This document shows positions 1 to 64,000 of a DNA stretch of 64,000 nucleotides, piece by piece. A model generated the notes under the pieces. The model was given only the letters and a program-made list of their open reading frames with translations. It ran no database searches and was not told the DNA's origin. Origin of the DNA: Mesorhizobium sp. SARCC-RB16n (GTDB taxonomy: Bacteria > Pseudomonadota > Alphaproteobacteria > Rhizobiales > Rhizobiaceae); NCBI RefSeq assembly GCF_008520305.1, contig NZ_ML703263.1:211551-275550 (forward strand), given 5' to 3'. The position numbers and the translations under genes were made by a program. The stretch's first letter is position 1, and each line of letters begins with the position of its first letter.

Positions 1-112
<112 letters not shown>

Positions 113-1558
113 TCAGGCAACCCTTTTCGAAAGCAGCAGGCGATAGAGTTCAACATATTTTTCGGCGCTTCGATCCCACGACACATCGGTCTTCATGCCC
201 TGGCGCTGGATGGTCTCGAAGCTTGCGGGACTGGCGTGGGCGTCGGCCAGACGGCGGATGGCGTGGAGCAGCGCGCCGCCATTGTTGGGGGCAAACTGGA
301 ACCCGGTCGCCACGCCGGCGGCCATTGCTGCTTCGTTGGCATCAATGATGGTGTCGGCGAGGCCGCCGGTGCGGGCGACGACCGGCACGCAGCCATAGCG
401 CAGACCGTAAAGCTGCGTCAGCCCACAAGGCTCGAAGCGTGAAGGGATGACAATGGCGTCGCAGCCGCCCTGCATCGTGTGCGACAGCCCCTCGTCATAG
501 CCGACGACCATGCCGATGCGGCCACGGTGGCGTGCGGCAGCGGCCAGCAGCGCGCCTTCGAGCCCGGCGTCGCCTGAGCCCAGGATGGCCAGCCTGGCGC
601 CTGTCGCGACGATGCCGTCGATCACCGTCGCCAATATGTCCATGCCCTTCTGCCAGGTCAGCCGGCTGACGACACAGACCATCGGGCTGCCGTCGCGGGC
701 GAGGCCAAAACGATCCTCGACGGCGTCCCTGTTGGGGGCGCGGGCCTTCAAGGTTTCGGCCGTGTAGGTCGATACCAGATGCTTGTCGGCTTGCGGATCC
801 CAGATGGCGGTGTCGATGCCGTTGACGATGCCATGGAGATCGCTTGAACGCATGTTGATGAGACCGTCGAGGCCCATGCCGAACTCCGGCGAACGGATCT
901 CCTGCGCATAGGTCGGGCTTACCGTTGTGATCGCCCAGGCGGCCTGCAGGCCAGCCTTGAGGAAGCCGACACCGCCATAATATTCGACGCCGTCAAGCGC
1001 CATCGCCGCGGCCGGCAGGCCGAGCTCGCCGAAGATGCCGGCGCCGAACTGGCCCTGGAAGGCGAGATTGTGGACGGTCATCATCGATGGTGTGCCGACG
1101 GCCTTGCCATAGCGCATGTAGGCGAGCGTCATCGCCGACTGCCAGTCATGGGCATGGACGATGTCAGGCAGGTACCCCGAAATGGCGCCACCGGCGATAT
1201 CGGCGCCGGCCTGGCTCAGCGCGGCGAAGCGGCGCCAATTGTCCGGCCAGTCCGCGCCCGAGGCGTTGCCATAGGGACCGCCGGGACGGTCGAACAGATG
1301 CGGCGCGTCGAGCACGAACAGGTCGAGCCCGGCGACCTCGACGGCATGGACCGAGGCCTTGCCGCCCTGCAGCAGGGGGTACTGGTAGACGGCCTTCTTT
1401 TTCTTGAAGGCCTCCATCACCACCGGAAAGCCCGGGATGAGCGTGCGCATGGTCACGCCCTTGGCCGCGAGTGCAATGGGCAGCGCGCCGGTTACATCGG
1501 CAAGCCCGCCAGTCTTGATCAGCGGGAAAATCTCGGGCGTGACCGACAGAACATGCAT
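113..1558 (-). CDS. glgA: Glycogen synthase (ADP-glucose glucosyltransferase)
   Basis: GlgA extends alpha-1,4-glucan chains using ADP-glucose in the cytoplasm. The 481-residue product has the N-terminal KTGGL motif (K15) that binds ADP-glucose, a GT5 N-terminal Rossmann domain, and the C-terminal GT-B half with [13 protein letters not shown] and the following TGGLADT, typical of bacterial glycogen synthases. The frame is open to a TTG at 1594, but the ATG at 1558 gives the normal family N-terminus ([12 protein letters not shown]), so I chose it. It follows glgC by 78 bases and precedes pgm by 3 bases, in the order glgP-glgB-glgC-glgA-pgm, so it is almost certainly co-transcribed with them. 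Confidence 0.95.
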
Positions 1559-1636
1559 GCGCTTAACGATCCGCTTCTGGTCCACGTCGCCCAAAACCGT
1601 GCAGTGGCTTTGGGATTACGACATGCACAAAACACC

Positions 1637-2902
1637 CTAAAGTGACAGCTTGTTGATCATGTCCTGTGTGATCAGGCAGATACCCTTTTCCGAAACGCGG
1701 AAGCGCTTTGCGTCGAGCACGGGATCCTCGCCGACCACCAGCCCTTCCGGTATCCTTACACCGTGGTCGATGACGACGCGCTTCAACTTTGCGTTCCGGC
1801 CGACATGAACGTCGGGCAGCATGACAACCTCTTCCAGCGTCGAATAGGAATTGATGCGCGCGCCGGTAAAGATCAGGCTTTTCTTCAGCGAAGCGCCCGA
1901 GACGATGCAATCGCCCGACACCAGTGACGAGACGGCGGAACCGCGCCTGCCATCCTCGTCATGCACGAATTTTGCCGGCGGCTTCAGTTCGGCATAAGTC
2001 CAGATCGGCCAGTCGCGGTCGTAGAGGTCGAGTTCGGGCGTCACGTCGGTCAGGTCGATGTTGGCCTCCCAATAGGCGTCGACCGTGCCGACATCGCGCC
2101 AGTAGGCCTCGTTCTCGGCGGTCGAACGCACACAGGACTTGGTGAAGCGGTGCGCGATCGCCTTACCGTGCGTGACGATATAGGGGATGATGTCCTTGCC
2201 GAAGTCGCGGCTGGAGCCCGGCTCGGCGGCATCGCGGCGCAGCTGTTCCATCAGGAACTTGGTCTTGAAGACGTAGATGCCCATCGAGGCCAAGGCGAAT
2301 TCCGGGTTACCCGGAATGCCGGGCGGATCGGCGGGTTTTTCGACGAAGGCGATGATGTTGTCCTTCGCATCGACATGCATGACGCCGAAGCCGGTCGCTT
2401 CCATGCGCGGCACTTCGAGGCAGCCGACCGTGACATCGGCGCCGGCATCGACATGCTGGCGCAGCATCAGCTCGTAATCCATCTTGTAGATGTGGTCGCC
2501 GGCCAGGATCACCATGTATTCCGGGCCATAGGCCTCGATGATGTCGATGTTCTGGTAGACGGCGTCCGCCGTGCCTTCATACCATTGCGTTTCCGACACG
2601 CGCTGGCTCGCCGGCAGGATGTCGAAGCTTTCGTTTCTTTCGGGCCGCAGGAAGTTCCAGCCGCGTTGCAGGTGGCGGATCAGTGAATGCGCCTTGTACT
2701 GGGTGGCGACGCCGAGGCGGCGGATGCCGGAGTTCAACGCATTGGAGAGCGCGAAATCGATGATGCGCGTCTTGCCGCCAAAATAGACCGCCGGCTTGGC
2801 GCGCCGGTCGGTCAGTTCCTTGAGGCGGCTGCCGCGCCCGCCGGCCAGCACATAGGCCATGGCGTCGCGAGCCAGTGGCTGGGTTCTTTTCAAGTCTGCC
2901 AT
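1637..2902 (-). CDS. glgC: Glucose-1-phosphate adenylyltransferase
   Basis: GlgC makes ADP-glucose from glucose-1-phosphate and ATP, the committed and usually allosterically controlled step of glycogen synthesis. The 421-residue length is that of bacterial GlgC. Residues 21-27 are the nucleotidyltransferase signature GGRGSRL, followed by [10 protein letters not shown] and an intact [11 protein letters not shown] catalytic segment, and a left-handed beta-helix C-terminal part. The ATG at 2902 is preceded by a strong GGGAGGG ribosome-binding site. It sits 47 bases downstream of glgB and upstream of glgA in one operon. Confidence 0.96.
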
Positions 2903-2949
2903 TTATACCCTCCCAAGTTACTCAGTCTCGCCATGTTCCCGGCCGATGC

Positions 2950-5163
2950 TCAATCGGCAACGCGCTCGAGCATGATCGTCGACAGCGGCGGCAGAAGCAT
3001 TGTTGCCGAGATGCTCTTGCCCTCCGCCCTTGCCTCGACCATGCCGCCATTGCCCATGCCGGAGCCGCCATATTCGGTAGCGTCGGTGTTGATGATCTCG
3101 CGCCACTTGCCGGCCTTCGGCAGCGGCACACGATAATTGTCGCGTGGCACCGGTGTGAAATTGGAGATGACGGCGACCGGATTGCCCCCGGGAGCGTTGC
3201 GTACCCAGGCGAAAACCGAATTCTGGCTGTCGTCGACGATCAGCCAGGAGAACCCTTCCGGCTCACAGTCGCGGCTATGCAGGGCCGGGCGTGACCGGTA
3301 GAGATAGTTGAGATCGCGTACCGTCTGCCAGACGCCGCGATGCGGGCGGAAATCGAGCAGGTTCCAATCAAGCGCGCGCGCCTCGCTCCATTCGCGGCGC
3401 TGCGCGAATTCCTGGCCCATGAACAGCAGCTTCTTGCCGGGATAACCCCACATGAAGCCGTAGTAGGCACGCAGGGTCGCGAATTTCTGCCAGTCGTCAC
3501 CGGCCATCTTGCTCAGCAGCGTGCCTTTGCCGTGCACGACCTCGTCATGTGAGAGCGGCAGCACGAAATTCTCCGAGAAGGCGTAGGTCAGGCCGAAGGT
3601 CAGCTCGTTGTGGTGGTGCTTGCGGAAAATCGGCTCCTTGGAGAAATACTCCAGCGTGTCGTGCATGAAGCCCATGTTCCATTTGAAGCCGAAGCCCAGC
3701 CCGCCTTCATGAACAGGAGCCGAGACCTTTGGCCATGAAGTCGATTCCTCGGCGATGGTCATGACGCCGGGATGGTGGCCGTAGAGTTCCTTGTTCATCT
3801 TCTGCAGGAAGCTGACCGCCTCGAGGTTTTCGCGCCCACCCTTCTCGTTGGGGATCCATTCGCCCTGCTTGCGCGAATAGTCGAGGTAGAGCATCGAGGC
3901 GACCGCGTCGACGCGAAGGCCGTCGACATGGTATTTTTCGGCCCAGAACAGCGCGTTGTTGACGAGGAACGACACCACCTCGCGGCGGCCGAAATTGTAG
4001 ATCGCGGTGTTCCAGTCCGGGTGGAAGCCCTTGCGCGGGTCGGCATGCTCGTAGAGCGCGGTGCCGTCGAAATGGACCAGGCCGTGCTCGTCGACAGGGA
4101 AATGCGCGGGGACCCAGTCGAGGATGACGCCGATGCCGGCACGGTGGGCGCCATCGACAAAGCGGGCAAAGCCGTCCGGATCGCCGAAGCGGGCCGACGG
4201 CGCGTAGAGGCCGGTGGTCTGATAGCCCCAGGACGGGTCATAGGGATGCTCGGAGATCGGCAGGAATTCGATGTGGGTGAAACCGCTCTCGACCACATAG
4301 GGGATCAGCCGGTCGGCCAGTTCATCCCATGACAGGAAGGTGCCGTCGTCGCGAAGCTGCCAGGAACCGGCATGGACTTCGTAAATCGAGATAGCCTCGC
4401 GCCGAGGGTCGGCGTTGCGCCAGTAATTGCGATGCGCTTCGTCACCCCATGGATGCGCCGGCGGCACCGCGGTCACCGAGGCCGTTGCCGGGCGCAGCTC
4501 CGACTTGAAGGCGAACGGATCGGCCTTCAGCGGCAACCTCACACCATCGGGACCTATGATTTCGTATTTGTAGGGTCGGCCGGCACCGATATCGGGAATG
4601 AACAGCTCCCAGATGCCGGTGTCACGACGGTCGCGCATCGTATGCCGGCGGCCGTCCCAGTCATTGAAATCGCCAACCACCGAGACCCGCCTGGCATTTG
4701 GGGCCCATACTGCGAAATGCACGCCGGTGGCGCCCTCGTGCTCGATGATATGCGCGCCAAGCTTGTCGAACAGCCTGAGATGCGAACCCTCGGCGATGTA
4801 GTAATCGTCCATCGGTCCGAGCACTGGACCGAACGAGTAGGGATCGGTCAGCCACCAGTCGCCGCCGGCATTGCGCGCGTGGTAGCGCAGCGGCTGGCGC
4901 TTCTTGATCGACAGCTTGCCCTCGAAGAAACCGGCTTCGTCGCGCCTGGTCAATTCGCCGGCCTCAATGCCGGTCAGCGTGTAGGCGATGACAGACTGCG
5001 CGTGTGGAACGAAGCAGCGCGCGAACAGGCTCTTGCCTGCCTCCTGGACGCCAAGGACCGCAAATGGATCTCCGTGCGTACCGGCGACAATCGCCGCAAC
5101 ATCGCTGGCTGGCGCCAGTCCGTCCGGCCCGCTTGTCGCAGCGGTCGCGCGCGGCTTCCTCAT
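2950..5163 (-). CDS. glgB: 1,4-alpha-glucan branching enzyme
   Basis: GlgB introduces alpha-1,6 branches into glycogen. The 737-residue product has the N-terminal branching-enzyme beta-sandwich modules, then a GH13 barrel with EVHAGSW, the nucleophile segment DGLRVDAVASM, the acid/base segment IAEEST and the LSHDEVVHGKGTL motif. The open frame reaches a TTG at 5229, but the ATG at 5163 (MRKPRATAAT) has a GGGGAGGG Shine-Dalgarno upstream and gives the usual length, so I use it. It is separated from glgP by about 70 bases and from glgC by 47 bases on the same strand. Confidence 0.95.
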   Translation of the reverse strand: MRKPRATAATSGPDGLAPASDVAAIVAGTHGDPFAVLGVQEAGKSLFARCFVPHAQSVIAYTLTGIEAGELTRRDEAGFFEGKLSIKKRQPLRYHARNAGGDWWLTDPYSFGPVLGPMDDYYIAEGSHLRLFDKLGAHIIEHEGATGVHFAVWAPNARRVSVVGDFNDWDGRRHTMRDRRDTGIWELFIPDIGAGRPYKYEIIGPDGVRLPLKADPFAFKSELRPATASVTAVPPAHPWGDEAHRNYWRNADPRREAISIYEVHAGSWQLRDDGTFLSWDELADRLIPYVVESGFTHIEFLPISEHPYDPSWGYQTTGLYAPSARFGDPDGFARFVDGAHRAGIGVILDWVPAHFPVDEHGLVHFDGTALYEHADPRKGFHPDWNTAIYNFGRREVVSFLVNNALFWAEKYHVDGLRVDAVASMLYLDYSRKQGEWIPNEKGGRENLEAVSFLQKMNKELYGHHPGVMTIAEESTSWPKVSAPVHEGGLGFGFKWNMGFMHDTLEYFSKEPIFRKHHHNELTFGLTYAFSENFVLPLSHDEVVHGKGTLLSKMAGDDWQKFATLRAYYGFMWGYPGKKLLFMGQEFAQRREWSEARALDWNLLDFRPHRGVWQTVRDLNYLYRSRPALHSRDCEPEGFSWLIVDDSQNSVFAWVRNAPGGNPVAVISNFTPVPRDNYRVPLPKAGKWREIINTDATEYGGSGMGNGGMVEARAEGKSISATMLLPPLSTIMLERVAD

Positions 5164-5234
5164 CAGGCGGTCGCCCTCCCCGGGCACCAAGTGTTTGTTT
5201 TTGCGGCCATCGTTCGTGGCCTTATGCAATCACA

Positions 5235-7697
5235 TCAGACGGGCACGTTCCAGATTTCTTTCGCGTATTGGCGGATCGTGCGATCGGAGGAGAACCAGCC
5301 GACGCGCGCGACGTTGCGGATGGCGCGCGCGTACCAGTCCGGGCTGTTGCGCCAGACGGCATCGACGTCGCGCTGGCAGGCGGCATAGGCATCGAAATCC
5401 GCCGCGACCATGAACCAGTCGGTATTGTAGAGACCATTGATGAGGTCGCGGTAGCGATTGGGATCGTCGGGCGAGAAGACGCCTGACGAAACGGCCGCGA
5501 CTGCCTGAGCCAGTTCGGAGGATGCCTCGATGACGCCGCGCGGATCGTAGCCATTGTTGCGCCGCTCGGCGACTTCTTCGGTGGTGAGGCCGAAGATGAA
5601 GATGTTGTCGTCGCCGACATGCTCCTTGATCTCGACATTGGCGCCGTCGAGCGTGCCGATGGTCAGCGCGCCGTTCAGCGCGAACTTCATGTTGCCGGTG
5701 CCGGAGGCTTCCATGCCGGCGGTCGAGATCTGCTCCGAGAGATCGGCGGCCGGCATCAGCACCTCGGCCAGGCTGACATTGTAATTCGGTACGAACACGA
5801 TTTTCAGCAGGCCGCGCACCGAAGGGTCACTGTTGATCACTTTGGCGACGTCGTTGGCCAGTTTGATGATCAGCTTGGCGTTGTGGTAGCTGGGCGCGGC
5901 CTTGCCGCCGAAGAATTTCACCCGAGGCATCCAGTCGCGCTCGGGATGCGAGCGTATCTGGTCATAGAGCGCGATCGCCTCGAGGATATTGAGCAACTGG
6001 CGCTTGTATTCGTGGATACGCTTGACCTGGATGTCGAAGAGCGCCGAAGGGTCGAGCTTGATGCCGAGGCGGTCGGCGACCAAATTGGCAAGCCTCACCT
6101 TGTTCTGGCGCTTCACGGCGGCGAATTTTTCGCGGAAGGCGATGTCGTCGGCGAGAGGATCGAGCCCCTTGATCGCTTCGATGTCATCCATGAAGCGGTC
6201 GCCGATCGCCTCGCGGGCAAGCGCAGTGAGGCCCGGATTGCACTGGATGAGCCAGCGCCGCGGCGTGATGCCGTTGGTCTTGTTGTTGATGCGATCGGGA
6301 TAGAGTTTGTGGAGGTCGGCGAAGACCGTCTCCTTCATCAACTCGGTGTGCAGCGCCGACACGCCGTTGATCGAATGCGAACCGACAAAGGCCAAATTGC
6401 CCATGCGCACCCGGCGGTCGCCATTCTCTTGGATCAACGAGATGCGGCTGATCTGCTCGTCAGAAAACTGGTTGGTGGCGCGCGCCTCCAGGAGTACCTG
6501 CGCGTTGATGGCGTAGACGATCTGCATGTGGCGCGGCAAAAGCCGCTCGAATAGCGGCACCGGCCAGCTTTCCAGCGCCTCGGGCAGCAGCGTGTGGTTG
6601 GTGTAGCCGAAGGTGCGCTTGGTGAGATTCCAGGCGAGGTCGAAATCCATGCCATGGACATCCATCAGGAGCCGCATCAGTTCAGGCACGGCGATCGCCG
6701 GATGGGTGTCGTTGAGGTGGATCGCCGCCTTGTCGGGCAGCGACCTCAGATCGCCATATTGGCTGAGATGCCGCTGGACAATGTCCTGCAGCGAGGCGGT
6801 GGAGAAGAAATACTCCTGGCGAAGCCTGAGTTCCTGCCCAGCCATGTGGGAATCGGCTGGATAGAGCACGCGCGACAGCGCATCGGCCTTGTTGCTTTCG
6901 GCCAGCGCGCCAATGTGGTCGCCGGCATTGAACTTGTCGAGCAGGATCGGATCGATCGGCATGCCGGACCAAAGGCGCAGCGTGTTGACGCGCTTGGCGC
7001 GCCAGCCGGCCACGGGCGTGTCGTAGGCGACGGCAAGCACATGCTCCCTAGGCTTCCAGACATGCCGCTCGAGGCGCCCGTCCTTCGAGGTGATCGATTC
7101 GACCGAACCGCCGAAGCCGACTTCGAAGGAGCGCTCGCGTCGCTCGAACTCCCACGGGTTGCCGTGGTCCAGCCAGGTCTCGGGCAGTTCAACCTGCCAG
7201 CCGTCATGGATTTCCTGGCGGAACATGCCGTTGGCATAGCGGATGCCGTAGCCATGCGCGGGAATGTCGACGGTCGCCATGCTTTCCATGAAGCAGGCGG
7301 CGAGCCGGCCAAGTCCGCCATTGCCAAGGGCTGCGTCCGGCTCGAGCGCCGCGATGATGTCGAGATCGACGCCGAGTGAGGACAAGGCCTCGCGCATGTT
7401 CTCCATCAGGCCGAGATTGGAAAAAGCGTCGCGCATCAGGCGCCCGATCAAGAACTCGAGCGAGAGGTAATAGACGCGCTTTTCCTGCTGGTCGTAGGCT
7501 TCCTTGGTCGCCTGCATCCAATGGTCGACGACCCGGTCGCGCACGACCTTGATCGAGGCGGTCAGCCAGTCGTACTGGGTCGCGACGGTAGTGTCCTTGC
7601 CGACCCGGTATTTGAGCGACATCAAGACCTCTTCGGCGAGCGTCTTGGGATCGGGATTGTCGAGAGCGGGAGCTTCGATCGTCATGGCGGATGTCAT
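5235..7697 (-). CDS. glgP: Glycogen phosphorylase
   Basis: GlgP releases glucose-1-phosphate from the non-reducing ends of glycogen. The 820-residue protein has the full GT35 phosphorylase layout: LEFLIGRLM near the N-terminus, NGGLGRLAACF, the HLNDTHPAIAVPEL segment, and the pyridoxal-phosphate site EASGTGNMKFALNG, whose Lys holds the cofactor. The ATG at 7697 has GAGAGG just upstream; a second ATG at 7685 is possible. It is the first gene of the glg operon, so breakdown and synthesis enzymes are made from one transcript, with the promoter expected in the 130-base gap before frcA. Confidence 0.96.
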   Translation of the reverse strand: MTSAMTIEAPALDNPDPKTLAEEVLMSLKYRVGKDTTVATQYDWLTASIKVVRDRVVDHWMQATKEAYDQQEKRVYYLSLEFLIGRLMRDAFSNLGLMENMREALSSLGVDLDIIAALEPDAALGNGGLGRLAACFMESMATVDIPAHGYGIRYANGMFRQEIHDGWQVELPETWLDHGNPWEFERRERSFEVGFGGSVESITSKDGRLERHVWKPREHVLAVAYDTPVAGWRAKRVNTLRLWSGMPIDPILLDKFNAGDHIGALAESNKADALSRVLYPADSHMAGQELRLRQEYFFSTASLQDIVQRHLSQYGDLRSLPDKAAIHLNDTHPAIAVPELMRLLMDVHGMDFDLAWNLTKRTFGYTNHTLLPEALESWPVPLFERLLPRHMQIVYAINAQVLLEARATNQFSDEQISRISLIQENGDRRVRMGNLAFVGSHSINGVSALHTELMKETVFADLHKLYPDRINNKTNGITPRRWLIQCNPGLTALAREAIGDRFMDDIEAIKGLDPLADDIAFREKFAAVKRQNKVRLANLVADRLGIKLDPSALFDIQVKRIHEYKRQLLNILEAIALYDQIRSHPERDWMPRVKFFGGKAAPSYHNAKLIIKLANDVAKVINSDPSVRGLLKIVFVPNYNVSLAEVLMPAADLSEQISTAGMEASGTGNMKFALNGALTIGTLDGANVEIKEHVGDDNIFIFGLTTEEVAERRNNGYDPRGVIEASSELAQAVAAVSSGVFSPDDPNRYRDLINGLYNTDWFMVAADFDAYAACQRDVDAVWRNSPDWYARAIRNVARVGWFSSDRTIRQYAKEIWNVPV

Positions 7698-7753
7698 ATC
7701 GCCTCTCGTTCGGTTTGCCTGATCATACCGGCTTTCACCGTTTCTCCCAGCCT

Positions 7754-7781
7754 ATCCTAGTGCATTGCAGCATGTTTTCAA
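7754..7781 (-). promoter_or_regulatory. Candidate sigma70-type promoter for the glg operon
   Basis: Read on the minus strand, TTGAAA (plus 7781-7776) is followed after 16 bases by TAGGAT (plus 7759-7754), then a leader of about 55 bases before the glgP ATG at 7697. The placement is right for the operon, but the match is only approximate and no start site is known. Confidence 0.3.
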
Positions 7782-7827
7782 TCGATTTAGGCAAGTGTCG
7801 CCGGAATGACCGCGGCAACTGGCAAGA

Positions 7828-8607
7828 TCAGGCGGCTAGTACCTCAGGCGGCGCCTTCGCTCCGGTCATGAAGGCAACGGCGTCGGACATCGTATATTGC
7901 TTGGGATCGATGACGGCGAGGCGACGGCCGAGACGATGAATATGGATGCGGTCGGCCACCTCGAAGACATGCGGCATGTTGTGCGAGATGAGCACGATCG
8001 GCAGCCCGCGTTTCTTCACGTCGAGGATCAGTTCAAGCACGCGGCGGCTCTCCTTGACGCCAAGCGCCGCTGTCGGCTCGTCCATGATGATGACACGACT
8101 GCCGAAGGCGGCGGCCCGCGCCACGGCGACGCCCTGGCGCTGGCCGCCGGACAGCGTTTCGACCGACTGGTTGATGTTCTGGATGGTCATCAGCCCGAGC
8201 TCGGACAGTTTATCGCGGGCGATGCGCGCCATGGCTGAGCGGTCGAGCCGGCGCAGCCATTGCCCGGCAAAGCCGGGTTTGCGGAGCTCACGGCCTAGGA
8301 ACATGTTGTCGGCGATCGACAGCGCCGGCGACAGGGCCAGGTTCTGGTAGACGGTCTCGATGCCGGCCATGCGGGCCTCGATCGGCGAACGGAAATGCAC
8401 CGTCTGGCCGTCGAGCTCGATCATACCGGAATCCGGGATGACGGCACCACAAAGCGCCTTGACCAGCGTCGACTTGCCGGCACCATTATCGCCGATGACG
8501 GCGAGGATCTCGCCCGGAAGCAGGTCGAAATCGGCGTTGTCGAGCGCGACCACCCTGCCGTAGCGCTTGTTGAGACCTTTTGCCTGGAGAATGGGCTGCG
8601 TGCTCAT
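7828..8607 (-). CDS. frcA: Fructose-type sugar ABC importer, ATP-binding protein
   Basis: This is the cytoplasmic ATPase of a CUT2-type sugar importer. The 259-residue product carries Walker A GDNGAGKST, a Q-loop ETVYQNLAL, signature LSGGQRQ and Walker B VIIMDEPTAALG, then a His switch LISHNM. It has only one ATPase cassette, as in rhizobial FrcA, whereas RbsA- or XylG-type CUT2 ATPases are double. The ATG at 8607 overlaps the permease stop by four bases (ATGA), so translation is coupled; the frame opens further upstream (8628) but that would lie inside frcC. Homology suggests fructose, possibly with mannose or ribose; the divergent fructokinase supports fructose. Confidence 0.9.
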   Translation of the reverse strand: MSTQPILQAKGLNKRYGRVVALDNADFDLLPGEILAVIGDNGAGKSTLVKALCGAVIPDSGMIELDGQTVHFRSPIEARMAGIETVYQNLALSPALSIADNMFLGRELRKPGFAGQWLRRLDRSAMARIARDKLSELGLMTIQNINQSVETLSGGQRQGVAVARAAAFGSRVIIMDEPTAALGVKESRRVLELILDVKKRGLPIVLISHNMPHVFEVADRIHIHRLGRRLAVIDPKQYTMSDAVAFMTGAKAPPEVLAA

Positions 8608-9680
8608 GCCGAGACCTTCCTGATCCACTGGTCAATGGTAACGGCGAGGATGATGAGGATGCCGACGGTGAACTCCTGCCAGAGCGAGTCGACGCCGGCG
8701 AGCGCCAGACCATTGCGGAAGACACCGACGATCAGCGCCCCGAACAGCGTGCCAACGAGCGAACCGCGGCCGCCGAACAGCGAGGTGCCGCCGATCACCA
8801 CTGCGGTAATGGCATCCAGATTGGCGGTCTGGTTGCCAAGCGGGCTCGCAGCACCGATGCGGCCAATGAGCGCCCAGCTGGCAATGGCGCAGATGAAGCC
8901 GGCGATCGTGTAGACGGCAATGTAGACGCCGCGCGTGTTGATGCCGGCGAGGCGCGCGGCCTCGTCATCATCGCCGGTTGCATAAACATGGCGGCCGAAA
9001 GCCGTGCGGTTGAGCACATACCAGATGATAACAGCCGTCAGGATCATGGCGATCGTGCCGTAGGTCAGCACCGCCCCGCCACCCAGCCTTATCGTATGGC
9101 CGAGCCATTGCAGCAGCGGCCCCATGGCCTCGATGTCCTGCGCCCTCACCGTCTCGGAGTGCGAAACGTAGATGACCATGGCACCGTAGACGCTCCAAGT
9201 TCCAAGTGTGACGATAAAAGGCGGCAGCTTGATGACGGCGACGAGCACGCCGTTGATAAGGCCACAGAGCAGGCCGGTAAGCAGCCCGAGCACGAAGGCG
9301 ATTTCGACCGGAATACCAAAGGTGACAGTCAACCGGCCCATGATGATGGATGAGAGCACCATCATCGCGCCAACCGACAAATCAATGCCGGCGGTCAGGA
9401 TAACCAGCGTCTGGGCTATGCCCAGAAAGGCAATTATGGTGACCTGCTGGAGAACGAGTGAAAGATTGAACGGCGCAAAGAACCGGCCCCCGGCCGCCAC
9501 CGAAAAAATCAGGATACCGACGACGAGCACAATGAACGGGATTGCTGTCGGGTATTCGTGCAGAAATCTCTGCAGGCTCTTCAAGCTGGAACGGCGATCC
9601 TCTTCAAAACTCGCCACCGACTGATCGCTGCCCCGGAGGCCGCGCTCGGCAATGGCCGAACCGGTTGTGTCGTCGCTCAT
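8604..9680 (-). CDS. frcC: Fructose-type sugar ABC importer, permease
   Basis: This is the membrane permease of the importer. The 358-residue protein has a cytoplasmic N-terminal tail of about 50 residues and then 8-10 hydrophobic helices, with the CUT2 permease segments GIDLSVGAMM, GLINGVLV and, near the end, TSLFGGRGSLVGTLFGALIVG. The ATG at 9680 follows a strong GGGAGGGG site. It lies 96 bases after frcB, with a stem-loop in that gap, and overlaps frcA by four bases. The order frcB-frcC-frcA matches the fructose uptake operon described in Sinorhizobium meliloti. Confidence 0.92.
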   Translation of the reverse strand: MSDDTTGSAIAERGLRGSDQSVASFEEDRRSSLKSLQRFLHEYPTAIPFIVLVVGILIFSVAAGGRFFAPFNLSLVLQQVTIIAFLGIAQTLVILTAGIDLSVGAMMVLSSIIMGRLTVTFGIPVEIAFVLGLLTGLLCGLINGVLVAVIKLPPFIVTLGTWSVYGAMVIYVSHSETVRAQDIEAMGPLLQWLGHTIRLGGGAVLTYGTIAMILTAVIIWYVLNRTAFGRHVYATGDDDEAARLAGINTRGVYIAVYTIAGFICAIASWALIGRIGAASPLGNQTANLDAITAVVIGGTSLFGGRGSLVGTLFGALIVGVFRNGLALAGVDSLWQEFTVGILIILAVTIDQWIRKVSA

Positions 9681-9709
9681 AATCCCCTCCCAAGGGTCCC
9701 GTATTTTTA

Positions 9710-9737
9710 GGAAAGAGCGGCCGCAACCGCCCTTTCC
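9710..9737 (-). promoter_or_regulatory. Intercistronic stem-loop between frcB and frcC
   Basis: Arms 9710-9720 and 9727-9737 form an 11-bp stem around a 6-base loop. In the minus-strand transcript the single non-Watson-Crick pair is a G-U wobble, so the stem is fully paired. No U-run follows, so it is more likely a 3' stabiliser or attenuator that keeps the binding-protein message more abundant than the permease message than a full terminator. That role is inferred from analogous binding-protein/permease gaps. Confidence 0.6.
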
Positions 9738-9776
9738 GTTGGAGTTTAAACTCTTCTGGCGGGTCTTAGGAAGCCA

Positions 9777-10805
9777 TCAGCCCCAGCAGAGTTCGAGGCC
9801 CTTCTTGGTATCAATCGATTCGACACCCTTGACCGGCTTGTCGGTGATCAGCGTCGCTCCAGTGTCGAAGAACTGCTTGCCCGGGGTGGGTTTCGGCTTC
9901 TCTCCGGTCTTGGCGAATTTCTCGATCGCTTCCATGGCCATCGCAGCCATCTTCAGTGGATATTGCTGTGAGGTCGCGCCAATTACGCCTGCCGCGACAT
10001 TCTTGACGCCGGGGCAGCCGCCGTCGATCGACACCACCAGAACCGAGCCGTCATCCTTGCCCGCCGCCTTGAGTGCCTGATAGCCACCTGCCGCCGCCGG
10101 CTCGTTGATCGTGTACATGACGTTCACGTCAGGGCACTTCTGTAGCAAGGTCTCCATGGCGGTGCGGCCGCCGTCCTCGGCGCCACCGGTCATTTCATGC
10201 CCACAAATGCGCGCGTCGCTCTCGTCGCCATATTTCTTCGGGTCCTTGATGTCGATGCCAAAGCCCTGCATGAAGCCTTGGTCACGCAAATAGTCGACCG
10301 TCGGCTGGTTGGTGGCTAGGTCGAGGAACGCGATCTTGGCGCTTGAGGCCTTGTCGCCGAGGGTGCCCTTGGCCCACTGGCCGATCAGTTCGCCGGCCTT
10401 GAAATTGTCGGTGGCGAAGGTTGCGTCGGCGGCATCGATCGGATCGAGCGGCGTGTCGAGCACGATGACCAGCAGGCCGGCGTCGCGCGCCTTCTTAATC
10501 GTCGGCACGATGGCACTGGAATCGCTCGGCACGATGGCAAAGCCCTTGGCCCCGGCCGAGATCAGGTTCTCGATGGCCGCGACCTGGCTGTCATTGTCGC
10601 CATCGAACTTGCCGGCAAAGGTCTGCAGCGTAAGGCCGAGTTCCTTGGCTTTGGCCTGCGCGCCCTCGCGCATCTTGACGAAGAACGGATTGCCTTCGGT
10701 CTTGGTAATCAGGCCGACAATATCGGCAGCGTACGAGGCCGAGGCCATCGCGCCATAAAAGGCAAGGCCGGCGACGGCCGCCCTCAGAACATTCCACTTA
10801 CCCAT
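9777..10805 (-). CDS. frcB: Fructose-type sugar ABC importer, periplasmic binding protein
   Basis: This is the periplasmic substrate-binding protein of the importer. The 342-residue product starts with a signal peptide ending ASASYA before [16 protein letters not shown], followed by the two-lobed Peripla_BP_4 fold with [12 protein letters not shown] and a C-terminal CWG, which I recognise from rhizobial FrcB. The ATG at 10805 is preceded by GGGAGGAAATC. An upstream extension of the frame (to 10925) would run through the promoter region and bury the signal peptide, so it is rejected. It is the first gene of frcBCA, transcribed away from the ROK regulator. Confidence 0.94.
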
Positions 10806-10918
10806 GATTTCCTCCCAGTAGACCATATCGGAAGCCGGCCAACCGGCATCCTCACAAGCATCCAGACAACTCTTCCCAGCTTGGACGCTCGATTCAAACA
10901 GACACCAGACTAAGGCAT

Positions 10919-10956
10919 CTGTCAATAATTAAATCACTCTTATTTATTATTGACAG
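10919..10956. promoter_or_regulatory. Divergent operator/promoter with perfect inverted repeat
   Basis: CTGTCAATAAT at 10919-10929 is the exact reverse complement of ATTATTGACAG at 10946-10956, with a 16-base AT-rich spacer. Each arm contains TTGACA, one on each strand (10950-10955 plus; 10925-10920 minus), correctly oriented as -35 boxes for frcR and frcB respectively; the -10 hexamers are weak. A dimeric regulator bound here would cover both promoters. The ROK protein encoded next door is the obvious candidate; its operator has not been tested here. Confidence 0.7.
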
Positions 10957-11017
10957 CCTTGCATGCTTCACTCATTCTTGCCCAAAAGCATTGCGGGGAA
11001 ACGACGGGAGGAACAGG

Positions 11018-12244
11018 GTGGAGACCGCCACTGCGAGGCATGGTTCGCCCGAAGCGAATGAGAGCCTTATTCACCGCGGCACCAACCAGAGCGGCATGCG
11101 CGACCACAATGAGCGCCTGGTGCTTTCGCTGGTGCGCCAGCACGGCAGTCTGGCGAAGTCCGACATCGCCCGCATGACCGGACTTTCGGCGCAGACGGTT
11201 TCGGTCATCATGCGCGAACTTGAGGACGAAAGCCTGCTCGTGCGCCAGGCGCCGTTGCGCGGCAAGATCGGCCAGCCGTCGATCCCCATGGCGCTCAACC
11301 CCGAAGGCGCCTTCTTCATTGGCCTCAAGATCGGCCGCCGCAGCGCCGAACTCGTGCTGATCGATTTTCTCGGGCACGTGCGCGCCATGCTGCAGCACTC
11401 CTACCGCTACCCTGCCCCACGCGAGACAGTCGAGTTCGTAACGGCAGGCATGAAGACGATGCGCGGGGAGCTGACACCGGCGCAGGACAAGCGCATTGCC
11501 GGGCTCGGCATCGCCATGCCGTTCGAACTCTGGAACTGGGCCGACACCGCCGGCGCGCCGCGCGACGTTATGGACGAGTGGCGCCACCGCGATATCCGGG
11601 CCGACATTCAGACGCAGTGCGATTTTCCGGTCTATCTGCAGAACGATGCCACCTCCGCCTGCGGTGCCGAACTTGTCTTCGGCCAGACGGGCGCGGCGCG
11701 GGATTTCGTCTATTTCTACATCGGCGCCTTTGCCGGCGGCGGCATCGTGCTCAACGGCCGACTTTTCGGCGGACCGACCGGCAATGCCGGCGCGCTCGGC
11801 TCCATGCCGGTGCCGGGGCCGGATGGAAAACCGGCCCAGCTGATCGACGTGGCCTCAATCGCCATGCTCGAAAAGACACTCAATGCGCGTGGCGTCGAGG
11901 CCTCGTATCTGTGGACCTCCCCCGAGGATTGGGGGGAGATCGGCGCCGAGCTCGACGAGTGGATCGCCAGCGCCTCGCGGGCGCTCGCTTACGCCATCGT
12001 TGCGGCGTCCTCGGTCATCGATTTCGAGGCCGCGGTGATCGACGGCTGGATGCCGAAGGCCGTCCGGCACAGGCTGGTCGAGGCGGTCGTCACGGCAATC
12101 GGCGCGATCGACGGCGAAGGCCTGAAACTTCCGGCCGTCCGCGAGGGAAGCGTGGGCATCCATGCCCGGGCGCTCGGCGGTGCCAGCCTGCCGCTTTCCG
12201 AACGCTTCCTGATCGGTTCGACGACGATTTCCAGGAGCGCCTGA
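11018..12244 (+). CDS. ROK-family transcriptional regulator of the fructose unit
   Basis: The 408-residue protein has an N-terminal winged helix-turn-helix (about residues 30-75, KSDIARMTGLSAQTVSVIMRELE) followed by a ROK/sugar-kinase-like domain with YLQNDATSACGAEL. The usual ROK zinc-binding cluster of three cysteines after the GHM-like segment is absent: the matching region reads GALGSMPVPGPDGKPAQ. It should sense a sugar or sugar phosphate and control the divergent frcBCA and its own operon. I chose the GTG at 11018 because GGGAGGA lies 5 bases upstream; an in-frame TTG at 10991 lacks a site. It abuts the mutarotase gene with no gap. Functionally it resembles the FrcR-type repressor of rhizobia. 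Confidence 0.85.
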   Translation: METATARHGSPEANESLIHRGTNQSGMRDHNERLVLSLVRQHGSLAKSDIARMTGLSAQTVSVIMRELEDESLLVRQAPLRGKIGQPSIPMALNPEGAFFIGLKIGRRSAELVLIDFLGHVRAMLQHSYRYPAPRETVEFVTAGMKTMRGELTPAQDKRIAGLGIAMPFELWNWADTAGAPRDVMDEWRHRDIRADIQTQCDFPVYLQNDATSACGAELVFGQTGAARDFVYFYIGAFAGGGIVLNGRLFGGPTGNAGALGSMPVPGPDGKPAQLIDVASIAMLEKTLNARGVEASYLWTSPEDWGEIGAELDEWIASASRALAYAIVAASSVIDFEAAVIDGWMPKAVRHRLVEAVVTAIGAIDGEGLKLPAVREGSVGIHARALGGASLPLSERFLIGSTTISRSA

Positions 12245-12691
12245 ATGCTGATCGGGATTCCGGCGCTGCTTGGTCCGGAGCTTCTGGCGACATTGCGCGC
12301 CATGGGCCATGGTGACGAGATTGCCCTGGTCGACGGGAACTATCCCGCGCAGGACCAGGCAAAACGCCTCATCCGGGCCGACGGCCATGCCCTCATTCCC
12401 GTACTCGACGCGGTACTGACGCTGCTTCCGGTCGACGATGTCGTCCCGGAAGCGCTGTTTCGCGCCTCGGTGAAAGGCGATCCGTCGCTTGCCGACCCTG
12501 TCCACCGTGAAATGGAGGCGATCTGCGCCAAACGCGCGCCGGGCCGCAAGGTGGTTGCGCTGGCCGGCGCCGACTTCTATGCACGGGTCAAATCGGCGCA
12601 TGCCATCGTCGCGACAAGCGAGCCGCGGCTTTACGCCAACATCATTATCCGCAAGGGCGTGATCTATCCGCCGGAGACCAAGAAGCCATGA
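12245..12691 (+). CDS. RbsD/FucU-family sugar mutarotase
   Basis: The 148-residue protein belongs to the RbsD/FucU family, which catalyses anomer or pyranose-furanose interconversion of free sugars in the cytoplasm. Visible family features are the N-terminal GPELLATLRAMGHGDEI with the active-site His22 and Asp24, and the C-terminal YANIIIRKGV. Its ATG follows directly on the stop of the ROK gene, and its own stop overlaps the kinase start by four bases (ATGA), so the three proteins are translationally linked. Sitting between a fructose regulator and a fructokinase, it probably prepares the imported sugar anomer for phosphorylation; the exact sugar is inference. Confidence 0.85.
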   Translation: MLIGIPALLGPELLATLRAMGHGDEIALVDGNYPAQDQAKRLIRADGHALIPVLDAVLTLLPVDDVVPEALFRASVKGDPSLADPVHREMEAICAKRAPGRKVVALAGADFYARVKSAHAIVATSEPRLYANIIIRKGVIYPPETKKP

Positions 12692-13611
12692 TCCTCTGTT
12701 GCGGCGAAGCCCTGATCGACATGCTGCCGCGCACCACCACGCAGGGTGAGCCGGCCTTTGCTCCCTATGTCGGCGGCGCGGTCTTCAACACGGCGATCGC
12801 ACTCGGCCGGCTCGGCGCGCCGGCCGGCTTCTTCTCGGGCCTGTCGTCGGACCTGTTCGGCGGTCAGTTCCGGGACGCGCTGGGGGCCAGCAAGGTCAGT
12901 TCAACCTATGCCCACACCTCGCCCCGACCGACGACACTGGCTTTCGTGCGGCTGAACAACGGCCAGGCGACCTACACCTTCTATGACGAGAACACGGCCG
13001 GGCGCATGCTGACCATCGAGGACCTGCCGCAACTCGGCGGCGAGATCGAGGCGATGCTGTTCGGCGCCATCAGCCTGATCTCGGAGCCGGCCGGCTCGGC
13101 CTATGAGGAATTCATGCGGCGCGAGCATGAGGCCCGCGTAATGATGCTCGATCCCAACATCCGGCCGAACTTTATCCCCGACAAGGCCAAGCATCTCAGG
13201 CGCATCCGGGAAATGATGGCCATGGCCGACATTGTCAAACTGTCGGACGAAGACCTCCACTGGTTTGGCGAAGCCGGTGCGCACGAGGATGTCGTGCGCA
13301 ATTGGCTCGACCGAGGCCCGAAGCTGATCGTCGTCACGCATGGCAGCGAAGGTGCCGTTGGCTACAGCAAGCAGCACCGTGTCACCGTCATGCCGGAGAC
13401 GGTGACGGTGGTGGACACCGTCGGCGCCGGCGACACGTTCAACGCCGGCATCCTTGCCTCTCTGCATGACCAGGGCCTGCTGACGAAAGCGGCGATTTCC
13501 GGCCTGTCCGAAGACGCAATCCGCAAGGCATTGGCGCTCGGCGCCAAGGCGGCCGCGGTGACGGTATCACGAGCCGGCGCCAATCCGCCCTGGCGGCACG
13601 AGATCGGCTGA
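12688..13611 (+). CDS. frk: PfkB-family fructokinase
   Basis: The 307-residue protein is a PfkB/ribokinase-fold sugar kinase, probably ATP:fructose 6-phosphotransferase. It starts MILCCGEALIDMLP, has the sugar-binding YVGGAVFNTAIALGRLG segment and the PfkB signature DTVGAGDTFNAG, whose Asp is the catalytic base. The length is normal. It overlaps the mutarotase gene by four bases and ends the regulator-mutarotase-kinase operon. With FrcBCA it completes uptake, anomerisation and phosphorylation of fructose. Sequence alone cannot exclude another ketose. Confidence 0.88.
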   Translation: MILCCGEALIDMLPRTTTQGEPAFAPYVGGAVFNTAIALGRLGAPAGFFSGLSSDLFGGQFRDALGASKVSSTYAHTSPRPTTLAFVRLNNGQATYTFYDENTAGRMLTIEDLPQLGGEIEAMLFGAISLISEPAGSAYEEFMRREHEARVMMLDPNIRPNFIPDKAKHLRRIREMMAMADIVKLSDEDLHWFGEAGAHEDVVRNWLDRGPKLIVVTHGSEGAVGYSKQHRVTVMPETVTVVDTVGAGDTFNAGILASLHDQGLLTKAAISGLSEDAIRKALALGAKAAAVTVSRAGANPPWRHEIG

Positions 13612-13687
13612 TCGGCTCTCCAGCGCGATCACTTTATGTTTCCATGCGCCGGAAAACCGCGATAAAAGTGGCCTGAATTGCGCCGCC

Positions 13688-13709
13688 AAGGCCGGATTCC
13701 CGGCTTTTT
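13688..13709 (+). terminator. Rho-independent terminator after the fructokinase operon
   Basis: GCCGG (13691-13695) and CCGGC (13700-13704) form a stem with loop ATTC, extended by A-T pairs, and are followed by TTTTT at 13705-13709. It sits 77 bases after the kinase stop, the expected place to end the operon. Confidence 0.65.
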
Positions 13710-13840
13710 GGGGCGATGCGCCGGCAAAACACGGTAACGGGCTGCGACACTTGCACCCTACGCCCGGTCCGCAGCCGGCTTTTTCAGCCGCGCCAAGTCT
13801 GGTACCAGCGGGCCGGTTATTGGCAGGTATTGAGGCCGAC

Positions 13841-14983
13841 ATGCAGTTCATCGATCTTGGCGCGCAGCGCGAACGAATCCGCGACCGGCTGAAAGCCGCG
13901 ATCGACCACGTCGTCGAGGATGGCCGCTACATCCTTGGCCCCCAGGTCGCCGAGTTCGAGAAGAAGCTCGCCGCCTATGTCGGCGTCAAGCATGTGGTTG
14001 CCTGCGCCAACGGCACCGACGCACTGCTCTTGCCCCTATTCGCCGCCGGCATCGGCCCAGGTGACGCGGTGTTCGTGCCGAGCTTCACCTTCGCTGCCAC
14101 CGCGGAAGTGGTGGCGCTGGCCAAGGCCGAACCGGTTTTCGTCGACGTTGATCCGAAAACCTACAACATCGACATCGCCAGCCTGGAGGCCGCGATCGCC
14201 GCCATCAAGAAGGAAGGCCGACTGAAGCCGAAGGCGATCATCCCTGTCGACCTGTTCGGTCTTGCCGCCGACTATGAGGCAATCATGGCTATCGCCAATC
14301 GCGAAGGCTTATTGGTGATCGAAGATGCCGCCCAGTCCATGGGTGGCTCGCTCGAAGGCAGGATGTGTGGCGCGTTCGGCCATGTCGGCTCGACCAGCTT
14401 CTATCCGGCCAAGCCGCTCGGCTGCTATGGCGACGGTGGCGCGATGTTCACCAATGACGACGCTCTGGCCGACGCGCTGCGTTCCTTCGCCTTCCACGGC
14501 AAGGGCGCGACGCAGTACGACAACATCCGCGTCGGCATCAATTCACGGCTCGACACGCTGCAGGCGGCGATCCTGATCGAGAAGCTCGCCATCCTCGAGG
14601 AAGAGATGGTGGCGCGGCAGGTGGTAGCCCAGCGCTATGCTGAAGGCCTCGGCGACATCGTCACCGCCGCGCGCAACCTGGACGGCAGCCGCTCGGCGTG
14701 GGCGCAATACGCGATCGAGACGCCGAAACGCGACGGCCTTAAAGCGCATCTGAGCGAAAAGGGCATTCCGTCTGTCATCTATTACGTCAAGCCGCTGCAT
14801 GAGCAGATCGCCTATCGCGACTACCCGCGCACGCCGACTGGCCTTGCCGTCTCGGAGGACCTGCCGAAACGCATCCTGTGCCTGCCGATGCATCCCTATC
14901 TCAGCGAGGCCGACCAGGACCGGATCATCGAAACGATCCGCAACTATATCGGCTCGAACTCGGCGCAGGCCGCGGCCGAATAG
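13841..14983 (+). CDS. DegT/DnrJ/EryC1/StrS-family sugar aminotransferase
   Basis: This is a PLP-dependent aminotransferase acting on a keto-nucleotide sugar, as in WbpE/WlbC-type amino-sugar synthesis for surface glycans. The 380-residue protein has the family layout: CANGTDALLLPL, VPSFTFAATAEVV, IEDAAQSMGG (Asp162, Gln165) and the cofactor Lys191 in TSFYPAKPLGCYGDGGA. The frame is open upstream to 13751, but the ATG at 13841 gives the standard N-terminus MQFIDLGAQR and has GAGG 7 bases before it. It stands alone between a terminator and the convergent polysaccharide gene at 15055, and is the first gene of the surface-glycan region. The amino sugar made is not determinable from sequence. Confidence 0.88.
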   Translation: MQFIDLGAQRERIRDRLKAAIDHVVEDGRYILGPQVAEFEKKLAAYVGVKHVVACANGTDALLLPLFAAGIGPGDAVFVPSFTFAATAEVVALAKAEPVFVDVDPKTYNIDIASLEAAIAAIKKEGRLKPKAIIPVDLFGLAADYEAIMAIANREGLLVIEDAAQSMGGSLEGRMCGAFGHVGSTSFYPAKPLGCYGDGGAMFTNDDALADALRSFAFHGKGATQYDNIRVGINSRLDTLQAAILIEKLAILEEEMVARQVVAQRYAEGLGDIVTAARNLDGSRSAWAQYAIETPKRDGLKAHLSEKGIPSVIYYVKPLHEQIAYRDYPRTPTGLAVSEDLPKRILCLPMHPYLSEADQDRIIETIRNYIGSNSAQAAAE

Positions 14984-15054
14984 GCGTCGGATACCAGAAG
15001 GCCGACACCTCGTCGGCACAGGGCGGCGAGGCGCAGGCCGTGCGCTTCGCGCAG

Positions 15055-16317
15055 TTATTTTGATAAAGTCCCTGCGCGTCTTGCGATCCGATCTTCCATT
15101 CCCGTCCGGGTCACGGAAGGGCACTGCAATATGCAGATGCCCCCTGTGAACACCAAAGTGCCCAGAACCCAAGACAACCAGATCCGATGGTCGACCGACA
15201 GTTCGACAACAGCTATGATCAGGTAGCTGCTGGCTATGAAATGGCAGGGGCCGCTCAAACCGCCGATCATTCTTATGATCGCACCCAGGAGCACCCCATA
15301 CACAATGATGCCCAGCGCTCCCAGTTCATACCACAAATCGAATACGATATTGTGTGCGCTTGGGAGATCCACCTGCGCATAATATGTGGGATTCGCCACG
15401 ATCCCGACCGCGTTTCTCGTCGTATTGGCGCCATGGCCGAGAAGCGGCTGGTCCGCAATGTGGGGCGAGATCATCTGCCAAAGATCAAGGCGCGCGGCGA
15501 ACGTTCCTGGATAGAAAGCCAGCAATCCGGTTGTTTTGAGGTAGGCGAACAGCGGCGAGACTACGAAGGGGGCGATCAGGGCAAAAGACAAATAGACGGC
15601 GAAGAATCCGACCAGGGCGTGTTGGCGGTATTTCGCGGGCATGACAAAAATCGCCGCTACGAAGACAATCGCCAGATTGACGCCGGTCGATTGGCCGTAG
15701 AGCAATGTCAGCACGGCAAAGAGAGCCGCAAGCCCCTTCCAGACCAGCCTCGGCTGGGCAAGAAATATGACGGCAAAAAAAGCCCCGTAGACCGTGATCT
15801 TGTGGAGGGTGAAAACATTCCCCACAAATCTTGGATCTTCGGTCAAAAACGCAAAATACAGTTCCCAACCCATCACCGACACCAGGCCAATCAGTATGCC
15901 GACCAATGAGACCCGCGCGAGCCGGTCGCGCTGGGCACTCGGAAGCGCCAGAATGCACTCAAACAGCAGGATGGCGGCGACCGAGTAGCCAAACAGGTCC
16001 CTCGCCGCCATGAGAGAGCGGCTCGCGTTGACCGACCACAGGGCGCTGGACAGGACAAAGCCGGACAAGAGAGCGAGAGTGACGGCGAGGACTGTCGTTG
16101 CCCTGCCAAAGCGTGCACCCTTCGTCAAAAGGGCAAGAGCGCCCATGACAGCCGCGACAAGTGCCAGGGCCGTCGGAGACATTTCGATGAAGACGAAAAG
16201 GGCGGGAGAGAGGGCGAAGAGGCCCAGCAACATCCTAAGGACTATTTCGTCACGACTGCTGGTCCATACCGGAAATCCGCCCAAAATGACGGCATGGCAT
16301 TTCTGAAAAAAGAACAT
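15055..16317 (-). CDS. O-antigen ligase/polymerase-family membrane protein
   Basis: The 420-residue protein is almost entirely hydrophobic, with about ten predicted membrane helices and one longer periplasmic loop containing the RLDLWQMISPHI..PLLGHGANTT stretch, the hallmark of the Wzy_C/O-antigen ligase superfamily (WaaL, Wzy, ExoQ). It either joins or polymerises surface glycan on the periplasmic side. It lies 54 bases downstream of cysQ on the same strand, so it is probably the last gene of the cysD-cysNC-cysQ unit. The ATG at 16317 has no clear ribosome site; an alternative ATG is at 16233. Specific role, ligase or polymerase, is undecided. Confidence 0.75.
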   Translation of the reverse strand: MFFFQKCHAVILGGFPVWTSSRDEIVLRMLLGLFALSPALFVFIEMSPTALALVAAVMGALALLTKGARFGRATTVLAVTLALLSGFVLSSALWSVNASRSLMAARDLFGYSVAAILLFECILALPSAQRDRLARVSLVGILIGLVSVMGWELYFAFLTEDPRFVGNVFTLHKITVYGAFFAVIFLAQPRLVWKGLAALFAVLTLLYGQSTGVNLAIVFVAAIFVMPAKYRQHALVGFFAVYLSFALIAPFVVSPLFAYLKTTGLLAFYPGTFAARLDLWQMISPHIADQPLLGHGANTTRNAVGIVANPTYYAQVDLPSAHNIVFDLWYELGALGIIVYGVLLGAIIRMIGGLSGPCHFIASSYLIIAVVELSVDHRIWLSWVLGTLVFTGGICILQCPSVTRTGMEDRIARRAGTLSK

Positions 16318-16371
16318 TCAACTACCGACTCAGGGAACGCCGGTACAGGATAGGTCATTGGCGGAGGCGCC

Positions 16372-17205
16372 TCAACGTTCGATACGTCCTCCGGTTGCAA
16401 CTCTGCCGCTGGCGATGAAATGCGGATTGGCGAAGTCCTCGTCATCGGCCTGGTTGCGCTTGCCATAGGTCAAGGGCTTTCCGTCCAGCGTGCGCGTCGT
16501 GCCGCCGGCGGCGCGCAGCACCGCGTCACCCGCCGCGGTGTCCCATTCCATGGTGCGACCGAAGCGCGGATAGACATCCGCCTCGCCATTGGCGAGGAGG
16601 CAGAATTTCAGCGACGAACCGACCGAGACGATCTCGGCGGCACCAAGGTCGCGAATATAGGCTTCGGTTTCCGGTGTGTTGTGCGAGCGGCTGGCAACCA
16701 CGGCCAGCGGCGTCACGGCCGTTCTCACCGAAATCTGCCGGCGAGAAACGATCCGGTAGCCGCCATCGACTTCGAGGGCTTCCGCCCTGCCCGGCAGACC
16801 GGAAAAGAAGCGGCCGCTGCATGGCGCGAAGACGACGCCGACTTCCGGCACGCCATGGCGGACAAGCGCGATGTTGACGGTGAAGTCGGTGCGCCGGTTG
16901 ACGAATTCCTTGGTGCCGTCCAGCGGATCAATGAGGAAGAACACCTCACCAAGTTCGCCCGGCATGACGCCGGCCGCCGCTTCCTCCTCGGCCACGCAGG
17001 GAATGTCGGGGAATTCCGTGCGCAGGCCGGCGAGAATGATCTTCTCGCTCTCGCGGTCCGCCTCGGTCACCGGCGAGGAATCCGATTTGCGGTCGACCGC
17101 GCAGCCGGCGTGGAACACACGCATGACCTCGCTTCCGGCGGCCAGGGCCAGCCGCTCGAAGATTTCAAGCATCGAACTGTCGTCAGATGCCGCCGCCATT
17201 GTCAT
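16372..17205 (-). CDS. cysQ: 3'(2'),5'-bisphosphate nucleotidase CysQ
   Basis: CysQ hydrolyses 3'-phosphoadenosine 5'-phosphate (PAP), the inhibitory by-product of PAPS-dependent sulfotransferases or PAPS reductase. The 277-residue protein has the inositol-monophosphatase-family motifs [23 protein letters not shown] and [10 protein letters not shown], which bind the metals. I place the start at the ATG at 17205, preceded by GAGGA; a GTG at 17226 is possible. The start lies inside the 3' end of cysNC (overlap of 23 bases), indicating translational coupling with PAPS synthesis. It is followed by the O-antigen ligase-like gene. Confidence 0.93.
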
Positions 17206-19120
17206 ATTGGTCCTCGGCAATGTCACGCTCGTTCAGCCAGTGTTCCAGGGCATCTACCATCTCTTCAGCCGACTTGCCGAGCGTCTCCAGATGGATCTCC
17301 GGTTTCTCCGGTGCTTCGTAAGGAGAATCGACACCGGTGAAATTCTTGATCTCGCCATTCAGCGCGCGGGCATAAAGACCCTTCGGATCACGCCTGGCGC
17401 ATTCCTCGAAAGGCGTATCGACAAACACCTCGATGAACTCGCCATCGGCCATCAATTCCCGGGCCATGCGCCGCTCGGCGCTGAACGGCGAAATGAAGGA
17501 AACAATGACGATCAGCCCGGCATCGGCCATCAGCTTGGCCACTTCGGCGACGCGGCGAATGTTCTCGACACGATCGGCGTCGGTGAATCCGAGGTCGCGG
17601 TTGAGCCCGTGACGAACATTGTCGCCGTCCAGGATATAGGTATGGCGGCCGGTGGCGAACAGCTTCTTCTCGAACAGGTTGGCGATGGTCGACTTACCGG
17701 AGCCCGACAGCCCCGTGAACCAGAACACGGCGGGCCGCTGGTTCTTCATGTCGGCGCGCACGCGCTTGCCGACATCGAGCGACTGCCAATGGATGTTTTC
17801 GGCGCGGCGCAGCGAGTGCACGATCATGCCGGCGCCAACCGTGGCGTTGCTGATGCGATCGATCAGGATAAAGGCGCCAGTGGTACGGTTCTCGCCAAAC
17901 GGATCGAAGGCGATCGGCGCCCGCGTTGAAATGTTGCAGATACCGACTTCGTTCATTTCAAGCGACTTGGCCGCCTCATGGGCAAAATCGTTGACATTGA
18001 TGCGATATTTCAAGTCGGTGACGGTGGCGCTGGTCTGATCGGTCTCCGTGCGCAGGATATAAGACCGGCCCGGCAGCAGCGCATGCTCGTCGAACCAGAC
18101 GATGTTGGCGGCGAACTGGTCGGCGACCTGTGGCCGTGCGGCCGGCGAAACCAGCATGTTGCCCCTGGAAACCTCGACCTCGTCGTCAAGGACGAGCGTT
18201 ATGGCCTGGCCGGCCACCGCTTGTTTGAGATCGCCGCCATAGGCGACGATGCGTTTGACATGCGAGGACTTGCCCGATTTTGCGACGACGACCTCGTCGC
18301 CTTGCGCAACGGTACCGGACGCGATGGTGCCGGCGAAGCCGCGAAAATCGAGATTGGGGCGATTGACGTACTGAACCGGAAAGCGGAACGGCAGTTCGAC
18401 AGTAGTCTCTTCGACCGAAACGGTCTCGAGGTGCTCGATCAACGTCGGGCCGGAATACCAATGCGTGTTTTCGGAGCGGGTGCTGACGTTGTCGCCGTAG
18501 CGGGCCGACATCGGAATCGGCGTGATGGTCTGGAAACCGAGATCGCGCGAGAACTGCCGGTAGTCCTCGACGATCCTGTCGAAGACCGCCTGGTCGAAAT
18601 CTACAAGATCGATCTTGTTGACCGCCAGCACGATGTGGCGGATGCCGAGCAGCGAGGCGATGATCGAATGCCGCCGGGTCTGGCGCAGCACACCCTGCCG
18701 GGCATCGATCAGCACGATCGCCAGATCGGCGGTCGAGGCACCGGTCGCCATGTTGCGTGTATATTGTTCGTGGCCGGGCGTGTCGGCGACGATGAACTTG
18801 CGCTTCGGCGTGGCGAAGAAACGGTAGGCGACGTCGATGGTGATGCCCTGCTCGCGCTCGGCCTCGAGGCCGTCAACGAGCAGCGCGAAGTCGATGTCGT
18901 CGCCTGTCGTGCCGTGCTTGCGCGAATCGCGTTCGAGCGCGGCGAGTTGGTCCTCGAAAATCTGCTTGGTGTCGGACAGCAGGCGTCCGATCAACGTCGA
19001 CTTGCCATCATCCACCGAACCGCAGGTGAGGAAGCGCAGCAGCGACTTCTTCTCCTGCGCGGCCAGATAATCGCGGACGCCGTCCGTGGGAGCGAGGCTC
19101 TTTGCCATGATGTGGCGCAT
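17183..19120 (-). CDS. cysNC: Fused sulfate adenylyltransferase subunit 1 / APS kinase (CysNC)
   Basis: This bifunctional protein forms ATP sulfurylase with CysD (GTP-driven APS synthesis) and phosphorylates APS to PAPS. Residues about 25-445 are an EF-Tu-like GTPase half with [27 protein letters not shown] and NKIDL. Residues about 450-640 are APS kinase with P-loop GLSGSGKST (Lys476), [10 protein letters not shown] and FISPFSAER. The 645-residue length fits CysNC/NodQ fusions. Its ATG at 19120 follows the cysD stop by two bases. The kinase half means that the product is PAPS, the sulfotransferase donor. No cysH, cysI or nod genes are adjacent, which fits a sulfation role beside polysaccharide genes, though it may also feed cysteine synthesis. 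Confidence 0.95.
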
Positions 19121-19122
19121 GG

Positions 19123-20049
19123 TCAGAAATACCCCTCGCGCTTCTTCTTTTCCATCGAACCGGCTTCATCGCGGTCGATCAGGCGACCCTGCCGTTCGGA
19201 TGTGCGTGCCGTCAGCATCTCGCCAACAATGGCTTCGAGTGTGTCGGCGTCGGATTCGATGGCGCCGGTCAGCGGATAGCAGCCAAGCGTGCGGAACCGC
19301 ACCAACCGGTCCTCCACGACCTCGCCGGGGAGCAGCTTCATGCGATCATCGTCCTTGAGGATCAACATGCCATCGCGTTCGACAACCGGCCGCTGCTTGG
19401 CGAAATAGAGCGGTACAATCGGGATGTTTTCCTGCAGAATGTACTGCCAGATGTCGAGTTCGGTCCAGTTCGACAAGGGGAAGACGCGGATCGATTCTCC
19501 CTGAGCGACACGTGTGTTGAAAATCTTCCACATTTCGGGCCGCTGGTTCTTCGGATCCCACACATGCTGGGCATTGCGGAAAGAGAAGATGCGCTCCTTG
19601 GCGCGCGACTTTTCCTCGTCGCGACGGGCGCCGCCAAAGGCCGCATCGAAGCCATATTTGTCGAGCGCCTGGCGCAACGCCACGGTCTTCATCACATGGG
19701 TGTGGGTGTTCGAACCGTGATCGAACGGATTGATGTTGTCGCGCACGCCGTCTTCGTTGACGTGAACCAGAAGGTCGAACCCCAGCTTCTGCGCCATCTG
19801 ATCGCGAAATGCGATCATCTCGCGGAATTTCCAGGTGGTGTCGACGTGAAGAAAGGGGAATGGTGGCTTGGCCGGATAAAACGCCTTCATCGCCAGATGC
19901 ATCAGCACCGACGAGTCCTTGCCGACGGAATAGAGCATGACCGGCTTGGCGAAGGCTGCCGCGACCTCGCGGAATATGTGGATGGACTCGGCTTCAAGCC
20001 GCTGCAGATGCGTAAGCGCTGGTATCATGGACCGTGAGTGTTCTCTCAT
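19123..20049 (-). CDS. cysD: Sulfate adenylyltransferase subunit 2
   Basis: CysD is the catalytic PP-loop subunit of ATP sulfurylase, making APS from sulfate and ATP. The 308-residue product has the modified PP motif [40 protein letters not shown] and the C-terminal GCYPLTGA and KKKREGYF, all typical. I chose the ATG at 20049; the open frame extends three codons to a TTG. It is the first gene of the cysD-cysNC-cysQ-ligase unit, with two bases between it and cysNC. The promoter should lie in the 430-base gap upstream. Confidence 0.95.
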
Positions 20050-20479
20050 GCCTTGCAACAGAAATCCTGCGTCATCGAGCCCTTTGCGCCCGGTTCAAGC
20101 TTCGCTTCTGGACAAAGTGTTTCGTGCGGGCGTTCTAGCAGATCGCCGCGGCGCAGAACAATGCAAGACGAGCCCGGCAGCGGTCTGTTCGAGAATGAAT
20201 TTTCCACGCCTGTGGCAAAACTCGGAAATTTCTGCTTGAAGGGCCGCCAGCCGGGAAAAGGCAGGAAAAATATTGCCTGTGGGAGCGATGCAGCAGGGCT
20301 ACTGGGCCCGACTAGGGGATTTCGGCGGCAATCGATCCGGGCGCACTATCGAAATAGCGGCCCAGCCGCTATACGCTTTTCGAGAGTGGGCAAGTGCGTG
20401 ATGGAGCATGGGCAGTTTCGAGGCGAGCACATTCGACGACGTGCCGCATAAAATTTCTCTGGAATAGCAGGTCCGAAAA
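20050..20479. other. Divergent intergenic region cysD / O-antigen ligase-like gene
   Basis: This 430-base gap separates two divergently transcribed genes and must hold both promoters. I see no convincing coding frame, no clear -35/-10 pair and no recognised operator. A weak palindrome (AGGCA and TGCCT, about 20262-20279) flanks an AT-rich core. An overlapping plus-strand frame (20038-20451) has arginine/serine-rich composition unlike a protein. Confidence 0.4.
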
Positions 20480-21832
20480 TTGAACCGGCTTTCATCCATA
20501 AGGCAGCAATTCACGCCTTCGCGGATCAATATCTACTTCTCCATTCTCTGCTTCTTTTCACCCCCGGTCCTGGGATCGGTAGTCAGCTTCGTGTTCAATG
20601 GCGGCGGCCTGTGGTCCGTCCTGTTGATCGCCTTGAAGAGAAGACGCTTCAATGTCGACCGCGCGATGATGGCGCTGACGATCGCGATCTATGCCTATTG
20701 CGCAAGCAATGTCATGGCGTCTCTCGTCAACCACGCGATCGTCAAGGACGCCCGGCATCTTATCCCGCTGATCACCTTTCTGTTTTTTCCCATCTCCTAT
20801 TCGACCTGGAGCATTTCGCAAAAGACAACGCTCGTCCGCATCATTGTGTTGGCCAGCATGGCGGCCTGTTTTGGCGCGCTGCTGCTGGCGGTCTACCAAC
20901 AGTATCGGCTTGGTATGCGCGCCGAGGGCGGGGCCGGGAATGCGATCGTGTTCGCTGAGGTCCTCTGCCTTGCGGTGGTGACCTGCGTGGCCGCTGCCCT
21001 GTCCGGCATAGAGAAATACAGGATCGCCCTCATCTGCGCTGCACTCGGCGGAACGATCGCCATCATCTACTCCGGTACGCGCATTGTCTGGCTGGCACTG
21101 CTGATTGCCGGTGTCGCCGTTCTGCTGATCAACCAGCAGAAGTTGAGAGGTAGAAATGCCATCCGCGTGCTTTTGCTGCTGGCCGCGATCGCGGCCATGA
21201 TCGCGGTTTTCGGGTTCCAGACGATAGCGGGGCGTGTCGAATTTCTGCACTCCGACTGGGATGCGCTGGCGGCTCATGGTGACCACACGACAGCTTTGGG
21301 ATCGCGCGTCGCCCTTTGGGATATCGGCCTGAAGGCATTTCGTGAGATGCCATTGTTCGGACATGGAGTGGGTGCCACCCATGCTTTGATCAAGCAGGGC
21401 TTTCAGGAACAGTTCGGGATGGATGAAGGTTTCAATCATTTCCACAACGGCTTCCTGACCGCCTTGGTGCAAGCGGGAATCCTGGGTGCGGTGACGCTGG
21501 CGGCGATCTTTGTCGTTGCCGCCAGCAATGCCGCTCGGGTCCTTCGCGACAGCGCCGATCCGATCGAGCGGTTCGGCGCTACCATGATTGTCGCCGTCGT
21601 GATCACCTATCTGACCGCTGGAATGACGGGCATCCTGATCGGCCATGACATTCTGGACTCGGTCTTTATGGTCTTCCTGGTGTCGGGAACATATCTTGCC
21701 AGTGGGCGCCAGGCTGCGTTGGTGGAAGGGCAAGTCCTTCCACCAGGGGTGGCAGTCCAGGCGATGTCACCAGCGAACGGCCAAGTCGTTCCATCCGTGG
21801 AAGGCCTGGCATCTCCGCCAGCCGCCCAATAA
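20480..21832 (+). CDS. O-antigen ligase/polymerase-family membrane protein
   Basis: The 450-residue polytopic protein has 10-12 hydrophobic helices and a Wzy_C-type periplasmic loop containing SRVALWDIGLKAFREMPLFGHGVGATH followed by FNHFHNGFLTALVQAG, the signature of WaaL/Wzy-family enzymes (segments quoted separately; residues about 272-335). A short hydrophilic tail of some 40 residues follows the last helix. The start is a TTG at 20480, accepted because the first membrane helix lies just after it and no ATG occurs for 60 codons. It is 17 bases upstream of the reductase gene and likely co-transcribed. With an ABC exporter in the cluster, a WaaL-type ligase is required, so one of the two family members here probably does that job. 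Confidence 0.78.
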   Translation: MNRLSSIRQQFTPSRINIYFSILCFFSPPVLGSVVSFVFNGGGLWSVLLIALKRRRFNVDRAMMALTIAIYAYCASNVMASLVNHAIVKDARHLIPLITFLFFPISYSTWSISQKTTLVRIIVLASMAACFGALLLAVYQQYRLGMRAEGGAGNAIVFAEVLCLAVVTCVAAALSGIEKYRIALICAALGGTIAIIYSGTRIVWLALLIAGVAVLLINQQKLRGRNAIRVLLLLAAIAAMIAVFGFQTIAGRVEFLHSDWDALAAHGDHTTALGSRVALWDIGLKAFREMPLFGHGVGATHALIKQGFQEQFGMDEGFNHFHNGFLTALVQAGILGAVTLAAIFVVAASNAARVLRDSADPIERFGATMIVAVVITYLTAGMTGILIGHDILDSVFMVFLVSGTYLASGRQAALVEGQVLPPGVAVQAMSPANGQVVPSVEGLASPPAAQ

Positions 21833-21849
21833 CCGGTCCGGGCAAGACA

Positions 21850-22797
21850 ATGAAAGTCCTGGTTACCGGCGCGACGGGCTTCATCGGCCGCCAGGTGGTC
21901 CATCGGCTTCGTGAGGCCGGTGTCGAACTTCGCCTCGCCTCCCGCCAGCCGGAGAGACTTGATGCGGGGTCAGACGCCGTGCCGATGCCGGAGTTCGATG
22001 CACCGGCCGCTGCTTTCCTGGCGCTGACCAGGGATGTTACGGATATCGTCCATTGCGCGGGTCTGAACAATGACCAGGGCAATGCCACCGAAGCCGATTT
22101 TCGGGCAGCCAACGCACAATTGAGCGCACGTCTGGCGCATGCCGCCGCCACGCAGGCAAGCGGACGGTTCATCCATCTTTCCTCGATCCGGGCCGTGATC
22201 GGCGCGCGTGCCAGCGCAAAGATCGACGAAGACACGCTCCCCGCCCCCCAAGACGCCTACGGGCGCTCGAAACGCGAAGCAGAAATTGCCGTATCGGGCG
22301 CCTATGCCTCGCATGGCCGTACCGACGCCGCCATATTGCGGCTGCCTCCGGTCTACGGGATTGGCATGAAAGGAAACCTGGCGACGCTGATGCGGCTCGC
22401 CGACACGGCGCTGCCGATGCCGACAGGCGCACTGACGGCAAACCGCTCGCTGCTGTCATCGCAATCCGCGGCACGGGCGGTGTGGCATCTGCTTTGCCAT
22501 TCGCAGCCGCTTCGTCCGGTCTATACCGCCAGCGACGTGCCGCCGGTTTCCGTCGCTGCCATCATCGGTGCCTTTCGCCACGGTTTCGGGAGACCGACGC
22601 GCCTGATGGCAATGCCGGCCGGACCGATGCGGGCGGCGGCCATACTGCTTGGCAAGCGGACGTTCTGGGACAGCCTGACCGCGACACAAATATGCGACCC
22701 TTCGCTCCTTGCCTCGGAAGGCTGGGCGCCGGAAACCAACACGCTGGAGCGGCTGACCGAGATAGCGCGGCTCCGAAAGCTCCGGCTTCCTGTTTGA
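21850..22797 (+). CDS. NAD-dependent 4-keto-nucleotide-sugar reductase/epimerase (WreQ/WbpV-like)
   Basis: The 315-residue short-chain dehydrogenase has the cofactor motif GATGFIGR (residues 7-14), the Ser segment HLSSIRAV and an intact YxxxK pair (Tyr137, Lys141). Together with the neighbouring initiating phosphosugar transferase and the membrane 4,6-dehydratase it matches the sets used for UDP-N-acetyl-quinovosamine (WreQ, WreU, WreV in Rhizobium etli) or FucNAc (WbpV, WbpL, WbpM in Pseudomonas). It would reduce UDP-4-keto-6-deoxy-GlcNAc in the cytoplasm. It is in a plus-strand pair with the ligase-like gene and converges on the transferase gene, 43 bases away. Confidence 0.8.
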   Translation: MKVLVTGATGFIGRQVVHRLREAGVELRLASRQPERLDAGSDAVPMPEFDAPAAAFLALTRDVTDIVHCAGLNNDQGNATEADFRAANAQLSARLAHAAATQASGRFIHLSSIRAVIGARASAKIDEDTLPAPQDAYGRSKREAEIAVSGAYASHGRTDAAILRLPPVYGIGMKGNLATLMRLADTALPMPTGALTANRSLLSSQSAARAVWHLLCHSQPLRPVYTASDVPPVSVAAIIGAFRHGFGRPTRLMAMPAGPMRAAAILLGKRTFWDSLTATQICDPSLLASEGWAPETNTLERLTEIARLRKLRLPV

Positions 22798-22840
22798 CCC
22801 TAGTTCAAAGACTGGTTTCTGCTTCTGGGGCCCGGCGTGC

Positions 22841-23380
22841 TCAGCCGCGGTAGAGTGTCCCAAACAGGATCCGAAGGTCGAGCCAGAACGACGCGGTCCT
22901 GAGATAGGTGGCATCGGTTTCGGCTAGAAGTTGAGGTTTCGACATGTCGATGCCCCTGATCTGCGCCAAGCCTGTCATTCCGGGGAGAGCCTGCAAAACC
23001 CCCAGCCGCCTGCGGCATTCGATCAGTTCCGTCTGGGTCGGCAGGCAGGGGCGCGGCCCGACCAGGCTCATTTCGCCGCGCAGGACATTCCAGAGCTGCG
23101 GCAACTCGTCGAGCTTGAATTTCCGCAAGCTCTTTCCGACCGATGTAACGGCGCTCGCGGGGGTTTCGTGCGAGGGCAAGGATGGCGTTCCCTGGTACAT
23201 CGTCCTTAATTTGTGGCAGCGAAAAAGCGCACCTTCGCGGCCAATTCGCGTTTGGGAAAAAATCACCGGACCAGGCGACGATGCGCGGACGGCAAGAATG
23301 GCAAGCAATAGAACGGGAGAGGTTGCCACCAGCAGAACAGCCGCACCGGCGAGATCGAAGATTTTCTTGGCTGTCGTCAT
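22841..23380 (-). CDS. Initiating phosphosugar transferase (WreU/PglC-like)
   Basis: This is a short, monotopic polyprenol-phosphate phosphosugar transferase, which attaches the first sugar-1-phosphate of the glycan to undecaprenyl phosphate at the inner membrane. The 179-residue protein has one N-terminal re-entrant hydrophobic helix (residues 10-30), SPGPVIFSQTRIGREG, the FRCHKLRTM segment, KLDELPQLWNVLRGEMSLVG with the catalytic Asp-Glu pair, and GPRPCLP. The length is that of the minimal catalytic core. It is the last of three minus-strand genes (dehydratase, glycosyltransferase, this), so it probably transfers the QuiNAc- or FucNAc-type sugar made by its neighbours. Confidence 0.88.
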   Translation of the reverse strand: MTTAKKIFDLAGAAVLLVATSPVLLLAILAVRASSPGPVIFSQTRIGREGALFRCHKLRTMYQGTPSLPSHETPASAVTSVGKSLRKFKLDELPQLWNVLRGEMSLVGPRPCLPTQTELIECRRRLGVLQALPGMTGLAQIRGIDMSKPQLLAETDATYLRTASFWLDLRILFGTLYRG

Positions 23381-23492
23381 GAGTGGCCGATAGGGCTCCC
23401 TGCCAGGGCTTCGCGCGACAACTGCGAGCGAAGCCCGTCATCCGGTCGACGTAACATGAGGTCGCCTCCTGACCAAGCACACCACGCGGTGT

Positions 23493-24425
23493 TCAGATGC
23501 GGCCCAGGATAAAGGCGAGATAGAGCCCAAGGGTCCCTGCAAGGGTCTGTCGATAGACGCCGCTTTTGCGCAGCGCGCCCAGGCGTTGGAAAAGGCCACC
23601 TCGCCGACCGTTCGCGAACAAATCGAGGCATGCCAACGCATCCTTCGTCAGGAGATCGCGATTGACGGCGAGACCGGCAAGGTTGAGATCGGTCCAGTCT
23701 GCAAACTGCCCCTTGAACAGGCGACCGAGCCGGGAGATCCGTGCCTGCCACGATGCATTGGCGCCGACCAGATTTGCCGCATGCTGGCGATAGCGTACCA
23801 ATGACCGCGAATCGTAGCGGACGACGCCGCCGGCGCCAGTGACAATCAGATAGGCCCACCAATCGTGGCTGACGAAGCCGGTCCGGACGGAGGCCCTGGC
23901 CAACAGATCGCGTGCAGCGTGGTTGAGCAGGATGGTGTTGCCGCCGGCAATGCTCTGCACGAGCGCATTGCGGAACGACGGCGGACGGCTAAACAGCGGC
24001 GAATGGCCGACCAGGCTTCCGGTTTCGGTCATGGTCGCGGTGCGCGAGCAGAACATCAGCGGGACCGCCGCGTCAAATGCCTGCATCCAGCCAAGGGCGC
24101 TTTCAAGCCTGTCGGGCTCCCAGACATCGTCCTGATCGCTGAAGGCGTAAAAATCCGCGTCGATGCGCGGGTCGAGGATCATCGACCGGAAATTGGCGGC
24201 AAAGCCTTGCCGCGGCCCCTCCACCAAATTGACCCGACCTTTTGCCCAGCGGGACTTCCAGGCTTCGATGATGGCAACCGTGCCATCGACGGAACCATCG
24301 TCGGATATCCAAAGGTCGATCACAGGATGGGACTGCGCGAGCAGCGACTGCATTTGCTCATCGATGAAGGCGGCGCCGTCCTTCGTGGCCATCAGGACCG
24401 CAATGCGCAGATCTGTCTTACCCAC
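23493..24425 (-). CDS. Family 2 glycosyltransferase, rhamnosyltransferase-like
   Basis: The protein (310 residues from the GTG at 24425) has a GT-A fold: IAVLMATKDGAAFIDEQM, the nucleotide-sugar Asp pair in WISDDGSVDGT, SDQDDVW and the later HDWWAYL motif common in O-antigen rhamnosyltransferases. A hydrophobic tail may associate with the membrane. The open frame continues to 24506, but that extension runs into the repeat element at 24471-24553, so I prefer the GTG at 24425, which has AAGGCG upstream. It lies between the 4,6-dehydratase and the initiating transferase; it probably adds an early sugar, possibly rhamnose made by rfbABCD in this cluster. Confidence 0.82.
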   Translation of the reverse strand: MGKTDLRIAVLMATKDGAAFIDEQMQSLLAQSHPVIDLWISDDGSVDGTVAIIEAWKSRWAKGRVNLVEGPRQGFAANFRSMILDPRIDADFYAFSDQDDVWEPDRLESALGWMQAFDAAVPLMFCSRTATMTETGSLVGHSPLFSRPPSFRNALVQSIAGGNTILLNHAARDLLARASVRTGFVSHDWWAYLIVTGAGGVVRYDSRSLVRYRQHAANLVGANASWQARISRLGRLFKGQFADWTDLNLAGLAVNRDLLTKDALACLDLFANGRRGGLFQRLGALRKSGVYRQTLAGTLGLYLAFILGRI

Positions 24426-24470
24426 TGATGTCAAACGCCTTGCCGCGCGAGGTTTTCCGAGCCACGAACA

Positions 24471-24553
24471 CACACTTTTCCTGGATTGCTCATCTCTTGT
24501 TTTCACGCAATTCCGGACGGAAAACCGCTGTGCACTTTTCCTGGAATTGCTTT
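24471..24553. repeat. Palindromic intergenic repeat, copy 1 (with a partial copy beside it)
   Basis: A 45-base element at 24509-24553 reads AATTCCGGACGGAAAACCGC, then TGTGCACTTTTCCTGGAATT and a short tail. It contains nested inverted pairs: AATTCC with GGAATT, and GGAAAA with TTTTCC. A half copy (CACTTTTCCTGGATTGCT) lies at 24473-24490. A second full copy is at 59680-59724. It sits directly after the dehydratase stop, as REP-like elements do. Confidence 0.75.
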
Positions 24554-26540
24554 AGCTCGCCTGCCCGGCCGTCTTTGGCACCGCGTCGTGCCGCGCGTTC
24601 GCCCTTGTCTTCGTCGCGCGGTCGAGATCGGCCAGGATGGTGAGCGAGGCTGCCTTGTCCTGGCTCTTCATGGATTGCTGCAGCGCTGCAAGTGCTGCCT
24701 GGACATCCGACCACTGCGCGACATCGGTGCTGAGGCCAAAAATCTTGGCAATGCTGAGCTCGACCAATTCCTCGTCTTCGCCGTGCAGGGTCTCGTGGAG
24801 CTTTTCACCCGGCCGGATACCCGTGAAGCGGATTGGAATGTCCGTATAGGGGCTCTTTCCCGCCATACGGATCATCGTTTCGGCTACTTCGACGATCGGC
24901 ACGGGCTTGCCCATGTCGAGCATGTAGACGGCGTAGTCCTGGTCGGCCGGCCGCGACGCGGCATCGGCCGCCGACATGATGACGAGATCGACGGCCTCGG
25001 CGACAGTCATGAAATAGCGCGTCATGCGCCGGTCGGTTATGGTGACCGGCCCACCGGCCTCGATCTGGGCCTGGAATATGGTCGCCACCGAGCCATTGCT
25101 GCCGAAGACATTGCCGAAGCGCACAGCGATGAACTTGGTGGCGGAGCGGCGCCCACCCGGTTCGCCGGCCGGTGTTCCATGCAAGGCGCTGACGATCTGT
25201 TCGGCTGCCCGCTTGGTCATGCCGAGCACGGATGTCGGATCGACGGCCTTGTCGCTCGAGACCATGACGAATTGCGCCACGCCGCATTTGGCGGCGACCT
25301 CGGCGCAGACAAGCGTGCCGAAGACGTTGGTCTGGATGGCCGATTCCCAGTTCTCCTCCAGCAGCGGAACATGCTTCAACGCCGCGGCATGGAAGATGAT
25401 GTCGGGTTTGAACTCCGTGACGACGCGCGTCATCTGGCGCCTGTCGGCGACATCGACGATGCGGACCTTGAGGCGGTCATGGTCCTTGTCGTCGACATAC
25501 TGGCTCAACTGGAAGATGCCGAATTCGGAATTGTCGGCGACCAGCACGGCCTCGGCCCCCAGCTCCAGCGACCGCTTGACCAGCGTTCGCCCGATGGAGC
25601 CGGCGCCTCCCGTGACCAGTACGCGCTTGCCGCCGACGAAGGCGCCGATGCGCTCGATGTCGGAAGGCACCGTCGGCCGCCGCAGGATCGTTTCCATCTC
25701 GACGGCATCGAGAACGAGCTTTCCCTCCTGGCCCAGTTGCGAAAGCCCCGAGAACTGCACGACCCCGATGTCGCCGTGACGCGCGATGCGGACCAGCTCG
25801 GAATATTCCTCGATCTCATGCTCGGCGCCGCTGCCGAAGATCAGCAGGTCGAGGCTCTTGCTGCCGGTCGCATAATCCTCCAGGACATCGATCAGCCGCG
25901 GCCGGGTCGCTACCACGGGAACCCCGTGAATGCGCGTGCCGAGCGGTGCGCCGCGCTCGGTCGCCATGATGCCGGCGATGGAATGGTCGGCGGGCTGCGC
26001 CGTGCGCGTGAAACGAATGATCAGGTCGGCCTCGCCGAGCCGCCCGACGAACAGGGCCTGCTTGGTCCGCGCCGTGTCGGCCTTGCCGTTCAAAATACCC
26101 CAGCTCGCGCCGTCACGCAGGAAGCGGTAGAACAGCCGGGGCGCCGAGATGATGGTGAAGGAGACGAGCAGGAAGACGATGAACTGGCGCTCGTTGAGGC
26201 CCGCGACAGGCTGGAAGGAGCGCAAGACCAGCGAAACGGCGTAGAGCACGAGTGTCAGGATCGCGCAGCTCTTCAGGATGTTGAAGAAATCGGGCGTCGA
26301 GGCAAAGCGCCAGACCGTGGTGTAGAGGCCGCAATATCTGAACAGAAGATGGCTGATGAAAACGATGCTTGCCCAGGTGACAAGGCCCTCCGTGGAGAGC
26401 GCCCCGAACGAAAGATCCGACCGCGACAGGACAAGGCTGAGCGCGACGGCGACCAGGACCATGACCACGTCCTGGACCATGATGAAGGCGCGCCGCATCC
26501 CGGGCCTGAGTCCGAACACAGCTTCCAGGGAAGTATTCAT
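24552..26540 (-). CDS. Membrane-anchored UDP-GlcNAc 4,6-dehydratase (WbpM/WreV-like)
   Basis: The 662-residue protein has about four N-terminal membrane helices (residues 15-130), a CoA-binding-like middle domain, and a C-terminal short-chain dehydrogenase domain with GGAGSIGRTLVKRS. The catalytic segment is VSSDKAVDPTSVLGMTKRAAE: the SDK triad typical of WbpM/PglF is intact, and the usual Tyr of YxxxK is replaced by Leu (Met in WbpM and PglF). It converts UDP-GlcNAc to the 4-keto-6-deoxy sugar that the reductase at 21850 uses. It heads a minus-strand unit with the glycosyltransferase and the initiating transferase, divergent from wzm. Confidence 0.9.
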   Translation of the reverse strand: MNTSLEAVFGLRPGMRRAFIMVQDVVMVLVAVALSLVLSRSDLSFGALSTEGLVTWASIVFISHLLFRYCGLYTTVWRFASTPDFFNILKSCAILTLVLYAVSLVLRSFQPVAGLNERQFIVFLLVSFTIISAPRLFYRFLRDGASWGILNGKADTARTKQALFVGRLGEADLIIRFTRTAQPADHSIAGIMATERGAPLGTRIHGVPVVATRPRLIDVLEDYATGSKSLDLLIFGSGAEHEIEEYSELVRIARHGDIGVVQFSGLSQLGQEGKLVLDAVEMETILRRPTVPSDIERIGAFVGGKRVLVTGGAGSIGRTLVKRSLELGAEAVLVADNSEFGIFQLSQYVDDKDHDRLKVRIVDVADRRQMTRVVTEFKPDIIFHAAALKHVPLLEENWESAIQTNVFGTLVCAEVAAKCGVAQFVMVSSDKAVDPTSVLGMTKRAAEQIVSALHGTPAGEPGGRRSATKFIAVRFGNVFGSNGSVATIFQAQIEAGGPVTITDRRMTRYFMTVAEAVDLVIMSAADAASRPADQDYAVYMLDMGKPVPIVEVAETMIRMAGKSPYTDIPIRFTGIRPGEKLHETLHGEDEELVELSIAKIFGLSTDVAQWSDVQAALAALQQSMKSQDKAASLTILADLDRATKTRANARHDAVPKTAGQAS

Positions 26541-26847
26541 TAGGCAGTACTAAACTCCGGGCTGTCGGCGAGACCACCAGCAAAGTGTGAGCACGAGAAT
26601 CATTCGTGACTGTCACACTTCCAAGTAGCATCTCCGGCCCCCGCCTGCTGTATCGCATACTGCGGGCTGCGAGGCATAGCCAGATGTTTTTTTGGGGGAG
26701 AGCGAGTGGTCAACGGAAAGCACGAAGCCCAGTCGCGCAAAATTGCTGCGAACCCGGCATTAGACATTGCTTACAGACGACCGCACGTCATCAGCACGTG
26801 TCCAGTTTTGCCGCAGTTGACTCTTCTCCAGACCTCATTACGACGCA
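26541..26847. other. Divergent intergenic region, dehydratase / wzm
   Basis: About 307 bases between the minus-strand dehydratase and plus-strand wzm. It includes a run of seven T followed by five G at about 26689-26700. I see no clear promoter hexamers or credible gene. An open frame crossing it (26606-26875) lacks a ribosome site and overlaps wzm. Confidence 0.4.
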
Positions 26848-27747
26848 ATGCGTTGCCATATGCCCATCGAAATGACTATTAGAGGAGGGCTTGGTGGTTC
26901 GCTATGGCCAGCGAAGGATAATGCGCCAAAACAACAGATTGCGACACTCCCAGCTATGATTGCGGCACTAAACGGCGCTTTTGACGACATTTCAAAAGCC
27001 ATGAAATTACACCGGGTCTGGGTCGCGCTTGCCCATGAGGATATTGGTGATCAGCACAGGCGCACGACGCTCGGGCCGCTTTGGCTTCTGGTCAACTACG
27101 TTGCCTTTGTGGGAACGTTCGTCTTCGTGTTCCAGCCCGCAGGCAAGGGTGCGGCTGGTTATGCCGCCTATGTCGCGATCGGCCTTCTGGTGTGGTTCTA
27201 CCTGATGGAAGTGATGTCCATGAGCGTGGCGCTCTTCCAACGCGAAGAGAGCTTCATCGAAGGTACGACGCTGCCTTTGTTTGTGTATGTGATGCGATTG
27301 GCTTTGCAGTCCATCATCAGGGCGGGCTATGCGATCGTAGGTTGCGTTGTCATTCTCATATTCAGCGGCTCCCCTGTCGGCATGCCATGGCTGTGGTCAC
27401 TGGCAGGATTATTCCTGATCTTGTTCGCCACTCCCCCTCTCATCACTGTCTTCGCGTTTCTTGGAGCCTTCTTCCCTGACAGCCAGTTCATCGTTGGCAA
27501 CCTGCTACGCGTCGGCATGTTCTTCACGCCCGTCTTTTGGATGAACAAGGGCCAAGACCCTGTCCAGAAATATGCCTACGAATGGAACCCCTTCACTTAC
27601 TTCCTGGAAATTGTCCGTCTGCCGATCACAAACGGAGAATTTCCAGCCCATGCTTTCACTGTAACCATCATGGCATCCTTGGTTACCTGGGCGATAGCAT
27701 TGCTGCTGCTCGGCCGATATCGCAAACAAGTCGTCTTCCTGATCTGA
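26848..27747 (+). CDS. wzm: Polysaccharide ABC exporter, permease
   Basis: This is the inner-membrane channel of an ABC-2-type exporter that flips undecaprenyl-linked glycan to the periplasm. The 299-residue protein has a cytoplasmic N-terminal part with the amphipathic segment and WVALAHEDIGDQHRRTTLGPLW, then six membrane helices including the MSVALFQREESFIE and FFTPVFWMNKG regions typical of Wzm/RfbA/KpsM-type permeases. The start is uncertain: in-frame ATGs occur at 26848, 26860 and 26872, none with a good ribosome site. It is followed after 8 bases by its ATPase. Confidence 0.88.
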   Translation: MRCHMPIEMTIRGGLGGSLWPAKDNAPKQQIATLPAMIAALNGAFDDISKAMKLHRVWVALAHEDIGDQHRRTTLGPLWLLVNYVAFVGTFVFVFQPAGKGAAGYAAYVAIGLLVWFYLMEVMSMSVALFQREESFIEGTTLPLFVYVMRLALQSIIRAGYAIVGCVVILIFSGSPVGMPWLWSLAGLFLILFATPPLITVFAFLGAFFPDSQFIVGNLLRVGMFFTPVFWMNKGQDPVQKYAYEWNPFTYFLEIVRLPITNGEFPAHAFTVTIMASLVTWAIALLLLGRYRKQVVFLI

Positions 27748-27755
27748 GTTTTTCC

Positions 27756-28496
27756 ATGGTTTCTATCAAGCTGGACAATGTCAGCCTTGTTTACAAGCTG
27801 CACGACAAGCTGACCCTGTCCGCGCCGGACCGGCGCGTGGGTGGGCCTGGCGGTAGAATCGAGGGCTCGGGCAGAAAACAGTTCGTGCAGGCGCTCGATG
27901 GTGTCAGCTTCGAACTCAGGGCGGGCGACCGGTTAGGCCTTGTCGGCCCGAACGGAGCGGGCAAAACCACGCTTCTCAAGGTGCTCTATGGAATCTACGA
28001 ACCCTCTGGGGGAAGCGTAGCGATCGAAGGCAAGGTCGATGCTCTCTTCAACATCAACATAGGCTTTCGACGGGAGGCTACCGGGCGCCGGAATATCGTG
28101 CTGCGCGGGTTGATCAGCGGATGGACGGAAACCGAGATCGAAGAGAAGATGGAAGACATTATCGCCTTCAGTGAGCTCGGAGATTTCATCGACCTGCCGT
28201 TCAAGGCCTACAGCCAGGGTATGGCCGCAAGACTGGCCTTTTCGGCGGCGACCGCGCTTGATCCCGAGATTCTCTTGATGGATGAGTGGATCGGCGCCGG
28301 CGACGCCTCTTTCCAGGAGAAGGCCAAAAGGCGCATGGACGAACTGGCGGAAAAGGCCGGCATCATCGTATTGGCCAGCCACAGCGAGGCACTCATACAA
28401 AGTGTGTGTACGAAGAAACTGACGCTCAAGAGCGGTCGGATAGAATCGCTGACGACGGAGCCGGTCAAGCGTGCCGGAAAGGTAGCTAAGCTTTAG
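27756..28496 (+). CDS. wzt: Polysaccharide ABC exporter, ATP-binding protein
   Basis: This is the ATPase partner of the Wzm permease. The 246-residue protein has Walker A GPNGAGKTTLLK, the export-ATPase loop GFRREATGRRN, signature YSQGMAARLAFS (the degenerate form normal in Wzt/TagH) and Walker B EILLMDEWIGAGD. It has no C-terminal carbohydrate-binding domain, so chain-end recognition of the kind seen in the long Wzt proteins is not expected from this subunit. The ATG at 27756 is the only start giving the normal N-terminus MVSIKLDNVSLVY; the frame upstream overlaps wzm. A 230-base gap separates it from the large glycosyltransferase gene. Confidence 0.9.
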   Translation: MVSIKLDNVSLVYKLHDKLTLSAPDRRVGGPGGRIEGSGRKQFVQALDGVSFELRAGDRLGLVGPNGAGKTTLLKVLYGIYEPSGGSVAIEGKVDALFNINIGFRREATGRRNIVLRGLISGWTETEIEEKMEDIIAFSELGDFIDLPFKAYSQGMAARLAFSAATALDPEILLMDEWIGAGDASFQEKAKRRMDELAEKAGIIVLASHSEALIQSVCTKKLTLKSGRIESLTTEPVKRAGKVAKL

Positions 28497-28726
28497 ATTT
28501 CCCAGTATCTTCCGGAAAATGACGCGGCAAAAACGATCTTATTGACGCGCGCCATTCCGCCTTGGCCGATGCACAGAATCCTTTACAAGATTTTCGCGTT
28601 CCGGGGCGGATGAGAAGATATTCGGCTAGCATAGGCAGTCTAAAGAACATATCGAATGGACGATGCGCCGGGTGCCGTTTGGGGAAGGCATTGTTGGAGC
28701 AGCGTTCGATGATGCGGAGATAGTTC

Positions 28727-31700
28727 ATGGTCCCCTTGGCCCCACCGAAGCGTGTTTGCATCCTCGTTTTGGGCATGCACCGCTCTGGGACGAGTGCAAT
28801 CACGCGCGTATTGAGTCTTTTGGGAGCCGCCCTACCTCACCACCTGATCAACGCTACGCCGACTAATGAGGCGGGTCACTGGGAGCCTGCGCGGCTGGTG
28901 CAGATCAATGACAGCATGCTGACGGAGTTCTCGAGTCGTTGGGATGATTGGCGCGCCCTCGACCCTGCAACTCTAGACGCAGCGAAGCTCGAGCATTACA
29001 AAAGCGCTATCAAAGAAGCGATTGCAGCCGAGTTCGGAGATGCGTCGCTATTCGTGATCAAGGATCCGCGAATCTGCCGATTCGCACCATTTTATGAATC
29101 GATCCTGGCCGAGATGGGTGTGGCCACCCGATTTGTGCTCATTCATCGTAATCCCCTCTCGGTGCTGGCATCTCTCGATCGCCGCGATCAGATCTGCGCG
29201 AATTATGGGGCGCTGGTTTGGCTGCGGCACGTATTGGACGCCGAAACTTCGACGCGCAGCAAGGACCGGGTGTTGGTCAGCTACGAGCAACTGATGGATG
29301 ACTGGTCGTCGGTGGTAAACGAGATCGCGACCGCACTCGGCATCAACTGGCCCGTTGGCGATCACGCCTCAGAATTGATCGATCAGCACTTGCGCCGGAG
29401 TCTTCAGCATCACGCCGCTTTGCCCGCAGATTTCATCCCCAAGTCGCTTGTCGGCGGTGCGGTCAGGGAGACCTATCAGTCGCTCCTTGCTCTCCCCCAT
29501 CCAGAGTCGGTCGAGTCGGCGCTTGTAGTGCTTGATCGCGCCAAAGCGGCACTGGATGCTGGCGCACCTGTGTTCGCCGATGCACTTTTCGAGGAGATGG
29601 CAGTACGCCAGCAGCGCGAGACGCTCAACCGCGAGCATTTGGAGCGGCTTGCGGCAAAACGCCAAGACGAGATGGAAGCGTTGGCCAGAAAAATCGAGGG
29701 TAACGACGCCCGTATTGCTTCGCTCGAGGAATTGTGCCGCCAATCGGACCTGAACCGGGCCGCCGTAATGGCAACACGTGAAGCTGGACTTTTGAGGGAA
29801 CTTCAAGAACTCAGAGGCACGGTGACCGAACTTGAAACCCGAATCAACCAGGAGCGCGAATTTCTCCAGCGGCTAACAGCTGACAACGACAAGGTGAACG
29901 CGCAGATCACGAGGGAGAACGTCGAGCTTCAAGATCAGGTCAGGGCGTTATCGCAGGCACGTGATATAGCCCGCTTCGAAGAGCAACAGGTACGTGACAT
30001 CCTCCAAGCTATTTACGTTAGCACATCATGGCGCATGACCCGTCCAATACGCGCGCTTAAGAAGAAAACCGCTGAGTTCCGCTCAGTGGCAACCGGCGCG
30101 CTTCATCTCATCCGAGAAAGACGATTGACTCCCGCGACTATCGCGAGGGGCGTCAGGCGACTGCCGAGGTTGATCAGCGAAGGTAAGCTCTCCAACCCGA
30201 CCAGCTTCTCCGAACTGACCGAGACGCTCGAGGCCCAGTCTGTTTCCCGTATCCAGAGTGCGTTCGACCGGGAATTCTACCTTCGAAACAACCCCGACAT
30301 TGCAGCGTCAGGCGTAGATGCGCTCTCGCATTTTCTTGCCCATGGTTGGAAAGAGCACCGCGATCCTTCAGCCGACTTCTCAGTCTCATATTACCTTCAA
30401 CGCTATCCCGATATAGCGCGGGCAGGGATCAATCCGTTCATCCATTACGTCTTGCATGGCCAAGCGGAAAAGCGGACGGCTCTGTCCTACAAACGGCGCT
30501 TGGGGCGAAGCGGAATTCGACCTAAGGTCACAGCCATAATTCCCAACTACAACCATGCTCGTTTTCTTGAGCAGCGGTTGGAATCGATACTCTCACAGAC
30601 TTACGAAAACATAGACATCTTCATTCTCGACGACTGTTCACAGGACAAAAGTCGCGAAATCATCCAGCGATACTGCGACCTCTACCCCGGTCGCGTGCGA
30701 TCGCTTTTCAATGTGCAGAATTCTGGCAACGTCTTTCGCCAATGGCGCAAGGGCATCGAACAAAGCGAAGGCGACATCATTTGGATCTGCGAAAGCGATG
30801 ACTTCTGTGAACCCGACTTTGTCGAGCGTTTGATTCCACATCTTCGTGATCGCAGCGTTAACTTGGCCTTCGGTCGCATTCAGTTCTGCGATCAAAACGG
30901 AAGGCCGCGGGCCGGCCTTGATCAGTACCGCGAGGGTGCCGAGGCTGGCATCTGGAATGAGTCGATGGTCCGGCCGGCATCCGAGTGGTTTACCCACGGG
31001 TTCGGCGTCAATAATTTGATAGCCAATGTTGGCGGATGCCTCTGGCGTCGTCAGATCTTGCCGGCCGCAGTCTGGGCGGAAGCAGAGTCATTCTCGGTGC
31101 TCGGCGACTGGTTTCTGTACTGTCATTTGGCCGGCGGTGGGAACGTCGCCTATGAACCTAACTCAGTAGCGTATTTTCGACAGCACGGGCGGAACACCTC
31201 GGTCAGTGCATTTAAGAGCGCACACTACTATACAGAGCATCATCGACTGATGCTGCTACTCCGCAAGACATGGGATGTGCCCGACGAGACCGTCGAGCGC
31301 TTCGTGTCAAAGGTGGAGTTTCAATACAAGCACTTCGAACTTGAGCAAAAGCTCGGCCCATTGAGCTTGCATGTCGACAGGCACGCGCTCCTGAAGGTCA
31401 AGCGCCAGCGCCCACACATCATGTTGGCATTTCTAGGCTTTCATACCGGTGGCGGGGAGCTATTCCCAATCAATCTCGCGAATGAATTGCACGCCCAAGG
31501 CCATCTTGTTTCCATGCTCGCGCTGGACATGAGCAACATCAATCAGCACATGATGGAGTCACTCAATCCCGCCATCGCAGTTTATGATGCGGATCAGGTA
31601 GTGGAGGCCGGTGCAGATCGCTTCGTGGCAGAGGCAGGAGTTTCGCTGATCCACTCACATATGGCGCTTCTCGAAATATTCTTCTTTGAGCATATGAAAT

Positions 31701-32566
31701 TTACGGCCAGCATTCCTTACGTCGTGAGCCTGCATGGATCATATGAGAGCGCGGATCTGAGCGTCGACTTTCTGAAACGCTTCGCCAAGGACGTGACGCA
31801 TTGGGTGTACACGGCGGATCGTAACCTGGAGCCCTTCAGAGCGGTGTCCATTCCTGAAACCAAGCTGACTAAACTTGGCAACGGCATGCCTCGTGACGAC
31901 ATGCCTTTTCCGCAGACTCGCAGGGAAATGGGGATAGCCGACGATGCCGTCGTATTTACCCTCGTAGCGAGGGGAATACTGCGTAAAGGCTGGAGGGCGT
32001 CGATTTCTGCTTTCATCAAACTTCGGGACCGTCATCCCGAGCGGCAGCTACACCTGCTACTGTGCGGCGATGGCGAGCAAGCCGCCAATCACCAACGCAC
32101 CTACGGCTCCGAACCAGGTATCACCTTTCTCGGCTACCAGTCGAGAATTCCTGGACTTTATCGGATCAGTGATGTGGCTCTCGTCCCAAGCCGCTTCGGA
32201 GGCGAGTCGTTCCCTCTGTGCATAATCCAGGCCATGCAGACCGGCACTCCGGTCATATCCACGCGGGTGGGAGAGATAGAACACATGGTGGCTCCTCATG
32301 GACATCCTCCATGCGGCCTCATCATAGATCCAGTGCGCGATACCGACCATTTCATCCAATTGTTGGAAACAGCGATGGAAGACATGATGTCGGATACCTT
32401 GCGCCAGAAGTACGCAAAAAGCGCAAAAAAACTTGGCGAACGCTATAGCATATCAAGCGTCGCTGAGGATTACATGCGCATCTACAACGACTCTATACGC
32501 TCACTGGATCTCAACTCTAACGAAGCTGAAGACGGTCTCCAATCCGAGCGGACAGCGTATCGATAG
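28727..32566 (+). CDS. Multidomain sulfotransferase-like / coiled coil / GT2 / GT4 protein
   Basis: This 1279-residue protein joins at least four parts. Residues 10-210 look like a sulfotransferase: the 5'-phosphosulfate loop GMHRSGTS (16-23) and the 3'-phosphate segment RNPLSVLAS (141-149). Residues about 285-425 are a long coiled coil, followed by VSTSWRMTRPIRALKKK. Residues 510-585 hold two similar segments (FDREFYLRNNPDI and FSVSYYLQRYPDI). Residues 598-830 are a GT2 domain (IIPNYNHARFL, ILDDCSQDKS, CESDDFCEPDF). Residues 895-1270 are a GT4-type GT-B domain (FHTGGGELFPINLA, GGESFPLCIIQAM). No signal peptide is visible, so it is cytoplasmic. It probably builds and sulfates glycan on the carrier; the sulfation is inference. 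It follows wzm-wzt and has AT-richer codon use. Confidence 0.82.
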   Translation: MVPLAPPKRVCILVLGMHRSGTSAITRVLSLLGAALPHHLINATPTNEAGHWEPARLVQINDSMLTEFSSRWDDWRALDPATLDAAKLEHYKSAIKEAIAAEFGDASLFVIKDPRICRFAPFYESILAEMGVATRFVLIHRNPLSVLASLDRRDQICANYGALVWLRHVLDAETSTRSKDRVLVSYEQLMDDWSSVVNEIATALGINWPVGDHASELIDQHLRRSLQHHAALPADFIPKSLVGGAVRETYQSLLALPHPESVESALVVLDRAKAALDAGAPVFADALFEEMAVRQQRETLNREHLERLAAKRQDEMEALARKIEGNDARIASLEELCRQSDLNRAAVMATREAGLLRELQELRGTVTELETRINQEREFLQRLTADNDKVNAQITRENVELQDQVRALSQARDIARFEEQQVRDILQAIYVSTSWRMTRPIRALKKKTAEFRSVATGALHLIRERRLTPATIARGVRRLPRLISEGKLSNPTSFSELTETLEAQSVSRIQSAFDREFYLRNNPDIAASGVDALSHFLAHGWKEHRDPSADFSVSYYLQRYPDIARAGINPFIHYVLHGQAEKRTALSYKRRLGRSGIRPKVTAIIPNYNHARFLEQRLESILSQTYENIDIFILDDCSQDKSREIIQRYCDLYPGRVRSLFNVQNSGNVFRQWRKGIEQSEGDIIWICESDDFCEPDFVERLIPHLRDRSVNLAFGRIQFCDQNGRPRAGLDQYREGAEAGIWNESMVRPASEWFTHGFGVNNLIANVGGCLWRRQILPAAVWAEAESFSVLGDWFLYCHLAGGGNVAYEPNSVAYFRQHGRNTSVSAFKSAHYYTEHHRLMLLLRKTWDVPDETVERFVSKVEFQYKHFELEQKLGPLSLHVDRHALLKVKRQRPHIMLAFLGFHTGGGELFPINLANELHAQGHLVSMLALDMSNINQHMMESLNPAIAVYDADQVVEAGADRFVAEAGVSLIHSHMALLEIFFFEHMKFTASIPYVVSLHGSYESADLSVDFLKRFAKDVTHWVYTADRNLEPFRAVSIPETKLTKLGNGMPRDDMPFPQTRREMGIADDAVVFTLVARGILRKGWRASISAFIKLRDRHPERQLHLLLCGDGEQAANHQRTYGSEPGITFLGYQSRIPGLYRISDVALVPSRFGGESFPLCIIQAMQTGTPVISTRVGEIEHMVAPHGHPPCGLIIDPVRDTDHFIQLLETAMEDMMSDTLRQKYAKSAKKLGERYSISSVAEDYMRIYNDSIRSLDLNSNEAEDGLQSERTAYR

Positions 32567-32636
32567 TATTTGATCCAGAGAACCTGCGGGACGAAACATA
32601 GCCGAGCTAAACTAGACTGTTAGACAGCCGCGTCCA

Positions 32637-34196
32637 TCATTCTTTCAACCTGACTAGTGCAGCACCTCGATATAAGGTGATGAAGTCGATTGTTGGGAAG
32701 AGCGACCGCTGGAAAGCGTCTGGCTCTTCGGCCAAATTCAAAACTCGTTGCCCAACAACGAGCCGGGCAAGCCTTTGAAGGTAGGCCGCCGCGGACTCCG
32801 TTGCCCCTCCATGGTAATTGGGAACGTATTTGCCATAACTCGTGTCTAAGTCCTCGATTATGTAAAAGCCGCCGGGCGTGACGCTGCCGATTAGCTTCTG
32901 AAACGTCAATATCTGGTGGGTCCAGACGTGGGAACCGTCATCGACAATGACATCGAACGGCCCTTTGGCTCCGAGCAAATCGAGATCCTGAACCTTTGAC
33001 TGATCGAGAATTTCAATTTGTATCCTGTCTTGCTCATGTGCTTTGGCGCGAGGGTCAATATCGACACCGACGATCTTGCCATTGCGAAAGTAGTCCTTCC
33101 ATGTCCGCACAGAGCCGCCGTTAAGGACGCCGATTTCGAGCAGCTTGATCGGCTTATCACGCATCGGGCCGAGGAACCGGTCATAGAAATTGAGGAAATT
33201 GTTTTGGTTTGAACCCTTGTCGGTGCCGTAGCGATTGCCAATCGTATCGAGCGTTTCGTGCATAAATTGGCTCCTCCTGAAACTATCGAGATACTCCTCT
33301 ATCCGAAGATCCGACGGATCGAAAGGCCTCCAATTCCGGTCATCGTTGAAATTATCAAGATCGAGAAAGGTGGCAAGAGACATCCCATTAGTAAATTCTG
33401 ATATACGAGCGTTAGCGTCGATATGGATATTGTTGAAATGACTACGATACTCTGGCGATCGGAAGAACCGCGCCCTGTCATAGTTCGGGAATGGCACATC
33501 GCGAAAGCGGGTAAGCAAGTGTTGTTTATCTTCGACACCATCCGTGACTGATAACATATAGGTTTCTGGCCTGGACAGGCTGTCATTGATGCGCTCGGCC
33601 GGTTTCGACATCTCATTCCAGAGCATCGGAAAACCGATAGCGACGCAAAAGTCCTGACCGAGAGATCCATCTGACCAAAGTTTCGAGTTGTACGGACGCA
33701 CCTTTACGCGTTCGGCACCGAGGGCGTTCACGAAGGGCCTCAGTATTTCATAGAACTCCAGCTGGTATTGAGCGGCTTCAATGGGGCCAACGAGGTAATC
33801 CTTGACGCTCTCGGCATATACACTTTCGAGGAGGTGATCGAAACGTCGCAAATAAAACAGTGCCGTCACCTCGTCGGCCATCGCCCACAAGCCATCAAAG
33901 AACGACGGCGCGCTTATCCGCGATAATTCCTCTCCAGAGATCAGTAGCGTCTCGCAATTGGAATCCAGAGTGAAGACCCGACCGAAGTTCGCCTCAAACG
34001 ATTTGGTGGCGTCATAGTCGACTGCGACGATGCTGTGCTGGGGGCCGAACATCCGATCCTCGGGATCGCGGTAATCCGGATAGTGGATCGAATGAGCCGT
34101 CAGAACATCTCGATTAGAAGCGAGGGTGGCTTGAAGATAAGAGCTTCCGGTCTTGTGAATTCCACAATGCAGGATGATTGTCTTGTAGCGCGGCAT
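32637..34196 (-). CDS. Sulfotransferase-like / SAM-methyltransferase fusion protein
   Basis: The 519-residue protein has an N-terminal domain (about 5-290) beginning IILHCGIHKTGSSYLQATL, in which HKTGSS (14-19) is the P-loop-like PAPS-binding motif of sulfotransferase-family proteins, with LISGEELS and FYLRRFDHLLES further on. Residues 315-519 form a class I methyltransferase: YGTDKGS, LLEIGVLNGGSV (353-363, SAM-binding), GVDIDP, VIVDDGSHVW and IEDLDTSY, as in the CmcI/Methyltransf_24 family. It likely modifies sugar residues of the glycan. It is the distal gene of the rfb-methyltransferase-epimerase minus-strand series and converges with the 1279-residue gene. Neither activity is proven, and the sulfotransferase call is the weaker. 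Confidence 0.78.
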   Translation of the reverse strand: MPRYKTIILHCGIHKTGSSYLQATLASNRDVLTAHSIHYPDYRDPEDRMFGPQHSIVAVDYDATKSFEANFGRVFTLDSNCETLLISGEELSRISAPSFFDGLWAMADEVTALFYLRRFDHLLESVYAESVKDYLVGPIEAAQYQLEFYEILRPFVNALGAERVKVRPYNSKLWSDGSLGQDFCVAIGFPMLWNEMSKPAERINDSLSRPETYMLSVTDGVEDKQHLLTRFRDVPFPNYDRARFFRSPEYRSHFNNIHIDANARISEFTNGMSLATFLDLDNFNDDRNWRPFDPSDLRIEEYLDSFRRSQFMHETLDTIGNRYGTDKGSNQNNFLNFYDRFLGPMRDKPIKLLEIGVLNGGSVRTWKDYFRNGKIVGVDIDPRAKAHEQDRIQIEILDQSKVQDLDLLGAKGPFDVIVDDGSHVWTHQILTFQKLIGSVTPGGFYIIEDLDTSYGKYVPNYHGGATESAAAYLQRLARLVVGQRVLNLAEEPDAFQRSLFPTIDFITLYRGAALVRLKE

Positions 34197-34470
34197 TTGG
34201 CGATCACCACCTTATGACATCCACTCGTCTGAACTCGCCCTATTCAGGTCAAGCCATCGACGCAGTCAACATCAAAAACCTATAAGGCTGCCATGGACAG
34301 CAGCCTAAACAAGCCCGCTGTCAAGCCTTGATGACCTAAACTTGGATCGGTCAGCGGCGATGAAATTCGCGCATTTCCTAGGTCGAAACATGCCCACACA
34401 GCTTTAATGGCATGGGCGGTTGATCATCCTGTTCAGTCTCATAGCCTGCAAGGCGACATTGTAGGGCTCT

Positions 34471-35385
34471 TCATCTCGCCAGTGTTACAGCCTTTCGAAT
34501 TCCAACATCGAACGGAGTAGTCGGTTTCCAACCGAGCATCTTTCCTGCGAAGGAAATGTCCAGACTGGCGATATCCACATCTGTGCTTCTAGCGCCAACA
34601 TATTCACGCTCGAAGACGTGACCGGTCAAACCTTCGATCGCCTGCACTATATCTAACACGGAACGTGTCTCGCCACTTCCGATATTTATGATTGCGCGAG
34701 GCGCACCAGGAAGCGACAGAGCCGCCTCTACAGCGTCGATCACATCGTCGATATAGAGATAGTCACGCATAGCTTTGCCATCGCCAAATATGCGGATGGG
34801 CAGGCCCTTGCGCCAGTGGTCCAACAGCATAGGGATAAGACCTTGACCTTTGCGGAAGATCTGCCCCGGTCCGTAGGGATTCGCCAATCTCAAGATCACA
34901 TAGTCCAAGCCGTCGACGTGGCTGTACATCTGGATGTATTTTTCCACGATGAGCTTCGTCAGGCCATGCGAGTTGATCGGGTTAGGCATTGAGGTTTCCG
35001 GCGTCGGAACCGACGCGTCCGGTCCATAGATTGTCCCCCCAGATGACAGGAATATATAGCGCTTCACTCCCGCCCGCAGGCACGTATGTAGGAATTTGAC
35101 ATGTGGAACTACGTTTTCCTCGATATCTGCAATGGTGTGGTCGTTCCTCATCCCGGGGCTTGATGTGGAAATGAGTTGCACGACTGTCTCGACTCCTTCC
35201 AAGGAAGACGCCATGGCTATCGGCTGTCGAAAGTCGCCCTCGACGAACTCGGCACGCTGTCCCAATGAACCCAAGAACTCGGGATCAAATCTCCTGGAGA
35301 CGGCACGGACAGGCACACCGTTCTGAGCCAGCCGCCTTAGCAGGTGCCGACCAATGAAGCCGTTTGAGCCGTAAATTCCAATCAT
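34471..35385 (-). CDS. NAD-dependent nucleotide-sugar epimerase/dehydratase-family protein, catalytic Tyr replaced by His
   Basis: The 304-residue protein is an extended short-chain dehydrogenase: cofactor motif GSNGFIGR (6-13), SSGGTIYG around Ser114-115, NPYGPGQ, and a C-terminal sugar-binding part. Where GalE-type enzymes have YxxxK, this protein has His140-Gly-Leu-Thr-Lys144; the codon CAT at 34968-34966 is one base from TAT. Either it has lost classical activity, uses another residue, or contains a sequence error. It belongs to the minus-strand glycan operon between the two methyltransferase genes; a 274-base gap with a small hairpin (about 34289-34308) separates it from the next gene downstream. 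Substrate unknown. Confidence 0.8.
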   Translation of the reverse strand: MIGIYGSNGFIGRHLLRRLAQNGVPVRAVSRRFDPEFLGSLGQRAEFVEGDFRQPIAMASSLEGVETVVQLISTSSPGMRNDHTIADIEENVVPHVKFLHTCLRAGVKRYIFLSSGGTIYGPDASVPTPETSMPNPINSHGLTKLIVEKYIQMYSHVDGLDYVILRLANPYGPGQIFRKGQGLIPMLLDHWRKGLPIRIFGDGKAMRDYLYIDDVIDAVEAALSLPGAPRAIINIGSGETRSVLDIVQAIEGLTGHVFEREYVGARSTDVDIASLDISFAGKMLGWKPTTPFDVGIRKAVTLAR

Positions 35386-35484
35386 ACCAATTCGACCTAA
35401 TATGTATCATCGACGCCAAGCATACCGTGCGCGACAGGACGGCTTTAAGCGAGAAGCACCGCTGATGGAAAGGAACAACTCAGC

Positions 35485-36765
35485 CTATTTCCCTGAGCTT
35501 AGCCACCATTCCAGCACCCGAGCCGGACTTAAATTCCGCAGCACCCACCTAAGATTCATCGAAAGCGTTCGAAGCGGTGCGGTGATCCGCCAACTCGTTG
35601 AGTCTTTGAATTCTTGAACTAAGACTTCATGTTCTGTCAGTTTCGACTCAAGGGCATTTTTCACCGTGTGCGCTAGGGACAGTTCTCCTTGCAAGACTTT
35701 GATCTCCGCGATTTTCTCGATGGCTTCGGCCTTCTTCTGAGCGATAGCCAGTTCATCGGCTCGCATCTGTTCGCGCGCTACTGCTATCTTATGGGAAAGC
35801 GCCTCTATATGGGCCGCCTGATGTTTTATCAGTTCTCGATTGGTCCCAATTTCCTCTTCCATAGTCGTTGCGCGCAGCGACCAAACGCTCTCTGTTTCAT
35901 CGGCTGGCCTGCTCACTGTGCCGTCCAAGGGCATGATGCTTCCTTCGACGAGCGCAGTCAGGCCCGCCATACGGCGCGCGCCCAACACATTTTCCTGAAT
36001 TGGCCGCTTAGCGACGATGCAAAGCGAGTTCAAGAATTCGACGGAATGAACCGAAGCGAGAGAAGCTTCATCGAATGTAACTTTGTGCCTGTCCGCAAAG
36101 GTGGTCAGGACATCGACTCGAAGACGATTCAGCCCCCAATGCTCGTGGTTGATCACATCAAGCAGGCGTTTAAAGAACGACATCGAGGAAAGCGGATCGT
36201 AGAGACCGCCCCCGAACCTCTGCCAGTAACTGCAATGCAAATCCTCCGCTATATACAGTCCACCATCGGTGGAATGCGGGAAATAGCGAGCGAAAGAACG
36301 CACTATATCGGACGACAAATGTGATCCGTCATCGATTATGATATCGAACTTCGGCGACCTGGCAAGGATGTCCCGTTCCACCTCATCGGTATTGGCATCA
36401 CCTATAACGATCGAAATTTTCTCATCGTCGAACACCAGATTTGCGCAGGCCGGATTCACATCGCAGCCAATGATAAGTTCCGCGTTGGGAAAATATTTTC
36501 GCCAGATTTCCAGAGAGCCGCCGTTCTGGATACCAATTTCCAAAATCCGAACAGGCTTGTCTCGGTATTCCGAAAGAATACGGTCGTATGTGCTGAGATA
36601 GATCGACCACTTGTCCGATACTTTGCCGCTATGAGCCGTGTATAGATCAAGAAGAGATCCGGATTGTTCTTGAAACCGCGCGGCCTTCCGCGCCTTCGGT
36701 GCAATCTTGCCAACGGCGAACCGCGTCGCACCCCGGATGCTTTGCAATGGAGGGCGCTTGTTCAT
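35485..36765 (-). CDS. SAM-dependent methyltransferase with C-terminal coiled coil
   Basis: From the ATG at 36765 the product has 426 residues. Residues 35-240 are a CmcI/Methyltransf_24-type methyltransferase with ILEIGIQNGGSL (74-85), GCDVNPACANL, IIDDGSHLSSD and YIAEDLHCSYW. Residues about 300-390 are a coiled coil, followed by STSWRITAPLRTLSMN, the same motif that follows the coiled coil of the 1279-residue protein at 28727. A longer open frame to 36951 would overlap rfbD and is rejected. It starts 4 bases after the rfbD stop, so it is in the rfb operon. It probably methylates a sugar hydroxyl, perhaps while tethered to a glycosyltransferase complex through the coiled coil. Confidence 0.83.
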   Translation of the reverse strand: MNKRPPLQSIRGATRFAVGKIAPKARKAARFQEQSGSLLDLYTAHSGKVSDKWSIYLSTYDRILSEYRDKPVRILEIGIQNGGSLEIWRKYFPNAELIIGCDVNPACANLVFDDEKISIVIGDANTDEVERDILARSPKFDIIIDDGSHLSSDIVRSFARYFPHSTDGGLYIAEDLHCSYWQRFGGGLYDPLSSMSFFKRLLDVINHEHWGLNRLRVDVLTTFADRHKVTFDEASLASVHSVEFLNSLCIVAKRPIQENVLGARRMAGLTALVEGSIMPLDGTVSRPADETESVWSLRATTMEEEIGTNRELIKHQAAHIEALSHKIAVAREQMRADELAIAQKKAEAIEKIAEIKVLQGELSLAHTVKNALESKLTEHEVLVQEFKDSTSWRITAPLRTLSMNLRWVLRNLSPARVLEWWLSSGK

Positions 36766-36769
36766 GCGA

Positions 36770-37666
36770 TCAGTGTCTGTCCTTCTCAAACAGCCGCCGC
36801 ACCACGGCTTCCGTCGACTCCCGCCAGTCCGCCGCCGTCCATCCAAATGCCGCCGCGAATTTCGCGCTCGATAGCCGGGAGTTGGCGGGGCGGCGCGCCT
36901 TGGTTGGGTAGTCCATCGTAGCAATGTCCCGTACCCGCGCCCAAGGCCCACCAGACTTCAGGCTTGTGTCGAGGATATGACGGGCAAAGCCGCTCCAGTT
37001 GGTCTCGCCGGTGCCGGCCAGGTGATAGGTGCCGAACGCGGCGAAGCCTTTGTCGCGGTGCAGCATGGCGGCCGCATGCAGGATCGCGCCGGCGATATCA
37101 AGCGCCGATGTGGGATTTCCCCACTGATCGGCGACCACGGAAATCTCGTCGCGGCCGGCGGCGAGCCGCAGCATGGTTTTCACGAAATTCCTGCCGAACG
37201 GGCTGTAGACCCAGGCGGTGCGCAGGATCAGATGGCGCGGGTTGGCTGCCGCTATCGCCTGCTCGCCGGCGAGCTTGGAGGCACCGTAGACGCCGAGCGG
37301 TGCAGGCGTGTCGGTTTCGACATAGGCATCGGCCTTGGTTCCGTCGAAGACATAGTCGGTCGAAAGATGGATGAGCGGCACGCCGAGCCGCGCCGCGGCC
37401 TCGGCCACCTTGCCCGCACCGGTCGCGTTGACCGCGAAGGCCAGATCGGGCTCGTCCTCGGCCTGATCGACGGCGGTATAGGCGGCGGCCGACACGACGA
37501 TATCAGGCTTTGCAAGCGCGATGGCGTCGATGACGGTGTCGGGTCTTGCCAGGTCGAGCTCCGGGCGACCGATGGCGACGACCTCCACGCCCGCGCGCGC
37601 CTTGCCGGCCTCCAGCAGGCTCGCCGCGACCTGGCCGTCGTCGCGTCCGGTGACGAGGAGCCTCAC
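36770..37666 (-). CDS. rfbD: dTDP-4-dehydrorhamnose reductase
   Basis: RfbD reduces dTDP-4-dehydro-L-rhamnose to dTDP-L-rhamnose, the last step of the rhamnose donor pathway. The 298-residue product starts at a GTG (37666) that overlaps the rfbB stop in a GTGA arrangement. It shows [24 protein letters not shown], the catalytic [11 protein letters not shown] (YxxxK), [17 protein letters not shown] and the RPANSRLSS substrate segment, all diagnostic of RfbD/RmlD. It is third in the order rfbA-rfbC-rfbB-rfbD. Confidence 0.95.
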
Positions 37667-38733
37667 GCGCCCACCTTGCGTGCTTCGCCCAGCCTTTCGC
37701 CGGCATAACGCTGTTCGCGGATCGGCCCCCACCACCATTTGTTGTCGAGGAACCAGACCACCGTCCTGGCAAGGCCGCTGTCGAAATTCTCCCTGGGCGT
37801 CCAGCCGAGCTCGCGGCTTATCTTGGAAGCATCGATGGCGTAGCGGCGGTCGTGGCCGGGACGGTCGGTGACGAAGGAGATCAGCTCGCGATAGCGCCTG
37901 CCGCCGGCGCGCGGACGCCTGGTGTCGAGCAGGTCGCAGATCGTCTCGACGACGGCGAGGTTGGTGCGTTCCGAATTGCCGCCGACATTGTAGCTCTCGC
38001 CCGGATGGCCTTTCGTGGCGACCAGTTCCAGGGCACGCGCGTGATCCTCGACGAACAGCCAGTCGCGCACATTGGCGCCGGCGCCGTAGACCGGCAGCGG
38101 CTTTTCGTCGAGCGCGTTGAGAATGACGAGCGGGATCAGCTTCTCGGGGAAATGATAGGGGCCGTAATTGTTCGAACAGTTGGAAAGCACGACCGGCAGG
38201 CCGTAGGTCTCATGCCAGGCGCGCACCAGATGGTCCGAGGCCGCCTTCGAGGCGGAATAGGGCGAGGACGGCGCATAGGGTGTTTCCTCGACGAACATGC
38301 CGCCGTCGAAAGGCAGGTCGCCGAACACCTCGTCGGTGGAGACGTGATGGAAGCGGAAGCGGCCTTTCCTGTCGTCGGACAGGCCGCGCCAGTATTCGAG
38401 CGCGGCATTGAGCATCTTGTAGGTGCCGACGATGTTGGTTTCGATGAACGCGCCCGGCCCATCGATCGAGCGGTCGACATGGCTCTCGGCGGCGAGGTTC
38501 ATGACAATGTCGATATCGTCGCGGCGCAGTATGTCGAGCACCGCCCTCTCGTCACAGATATCGGCATGGGCGAAGCTGTAATTGTGGACATTCTCGATCG
38601 GCCGCAGCGAGGCCAGATTGCCCGCATAGGTCAGCTTGTCGAGATTGGTCACCCTGTAGGCCGGATTGGCGCACAGATGCCGGCAAACCGCCGAACCGAT
38701 GAAGCCGGCACCGCCCGTCACCAGAAAATTCAT
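37663..38733 (-). CDS. rfbB: dTDP-glucose 4,6-dehydratase
   Basis: RfbB converts dTDP-glucose to dTDP-4-keto-6-deoxyglucose. The 356-residue protein has [29 protein letters not shown], the catalytic [11 protein letters not shown] (Asp-Glu acid/base pair), [14 protein letters not shown] (YxxxK) and [18 protein letters not shown], the signature set for this enzyme. The ATG at 38733 with AAGGA upstream was chosen over a GTG at 38757. It lies 31 bases after rfbC and overlaps rfbD by four bases. Confidence 0.96.
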
Positions 38734-38764
38734 CCCGCCGTCCTTATGCAAAAACACGCTCCCA

Positions 38765-39319
38765 TCAGGCGAACACCTCGGCCGCGGCCAGCATCGGCGC
38801 CTTGAGGTCCTTGTCCGAAAGCTGGAACCCGCCGGCCAGCGACGGCCATTCTATGCCGATGGCGGGATCGTCGAAACGGATCGACCGATCATGCTCGGGC
38901 GAATAGGTGTCGGTCACCTTGTACAGCACCTCGGTGTCGGGCACGAGCGTGACGAAGCCGTGCGCGAAGCCCTTTGGCACCAGGATCTGGTTGCCTTTTT
39001 CGGCCGACACTTCGAGGCCGACCCATTTGCCGAAGGTTTTCGAGGCGCGGCGGATATCGACCGCGATGTCGAAGATGCTGCCACGGATAACGCGCAGCAG
39101 CTTGTCCTGGGCGCGCGGCGCAAGCTGGTAGTGAAGCCCGCGCAGGACGCCCGCGGCGGCGGAATAGGAGTGGTTGTCCTGCACGAAAGTCAGGTCGATG
39201 CCGGCCTGCGAAAAGCGCTCGGCATTGTAGGTTTCCATGAAGAAACCGCGTGCGTCGCCATGGCGTTTGGGAACGATTTCCAGCACCCCGTCGATGCCCA
39301 GGGATCTCACCTCCAGCAT
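38765..39319 (-). CDS. rfbC: dTDP-4-dehydrorhamnose 3,5-epimerase
   Basis: RfbC epimerises C3 and C5 of dTDP-4-keto-6-deoxyglucose. The 184-residue cupin protein shows [29 protein letters not shown] with the active-site His, and [13 protein letters not shown], the family's defining segments. Its ATG lies immediately after the rfbA stop with no spacer, so it is translated with rfbA. Length is normal for RmlC. Confidence 0.95.
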
Positions 39320-40201
39320 CTAGCCCTCCGAAAGATCGACGACACGCCGGCGCAGATAGGCGGCGTATTCGTTCTTTCCCAGGCGGGTCGCGCGCTCCAG
39401 CACCATGTCCGCCGTCAGCCAGCCCTGTTCGAAGGCGATTTCCTCCGGGCAGGCGACCTTGATGCCCTGGCGATGTTCGATCGCGCGCACGAAGGAAGAG
39501 GCTTCGTGCAGGCTGTCATGCGTACCGGTGTCGAGCCAGGCATAGCCGCGTCCCAGCCGGTGGACATGGAGTTGGCCGCGCTCGAGATAGACATTGTTGA
39601 CCGCCGTGATCTCGATCTCGCCACGCGCCGACGGGCGGATGGTCGGGGCGATGTCGACGACGTCGTTGTCGTAGAAATAGAGACCGGTGACGGCCCAGTT
39701 GGACTTCGGCTTTTGTGGCTTTTCCTCGATCGTCAGCGCGGTTCCGGTCACCTTGTCGAAAGACACCACGCCATAGCGTTCGGGATCCTCGACATGGTAG
39801 GCGAACACCGAAGCACCCCTCTGGCGCGACGCCGCGGCACGGCAAAGCTGCGACAGCCCGTCGCCAAAATAGATGTTGTCGCCCAGGATCATCGACACGC
39901 TGTCCTTGCCGATGAAATCGCGGCCGATGATGAAGGCTTCCGCGAGGCCATTGGGCTGCGGCTGCTCGGCGTAAGACAGTGCCAGCCCGAAATCCGATCC
40001 GTCTCCGAGTAAATTGCGGAAGGCCGGCAGATCACGCGGCGTCGAAATGATCAGAATCTCTCGTATTCCCGCGAGCATCAACACGCTCAGCGGATAATAG
40101 ATCATCGGCTTGTCGTAAATGGGAAGAATTTGCTTAGAGACTGCTAATGTTAGTGGATAAAGACGCGTTCCACTGCCTCCAGCAAGGATAATTCCTTTCA
40201 A
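39320..40201 (-). CDS. rfbA: Glucose-1-phosphate thymidylyltransferase
   Basis: RfbA makes dTDP-glucose from glucose-1-phosphate and dTTP, the first step towards dTDP-L-rhamnose. The 293-residue protein opens with [19 protein letters not shown], then ISKQ-like [28 protein letters not shown], and ends in the usual region with YLRRRVVDL. It is the first gene of the minus-strand unit rfbACBD followed by methyltransferase, epimerase and the sulfotransferase/methyltransferase fusion, so rhamnose donor and modifying enzymes are probably co-expressed. A 252-base gap with no recognised signal precedes it. Confidence 0.96.
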
Positions 40202-40453
40202 GAAGCTCTCCTCGACATGCCAAAGCCCCCCGGCCCTGAGTGCCTGTGCTTAGGTTTCATGCATTGGCTTGTCAATGCGGCACACGACAAACGCATTGGC
40301 CATGTTGAATACCGTCCATCGACGAGCGCCTCCCGCTTCGGCCGAACCGGCCCGATCCCATCTTGGCAAGGCCGAGGCCCCATTCACCGATCGCATTTTC
40401 GGCCGCGTTGAGGACGGGGCCGCCGCCATTGCGTAGTGCAGACGTATCAACAT

Positions 40454-41266
40454 TTAGGCCACAGCCATGATCACATGCGCCTGAATTTTGGCGGCAACTT
40501 CGCCATTGCCATGTCTGTCGGCAATGGCGGATGCCGCGTAGTCGGTTGCAGCGTCCAGTTTTCCAGCCCCCCTGGCTTCGATTTCGCTGCGAAGAACGGT
40601 GCCTTGACAATAAGCGACGGCCGGAAGGCGTGGTGAAGATGCGCGGCTTTGTTCGGCTCTCGTCTCGATGACGACATCGGAGAAACCCGCGTCCTCCAGG
40701 TCGCAACGGATCAGCGCCTTGTCGTGGTAGCCGTGCGGCGTGCGTGCCAGGAAGCGCGGCGGATCGTCGGGAAAAATCCGCGCGAGGGCATTGGTCACGT
40801 CATCGGCGAATACATTGTCCTCGATGCGATCCCATACGTTGAACAAGAACCGTCCTCCCGGCTTCAGGACCCGCCTGGCTTCGCGGTAGGCGGAGGTGCG
40901 GTTTGGAAAGAACATCGCCCCGAACTGACAACAGACGAGATCGAAGGCCGCATCTTCGAACGGTAGCGCCATCGCATCCGCCTGGCGCCATTCGATGCGG
41001 CTGTCGGGTGTCTGCCGCGAAGCGGCGTAGTCGAGCATCGGCTGGTTGAGGTCGGTCACGACATAGCTTGCGTCCGGGGACAGTCTTGGCGCCAATGCGC
41101 GGGTGACGACCCCGGTGCCAGCGGCGACTTCCAGGACCGCGCCCGGCGACAGGGCCGCGGCTCGTCGCGCGATATCGGCGGCGAACGGCTCGAAAATCAA
41201 AGGCACCATGTAGCGGTCGTAGTTTTCCGGAATGGAGCCCGCGAACAGCTTGTCCGTTTCCAACAT
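40454..41266 (-). CDS. Class I SAM-dependent methyltransferase
   Basis: The 270-residue protein has the Methyltransf_11/25 layout: motif I VLEVAAGTGVVTRAL, VVTDLNQPMLDYA, QADAMALPFEDAAFDLV and the RVLKPGGRFLFNVWD motif III. It is similar to UbiE-like small-molecule methyltransferases. The ATG at 41266 has GGGGAC just upstream; a GTG lies four codons earlier. It stands between rfbA and the UDP-glucuronate epimerase on the same strand, with gaps of 252 and 107 bases, so a role in glycan methylation is possible but not shown; it may be an unrelated metabolic enzyme. Confidence 0.8.
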   Translation of the reverse strand: MLETDKLFAGSIPENYDRYMVPLIFEPFAADIARRAAALSPGAVLEVAAGTGVVTRALAPRLSPDASYVVTDLNQPMLDYAASRQTPDSRIEWRQADAMALPFEDAAFDLVCCQFGAMFFPNRTSAYREARRVLKPGGRFLFNVWDRIEDNVFADDVTNALARIFPDDPPRFLARTPHGYHDKALIRCDLEDAGFSDVVIETRAEQSRASSPRLPAVAYCQGTVLRSEIEARGAGKLDAATDYAASAIADRHGNGEVAAKIQAHVIMAVA

Positions 41267-41373
41267 GGCAGTCCCCACCGTCTGATAACTTGGGAGACTA
41301 GCACATATTTTTGTTCCTGGTCTTTTTCGACCGAGAGCCGGCCTCTACGCAGCCAAGGGCGCGTTCATCACGC

Positions 41374-42399
41374 TTAACGCCGCCCGAAATAACCCTGGTA
41401 CCACTCGACGAACCGCCCTACCCCCTCCGTGACGGAGGTGCGGGGGCGGTAGCCGACCGCCGCTTGCAGCGCCGAAGTGTCGGCGAAGGTGTCGGGCACG
41501 TCGCCGGCCTGCAGCGGTAGGAGCTGGATTACCGCCTTGCGGCCGAGCGCGCTTTCCAGCGCCTCGACATAGGCGGTCAGCTTCACCGGGTTGTTGTTGC
41601 CGATGTTGAAGATGCGCCAGGGCGCGCTGCTGGTCGCCGGATCCGGATGGCTGGAATCCCAGGCCGGGTTGGCCGCGGCGGGGCTGGCGCTGGCGCGGAT
41701 CACGCCCTCGGCTATATCCTCGACATAGGTGAAGTCGCGCGTGTGGTTGCCGTTGTTGAACAGCTTGATCGGCTCGCCGGCCAGGATGCTCCTGGTGAAC
41801 AGGAACAGCGCCATATCAGGGCGACCCCAGGGACCGTACACGGTGAAGAAACGCAGCCCCGTCGTCGGCAGGCCGAACAGATGGCTGTAGCTGTGCGCCA
41901 TCAGTTCGTTGGCGCGCTTGGTGGCGGCGTAGAACTGCAGGGGATGGTCGGCCGGGCGATGCTCGGAAAACGGCATGTCGGTGTTGGCGCCATAGACACT
42001 GGAAGTGCTGGCATAGGTCAGGTGCCCGACACGGCTGCTGCGGCAGGCCTCGAGTATGTTGGTGAAAGCAACGATGTTGCTCTCGACATAGGTGCGCGGG
42101 TTTTCCAGGCTGTATCGCACACCTGCCTGGGCGGCGAGATGGATCACCCGGTCGAAGGCATGGTCGGCAAAGCAGCCATCGACGACGCTATGGTCGGCGA
42201 GATTGCCGTGGATGAAATGATAGCCGGCATTGGTGCCGCGGCTCGCCTCGGCCAGCAGCCGCAGCCGCGCCTGCTTGATCTGCGGATCGTAGTAGTCGTT
42301 GATGCTGTCGATGCCGACAACCTCGTCACCGCGCTCCAGGAGCCGCCTGGCGACATGGTAGCCTATGAAGCCGGCAGCGCCGGTGACCAGAACCTTCAT
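41374..42399 (-). CDS. UDP-glucuronate 4-epimerase (LpsL-like)
   Basis: The enzyme converts UDP-glucuronate to UDP-galacturonate, the donor for galacturonic acid in rhizobial LPS core. The 341-residue protein shows [46 protein letters not shown], the [10 protein letters not shown] catalytic pair, [16 protein letters not shown] and [13 protein letters not shown], all characteristic of the LpsL/CapI group. The ATG at 42399 gives the normal [10 protein letters not shown] start; the open frame extends to 42456 without a site. It marks the right end of the glycan region. Confidence 0.9.
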
Positions 42400-42494
42400 C
42401 AGAAACGCCCGTCCGTGACACGCCTGGAGAACAGGTCCGAGATCATCGCAAGCCAAGCTCCGGCCCGGAGCGATCCGGGCCGAATGCTCTCAAA

Positions 42495-43085
42495 TCAGGA
42501 GCGCTTCAGCAATGACCAGACGGCCGGCACGAGGCAGGCCGCGAGTGCTACCTTGATCAGGTCGCCGACGATGAACGGCACGACGCCGAACTGCCAGGAT
42601 TTTTCCGGACCGATGAGCAGCGCCAGCCAGGCAAAACCCATCGCCATCATGATGACTTCGGCAACCAGCATGGCGTTGAAAAGCTTGATCGGATGACGGT
42701 CCCAGCCGCGGTCGGCGGCCCAGCCGACAATCGCCGCCATGACCACGAAGCCGGCGAGATAGCCGCCGGTCGAGCCGAGCATGTAGGCGATGCCGATGCC
42801 TTTTTCGGGCGTGCCCTGAAAGACCGGGAAGCCCATCGCGCCTTCCGCCATGTAGAGCAGCAGGGTGGCGACGCCGAGCCGCATGCCGAAGGCAGCGGCG
42901 ATCAGGAAGACGGCGAGCGTCTGCATCGAGATGTCGACAGGCCCGAGCACCACCCTGGTCTTGGCCGAAAGGGTCAACAGCAGTGTCCCGGCAATCGCCA
43001 GGAAAAACTGCGTCGCCAGTCGCGCCGCGCCGTCCTGCGGCAAGGCCAGGAAAACAAGCGGGCGCGTTGTCGTTGCGGTTGTCAT
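42495..43085 (-). CDS. bioY: Biotin transporter BioY
   Basis: BioY is the membrane S component that captures biotin for uptake, alone or with an ECF AT module. The 196-residue protein has about six hydrophobic helices and the family motifs VDISMQTLAVFL, GAMGFPVF and MLGSTGGYLAGFV. The ATG at 43085 has GGGGAAG upstream. No bioM or bioN is adjacent. It lies divergent from the metallo-hydrolase at 43201, with 115 bases between, and is not obviously linked to the glycan genes. Confidence 0.93.
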   Translation of the reverse strand: MTTATTTRPLVFLALPQDGAARLATQFFLAIAGTLLLTLSAKTRVVLGPVDISMQTLAVFLIAAAFGMRLGVATLLLYMAEGAMGFPVFQGTPEKGIGIAYMLGSTGGYLAGFVVMAAIVGWAADRGWDRHPIKLFNAMLVAEVIMMAMGFAWLALLIGPEKSWQFGVVPFIVGDLIKVALAACLVPAVWSLLKRS

Positions 43086-43200
43086 GGTCTTCCCCAATTC
43101 AATCTTGCCGCGAACCAACAATCGCGGTCTTGCGTTTTCCTATATTGGCTTGCGTGCTATGCGGCAATCGGTTTTGCCGTTCTTGGAACAATGTGCCGAC

Positions 43201-44109
43201 ATGGCTCTCAAATTCGACACCAGCTTCGACCCCGCTTATGGCCAAGGCGTAAGCGTGGCCCCCGACGTGCAACGAGTCACGGCTCCAAACCCCAGTCCCT
43301 TCACCTTTCATGGCACCAACAGCTATGTCGTGGGGCGCGACACGCTGGCGGTGATCGATCCCGGGCCGGATGACGAGGTGCATCTCCGGACCTTGCTCGA
43401 CGTGATCGCCGGACGGCCGGTCAGCCACATTTTCGTCAGCCACACGCATCGCGACCATTCTCCGCTGGCGGCCCGGTTGAAGGAGCGCACCGGAGCCCAA
43501 GTGCTGGCGGAGGGACCGCACCGGCCGGCGAGGCCCTTGCATATCGGCGAAACCAACACGCTCGATGCCAGCGCCGACACCGCTTTCGTTCCCGATATTG
43601 CGTTGCCGGACGGCGAACTGGTCAACGGCGACGGCTGGGCGATCCGGGCAGTCCTGACGCCCGGCCACACCGCCAATCACGCGGCATTCGCGCTGGAAGG
43701 CACCGGCATCCTGTTTTCAGCCGATCACGTCATGGGTTGGGCAACCTCCATCGTCGCACCGCCCGACGGGGCAATGGCCGATTACATGGCATCGCTGGAC
43801 CGGCTGATCGAGCGCGGCGATCGCCTGCTGCTGCCTGGCCATGGTGGACCGGTGGCCGCGCCGCGCAATTTCATGCGCGGGCTGAAGACTCATCGCAAGA
43901 TGCGCGAACGGGCCATACTGGAGCGGATAAGGGCCGGCGACAGGACCATTCCCGACATGGTCAGCGCGATCTACAGGGATACCGATCCCCGGCTGCACGG
44001 CGCCGCCGGCCTGTCGGTGCTTGCCCATCTTGAAGACCTGGTGGCGCGCGGCGTGGTGGCGACGGTCGCCGCTCCCGCCATCGACGGCATTTTCACACCA
44101 GGCCGATAG
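43201..44109 (+). CDS. Metallo-beta-lactamase-fold hydrolase (LACTB2/RNase Z-like group)
   Basis: The 302-residue protein has the metal site HTHRDHSPLA, LTPGHTANHAAF and FSADHVMGW, plus LLPGHGGPV, followed by the C-terminal winged-helix region (THRKMRERAILERI...) found in LACTB2-type hydrolases. Substrates of this subgroup are diverse, including thioesters, phosphodiesters and RNA, so only a zinc hydrolase can be claimed. The ATG at 43201 gives the standard N-terminus; the frame is open much further upstream but overlaps bioY antisense. It converges with the DUF1499 gene. Confidence 0.85.
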   Translation: MALKFDTSFDPAYGQGVSVAPDVQRVTAPNPSPFTFHGTNSYVVGRDTLAVIDPGPDDEVHLRTLLDVIAGRPVSHIFVSHTHRDHSPLAARLKERTGAQVLAEGPHRPARPLHIGETNTLDASADTAFVPDIALPDGELVNGDGWAIRAVLTPGHTANHAAFALEGTGILFSADHVMGWATSIVAPPDGAMADYMASLDRLIERGDRLLLPGHGGPVAAPRNFMRGLKTHRKMRERAILERIRAGDRTIPDMVSAIYRDTDPRLHGAAGLSVLAHLEDLVARGVVATVAAPAIDGIFTPGR

Positions 44110-44172
44110 GCCTGCCCACCACCCACGCGTTGACCCTGCCGTCGTCGCGAGCGTGAATTTGCCTGGAAATGG

Positions 44173-44958
44173 CTACTCGGCCGGCGCCGCGCCGACCTGA
44201 CCGGCGACTTCCTGATCCAGTTCCGCCAGGAAATCGGTGATGCGCGCGGCATTGTCGCCCAGGTCATGGCGGCCGTAACGCGAGGCCGACCGCATGTCGA
44301 CGATGACCGTGTCGCCGTCATCCGTCACGCGAATGGCGACGTCCGCAGGAAGGCCAAGAACGAAGCTCGAGGCAACGGCGGTAATGGTCACCTCGCTCTG
44401 TCCGGCGAGTTCGGGATAAGGCTCGGAAAGGTCCCAGCCGCGCCGGTCGAGCACGGTTTCAACGGCATTGACGACGGTCTCGAATGGCAGGTCGTAGCTG
44501 CGTGCGGTGACCAATGGATAGTTGTCGGTCTGCAACGCCTGCTCACCCGGCGTCGGCGGGGACAGCACGTTCATGTCCTTGGTCCGGTCACCTACGTCGA
44601 GCGCGGGCGGTTCGTCGAAATCGGTCGAGATGTCGCGCAGCGGCGGATAGATCGTCGCCCAGTAGGCGGCAACGCCGTAGGGGGTGAGCACCAGCAGTGC
44701 CAGCAAGGCGCCGACGGTGAGATCACGGCCGCCACGGTCACCAAAATTCCACAGCCTCGCAAAGGCCAGACCGGCAAACAACAGCGCCAGCGCCGCCAGC
44801 AGGGCGACAATGCCCAGCACCCACAGGAACACCGGCGTTTGGACGAGGCCGAAGCGATGGCCGACAAAGTTCGTCAGCAAAAGCACCGCCGAAAAGGCGG
44901 CCATGCGCCGCGACCAGCCGGCAGCCTTCGACGTTTGCCGTTCGGGAATGCTAACCAT
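44173..44958 (-). CDS. DUF1499 membrane protein
   Basis: The 261-residue protein has three hydrophobic helices in its first 120 residues and a C-terminal soluble DUF1499 domain with PLVTARSYDLPFETVV, DPY-like EPYPELAGQSEVTITA and DMRSASRYGRHDLGDNAARI. Function is not established for the family. It is 81 bases downstream of the acyl-CoA ligase on the same strand and may be co-transcribed with it. Confidence 0.82.
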   Translation of the reverse strand: MVSIPERQTSKAAGWSRRMAAFSAVLLLTNFVGHRFGLVQTPVFLWVLGIVALLAALALLFAGLAFARLWNFGDRGGRDLTVGALLALLVLTPYGVAAYWATIYPPLRDISTDFDEPPALDVGDRTKDMNVLSPPTPGEQALQTDNYPLVTARSYDLPFETVVNAVETVLDRRGWDLSEPYPELAGQSEVTITAVASSFVLGLPADVAIRVTDDGDTVIVDMRSASRYGRHDLGDNAARITDFLAELDQEVAGQVGAAPAE

Positions 44959-45039
44959 TATTCTCTGCGCTGCCCCAACCCGGACGGAGGTTTAGTGCCT
45001 TTTTGCGGCGGCTTGAAGCCGAAAACACGCAACATCCCC

Positions 45040-46668
<1,629 letters not shown>

Positions 46669-47001
46669 TCCGTTCCTCCCAGACGCTTTTCGCCCCGAGC
46701 TTTTCGCTTCGTACTTTTGATCGCATTGTGAAGCGAACCGGCGAATTGTCCAGCCACTCAGGAGCGCGGCGGACGAAAGTCGGAGTTCGACCTGTGTTTG
46801 GCAAACGATTGAATCCGGACGCTTTTTGATTTCGTTTGGCTGGTCATACTGCCGTTCGAATGGCAGGGGCTTCAAATACGTTACATCGGCGCAAACTCTC
46901 GTGATCGGACCGACCGCAAAAAGCGCCACAATCCGGCCATCGTCGGTGTTAAGTTTCGTTAACGGGCAAAGGGGTGCGATTGGCGACTGAAAGAGGTTCG
47001 C
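46669..47001. other. Divergent intergenic region, acyl-CoA ligase / small protein gene
   Basis: About 333 bases between two divergent genes. Apart from the ribosome sites at both ends (GGGAGG before the ligase, AAAGAGG before 47002) I see no clear promoter, operator or coding frame. An open minus-strand extension of the ligase frame covers it but has no start signal. Confidence 0.4.
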
Positions 47002-47355
47002 ATGGACGCGCTCGACGATAAGGTTCTCGAGAGTACGCTTGCCGAAAGCCTGACGGATCTAGTGCCGGACGAAAAGACTGTTTCCGAAGACGAGTTCGTC
47101 GAAGTTGTCGGCGGCGCGCTCGAAGCGGTCGGCGGCACGCTGCTGTTCAAAATGTGCGTCCAGAACGAAGGGGAAGGCCAGCATGTCGCCGCGGCATCCG
47201 TCGGCGACGGCGGCAATCGCCAGTTCCTGCTGCTCACCTTGCCAACCGGCGGCGGGGCGCTGAAAGTCGAGACCATCTCGAGAAGCAGCAACCCGGTCGC
47301 GGGCATCGCGGCCGCCTATGCGGGGCTGATGGACGCCTTCAAAACGGCCGCCTAA
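47002..47355 (+). CDS. Conserved hypothetical protein
   Basis: A 117-residue acidic protein with no signal peptide or membrane helix. It begins with an acidic helical stretch (residues 1-35), then VVGGALEAVGGTLLFKM and a glycine-rich beta region (VAAASVGDGGNRQFLLL), and ends in an alanine-rich helix. The ATG at 47002 has AAAGAGG 6 bases upstream, and codon use matches the neighbours, so it is probably real. I do not recognise a family; no function is proposed. Confidence 0.65.
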   Translation: MDALDDKVLESTLAESLTDLVPDEKTVSEDEFVEVVGGALEAVGGTLLFKMCVQNEGEGQHVAAASVGDGGNRQFLLLTLPTGGGALKVETISRSSNPVAGIAAAYAGLMDAFKTAA

Positions 47356-47483
47356 TTCCCGCGGCCACGTGAAGGCTATCTTGCGCCACGCACGGGGGCA
47401 TAGCGTCTGTTTTGTTTGTGACTATGGGTCTTGCGCAATCCGGCCGTCCACCACACTTTAGGTCGGGGCAAGAAGGAACCAGC

Positions 47484-47873
47484 ATGGACAAGATCGCCAA
47501 CCCGGCACCCGGCTTCCAGCGCAATCCCGACAAGATCATCACCATCGAGCCCTATATTGGCACTGTTACCGTGCGCGCCGGTGATACAATTATCGCCTCA
47601 TCGACGAAGGCCAAGGTGCTGACCGAAGCCCCCTACCCCGCCGCCTTCTACATTCCATTCGCCGACATCGATTTCGACAAGCTCAGCCGAACGGACCACT
47701 CGACCCATTGCCCCTACAAGGGCGATGCCAGCTATTGGAGCGTGCTGCCAGCCGGTGAAACGGGCAAAGACGCGATGTGGGCCTATCGGCGGCCGTTCGA
47801 CGAGATGGCCGACATCCGCGACCACGGTGCGTTCTACGCCAGCAAGGTCAGCATCGAAGCCAAGCCGGACTGA
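47484..47873 (+). CDS. DUF427-family protein
   Basis: The 129-residue protein is a small beta-rich DUF427 (nucleotidyltransferase-unrelated) protein, with VTVRAGDTIIASSTKAKVL, PAAFYIPFADIDFDKL, HCPYKGDASYWSV and the C-terminal WAYRRPFDEM. The biochemical function of the family is not established. The ATG at 47484 has AAGGA 6 bases upstream; the frame upstream to 47412 lacks one. It is the only gene in its transcription unit and converges with the deacetylase gene. Confidence 0.85.
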   Translation: MDKIANPAPGFQRNPDKIITIEPYIGTVTVRAGDTIIASSTKAKVLTEAPYPAAFYIPFADIDFDKLSRTDHSTHCPYKGDASYWSVLPAGETGKDAMWAYRRPFDEMADIRDHGAFYASKVSIEAKPD

Positions 47874-47970
47874 ACGCCTCGGCCCGAAGGCACTCGACGG
47901 TGCATTGAGATTTTTAGATCAGGCCGCGTCGTTTGAGCGGTTCGGCGATGCCATCAAGCACTGAGCCGCT

Positions 47971-48711
47971 CTAATCGGTGGTACCGTGATTGCCCGTCCC
48001 TTCGGCGTCGTCGAGGCGCACGAAGGTGATGCCCTTGTCCTTGAGCGCCAGCAGGCCCTGTACAACGCCCTCGCCTGCGGCATGGGTCGGCTGGTTGATG
48101 TGCGAGATGATGACGTCGCCATCCTTGGCCGCGGCGATACGCCTGGCCGTCTCCTTGGCGCCCAGCAGCGAGCCGCCGTCGCCATTGATCGAGAAGCCGG
48201 CAATCTTGAAGCCGAGCTTGCGTATCATTGCGATGGCCGAGGGGCTGTATTCGGCGGTTGCGCCGCGGAACCATTTCGGCGCCGGTTCGCCGGTCCTGGC
48301 GAGTGCGGCGGCACCCGACTCGACCTCGGCGAGTACCGCTTCGGGACTACCGGCGCTGCTTATGCCATAAATCTTCTGTGGCGTGTCGACCGCCGGCACA
48401 TGGCGGCCGCCGTGGTTTTCCAGTTCGAACAGGTCGGGATGCGCCTGCATGATCGCAACGGCCGCGGCGTTGCGCTTCAGCCAGATGCCAGTGACGAAAA
48501 TGGTTGCCGGTATCCGGTTTTCCACCAGCGCCAACAGAATCCGCGTGTCGGTCTTCCCGCCACAGGCATCGAGCGTGAGCGCAACGCGGCCGGCTCCGCT
48601 TGCAGCCGGCTTGATGTGCAGCGTGGGTTCGACCAGCGGCGAGGCATGAGCACTGGATATCAGCGCCGCCGACATGGCGATCATGCAGAGATGTTTTTGC
48701 AGCAGACGCAT
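47971..48711 (-). CDS. Exported polysaccharide deacetylase-family (NodB-fold) protein
   Basis: The 246-residue protein has a signal peptide (cleavage after SSAHA, about residue 23) and a NodB-homology domain: motif 1 VALTLDAC (Asp48), motif 2 ELENHGGRH with His100 and His104, and a later GDVIISHINQPTH. In motif 1 the usual second Asp, a metal ligand, is Ala49, so catalysis may differ from classical members. It is probably periplasmic and acts on N-acetylated glycan or peptidoglycan; substrate unknown. ATG at 48711 chosen over a TTG one codon earlier. Confidence 0.82.
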   Translation of the reverse strand: MRLLQKHLCMIAMSAALISSAHASPLVEPTLHIKPAASGAGRVALTLDACGGKTDTRILLALVENRIPATIFVTGIWLKRNAAAVAIMQAHPDLFELENHGGRHVPAVDTPQKIYGISSAGSPEAVLAEVESGAAALARTGEPAPKWFRGATAEYSPSAIAMIRKLGFKIAGFSINGDGGSLLGAKETARRIAAAKDGDVIISHINQPTHAAGEGVVQGLLALKDKGITFVRLDDAEGTGNHGTTD

Positions 48712-48871
48712 CAAACCAAATTCCCGACGGGCGACTTCAAGCCGCTATCCCAAAACCCGCATGAAGGCTAAAATCGGACCAGGGATAGCAGAAAAACGCC
48801 TGTCGCGGCATTTTGACCTTCCCCGCTTGGTGAACGAGCCGTTCGGCGACAGTCTTGCCGATCCATCGCCC

Positions 48872-49975
48872 TCAGACAGCGCGTTCCTTTTTCAGCTCGG
48901 TGCGCGCGAGGATCTCGCGCGCCGCTTCGACAACCGGCTTCACCTCCAGGCGCCAGACGCAGCACGCCTTGCTGGGATCGGTTCGGCGACACAAATCCCT
49001 GGCCACGCAATCGCACGGCATTGACGGCCGAAGCGCGATGCTGGGCACGCCGACAGGTCCCCAGCGCGACGGCTGCGTCAGGCCGAAAAGGCCGACAACC
49101 GGGGTGCCGGCGGCAGCGGCCATATGCATCGGCCCGCTTTCGTTGCCCAGAAACAGCCGAGCCTGTTCCAGGACCGCCAGCAGGCTCTCGAGCGACAGCG
49201 CTCCGACCAGGTCGACCACCGGCGTCGCCGTCCCGGCAACGATCCGTGCGGCGGCTTCACGTTCGCCTGGCCCTCCCACCAGGACCACGCCCAGTCCGGT
49301 TTCGGCCGCAATCTCGTCAATCGCTTCGGCGAACCGTTCCGGCTGCCATTGGCGGCCCTTGAAACTCGCACCGGCATGGACGGCGACGAAGGCGTTCGGG
49401 TGGATATGGTGCCTGCCCAGAAGCGCCAAGGCTTTCGCGGCCTCGAATGGCAACGGCTGGATGCTCGGTACCGTCACGCGCAGATCGATGCCGAGCGCTT
49501 CAAGAGGGGAGAGATAGCGATAGACAAAATGCTGACCGCCAAAACCGAACGGTTTGGCAAACACATTGGCGGGCTGCCGCTCCAGCAGTTTCAGCGGCCT
49601 TTCGGGAGGACTATAGCCGACGCGCGTCTTGGCGTTGACGAAGCCGCTGAGAAGCCGAGAGCTCTTTGAATCGGTCAGGTCGATCGTCAAATCGAACCGG
49701 AAGCCGCGCAGCGCCCGGACTATCGCGTAGAACTCTTTTCCGCGCTCCAGCGGCGTGCCCCGCATGCGAGCCCGCCTGAACGGAACCACCTCGGAAGCGA
49801 TGCCATGCCCAACCACGAAGCTCTCGAAGTGTGCTTCGCAGAGGAACACGATCCTGGCACCTGGGAATTCGAGCTGCAGGTTCCTGGCGAGGGTCGAGGC
49901 GAGAACGATATCGCCTATGAACTTCGTTTGAATGATCAGGATCGAGCGGAACGGAGCGGGTGAGATCTGCAACAT
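48872..49975 (-). CDS. Glycosyltransferase family 9, heptosyltransferase-like
   Basis: The 367-residue protein (from the ATG at 49975) is a GT-B enzyme of the WaaC/WaaF/WaaQ group: SILIIQTKFIGDIVLAST at the N-terminus, AVHAGASFKGRQWQPERFAEAI at the donor site, LVGGPGE and the LFLGNESGPMHMAAAAGTPVVGLFG signature (each quoted in short pieces of the full motif). It likely adds a heptose or related sugar to LPS core. The frame is open to an ATG at 50032; the later start gives the family N-terminus. It is not next to other LPS genes. Confidence 0.85.
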   Translation of the reverse strand: MLQISPAPFRSILIIQTKFIGDIVLASTLARNLQLEFPGARIVFLCEAHFESFVVGHGIASEVVPFRRARMRGTPLERGKEFYAIVRALRGFRFDLTIDLTDSKSSRLLSGFVNAKTRVGYSPPERPLKLLERQPANVFAKPFGFGGQHFVYRYLSPLEALGIDLRVTVPSIQPLPFEAAKALALLGRHHIHPNAFVAVHAGASFKGRQWQPERFAEAIDEIAAETGLGVVLVGGPGEREAAARIVAGTATPVVDLVGALSLESLLAVLEQARLFLGNESGPMHMAAAAGTPVVGLFGLTQPSRWGPVGVPSIALRPSMPCDCVARDLCRRTDPSKACCVWRLEVKPVVEAAREILARTELKKERAV

Positions 49976-50094
49976 CTGTTTCCCGAGACAATTAGCGGTT
50001 ATCCGCAAATTGATCGCATACAATGTCGACATTACGCGATACCGCTAGCACGTTCGCGTGAGTTTTCATACAAAACCGTAAGCTTCGTACCAGT

Positions 50095-52773
50095 CTATCC
50101 ACGCCCCGTCTTCGTTGCCTGCACCGCGGCCTGCGCAGCCGCCAGCCTGGCGATCGGCACACGGTAGGGCGAGCAGGAGACGTAGTCGAGCCCGACTTCC
50201 TCGCAGAAGCGGATCGACGAGGGATCGCCGCCATGTTCGCCGCAGATACCAAGCTTGATGTCGGGCCGGGTCGCCCTGCCCTTTTGCGCCGCCATGCGCA
50301 CCAGTTCACCGACACCGTCAATGTCGAGCGAGACGAACGGATCCTGCTCGATGATGCCCTTCTGGCGGTAGGTTTCCAGGAAGGAGGCCGCATCGTCGCG
50401 CGAGATGCCGAAGGTGGTCTGGGTGAGGTCGTTGGTGCCGAAGGAGAAGAACTCGGCCGACTCGGCAATGACATGGGCGCGGATCGCCGCGCGGGGAAGC
50501 TCAATCATGGTCCCAGTGAGGTAGTCGATCTTGACGCCGCTCTCGTCCATGACGCTCTTGGCGACCGCATCGATGCGCGCCTTCACATAATCGAGTTCCT
50601 TCACGAGGCCGACCAGCGGCACCATGATCTCGGGCACCACCAGCGCGCCGGCTTTCTTGCCGGCCTCGACGGCCGCCTCGAAAATGGCGCGCGCCTGCAT
50701 CTCGGCGATCTCCGGGTAAGACACGGCGAGCCGACAGCCGCGATGACCGAGCATCGGGTTGAATTCGTGCAGTGCCTCGGTGCGCTGCCTGAGCTTGTCG
50801 GGCGACACGTTCATGGCGGCCGCGACTTCAGCGACTTCCGCTTCGGTCTTGGGCAGGAATTCGTGCAGCGGCGGATCGAGCAGGCGGATCGTCACCGGCA
50901 GGCCGGCCATGATCTCGAACAATTCCAGGAAATCCGAACGCTGCATGGGCAAAAGCTTGGCCAGCGCGGCGCGCCGGTCCTTCTCGGTGTCGGCCAGGAT
51001 CATCTCGCGCATGGCGACGATGCGGGCGCCGTCGAAGAACATGTGCTCGGTGCGGCATAGCCCGATGCCTTCGGCGCCGAAAGAGCGCGCCATGCGGGCA
51101 TCGAGCGGCGTTTCGGCGTTGGTGCGAACCTTCATCCGGCGCACCGCGTCCGCCCACTCCATGATGGCGGCGAAATCGCCCGACAATTCCGGCTGCAGCA
51201 TCGCCACGGCGCCCTTGAGCACCTGGCCGTTGCCGCCGTCGATGGTGATGATGTCGCCCTTGCGGAAGGTCTGGCCCATAGAGAGCAGCGTGCCCGCCTT
51301 GTAGTCGACGCGCAGCGAGCCGGCGCCGGACACACAGGGCTTGCCCATGCCGCGCGCGACCACCGCCGCGTGGCTGGTCATGCCGCCGCGCGTGGTCAGG
51401 ATGCCTTCGGCCGCATGCATGCCGTGGATATCTTCCGGACTGGTCTCTATGCGCACCAGGATCGCCTTGCGCCCTTGCGTCTTCAGGTCCTCGGCATCGC
51501 CGGAAGAAAAGACGATCTCACCGGTGGCGGCTCCCGGTGACGCCGGCAGGCCGACGCCGATGACGTCGCGCGCGGCTTTTGGGTCGATGGTCGGGTGCAG
51601 CAACTGGTCGAGCGAGGCCGGGTCGATGCGCGCGACCGCTTCCTCCTTGGTGATCAGTCCGTCCCTGGCCATCTCGACGGCGATCCTGAGTGCCGCCTTG
51701 GCGGTGCGCTTGCCGGACCGGGTCTGCAGCATCCACAATTTGCCGCGCTCGATGGTGAATTCGAGATCCTGCATGTCGCGGTAGTGTTTTTCCAGGCTGT
51801 CGGAAATGGCGACGAAGGACTGGAAGGCGTCCGGCATCAGCTTCTGCAGTGACGGCTTGTCGGAGCCCGCCCCGATGCGCGCCGCCTCGGTGATGTTCTG
51901 CGGCGTGCGGATGCCGGCAACGACATCCTCGCCCTGCGCGTTGACCAGGAACTCGCCATAGAGCTGCTTTTCGCCGGTCGACGGGTTGCGGGTAAAGGCA
52001 ACGCCGGTGGCCGAGGTCTCGCCCATATTGCCGAACACCATGGCCTGGACGTTGACCGCCGTGCCCCAGCTTTCAGGGATGTCGTGCAACCGCCGGTAGG
52101 TGATGGCGCGGTTGTTCATCCAGCTCGAAAACACCGCGCCGATCGCGCCCCAGAGCTGCTCGTGCGGATCCTGCGGGAACGGCTTGCCCAGCTCTTCCTC
52201 GACCTTGGCCTTGTAGAGAGCGATGACGCCTTGCCACTCGATGGCCGTCAGTTCGGTATCGAGTTCATGGCCGAGGCTGGCTTTCTGGTCTTCCAGGATT
52301 TCCTCGAACACCTCGTGATCGAGGCCCATGACGACGTCGGAATACATCTGGATGAAACGGCGGTAGCTGTCATAGGCAAATCGCGCATCGCCGGAATCGG
52401 CGGCCAACGCCTCGACCGTCTCGTCGTTCAATCCGAGATTGAGCACGGTGTCCATCATGCCGGGCATCGACGCCCGGGCTCCGGAACGCACAGAAACCAG
52501 GAGCAGCTTCGACGGGTCGCCAAACCGGCGGCCGGTCAGCCGGCCGATATGGTCGAGCGCGACGGCGACATCGGCTTCCAATCCCGCCGGGTAGGTGCGG
52601 CCATTGGCATAGTAGGCATTGCAGACATCGGTGGTGATCGTAAAGCCGGGCGGCACCGGCAGGCCCAGGCTGCACATCTCGGCCAGATTGGCGCCCTTGC
52701 CGCCCAGCAGATTCTTGTCGCCGGCACGGCCTTCCGCCGCGCCATCGCCAAAGGTGAAAACCCACTTGGTCAT
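50095..52773 (-). CDS. ppdK: Pyruvate, phosphate dikinase
   Basis: PpdK reversibly converts pyruvate, ATP and phosphate to phosphoenolpyruvate, AMP and diphosphate. The 892-residue protein has the N-terminal ATP-grasp domain (GGKGANLAEM, VQAMVFGNMG), the swivelling phospho-His domain (GGMTSHAAVVARGMG, active His in TSHAAV) and the C-terminal TIM barrel with FGTNDLTQTTFG and LGICGEHGGDP. The length is that of bacterial PpdK. In alphaproteobacteria it takes part in gluconeogenesis or C4 metabolism. The gene is monocistronic. Confidence 0.97.
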   Translation of the reverse strand: MTKWVFTFGDGAAEGRAGDKNLLGGKGANLAEMCSLGLPVPPGFTITTDVCNAYYANGRTYPAGLEADVAVALDHIGRLTGRRFGDPSKLLLVSVRSGARASMPGMMDTVLNLGLNDETVEALAADSGDARFAYDSYRRFIQMYSDVVMGLDHEVFEEILEDQKASLGHELDTELTAIEWQGVIALYKAKVEEELGKPFPQDPHEQLWGAIGAVFSSWMNNRAITYRRLHDIPESWGTAVNVQAMVFGNMGETSATGVAFTRNPSTGEKQLYGEFLVNAQGEDVVAGIRTPQNITEAARIGAGSDKPSLQKLMPDAFQSFVAISDSLEKHYRDMQDLEFTIERGKLWMLQTRSGKRTAKAALRIAVEMARDGLITKEEAVARIDPASLDQLLHPTIDPKAARDVIGVGLPASPGAATGEIVFSSGDAEDLKTQGRKAILVRIETSPEDIHGMHAAEGILTTRGGMTSHAAVVARGMGKPCVSGAGSLRVDYKAGTLLSMGQTFRKGDIITIDGGNGQVLKGAVAMLQPELSGDFAAIMEWADAVRRMKVRTNAETPLDARMARSFGAEGIGLCRTEHMFFDGARIVAMREMILADTEKDRRAALAKLLPMQRSDFLELFEIMAGLPVTIRLLDPPLHEFLPKTEAEVAEVAAAMNVSPDKLRQRTEALHEFNPMLGHRGCRLAVSYPEIAEMQARAIFEAAVEAGKKAGALVVPEIMVPLVGLVKELDYVKARIDAVAKSVMDESGVKIDYLTGTMIELPRAAIRAHVIAESAEFFSFGTNDLTQTTFGISRDDAASFLETYRQKGIIEQDPFVSLDIDGVGELVRMAAQKGRATRPDIKLGICGEHGGDPSSIRFCEEVGLDYVSCSPYRVPIARLAAAQAAVQATKTGRG

Positions 52774-52998
52774 GCTTTGCTCTCCGGTTGCAGGAGATTG
52801 GAAAGATTGGCGAAACGGAAAGCTCCACCCGTGTTCGACTTTGGAGCGATATGATGCTGCAGTGCGAAAGGCAAGCGCCGGGCAAGTGCTCGGGTCGCTA
52901 CAATCGATTAAGAAAAAGCCATCCCCCGGGATGCGTCAAAAAGACTTGCTACCGGACGCTTCGACATCTAGAACATAAAGGGAACAAAGAGGTGCATC

Positions 52999-53343
52999 AT
53001 GAAACAGCCTGGAAAACTGGACTATCTGGAAATGCCGGCGACCGGCGGCACGCTGGACCGCCTGAAAGGCTTCTACAGCGCTGCCTTTGGCTGGTCGTTC
53101 ACCGATTATGGACCAACCTATTCGGCCTTTACCGAGGGGCTGGACGGAGGTTTTCAGGCCGATGCGGAGGAAGCGCCGGCCAAGCCGCTGCCCGTGCTTT
53201 ACGGTGAGAATCTGGAACAAACCCTTCGCGCGGTCGAAAGCGCCGGCGGAACTATCGTCAAGCCGATATTCCCATTCCCCGGCGGCCGACGCTTCCACTT
53301 CGTCGACCCAGCCGGTAACGAGCTGGCTGTATGGTCCCAATAG
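52999..53343 (+). CDS. VOC-superfamily (glyoxalase-like) protein
   Basis: The 114-residue single-domain protein has the beta-alpha-beta-beta-beta repeats of the vicinal-oxygen-chelate fold: KLDYLEMPATGG, FYSAAFGWSFTDYG, LEQTLRAVESAGGTIVKP and FHFVDPAGNELAVWSQ. The usual metal-binding His at the first position is replaced (DYLEM), as in the non-glyoxalase members. Function is unknown. ATG preceded by AAAGAGGTG. Confidence 0.85.
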   Translation: MKQPGKLDYLEMPATGGTLDRLKGFYSAAFGWSFTDYGPTYSAFTEGLDGGFQADAEEAPAKPLPVLYGENLEQTLRAVESAGGTIVKPIFPFPGGRRFHFVDPAGNELAVWSQ

Positions 53344-53471
53344 TCGGTTTGTGGGTCATCTGGCGGCAACCGCACTGCTGGTCAGCTGAGCGTGCTAGCG
53401 ATCGCTCATAAGCATTGTGCTTTTCGGCTGCTCTGCTAATAACGCGCCGCACAAGCGACTCTGACGGCTAT

Positions 53472-53546
53472 TGGGGCGTCGCCAAGTGGTAAGGCATCGG
53501 TTTTTGGTACCGACATTCCCAGGTTCGAATCCTGGCGCCCCAGCCA
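53472..53546 (+). tRNA. tRNA-Gln (anticodon UUG)
   Basis: A full cloverleaf can be folded: acceptor TGGGGCG with CGCCCCA, D arm GCCAAGTGGTAAGGC, anticodon loop TTTTGGT with anticodon TTG, and the T arm CAGGTTCGAATCCTG. The discriminator G and a genome-encoded CCA end it at 53546. No integrase or attachment-site duplication is visible nearby. Confidence 0.97.
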
Positions 53547-54047
53547 AGCGCAGACTTCATTTGAGACTGAACCACGTACTGAATCGGCTCTCTTCGAAAC
53601 GCCGCGCCAACCCGCAGATGCATGCGATGCACTGACGCTAAAGCCTGGACCTGACCAAGAAGTGTCACGCTCGGGCGTGCCTTGGCAATCTCGCCAGCCA
53701 CGCAGACCGACCCCTGCTGCACCTGAGCTGTCAAGAGTGCCCTTATTGCGTGCGAGCAATCTTATTCGCAGACATGGCTGGCCGTCAGCACGCTGTCAGA
53801 GCAAGTTGTAGTTGGCCCCTCCATATCTTGTCCCGATGCTTCAAGTTTCCATACCAGCACTTGATCCCATCAGCGTCCTAAATGTGTGCTATTTTTGCTA
53901 CATTTTTCGGCCTTCTGCCTAAAATCTGTGGTTTAGTTACAGCTTAATAATGAAACGTCCACGTTAATTTGCAAGATAGCGAACAAAGTCAGGCGCACGC
54001 TCGGCTGGGGCGCTCTTAAAAAGCGCAGGGGAAACGTGGGTGGGAAA
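53547..54047. other. Intergenic region upstream of the type I secretion operon
   Basis: About 500 bases between tRNA-Gln and the TolC-like gene. The last 180 bases are AT-rich compared with the flanks, consistent with the promoter of the secretion operon. It includes TTTGCTACATTT at 53894-53905, which resembles TTTGCTACTTTG in the protease/adhesin promoter region. No -35/-10 pair is convincing. Short frames here overlap the tRNA and are not credible. Confidence 0.45.
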
Positions 54048-55496
54048 ATGAAGACGACAGGTCTGTCGACCAAGGTCATGGGCGTTGGTCTCTTGATGAC
54101 GGCTACCATGCTGAGCTGCTGGGGCGCGCATGCACTGACACTCAAGGAGGCCATGGCGGTTGCGGTTGAATCCAACCCGGAAATCGGCCAGGCCATAGAA
54201 AACCGTGAGGCAATCGAGTTCGAGCTGCGGCAGGCAAAAGGGCTCTATCTCCCAAGTGTCGACCTGGAGGCATCCACTGGCGCTCGCCGCCTGGACAACT
54301 CCACCCGCCGCGCACTTTCCATCGAGCACGATGCACTTTATCCCGCGGAGACCGATCTGACGGTTTCGCAGACGCTTTATGATAGCGGCGCAAGGCGAGC
54401 CGAACTCAACCGTCAAGCCTCGCGAGTCGATGGCGCTTCATTCCGCGTGCTGGAACGATCCGAGTTTATCGGGCTGTCGGTTGTCCAGGATTACCTGGAA
54501 TACATGCTTCAGGCCTCGATCGTGGCAGAGGCAAAGAAGAATCTGGGCTTTCATCAAGCGATTCTCCATGACATCAAGGAAGGCATAGCAGGCGGCGGGT
54601 TGAACGAAGCCGACCGGCAACAGGCCGAGGAGCGCTTGTTTGCGGCCAAGGCCCGCATGCAGGAGGCCTCCGAGGAGCTCGAGGCCTCGAGGATACGCTT
54701 CTTCAAGACCGTCGGGAAACCTCTGACCAACGCTTCGAGGCCAGGCGATGTTTCCTCTGCGCTACCAAGGTCCCTGGATGACGCGCTGGGCATTGCGCGA
54801 GAGAACAATCCACGCGTTCACATGGCCAATAGCGATATTGCCGCTGCTAGCTCGCTGGTTGACGCCGCTCGGGCGAAATACGGCCCTTCGATCGTCGCCG
54901 AAGGCACTGCCCGGGCCGGATATGACATTGACGGCGACAATGGAGACACGTCTGATCTGCAAGCGCGGCTGGTGCTGCGTTGGAACCTGTACCGGGGCGG
55001 CATCGACAAAGCGAATGAACAGGAGCAAATCCGCCGCGCCAGCGAGCAGCGGCTTGGGCTGCATCAGGTTCTGCGGGAGATCGAAGAAGCAGTTCGCACG
55101 TCGTGGGATCGCCGCTTCCGGCAAGCCGATCTGGCAAAGACCCTGAAGCTGCAAGCCGCCACCAACGAGAAGCTGGTTGCCTCTTATCGCGAGCAGTTCA
55201 AGGTCGGACAGCGCTCGCTGCTCGATGTGCTGGATGCGCAGAATACGCGGTTCAACACAGCGACGCTGGCGGACACCGCGTCATACGCATCCCTCTTTGC
55301 CCAGTATCGGCTCCTGGCAGCGACCGGGCAGTTGCTGAAAACGATGGACATCCATCCGCCAAAGCAGGCCGCGGCCTACGCCAAAGAAGAATTCGCGGTT
55401 CCGCAGATCCCGGACACCGAGACCTATGCGCGGACGCCGTCGGAACAGACGAACGATATACCCTTCGACATCCTTGCCCCGGTCAGGAAAAAGTGA
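54048..55496 (+). CDS. TolC-family outer-membrane channel of type I secretion
   Basis: This is the outer-membrane exit duct of the secretion system. The 482-residue protein has a signal peptide ending around GAHA (residue 30 or so), then TLKEAMAVAVESNPEI, typical of TolC/LapE, long helical stretches with VSQTLYDSGARRAEL, and the repeat half DALGIARENNPRVHMA with LRWNLYRGGIDKAN and GQRSLLDVLDAQNTRF. I chose the ATG at 54048; a GTG at 54036 has an AGGGGA site and is an alternative. It is followed after 38 bases by the exporter ATPase gene. Confidence 0.9.
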   Translation: MKTTGLSTKVMGVGLLMTATMLSCWGAHALTLKEAMAVAVESNPEIGQAIENREAIEFELRQAKGLYLPSVDLEASTGARRLDNSTRRALSIEHDALYPAETDLTVSQTLYDSGARRAELNRQASRVDGASFRVLERSEFIGLSVVQDYLEYMLQASIVAEAKKNLGFHQAILHDIKEGIAGGGLNEADRQQAEERLFAAKARMQEASEELEASRIRFFKTVGKPLTNASRPGDVSSALPRSLDDALGIARENNPRVHMANSDIAAASSLVDAARAKYGPSIVAEGTARAGYDIDGDNGDTSDLQARLVLRWNLYRGGIDKANEQEQIRRASEQRLGLHQVLREIEEAVRTSWDRRFRQADLAKTLKLQAATNEKLVASYREQFKVGQRSLLDVLDAQNTRFNTATLADTASYASLFAQYRLLAATGQLLKTMDIHPPKQAAAYAKEEFAVPQIPDTETYARTPSEQTNDIPFDILAPVRKK

Positions 55497-55534
55497 GCCG
55501 GTGTAAGGGGCGTTGAGGGCCTGGCGGGCGGGTC

Positions 55535-57667
55535 GTGAATCAGCAGCCACATATTCTATCACCCAAGGAGGCGTTCAAGGCCTGCTTTTCGGCGGTCGCC
55601 GCTTATCTCGGCAGGCCGAGCGCGGAGACCGTCCTGTTTGCCGGGGTGCCGATTTCGGACACGCGCATCGAGGTCACCGAGATCCGGCATCTTGCCGAAC
55701 GCATCGGTCTCGAGACCCACGAATTCAACCATCGCGACTTCTTGCGCGGTCGCGTCGATCTTCCGGCAATTCTCTTCCGCGTCAGCCAGTTGCCGATTGC
55801 CCTGCTGGCGGAAATCGACGGCGAAGGGTATCTCACTGCACCGCAGGAAGACGGGCGCACGACCGTCGGCAAATCCGAGCTGGCCGCAAGTTACATCAGT
55901 GGCGGCGTATCCTTCTCGATCACCTATGCCAACGCCACCGAAGGCATGAAGGTCGGGTCGGCGCAGCAGATCGAACGGCGCCATTGGCTGACGGGAACGA
56001 TGGGCGCTTTTTGGCGCACCTATTCGAAGGTCATGCTGTCGGCGATCTTCATCAATCTGCTGGCCATCGCCTCGCCGATCTTCACCATGAACGTCTATGA
56101 CCGAATATTGCCGAACAAGGCGATATCGACGCTCTGGGTGCTGGCAATCGGAATCGGCGCCGTCATTCTCTTCGACCTGCTGCTGAAGACGGCCCGGGCC
56201 TCGCTCATCGACTATGCCGGACGCAAGGCGGACCTGCGAATATCGTATCTGCTGTTCGAGAAGGTGCTGAATTCATCCTTGTCCGCGCGCCCGGGCTCGA
56301 CCGGCGAATATGCCAACCGCGTCACTCAATATGAGTTCGTCAGGGAGTTTTTCACCTCCAACACCATCAGCGTCTTCATCGACACCGCCTTCGTCTTCAT
56401 CTTCCTGCTCGTCATCTACGCGATCGGCGACTGGCTGGTCATCATACCGGCCCTGGCATTCGTGGCGTCGGTAGTCGTCGGCCTCGTCACGCAACGCCGC
56501 ATCGGCAAACGGGTCGCCGCCTCGATGAACGAAGCATCCCAGCGTCAGGCCTTGCTGGTCGAGTCCATCTCAACGCTGGAAACAATCAAGTCGCTGCGCG
56601 CCGAAGCCTATTTGCTGAGGAAGTGGGGCGAGCATTCGAAGAATGCAGCCAACACCTCCGAGAAGATCAAACAGCTTTCGGCGGCGGCCGGCAACATCAC
56701 CCAGGCCATCCAGCAGCTTGTGACGGTCGCCTTGGTCGTGGCCGGGGCCTATGCCTTTTCGGAAGGGCATGTTTCGACAGGAGCCATTATCGGAACGGTG
56801 ATGCTGGCGAGCCGGGCCGTGGCTCCGCTCGGCCAGATCGCGATCACCTTGTCGAGATTTCGCCAGGCCATGCTCTCCTTGAGAATGGTGAACTCCATCA
56901 TGGCCCAACCAGAGGACCGGCCGGACACGGTGGGCTTTGTCAATCGCCCGATCCGCAATGGGGCGATGACGTTCAAGAATGTCGGCTTCGTCTACCCTGG
57001 ATCGGAAAATGAGGTTCTGTCCGGCCTGAACCTTTCGGTGAAGCCGGGGGAGCGCATCGGCATCATTGGCCGCATTGGGTCAGGCAAGACGACGATGGGC
57101 CGTCTGATCGGCAGGCTTTTCCTGCCGAGCTCCGGCGAGCTGCTGCTGGATGGCATCGACATCCGCCAGTATCACCCGTCTGAGGTGCGCGCCGCCGTCG
57201 GAATCGTCGCGCAAGCTGGCGATCTGTTTTCGGGCACCGTGAAGGAGAACCTGCTCATGGCGTCTCCGGAGGCGACCGACGAACAGATCATCGAAGCCGC
57301 AAAAGCCGCCGGCGTCGACGAGTTCGTCTCTCGCCATCCACGCGGCTACGATATGAATGTCGGCGAGCGGGGCACCAATCTTTCCGGCGGGCAGAGACAG
57401 ACAGTGGCGATTGCCCGGCTGCTTTTGACCAAGCCGAAGATCGTCTTTCTGGATGAACCGTCGGGCTCGATGGACCTGGCTTCGGAACGACAGCTGATCA
57501 AGCAACTCAAGACAGCTTTTGATCACAACACGACACTGATCGTCTCGACACATCGCTTCAGCATGCTCGAATTGGCGGATCGCCTTATTGTTATCGAACA
57601 AGGGAAGATAGTTGCCGATGGACCAAAAGAACAAGTCATTCAGGCGCTGCAGAGAACGAATTCCTGA
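55535..57667 (+). CDS. Type I secretion permease/ATPase with C39-like domain (LapB-like)
   Basis: This inner-membrane ABC exporter drives secretion of the adhesin. The 710-residue protein has an N-terminal C39-like domain (about 10-135) that resembles the LapB group and appears to lack the protease Cys-His pair, then six membrane helices (150-440), then the ATPase with Walker A GRIGSGKTT (from 512), NLSGGQRQT, IVFLDEPSGSMD and STHRFS. The start is a GTG at 55535. It lies 38 bases after the TolC-like gene and 49 bases before the HlyD gene, with a hairpin in that gap. Confidence 0.92.
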   Translation: MNQQPHILSPKEAFKACFSAVAAYLGRPSAETVLFAGVPISDTRIEVTEIRHLAERIGLETHEFNHRDFLRGRVDLPAILFRVSQLPIALLAEIDGEGYLTAPQEDGRTTVGKSELAASYISGGVSFSITYANATEGMKVGSAQQIERRHWLTGTMGAFWRTYSKVMLSAIFINLLAIASPIFTMNVYDRILPNKAISTLWVLAIGIGAVILFDLLLKTARASLIDYAGRKADLRISYLLFEKVLNSSLSARPGSTGEYANRVTQYEFVREFFTSNTISVFIDTAFVFIFLLVIYAIGDWLVIIPALAFVASVVVGLVTQRRIGKRVAASMNEASQRQALLVESISTLETIKSLRAEAYLLRKWGEHSKNAANTSEKIKQLSAAAGNITQAIQQLVTVALVVAGAYAFSEGHVSTGAIIGTVMLASRAVAPLGQIAITLSRFRQAMLSLRMVNSIMAQPEDRPDTVGFVNRPIRNGAMTFKNVGFVYPGSENEVLSGLNLSVKPGERIGIIGRIGSGKTTMGRLIGRLFLPSSGELLLDGIDIRQYHPSEVRAAVGIVAQAGDLFSGTVKENLLMASPEATDEQIIEAAKAAGVDEFVSRHPRGYDMNVGERGTNLSGGQRQTVAIARLLLTKPKIVFLDEPSGSMDLASERQLIKQLKTAFDHNTTLIVSTHRFSMLELADRLIVIEQGKIVADGPKEQVIQALQRTNS

Positions 57668-57674
57668 ATGAACA

Positions 57675-57701
57675 ATTATATCGGGCTGAAACCGATATAA
57701 T
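57675..57701 (+). promoter_or_regulatory. Perfect 10-bp hairpin between exporter and HlyD genes
   Basis: ATTATATCGG (57675-57684) is exactly complementary to CCGATATAAT (57692-57701), loop GCTGAAA. No U-run follows, so it is not a standard terminator. It lies 15 bases before the HlyD ATG, next to its GAGG ribosome site, and may modulate stability or translation, or be a protein-binding palindrome. Confidence 0.55.
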
Positions 57702-57716
57702 AATGAGGCGTTGGAA

Positions 57717-59006
57717 ATGCTTGCCAGGGAAGACCGACCGCCGCTTTTCGCGACGGCGTCCATATTCATCATAGCGGCGCTCTTCGTCGCTTTTGTCGCT
57801 TGGGCATCGTTCGCCGAAGTCGACGAGATCGCGCGTGGCGACGGCAAGGTCATACCGGCCTCCAAGACGCAGGTCATCCAAGCCAGTGAACCGGGTGTCG
57901 TTCAGGAAATCGCTGTAAAGGTGGGGCAGGTCGTCAGGAAGAACGACCTCATCATTCGTCTCGACAACACATTGAACACGTCCAGCCTCGGCGAACAGCA
58001 GGCCAAGGCGCGGGCGCTGCAAACACGTATCGCCAGGCTTAAATACGAACAGAGCGGCAACATCACCGGATCATTTCCGTGCCCGCAGGACATTCAGTCG
58101 GTGGCGCCGGAAATCTGCGACAACGAGCAAAACCTCCTCGTTGCCCGGCGCGAAAACTTCGACAACAAGCTGTCGGTGCTCAAGTCGCGCCTCGACCAGC
58201 GCGAAAAGGAACTCGACGAGGCGAACGCCAATCTCGACCGCCTGACGAAAAACCTGGCTGTGAGCGACCAGCAGGCGACGCTGGTCGAGGCGATGGTCAA
58301 GAAAGGTCTGATGGCAAGGACCGAGCAGCTCAAGGTCGAGCAGCAGCAGACCGAACTCAACGGCCAATTGAACCTGGCCGGCGAGACCATGAAGAAGGCC
58401 AAGTCCGCGATCACCGAGGCGCAGCTCCAGGTCGAGGAACTCGGGCTGCAGTTGAAGCAGGAAGCGCTCGATGACCTGACGCAGGCCTTGGCCGATCTTT
58501 CAGTGGTGGACGAAACCATTCGCGGCGCGACCGACAAGGTCGCGCGAACGGATATCCGCTCTCCGGTGGATGGTATCGTCAACACGATGGAGCTGAACAC
58601 CGTCGGCGCCTTCGTCCAGCCGGGTACCGTCGTAGCCGGCATCGTCCCCACTTCCGAGACATTGCTGGTGGAAGCGCGTGTTTCGCCCCGCGATGTCGCC
58701 TTTATCCGCCCCGATCAGGATGCCTTGATAAAAGTCACGGCTTACGACTTCTCGATCTTTGGCGGCATCGAAGGCAAGGTCTCCAACATAACTGCGGACA
58801 GCCTGGTCGATCAGAAGACGGGCGAGCCCTATTATCAGGTGCGTGTTTCAACCGAGAAATCGACACTGGAGCGAGACGGAAAGGCATATTCGATCATCCC
58901 CGGGATGATCTGTTCGGTGGATATCAAGACCGGACGCAAGACGATCCTGAGCTACCTGCTGAAGCCGATCAACAAGGCGCGTCAGGAGGCAATGAGTGAG
59001 CGGTAG
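57717..59006 (+). CDS. HlyD-family periplasmic adaptor of type I secretion
   Basis: This membrane-fusion protein bridges the ABC exporter and the outer-membrane channel. The 429-residue product has one N-terminal membrane helix (about 10-32), a lipoyl-like half with GVVQEIAVKVGQVVRKNDLI, a long alpha-hairpin coiled coil (about 90-265), and the C-terminal barrel with DIRSPVDGIVNTMELNTVG and TSETLLVEARV, typical of HlyD/LapC. The ATG at 57717 has GAGG 8 bases upstream, preferred over the TTG at 57711. It overlaps the regulator gene by 11 bases. Confidence 0.93.
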   Translation: MLAREDRPPLFATASIFIIAALFVAFVAWASFAEVDEIARGDGKVIPASKTQVIQASEPGVVQEIAVKVGQVVRKNDLIIRLDNTLNTSSLGEQQAKARALQTRIARLKYEQSGNITGSFPCPQDIQSVAPEICDNEQNLLVARRENFDNKLSVLKSRLDQREKELDEANANLDRLTKNLAVSDQQATLVEAMVKKGLMARTEQLKVEQQQTELNGQLNLAGETMKKAKSAITEAQLQVEELGLQLKQEALDDLTQALADLSVVDETIRGATDKVARTDIRSPVDGIVNTMELNTVGAFVQPGTVVAGIVPTSETLLVEARVSPRDVAFIRPDQDALIKVTAYDFSIFGGIEGKVSNITADSLVDQKTGEPYYQVRVSTEKSTLERDGKAYSIIPGMICSVDIKTGRKTILSYLLKPINKARQEAMSER

Positions 59007-59637
59007 CGCCATCTCTCCCCCGGTCCCGAAGGACCGTTTGCTTCTGCCGCTCCCGACAGAAGATTTCGAGCTCGAGTTCCGCGTCGTGGCACGCGGCGGC
59101 ATAAGGCGCGGCATCCGTCTGGAACGGGCTTTCTGGCTTTCGCTGAAGCAGATGGCCGAGAGCCGGAAATGCACCATCGGCATGCTGGTCGACGAGATCG
59201 CTGAAAGTCACGCGGAGAAAGGAAACCTGACCTCGGCAATTCGGGTGGCCTGCATACGCGCGTTGGGGCACGAGAACCTGAATTTGCGCAGGCTTGCGTC
59301 GATCAGGACGGTAAACGCCATTCTGCTTGCCTGTCCGTCGCCGGCTTTTGCCCTGGCATCGACGAAGAAGATCGTGACGTTCAATGCGCCGTTCCAGCAA
59401 CTGGTCAAACGGCAGTTGCCGACAGCATTCGACGGAGACACGCGGCAGGACCTTAAGCTGGCATTGGATCTCAACGTGGCGGATATATTCGCGCGCCTCG
59501 ACACCAACGGCGACGTTGCCGTTGCGAGCGGGTTTGTGATCGGTGCCGGCGAGCGTCGCTACCGGGGCCAGTTGAACGTGGTGCGGGCGCCGGTGCTGGA
59601 CCTGGAATTGCTGATGGCTTTTGTCTTCAACGGCTAG
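58996..59637 (+). CDS. Ribbon-helix-helix regulator with unknown C-terminal domain
   Basis: The 213-residue protein has an N-terminal RHH_4-type DNA-binding region (about 25-100): RRGIRLERAFWLSLKQMAESR, then NLTSAIRVACIRALG; the first quoted run is from residues 37 onward. The remaining 110 residues (ILLACPSPAFALASTKKIVTF onward, in part) resemble a PAS-like or other small sensor fold, which is uncertain. The GTG at 58996 has AGGAGG 6 bases upstream and lies inside the HlyD gene, so the regulator is translationally coupled to the secretion genes. It may control the adhesin or its own operon. Confidence 0.75.
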   Translation: MSGSAISPPVPKDRLLLPLPTEDFELEFRVVARGGIRRGIRLERAFWLSLKQMAESRKCTIGMLVDEIAESHAEKGNLTSAIRVACIRALGHENLNLRRLASIRTVNAILLACPSPAFALASTKKIVTFNAPFQQLVKRQLPTAFDGDTRQDLKLALDLNVADIFARLDTNGDVAVASGFVIGAGERRYRGQLNVVRAPVLDLELLMAFVFNG

Positions 59638-59679
59638 AGCCGCTCGTCCTTTCGCGGTTCTATCTCTTTGTCTCGACCC

Positions 59680-59724
59680 AATTCCCGGCGGAAAGCCCTA
59701 TGCACTTTTCCTGAATCGCTTTGG
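59680..59724. repeat. Palindromic intergenic repeat, copy 2
   Basis: This 45-base element (AATTCCCGGCGGAAAGCCCT, then ATGCACTTTTCCTGAAT and tail) matches the element at 24509-24553 at most positions, including the identical TGCACTTTTCCT core. It lies in the convergent gap between the regulator stop (59637) and the protease stop (59760). Confidence 0.7.
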
Positions 59725-59759
59725 CATCCGGCCAGACAAAAAGCGACCGCGCCTTGTCT

Positions 59760-60707
59760 CTATTTGACTTCCATCTGCGCGCCTTCGCCAGGCGCGACGG
59801 TTTCGAAACCGCCCTTGACGTCGGCCATCTGCGCGGCTCCCGGTTTGGACCCGTGGATCCATGCCCGGTCGGTGCTGAACGAGTACAGTGGCTGATAGTC
59901 CGGAAGCGCGCTGTCCTTGAGCACCGTATTGTTGAGACTGTCGAGAATGTAAGCGCCGCTTGCAGTACTCACCGAAAGCACGGCGTGGAAGAAGCCTCGC
60001 TTGCGGTCCCGGAGAACGACGAGCGACATGCTGCTTGCCGGAATGCCAGCCCTCAGCAACGCCGTCATCTTGAGGATGGCGAAGTCCTCGCAGTCGCCGG
60101 CATGATTGGCGAGGACTTCCGAAGGCTTCGCCCAGTAGTCGAGCTTGCCGTAAACGACGCTATCCTTCTTGTAGGCGATCAGGTGGTTGATGCCGCTGTT
60201 GATGTAGGACAGTTTTTCGACAAACCCCTTGCCTTGGGCAGCCGAGACCATGGCCGCGAAGGCCGGGCTCTCGTGGTCGCAGGGACTGCCCGCGGTGCAA
60301 TCGATTATGGCCTGGTAGACCGGTGCCCAGCGCGCCGAAACGGGAAAATTGTGCATTGACAGCGCAACCGACCCGAACACGCCCGGGATAATCGATGCTG
60401 TCCGCATCGGGTCGATGCCTCCTTGCGCCATCGAGGCGCTGGACCCATTCTGCGCGGAAACGGGACTGTAGCCGTTCAGGACAAGGCTGATCCGGTAGGG
60501 CGCGACCGGCTGCCAAGGCTGGTACCTCTGCAGCGAAACGCCGCCGAGACCAGGCGGCACCTGGACCGTCGCAAGCAGTGCTGTTTCGGGCAGGTCATCC
60601 CTGACGCCAGGCCCGGCAAGCGCCGGCTGCGTCGCGCCGGCTATCCCCACTGCCAGCAGAAGCAGCTTGAGTTTGCTCTTCCCCGAAGCATTCTTTTGTT
60701 TTTTCAT
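59760..60707 (-). CDS. LapG-type transglutaminase-like cysteine protease
   Basis: The 315-residue protein has a signal peptide (cleavage near QPALA, residue 31) and a BTLCP/Peptidase_C93 domain with the diagnostic WAKPSEVLANHAGDCEDFA. The catalytic triad is visible: Cys206, His241 (FFHAVL) and Asp256 (ILDSLNN). LapG-family proteases are periplasmic and clip the N-terminus of LapA-type adhesins to release them, under control of the c-di-GMP receptor LapD. The ATG at 60707 has AAGGTG upstream. It is divergent from the adhesin gene, the expected substrate. No lapD gene is in this window. Confidence 0.9.
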   Translation of the reverse strand: MKKQKNASGKSKLKLLLLAVGIAGATQPALAGPGVRDDLPETALLATVQVPPGLGGVSLQRYQPWQPVAPYRISLVLNGYSPVSAQNGSSASMAQGGIDPMRTASIIPGVFGSVALSMHNFPVSARWAPVYQAIIDCTAGSPCDHESPAFAAMVSAAQGKGFVEKLSYINSGINHLIAYKKDSVVYGKLDYWAKPSEVLANHAGDCEDFAILKMTALLRAGIPASSMSLVVLRDRKRGFFHAVLSVSTASGAYILDSLNNTVLKDSALPDYQPLYSFSTDRAWIHGSKPGAAQMADVKGGFETVAPGEGAQMEVK

Positions 60708-61030
60708 GGCGCGCACCTTTGACTGTGGACGCTACCAATCTTGTCTCAAATTACTGGAAATGAAGGTGGATAAGTTTCCCGCAAATTCTCTTTGCTACTT
60801 TGAGTAAAATTTTAGATGTATTTATACTTCTATTTACCAAGTTTTTCGCATTGCCAACCGCGAAGCACCGCGCACTCCAAGAAAGATATAACAGATTATA
60901 TGATCACAGTTTACCAAGCGTAAAAAAAGTCATCGAAGGCATATCCAAATATATAGAATAGATTGACGGACCGTTGCAAAGTCAAGCCGCCGCCTGTCTC
61001 TTTCTCGGAAATGCCGGAGGGGTTTAAGCT
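60708..61030. other. AT-rich divergent promoter region, protease / adhesin
   Basis: About 323 bases between the protease and adhesin genes; the middle (60780-60970) is strikingly AT-rich against the high-GC flanks. It contains TTTGCTACTTTG (60791-60802), like one upstream of the secretion operon, and two copies of TTTACCAAG (60833-60841 and 60910-60918), 77 bases apart. GGAGGGG at 61016-61022 is the adhesin ribosome site. No certain -35/-10 pairs. Confidence 0.5.
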
Positions 61031-64000
61031 ATGGCGACCAGTATTGAATTGGACAACGTTTCGAACTCGTGGGACGAGCATTCCGTTTCCAACGATCACC
61101 ACGACCTGACAGCGCCGATCCAGGTGGTGGCGCAAGCCGCGCCGGCCGAGCAAGCGGCGGCACCGTCCCAAACAGCACCGGCCTCGGCCGAGCCTGTGCC
61201 GGTCGATGTCGGCGGTGGCGCGCCAGCGGCTGCTCCGCCAGCGGCAAATGCGCCACACGAATACGTCGCCGACGCAAGCAACGTCGTCAGACTTCCCGCC
61301 AATGTCTCGATCGACAACATCAAGGTCGACGGTCACAACCTCGTGCTCGAGCAGGCGGACGGCTCGGTCATCGTCATCAAGGACGGTGCCCTGAATGTGC
61401 CGACCTTCATTTTAGGCGAAGTCGAAGTGCCGCGCGTGGCCTTGATCGCGGCGCTGGAAGCGAGCCATGTCGATGTGGCTTTTGGCACGGACGGTTCCAT
61501 CTCGGCGGGCCCGGGAGGCTCGACCTCGAGCGCCGGCGGCAATTTCGAACAGCCTCCCGGCGGGATCGGCGACGGCTTCGGCCTTTCGGCATTGCTGCCA
61601 CCGACGGACCTGCAATTTGGCCAGCCCGATCATCGTGAGCTGTTCCCGGGATTGGCACCGAACCACACGCCGTCGATCCTCGACCTGACGCCTGCGGTCG
61701 ACGGCGGCGACACTATTGTCTCTGAGAAGGGCCTGCCGGCAACTTCGGGGTCGGAAGGCTCGGGCGAGGCGCAGGATCCCGCTCCCAACACGGACCAGTC
61801 CGAGATCAATACCGGCACTTTCACGATCTCCTCCCCCGATGGTATCGGATCGCTGACCATCGCCGGCCAGGTGATTTCGGGCGCCGCCCTTGCCAACAGC
61901 GCGTCGACGCCGATCGACATCACGACGGCTCTCGGCAACACGCTGACGATCGTCGGCTACGACGCCAGCACCGGCCAGGTGAGCTACACTTACACGCTAG
62001 TCCACAGCCAGGCGCATCCCGGCGCAGGCACCGATTCGATCTACGACAATATTACCTTGACGGTCACGGACACCGACGGCGACACTTCGGCTCCCGGCAC
62101 GCTGTCGGTCCAGATCGTGGACGACGTGCCGACGGCGAACGCGGACGCCAACAGCGTCGCGGCGGGCAGCCATGCGGAGATCTCGGGCAACGTGATGACC
62201 GGGGCTGGCGAGACCGATCCGTCCACGAGCGCGGATGTGAAGGGCGCGGACGGCGCCAGCGTGACCTCGGCATTTGGCACGGGCGCGGCGCAGGACGTGA
62301 CGTCCGCTGTCACCGGCACCACGATCGCGGGCCAGTACGGCACGCTGACGCTCTATTCGGACGGCCATTATACCTATGACCGCGCGGCGAACACACCGGG
62401 CGGCGTGAACGATGTATTCCACTACACGCTGACGGACGGCGATGGCGATCAGTCGAGCACCACGCTGACGATCAATATCGGCAATGAGCCGCCGAAGTTG
62501 GGCGATATCCCGGCCGCGGGTGCTGATGGTGCGATCGTATACGAGGCGGGACTGGCGAGCGGTACGCTGCATGACGGCTCGAACGCGGTGAGCGGCACGA
62601 TCGGCTTCACCTCGCAGGATGGGGTGAACTCGGTGTCGTTGGGCGGCCATCCGCTGTCGAGCGATTCGGGTAATCCGACGACGTTCACGGACCCCACCAC
62701 GGGCGGCACTGTGAGCGCCTGGTACGAGTACACCGGCGCGACCGGCGCCGGTACGATCCATTACAGCTACACGCTGACTGCAGACTACCCCAGCGCTACG
62801 GGTGGCGATGGAGCCAATACCGAAGCGGCACCCAGCTTCGCGGTCGTTGTGACCGACTTGGATAACCAGCCTGCCTCCGGCAACCTGGTGATCAATGTCA
62901 TCGACGACGTGCCGACGGCGAAGGCCGACACCGACGCGGCGCAGTCCGGCGAGACGGTGACAGGCAATGTCGAGACCGGCACAAGCGCTCATGGCACCGG
63001 CGCGGCGGACACCGCTGGAGCGGACGGGATTGCATCGATCGCCTGGACGGGTTCGGTAACGAGCAACGGCGTGACGACAGTAACCGGCGCGCATGGCGTG
63101 CTGACGGTCTTCGCCAATGGCGACTACAGCTATCAGGCCACCCCGAATACGCCGACGGGCAATGACGTTTTCAACTACACGATCACGGACGGCGACGGCG
63201 ACACCTCGCCGGCGACGCTGACGATCGAAGTGACCGGCAGCCAGCCGCGTGTGGTGGCAGAGATCGCGACGGTGAACGAGGCGGGCCTCGACACGACGCC
63301 GCCGGCCGGCGACCTAGGCCCCGGGACGGTTGACGGCTCGCATGCGGGCGACGGCTCGGAGACCAAGTCTGGCACGTTGACATTCTCGGATCCAGACGGA
63401 GCGACGGTGACCGGCGTTGCATCAGGCAATGTCGGCAGCGACGTCAGCGGCAATGTCGGCACGAACATCAGTGGCACGTACGGCATCCTGCACGTAAACG
63501 CGGATGGCAGCTACACCTATACGCTGACTTCGCCGGAGGCGAATGTTCCGGCGGGCAACGACGGCGCCAACATGCAGCCCGGGCAGGACGTGTTCACGTT
63601 CACGGTGACCGACGGCCTTGGCAACACGTCCACGTCGACCATCTCAATCAATATCCTGGACGATGTTCCTTCGATAACGCTTAGCGGTACGGCAGCGCCG
63701 ACGCTGAGCGTCGACGAGAGCTTCATTCCGGTGATCGGCTCGGTCGGCGGCGGCGGCGGCAACGTCTCGTCCGGCAACTTCGCGGCCAACTTCGCGGTGA
63801 CGCCGGGCGCGGACGGACAGTCCGGCTCGACCGCCTACTCGCTGACCATCAACAATTCCACGACCACCCTGGTCGACTCGCTCACCGGCCAGACAGTGCA
63901 TCTGGTGGCCAATGGGGCGGGCGAAGTCGATGGCTATGTGACCATCAGCGGAGTGCAGACCAATGTCTTCACGCTGACGGTCGACGCCACCGGCAAGGTG
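61031..64000 (+). CDS. Giant type I-secreted adhesin, LapA/VCBS-repeat type, N-terminal 990 residues
   Basis: The ATG at 61031 (GGAGGGG site 8 bases upstream) opens a frame with no stop to the window end, so at least 990 residues and surely more. Residues 28-75 are Ala/Pro-rich and unstructured. Residues about 82-150 form a beta-rich domain (LPANVSIDNIKVDGHNLVLE), which may be the retention module that plugs the outer-membrane channel. From about residue 200 the protein is Asp-, Gly- and Thr-rich, with VCBS/cadherin-like repeats starting (V/I)DDVPTA at 363, 624 and 876, carrying VFxYTxTDGDGD motifs that would bind calcium. It has no signal peptide, fitting type I export. The RTX C-terminal signal must lie beyond the window. 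Confidence 0.9.
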   Translation, partial: MATSIELDNVSNSWDEHSVSNDHHDLTAPIQVVAQAAPAEQAAAPSQTAPASAEPVPVDVGGGAPAAAPPAANAPHEYVADASNVVRLPANVSIDNIKVDGHNLVLEQADGSVIVIKDGALNVPTFILGEVEVPRVALIAALEASHVDVAFGTDGSISAGPGGSTSSAGGNFEQPPGGIGDGFGLSALLPPTDLQFGQPDHRELFPGLAPNHTPSILDLTPAVDGGDTIVSEKGLPATSGSEGSGEAQDPAPNTDQSEINTGTFTISSPDGIGSLTIAGQVISGAALANSASTPIDITTALGNTLTIVGYDASTGQVSYTYTLVHSQAHPGAGTDSIYDNITLTVTDTDGDTSAPGTLSVQIVDDVPTANADANSVAAGSHAEISGNVMTGAGETDPSTSADVKGADGASVTSAFGTGAAQDVTSAVTGTTIAGQYGTLTLYSDGHYTYDRAANTPGGVNDVFHYTLTDGDGDQSSTTLTINIGNEPPKLGDIPAAGADGAIVYEAGLASGTLHDGSNAVSGTIGFTSQDGVNSVSLGGHPLSSDSGNPTTFTDPTTGGTVSAWYEYTGATGAGTIHYSYTLTADYPSATGGDGANTEAAPSFAVVVTDLDNQPASGNLVINVIDDVPTAKADTDAAQSGETVTGNVETGTSAHGTGAADTAGADGIASIAWTGSVTSNGVTTVTGAHGVLTVFANGDYSYQATPNTPTGNDVFNYTITDGDGDTSPATLTIEVTGSQPRVVAEIATVNEAGLDTTPPAGDLGPGTVDGSHAGDGSETKSGTLTFSDPDGATVTGVASGNVGSDVSGNVGTNISGTYGILHVNADGSYTYTLTSPEANVPAGNDGANMQPGQDVFTFTVTDGLGNTSTSTISINILDDVPSITLSGTAAPTLSVDESFIPVIGSVGGGGGNVSSGNFAANFAVTPGADGQSGSTAYSLTINNSTTTLVDSLTGQTVHLVANGAGEVDGYVTISGVQTNVFTLTVDATGKV
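62117..63655 (+). repeat. Tandem VCBS-like repeats in the adhesin gene
   Basis: Two units are complete: residues 363-623 (62117-62899) and 624-875 (62900-63655); a third starts at 63656. Each opens with DDVP and contains NDVFxYTxTDGDGD and an EAGL segment. The unit length of about 255 residues and the divergence between units indicate protein-level rather than recent DNA-level duplication. Confidence 0.75.

Follow-up and report, generated by a model that had tools for sequence, protein, structure and literature searches.

What a set of sulfate-activation genes is doing among genes for O-antigen synthesis is the question raised by a 64-kb stretch of DNA (the window) from a Mesorhizobium, a bacterium of root nodules, in which cysD, cysNC and cysQ are embedded in such a cluster. 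With moderate confidence, we read these genes as a two-purpose unit in an ABC-transporter-type O-antigen cluster, feeding cysteine synthesis and sulfation of the O-antigen.

The sulfate-activation unit and its surroundings

The features of the locus are collected in Table 1. CysD, CysNC and CysQ, as named in an initial annotation of this DNA, are confirmed: all three score above curated NCBIfam cut-offs (TIGR02034 and TIGR00455 are also exceeded in CysNC) and have intact motifs. The GTPase and kinase domains of CysNC retain the P-loops GSVDDGKS and GLSGSGKS, and the phosphatase motif DPLDGT is found in CysQ. From these families and motifs, CysNC is predicted to make PAPS and CysQ to clear PAP.

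Table 1. Features of the locus (window coordinates), with the evidence for each assignment
Feature	Position	Strand	Evidence
wzyA, Wzy_C-family membrane protein (ligase or polymerase)	15055..16317	-	PF04932 54.5 bits (cut-off 31.7)
cysQ, 3'(2'),5'-bisphosphate nucleotidase	16372..17226	-	TIGR01331 343.7 bits (cut-off 228.8)
cysNC, ATP sulfurylase large subunit fused to APS kinase	17183..19120	-	NF004035 1070.3 bits (cut-off 715)
cysD, ATP sulfurylase small subunit	19123..20058	-	TIGR02039 527.8 bits (cut-off 396.6); NF009214 539.6 (cut-off 413)
wzyB, second Wzy_C-family protein, candidate O-antigen ligase	20480..21832	+	PF04932 82.9 bits
NAD-dependent epimerase/reductase, putative initiating-sugar pathway role	21850..22797	+	PF01370 94.5 bits
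Initiating sugar-phosphate transferase	22841..23380	-	PF02397 175 bits
Family 2 glycosyltransferase	23493..24506	-	PF00535 59.5 bits
WbpM-like UDP-sugar 4,6-dehydratase	24552..26540	-	PF02719 316 bits
wzm, ABC-2 export permease	26848..27747	+	PF01061 40.7 bits
wzt, export ATPase	27537..28496	+	PF00005 76.2 bits
Sulfotransferase-GT2-GT4 protein, 1279 aa	28727..32566	+	PF13469 38.4 bits (cut-off 27); PF00535; PF00534
Sulfotransferase-like domain (1 to ~230) fused to methyltransferase (~334-480)	32637..34196	-	Family profiles and predicted fold
NAD-dependent epimerase/dehydratase	34471..35385	-	PF01370 152.9 bits
Coiled-coil protein, methyltransferase-like N-terminus	35485..36765	-	89% identity to a 421-aa protein of relative G001
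rfbD and rfbB (dTDP-rhamnose pathway)	36770..38757	-	PF04321 331.2 bits; PF16363 288.5 bits

The same annotation described a translationally coupled unit whose last gene encodes a ligase/polymerase-family protein. Coupling holds within the three cys genes: the cysNC ATG lies 2 nt from the cysD stop, and the ATG options for cysQ fall within the 3' end of cysNC (the start is likely the ATG at 17205 or 17199, overlapping the cysNC end). However, a 54 bp gap separates cysQ from wzyA, so that coupling stops short of the last gene. The family assignment of WzyA stands, but its place in the unit is optional; a relative occupies the same position in only 2 of 22 genomes compared (G001 and G023), which rejects wzyA as an essential last member. 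The order cysD-cysNC-cysQ is retained in all 22, degT adjoins cysQ in 20, and a wzyB relative (at least 58% identity) adjoins cysD in 16. The cysD reading frame, listed from a TTG, probably starts a few codons further in, and that of wzt probably near 27750, where relatives' alignments begin (about residue 72).

The surrounding genes include those expected of an ABC-transporter-dependent O-antigen cluster (Wzm/Wzt, an initiating transferase, a WbpM-like enzyme and a ligase-family protein), and this content predicts an O-antigen as the product. They also bring together the PAPS genes, sulfotransferase, glycosyltransferases and exporter that characterize sulfated-polysaccharide clusters. The rfbD/rfbB pair, whose position is conserved in relatives, borders the variable block. 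The adjacent coiled-coil protein distantly resembles the methyltransferase half of the 32637-34196 fusion (36%); its longer ORF has no Pfam match at E 0.01.

Two candidate sulfotransferases

PAPS-dependent sulfotransferases are recognized by a 5'-phosphosulfate loop and by an Arg/Ser pair, eight residues apart, for the 3'-phosphate. Two proteins some 9-13 kb away had been singled out for PAPS loops, and both bear this out, with GMHRSGTS at 8.7 kb from cysD in the 28727-32566 protein and HKTGSS at 12.6 kb in the 32637-34196 protein. Both motifs are present in both domains, each of which is predicted to adopt a PAPS-sulfotransferase fold. In sequence searches of solved structures, neither domain retrieved a sulfotransferase, nor did alignment A1, although the predicted folds did match. 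Comparison of profiles for the two families gave a weak probability of 30.9 (A1 against A2), rising to 86.5 for wider alignments (A3 against A4); A3 and A4, unlike A1 and A2, were collected by patterns containing the P-loop (for A4 also the Arg/Ser stretch), so conservation at those motifs is partly selected.

The 28727-32566 protein comprises the sulfotransferase domain (residues ~9-230), a helical linker (~290-450), a family 2 glycosyltransferase (603-734) and a group 1 glycosyltransferase (1063-1235). All 19 family members conserve the R19-S23 5'-phosphosulfate loop, R141 and S149. This family is linked to the cysDNC locus, with 12 of its 19 matches lying within 35 kb, against about 0.2 expected, in a count that treats kin genomes as independent and hence gives P values that are too small. 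Counted were matches starting at query residue 12 or earlier, in genomes also searched for CysNC (61 of 119).

PF13469 and PF00685 do not match the 32637-34196 protein of the window, and its assignment accordingly rests on family profiles and predicted fold. Within its family, weak matches occur to PF13469 (5/12, best E 0.0014) and PF00685 (2/12, best E 0.0038). The K15-G17 loop is accompanied by R117 in 12/12 members, with S125 and G17 each in 11/12. Seven matches of this type are in genomes with a CysNC position; two lie within 35 kb, one at 275 kb and four on other contigs.

It is improbable that these domains are PAPS sulfotransferases for a substrate other than the O-antigen, such as protein tyrosine or a small glycolipid. 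Two glycosyltransferases share a polypeptide with one of them, and the closest predicted-fold neighbours of the other are heparan-sulfate enzymes, though a common fold reveals no substrate.

An unlikely, if somewhat stronger, alternative is that PAPS is spent mainly by distant sulfotransferases (PF13469 proteins of 500-630 aa, or PF09037/LpsS-like) on LPS core or capsule, with the cluster pair minor or inactive. Relatives do carry such genes: among 16 complete or near-complete genomes, every one encodes one or more strong PF13469 proteins (at least 144 bits) away from the locus, and 12 have a PF09037 match. M. loti reportedly has sulfated LPS and capsule, as well as an LpsS homologue. Against this, the glycosyltransferase-fused family is enriched at the cysDNC locus and the motifs of both cluster proteins are intact. 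A point against the favoured reading is that a Pfam-detectable sulfotransferase lies within 30 kb of CysNC at the main locus in only four of the same 16 genomes (sub-cut-off family matches removed, pieces less than 1 kb apart joined), making the linkage frequent, not general. Outside the genus, a regular-expression scan of 80 named CysNC loci found loop matches in 24, of which three were judged credible (L069, L078 and L124, the first and last of them with a profile match as well), and profile A2 had no match in the 3944 ORFs of these loci.

Copy number and cysteine supply

A single CysNC is present in 52 of 60 relatives possessing one (61 searched), a count for relatives from which the window strain may differ. 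The count includes a G072 copy interrupted by an inner stop and leaves out the second half of a contig-split copy (G059), a 54-aa fragment (G076), one kinase-only match of 34% each in G002 and G048, and two matches of 30% in G058. The initial annotation had suggested looking for a second cysDN set next to cysH. That the unit described here is itself a second, dedicated set is rejected for the genus on this count, and as CysNC is normally the sole copy, CysDN should also feed cysteine synthesis. That annotation had taken a sole cysDN set, whose loss gives cysteine auxotrophy alone, to speak against sulfation. Relatives do normally have one set, but the second half is contradicted for M. loti, whose nodPQ mutant made no sulfated polysaccharides (Townsend 2006, as described in excerpts of PMC6192434).

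As previously noted for cysH and cysI, no relatives of cysG, cysI or cysH occur in the window (tblastn with the G001 genes, best E = 0.029). In seven of seven relatives' loci examined, CysH has the iron-sulfur cysteines CC...CxxC of the APS-reductase type. The G001 protein passes the general model NF002537 and scores below the cut-offs of the APS_reductase model TIGR02055 (180.4 bits, cut-off 235.3) and, lower still, of the PAPS model TIGR02057 (160.2 bits, cut-off 254.2). Given a CysH of this type, sulfation is the use suggested for the APS-kinase half of CysNC and for the PAPS it makes.

The least probable reading weighed here is that cysteine synthesis is the unit's sole role and that its position beside O-antigen genes is a historical accident. 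The normally sole CysDN set would fit, as would the cysD-cysNC-cysQ-degT synteny in related genera, where the flanks differ. However, an APS-type CysH would make the APS-kinase half superfluous for cysteine, additional CysDNC copies are accompanied by sulfotransferases, and the M. loti mutant phenotype also argues against it. With an APS-type CysH, losing only the APS-kinase half should uncouple the two processes, cysteine synthesis and sulfation, a distinction that loss of the entire nodPQ unit cannot make.

Proposed pathway and known systems

In the two-purpose pathway favoured here, CysD and the CysN half would convert sulfate to APS. Some APS would go into cysteine through CysH, which is of the APS-reductase type and encoded at a distance, and the CysC half would convert the remainder to PAPS. 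The two cluster sulfotransferases, one within the sulfotransferase-GT2-GT4 protein and the other fused to a methyltransferase, may then use PAPS on the O-antigen during cytoplasmic assembly, with CysQ removing the leftover PAP. The sulfated chain would be exported via Wzm/Wzt and attached to lipid A-core by a Wzy_C-family ligase. The sulfated glycan pathway originally proposed is supported in part: curated families and motifs, together with the predicted folds and the statistics on the locus, speak for the making of PAPS, the removal of PAP and a pair of sulfotransferases in the cluster. Beyond the computed gene identities, linkage, folds, motifs and near single copy in relatives, we infer catalysis, the acceptor sugar, the O-antigen rather than another glycan as substrate, and its sulfation in this strain by these two proteins.

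The sulfotransferase-GT-GT fusion suggests that sulfation is coupled to chain assembly. A more tentative and rather doubtful extension is that the GT-fused domain builds sulfation into O-antigen synthesis while the sulfotransferase-methyltransferase modifies or caps the chain, and that strains (the window against its nearest relative, G001) swap sulfotransferase modules, changing the sulfated serotype, with a fixed cysDNC-cysQ core supplying PAPS. What is new here is the pair of predicted O-antigen sulfotransferases: the open-access papers searched yielded no enzyme assignment for Mesorhizobium O-antigen sulfation, and the locus offers two candidates for placing sulfate on it.

LPS sulfation in Sinorhizobium meliloti is said to involve NodPQ and LpsS, a stand-alone enzyme. 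It resembles the window as PAPS-dependent LPS sulfation in a rhizobium, and differs from the fused multidomain proteins found here within an O-antigen cluster. Excerpts of PMC6192434 cite this system and, for M. loti, report NodPQ-dependent sulfated LPS (Townsend 2006) and an effect of sulfated surface polysaccharide on nodulation. Here too PAPS-making genes are needed for a sulfated surface polysaccharide, in the same genus, but the nodPQ locus is likened to ours by description and may not be the same, and the two cluster sulfotransferases do not appear in those excerpts; a search of open-access papers for presumed M. loti locus tags found nothing. A caution against the favoured reading comes from Aeromonas salmonicida, which has a conserved sulfotransferase gene in an O-antigen cluster whose product has a known structure lacking sulfate (PMC4483657). 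In Cobetia marina KMM 1449, cysNC, cysD, cysQ, a sulfotransferase, glycosyltransferases, rhamnose genes and an ABC exporter are likewise clustered, and the sulfated capsule was demonstrated by NMR (excerpts of PMC11766843). That cluster differs in making a Kps capsule, with its own sulfate permease, instead of an O-antigen, and a sulfotransferase-GT-GT fusion is not mentioned in those excerpts. The sulfated capsule cluster of Vibrio sp. KMM 8419 also combines cysDNC with sulfotransferases in a polysaccharide cluster. Its cysC, cysN and cysD are second copies, whereas CysNC is normally the sole copy in the window's relatives; its authors, in the portion of PMC11641403 consulted, regard cysDNC together with sulfotransferases as a hallmark of sulfated polysaccharide.

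The cysD-cysNC-cysQ unit and its O-antigen-type surroundings

The best named match of the window CysNC is from Mesorhizobium loti CJ3sym (97%), placing the window in Mesorhizobium. The closest genome compared, G001, has 26% of sampled 31-letter words in common with the window, and the cluster proteins are mostly 91–99% identical between the two.

Features of the window locus
Feature	Position	Strand	Assignment
wzyA (after cysQ)	15055-16317	-	Wzy_C family
cysQ	16372-17226	-	over curated NCBIfam cut-off
fused cysNC	17183-19120	-	over curated NCBIfam cut-off
cysD	19123-20058	-	over curated NCBIfam cut-off
wzyB	20480-21832	+	Wzy_C family
GT-type protein	28727-32566	+	sulfotransferase, GT2, group 1 glycosyltransferase
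MT-type protein	32637-34196	-	sulfotransferase-like domain, methyltransferase
Coiled-coil protein	35485-36765		methyltransferase-like

Two nucleotides separate the cysD stop from the cysNC start, start codons of cysQ are available within cysNC, and a 54 bp gap lies between cysQ and wzyA. The order cysD-cysNC-cysQ is kept in all 22 genus genomes for which cysD surroundings were fetched; in these, a wzyB relative (at least 58% identity) adjoins cysD in 16, degT adjoins cysQ in 20, and a wzyA relative was found in two. The cysQ-side synteny is the same in Aminobacter and some related genera. G018 carries another cysQ-like stretch after cysQ (L059:15704-16427; two-frame match, 71% and 59%), perhaps a decayed duplicate.

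Beyond cysD lies an O-antigen-type block: wzyB and an epimerase; a PF02397 initiating sugar transferase with a GT2 and a WbpM-like dehydratase; an ABC-2 permease with its ATPase; and the two proteins with predicted sulfotransferase domains, followed by rfbD/rfbB. The trio of WbpM-like dehydratase, reductase and PF02397 transferase presumably resembles that of the QuiNAc-starting O-antigens of Rhizobium etli. GC content is 0.61 over cysD-cysQ and 0.64–0.65 at the wbpM and rfb borders, falling to 0.51–0.55 across the sulfotransferase proteins, as would be expected of an exchangeable serotype block. G001 keeps the methyltransferase half of the MT-type protein (88% identity) as a separate gene (L012:9751-10377), adjoined by a different, very divergent sulfotransferase-like gene (L012:10401-11405). 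The latter matches the sulfotransferase family profiles A1 and A3, and BLAST against the window sulfotransferase domain found no likeness, suggesting an apparent swap of sulfotransferase modules at the same place. The coiled-coil protein bears a distant likeness to the same methyltransferase half, and a Pfam search with it gave no match.

Linkage of sulfotransferases to CysNC

Of 77 distinct PF13469/PF00685 genes in 16 complete or nearly complete genomes, 11 have a CysNC no more than 30 kb away (0.87 expected); the main locus alone has five such genes, in four genomes (0.67 expected). Among GT-type matches in the set of 61 genomes, 12 of 19 fall within 35 kb of a CysNC (about 0.2 expected). 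These odds are overstated, as relatives are not independent. Open frames of at least 850 residues contain 25 of 43 GT-type matches, which, judged on frame length alone, fits frequent fusion. Relatives of the GT-type sulfotransferase domain are also encoded on 70 IMG/VR viral contigs (L183-L252).

The tie to CysNC is weaker for the MT-type family, matched in 11 of 119 genomes: of seven matches in the 61-genome set, two are within 35 kb, one is at 275 kb and four are on other contigs. In G059, G097 and G127, about 5 kb separates the two types. Another genus, represented by Pseudohoeflea sp. DP4N28-3 (L069, 295-7308), has two long MT-type family proteins and Wzm/Wzt-like genes upstream of cysD-cysNC-cysQ.

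A second, divergent CysDNC of relatives (about 67% identity) likewise sits with sulfotransferases, two of them within 7 kb in each of G049 and G051; the extra copies in G047 have sulfotransferases at 3.6 and 23 kb. All three CysNC copies of G047 have one less than 24 kb away. In G011 (L052:7247-18707), the second CysDNC (68–69% identical) is grouped with genes for two sulfotransferases, two group 1 glycosyltransferases and a Wzx-like flippase; a Pec_lyase protein there matches D-glucuronyl C5-epimerase just below threshold (23.1 bits, cut-off 23.3). From its gene content, this exopolysaccharide-like cluster possibly makes a glycosaminoglycan-like sulfated polymer.

Pfam-detectable sulfotransferases are absent from the main locus in 12 of the 16 genomes, and outside the genus a credible one was found at only 3 of 80 named CysNC loci, which speaks against a general rule.

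CysNC copy number and the probable use of APS and PAPS

CysNC is present in 60 of 61 genus genomes, with one copy in 52, two in seven and three in one, some rows having been removed from the list before counting. Since CysNC is mostly single-copy, the unit must normally serve cysteine synthesis too. CysH at all seven fetched cysH loci (the main cysH of six genus genomes and one extra, in G017) carries CC...CxxC, the cysteine pattern by which APS reductases bind their iron-sulfur cluster. Against the curated models, the G001 CysH falls short of both cut-offs, with 180 bits for APS (cut-off 235) and 160 bits for PAPS (cut-off 254).

By family, CysDNC would convert sulfate to APS and PAPS. Copy number and CysH type suggest that APS also feeds CysH; fold, motifs, fusion and linkage suggest that the two sulfotransferases transfer PAPS sulfate to O-antigen, which, judging from the protein families, would be exported through Wzm/Wzt and then ligated. 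CysQ, expected to convert PAP to AMP, would clear the PAP left by sulfation. Acyl-carrier-protein synthase is another source of PAP, so CysQ by itself proves nothing. Townsend's 2006 work on an M. loti nodPQ mutant reportedly included its cysteine auxotrophy and a comparison with cysH. According to a review, rhizobial CysH has a preference for APS over PAPS (PMC6192434). In that case cysteine synthesis can do without APS kinase, whose PAPS would be destined for sulfotransferases.

Comparison with known systems

The same review reports PAPS-based synthesis of sulfated LPS in M. loti, and a nodPQ mutant that lacks sulfated polysaccharides and nodulates more poorly (Townsend 2006, via PMC6192434). 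Published clusters join cysDNC, cysQ, a sulfotransferase, glycosyltransferases and ABC export in Cobetia marina (PMC11766843), and are of the same type in a Vibrio (PMC11641403), both with proven sulfated capsules; the authors of the Vibrio study regard the joint presence of PAPS and sulfotransferase genes within a polysaccharide cluster as a hallmark. Aeromonas salmonicida is a warning: one of its O-antigen clusters includes a conserved sulfotransferase gene, yet the known structure of the product is without sulfate (PMC4483657). Less ordinary in the Mesorhizobium locus are the sulfotransferase-GT2-GT4 and sulfotransferase-methyltransferase fusions and the apparent module swap.
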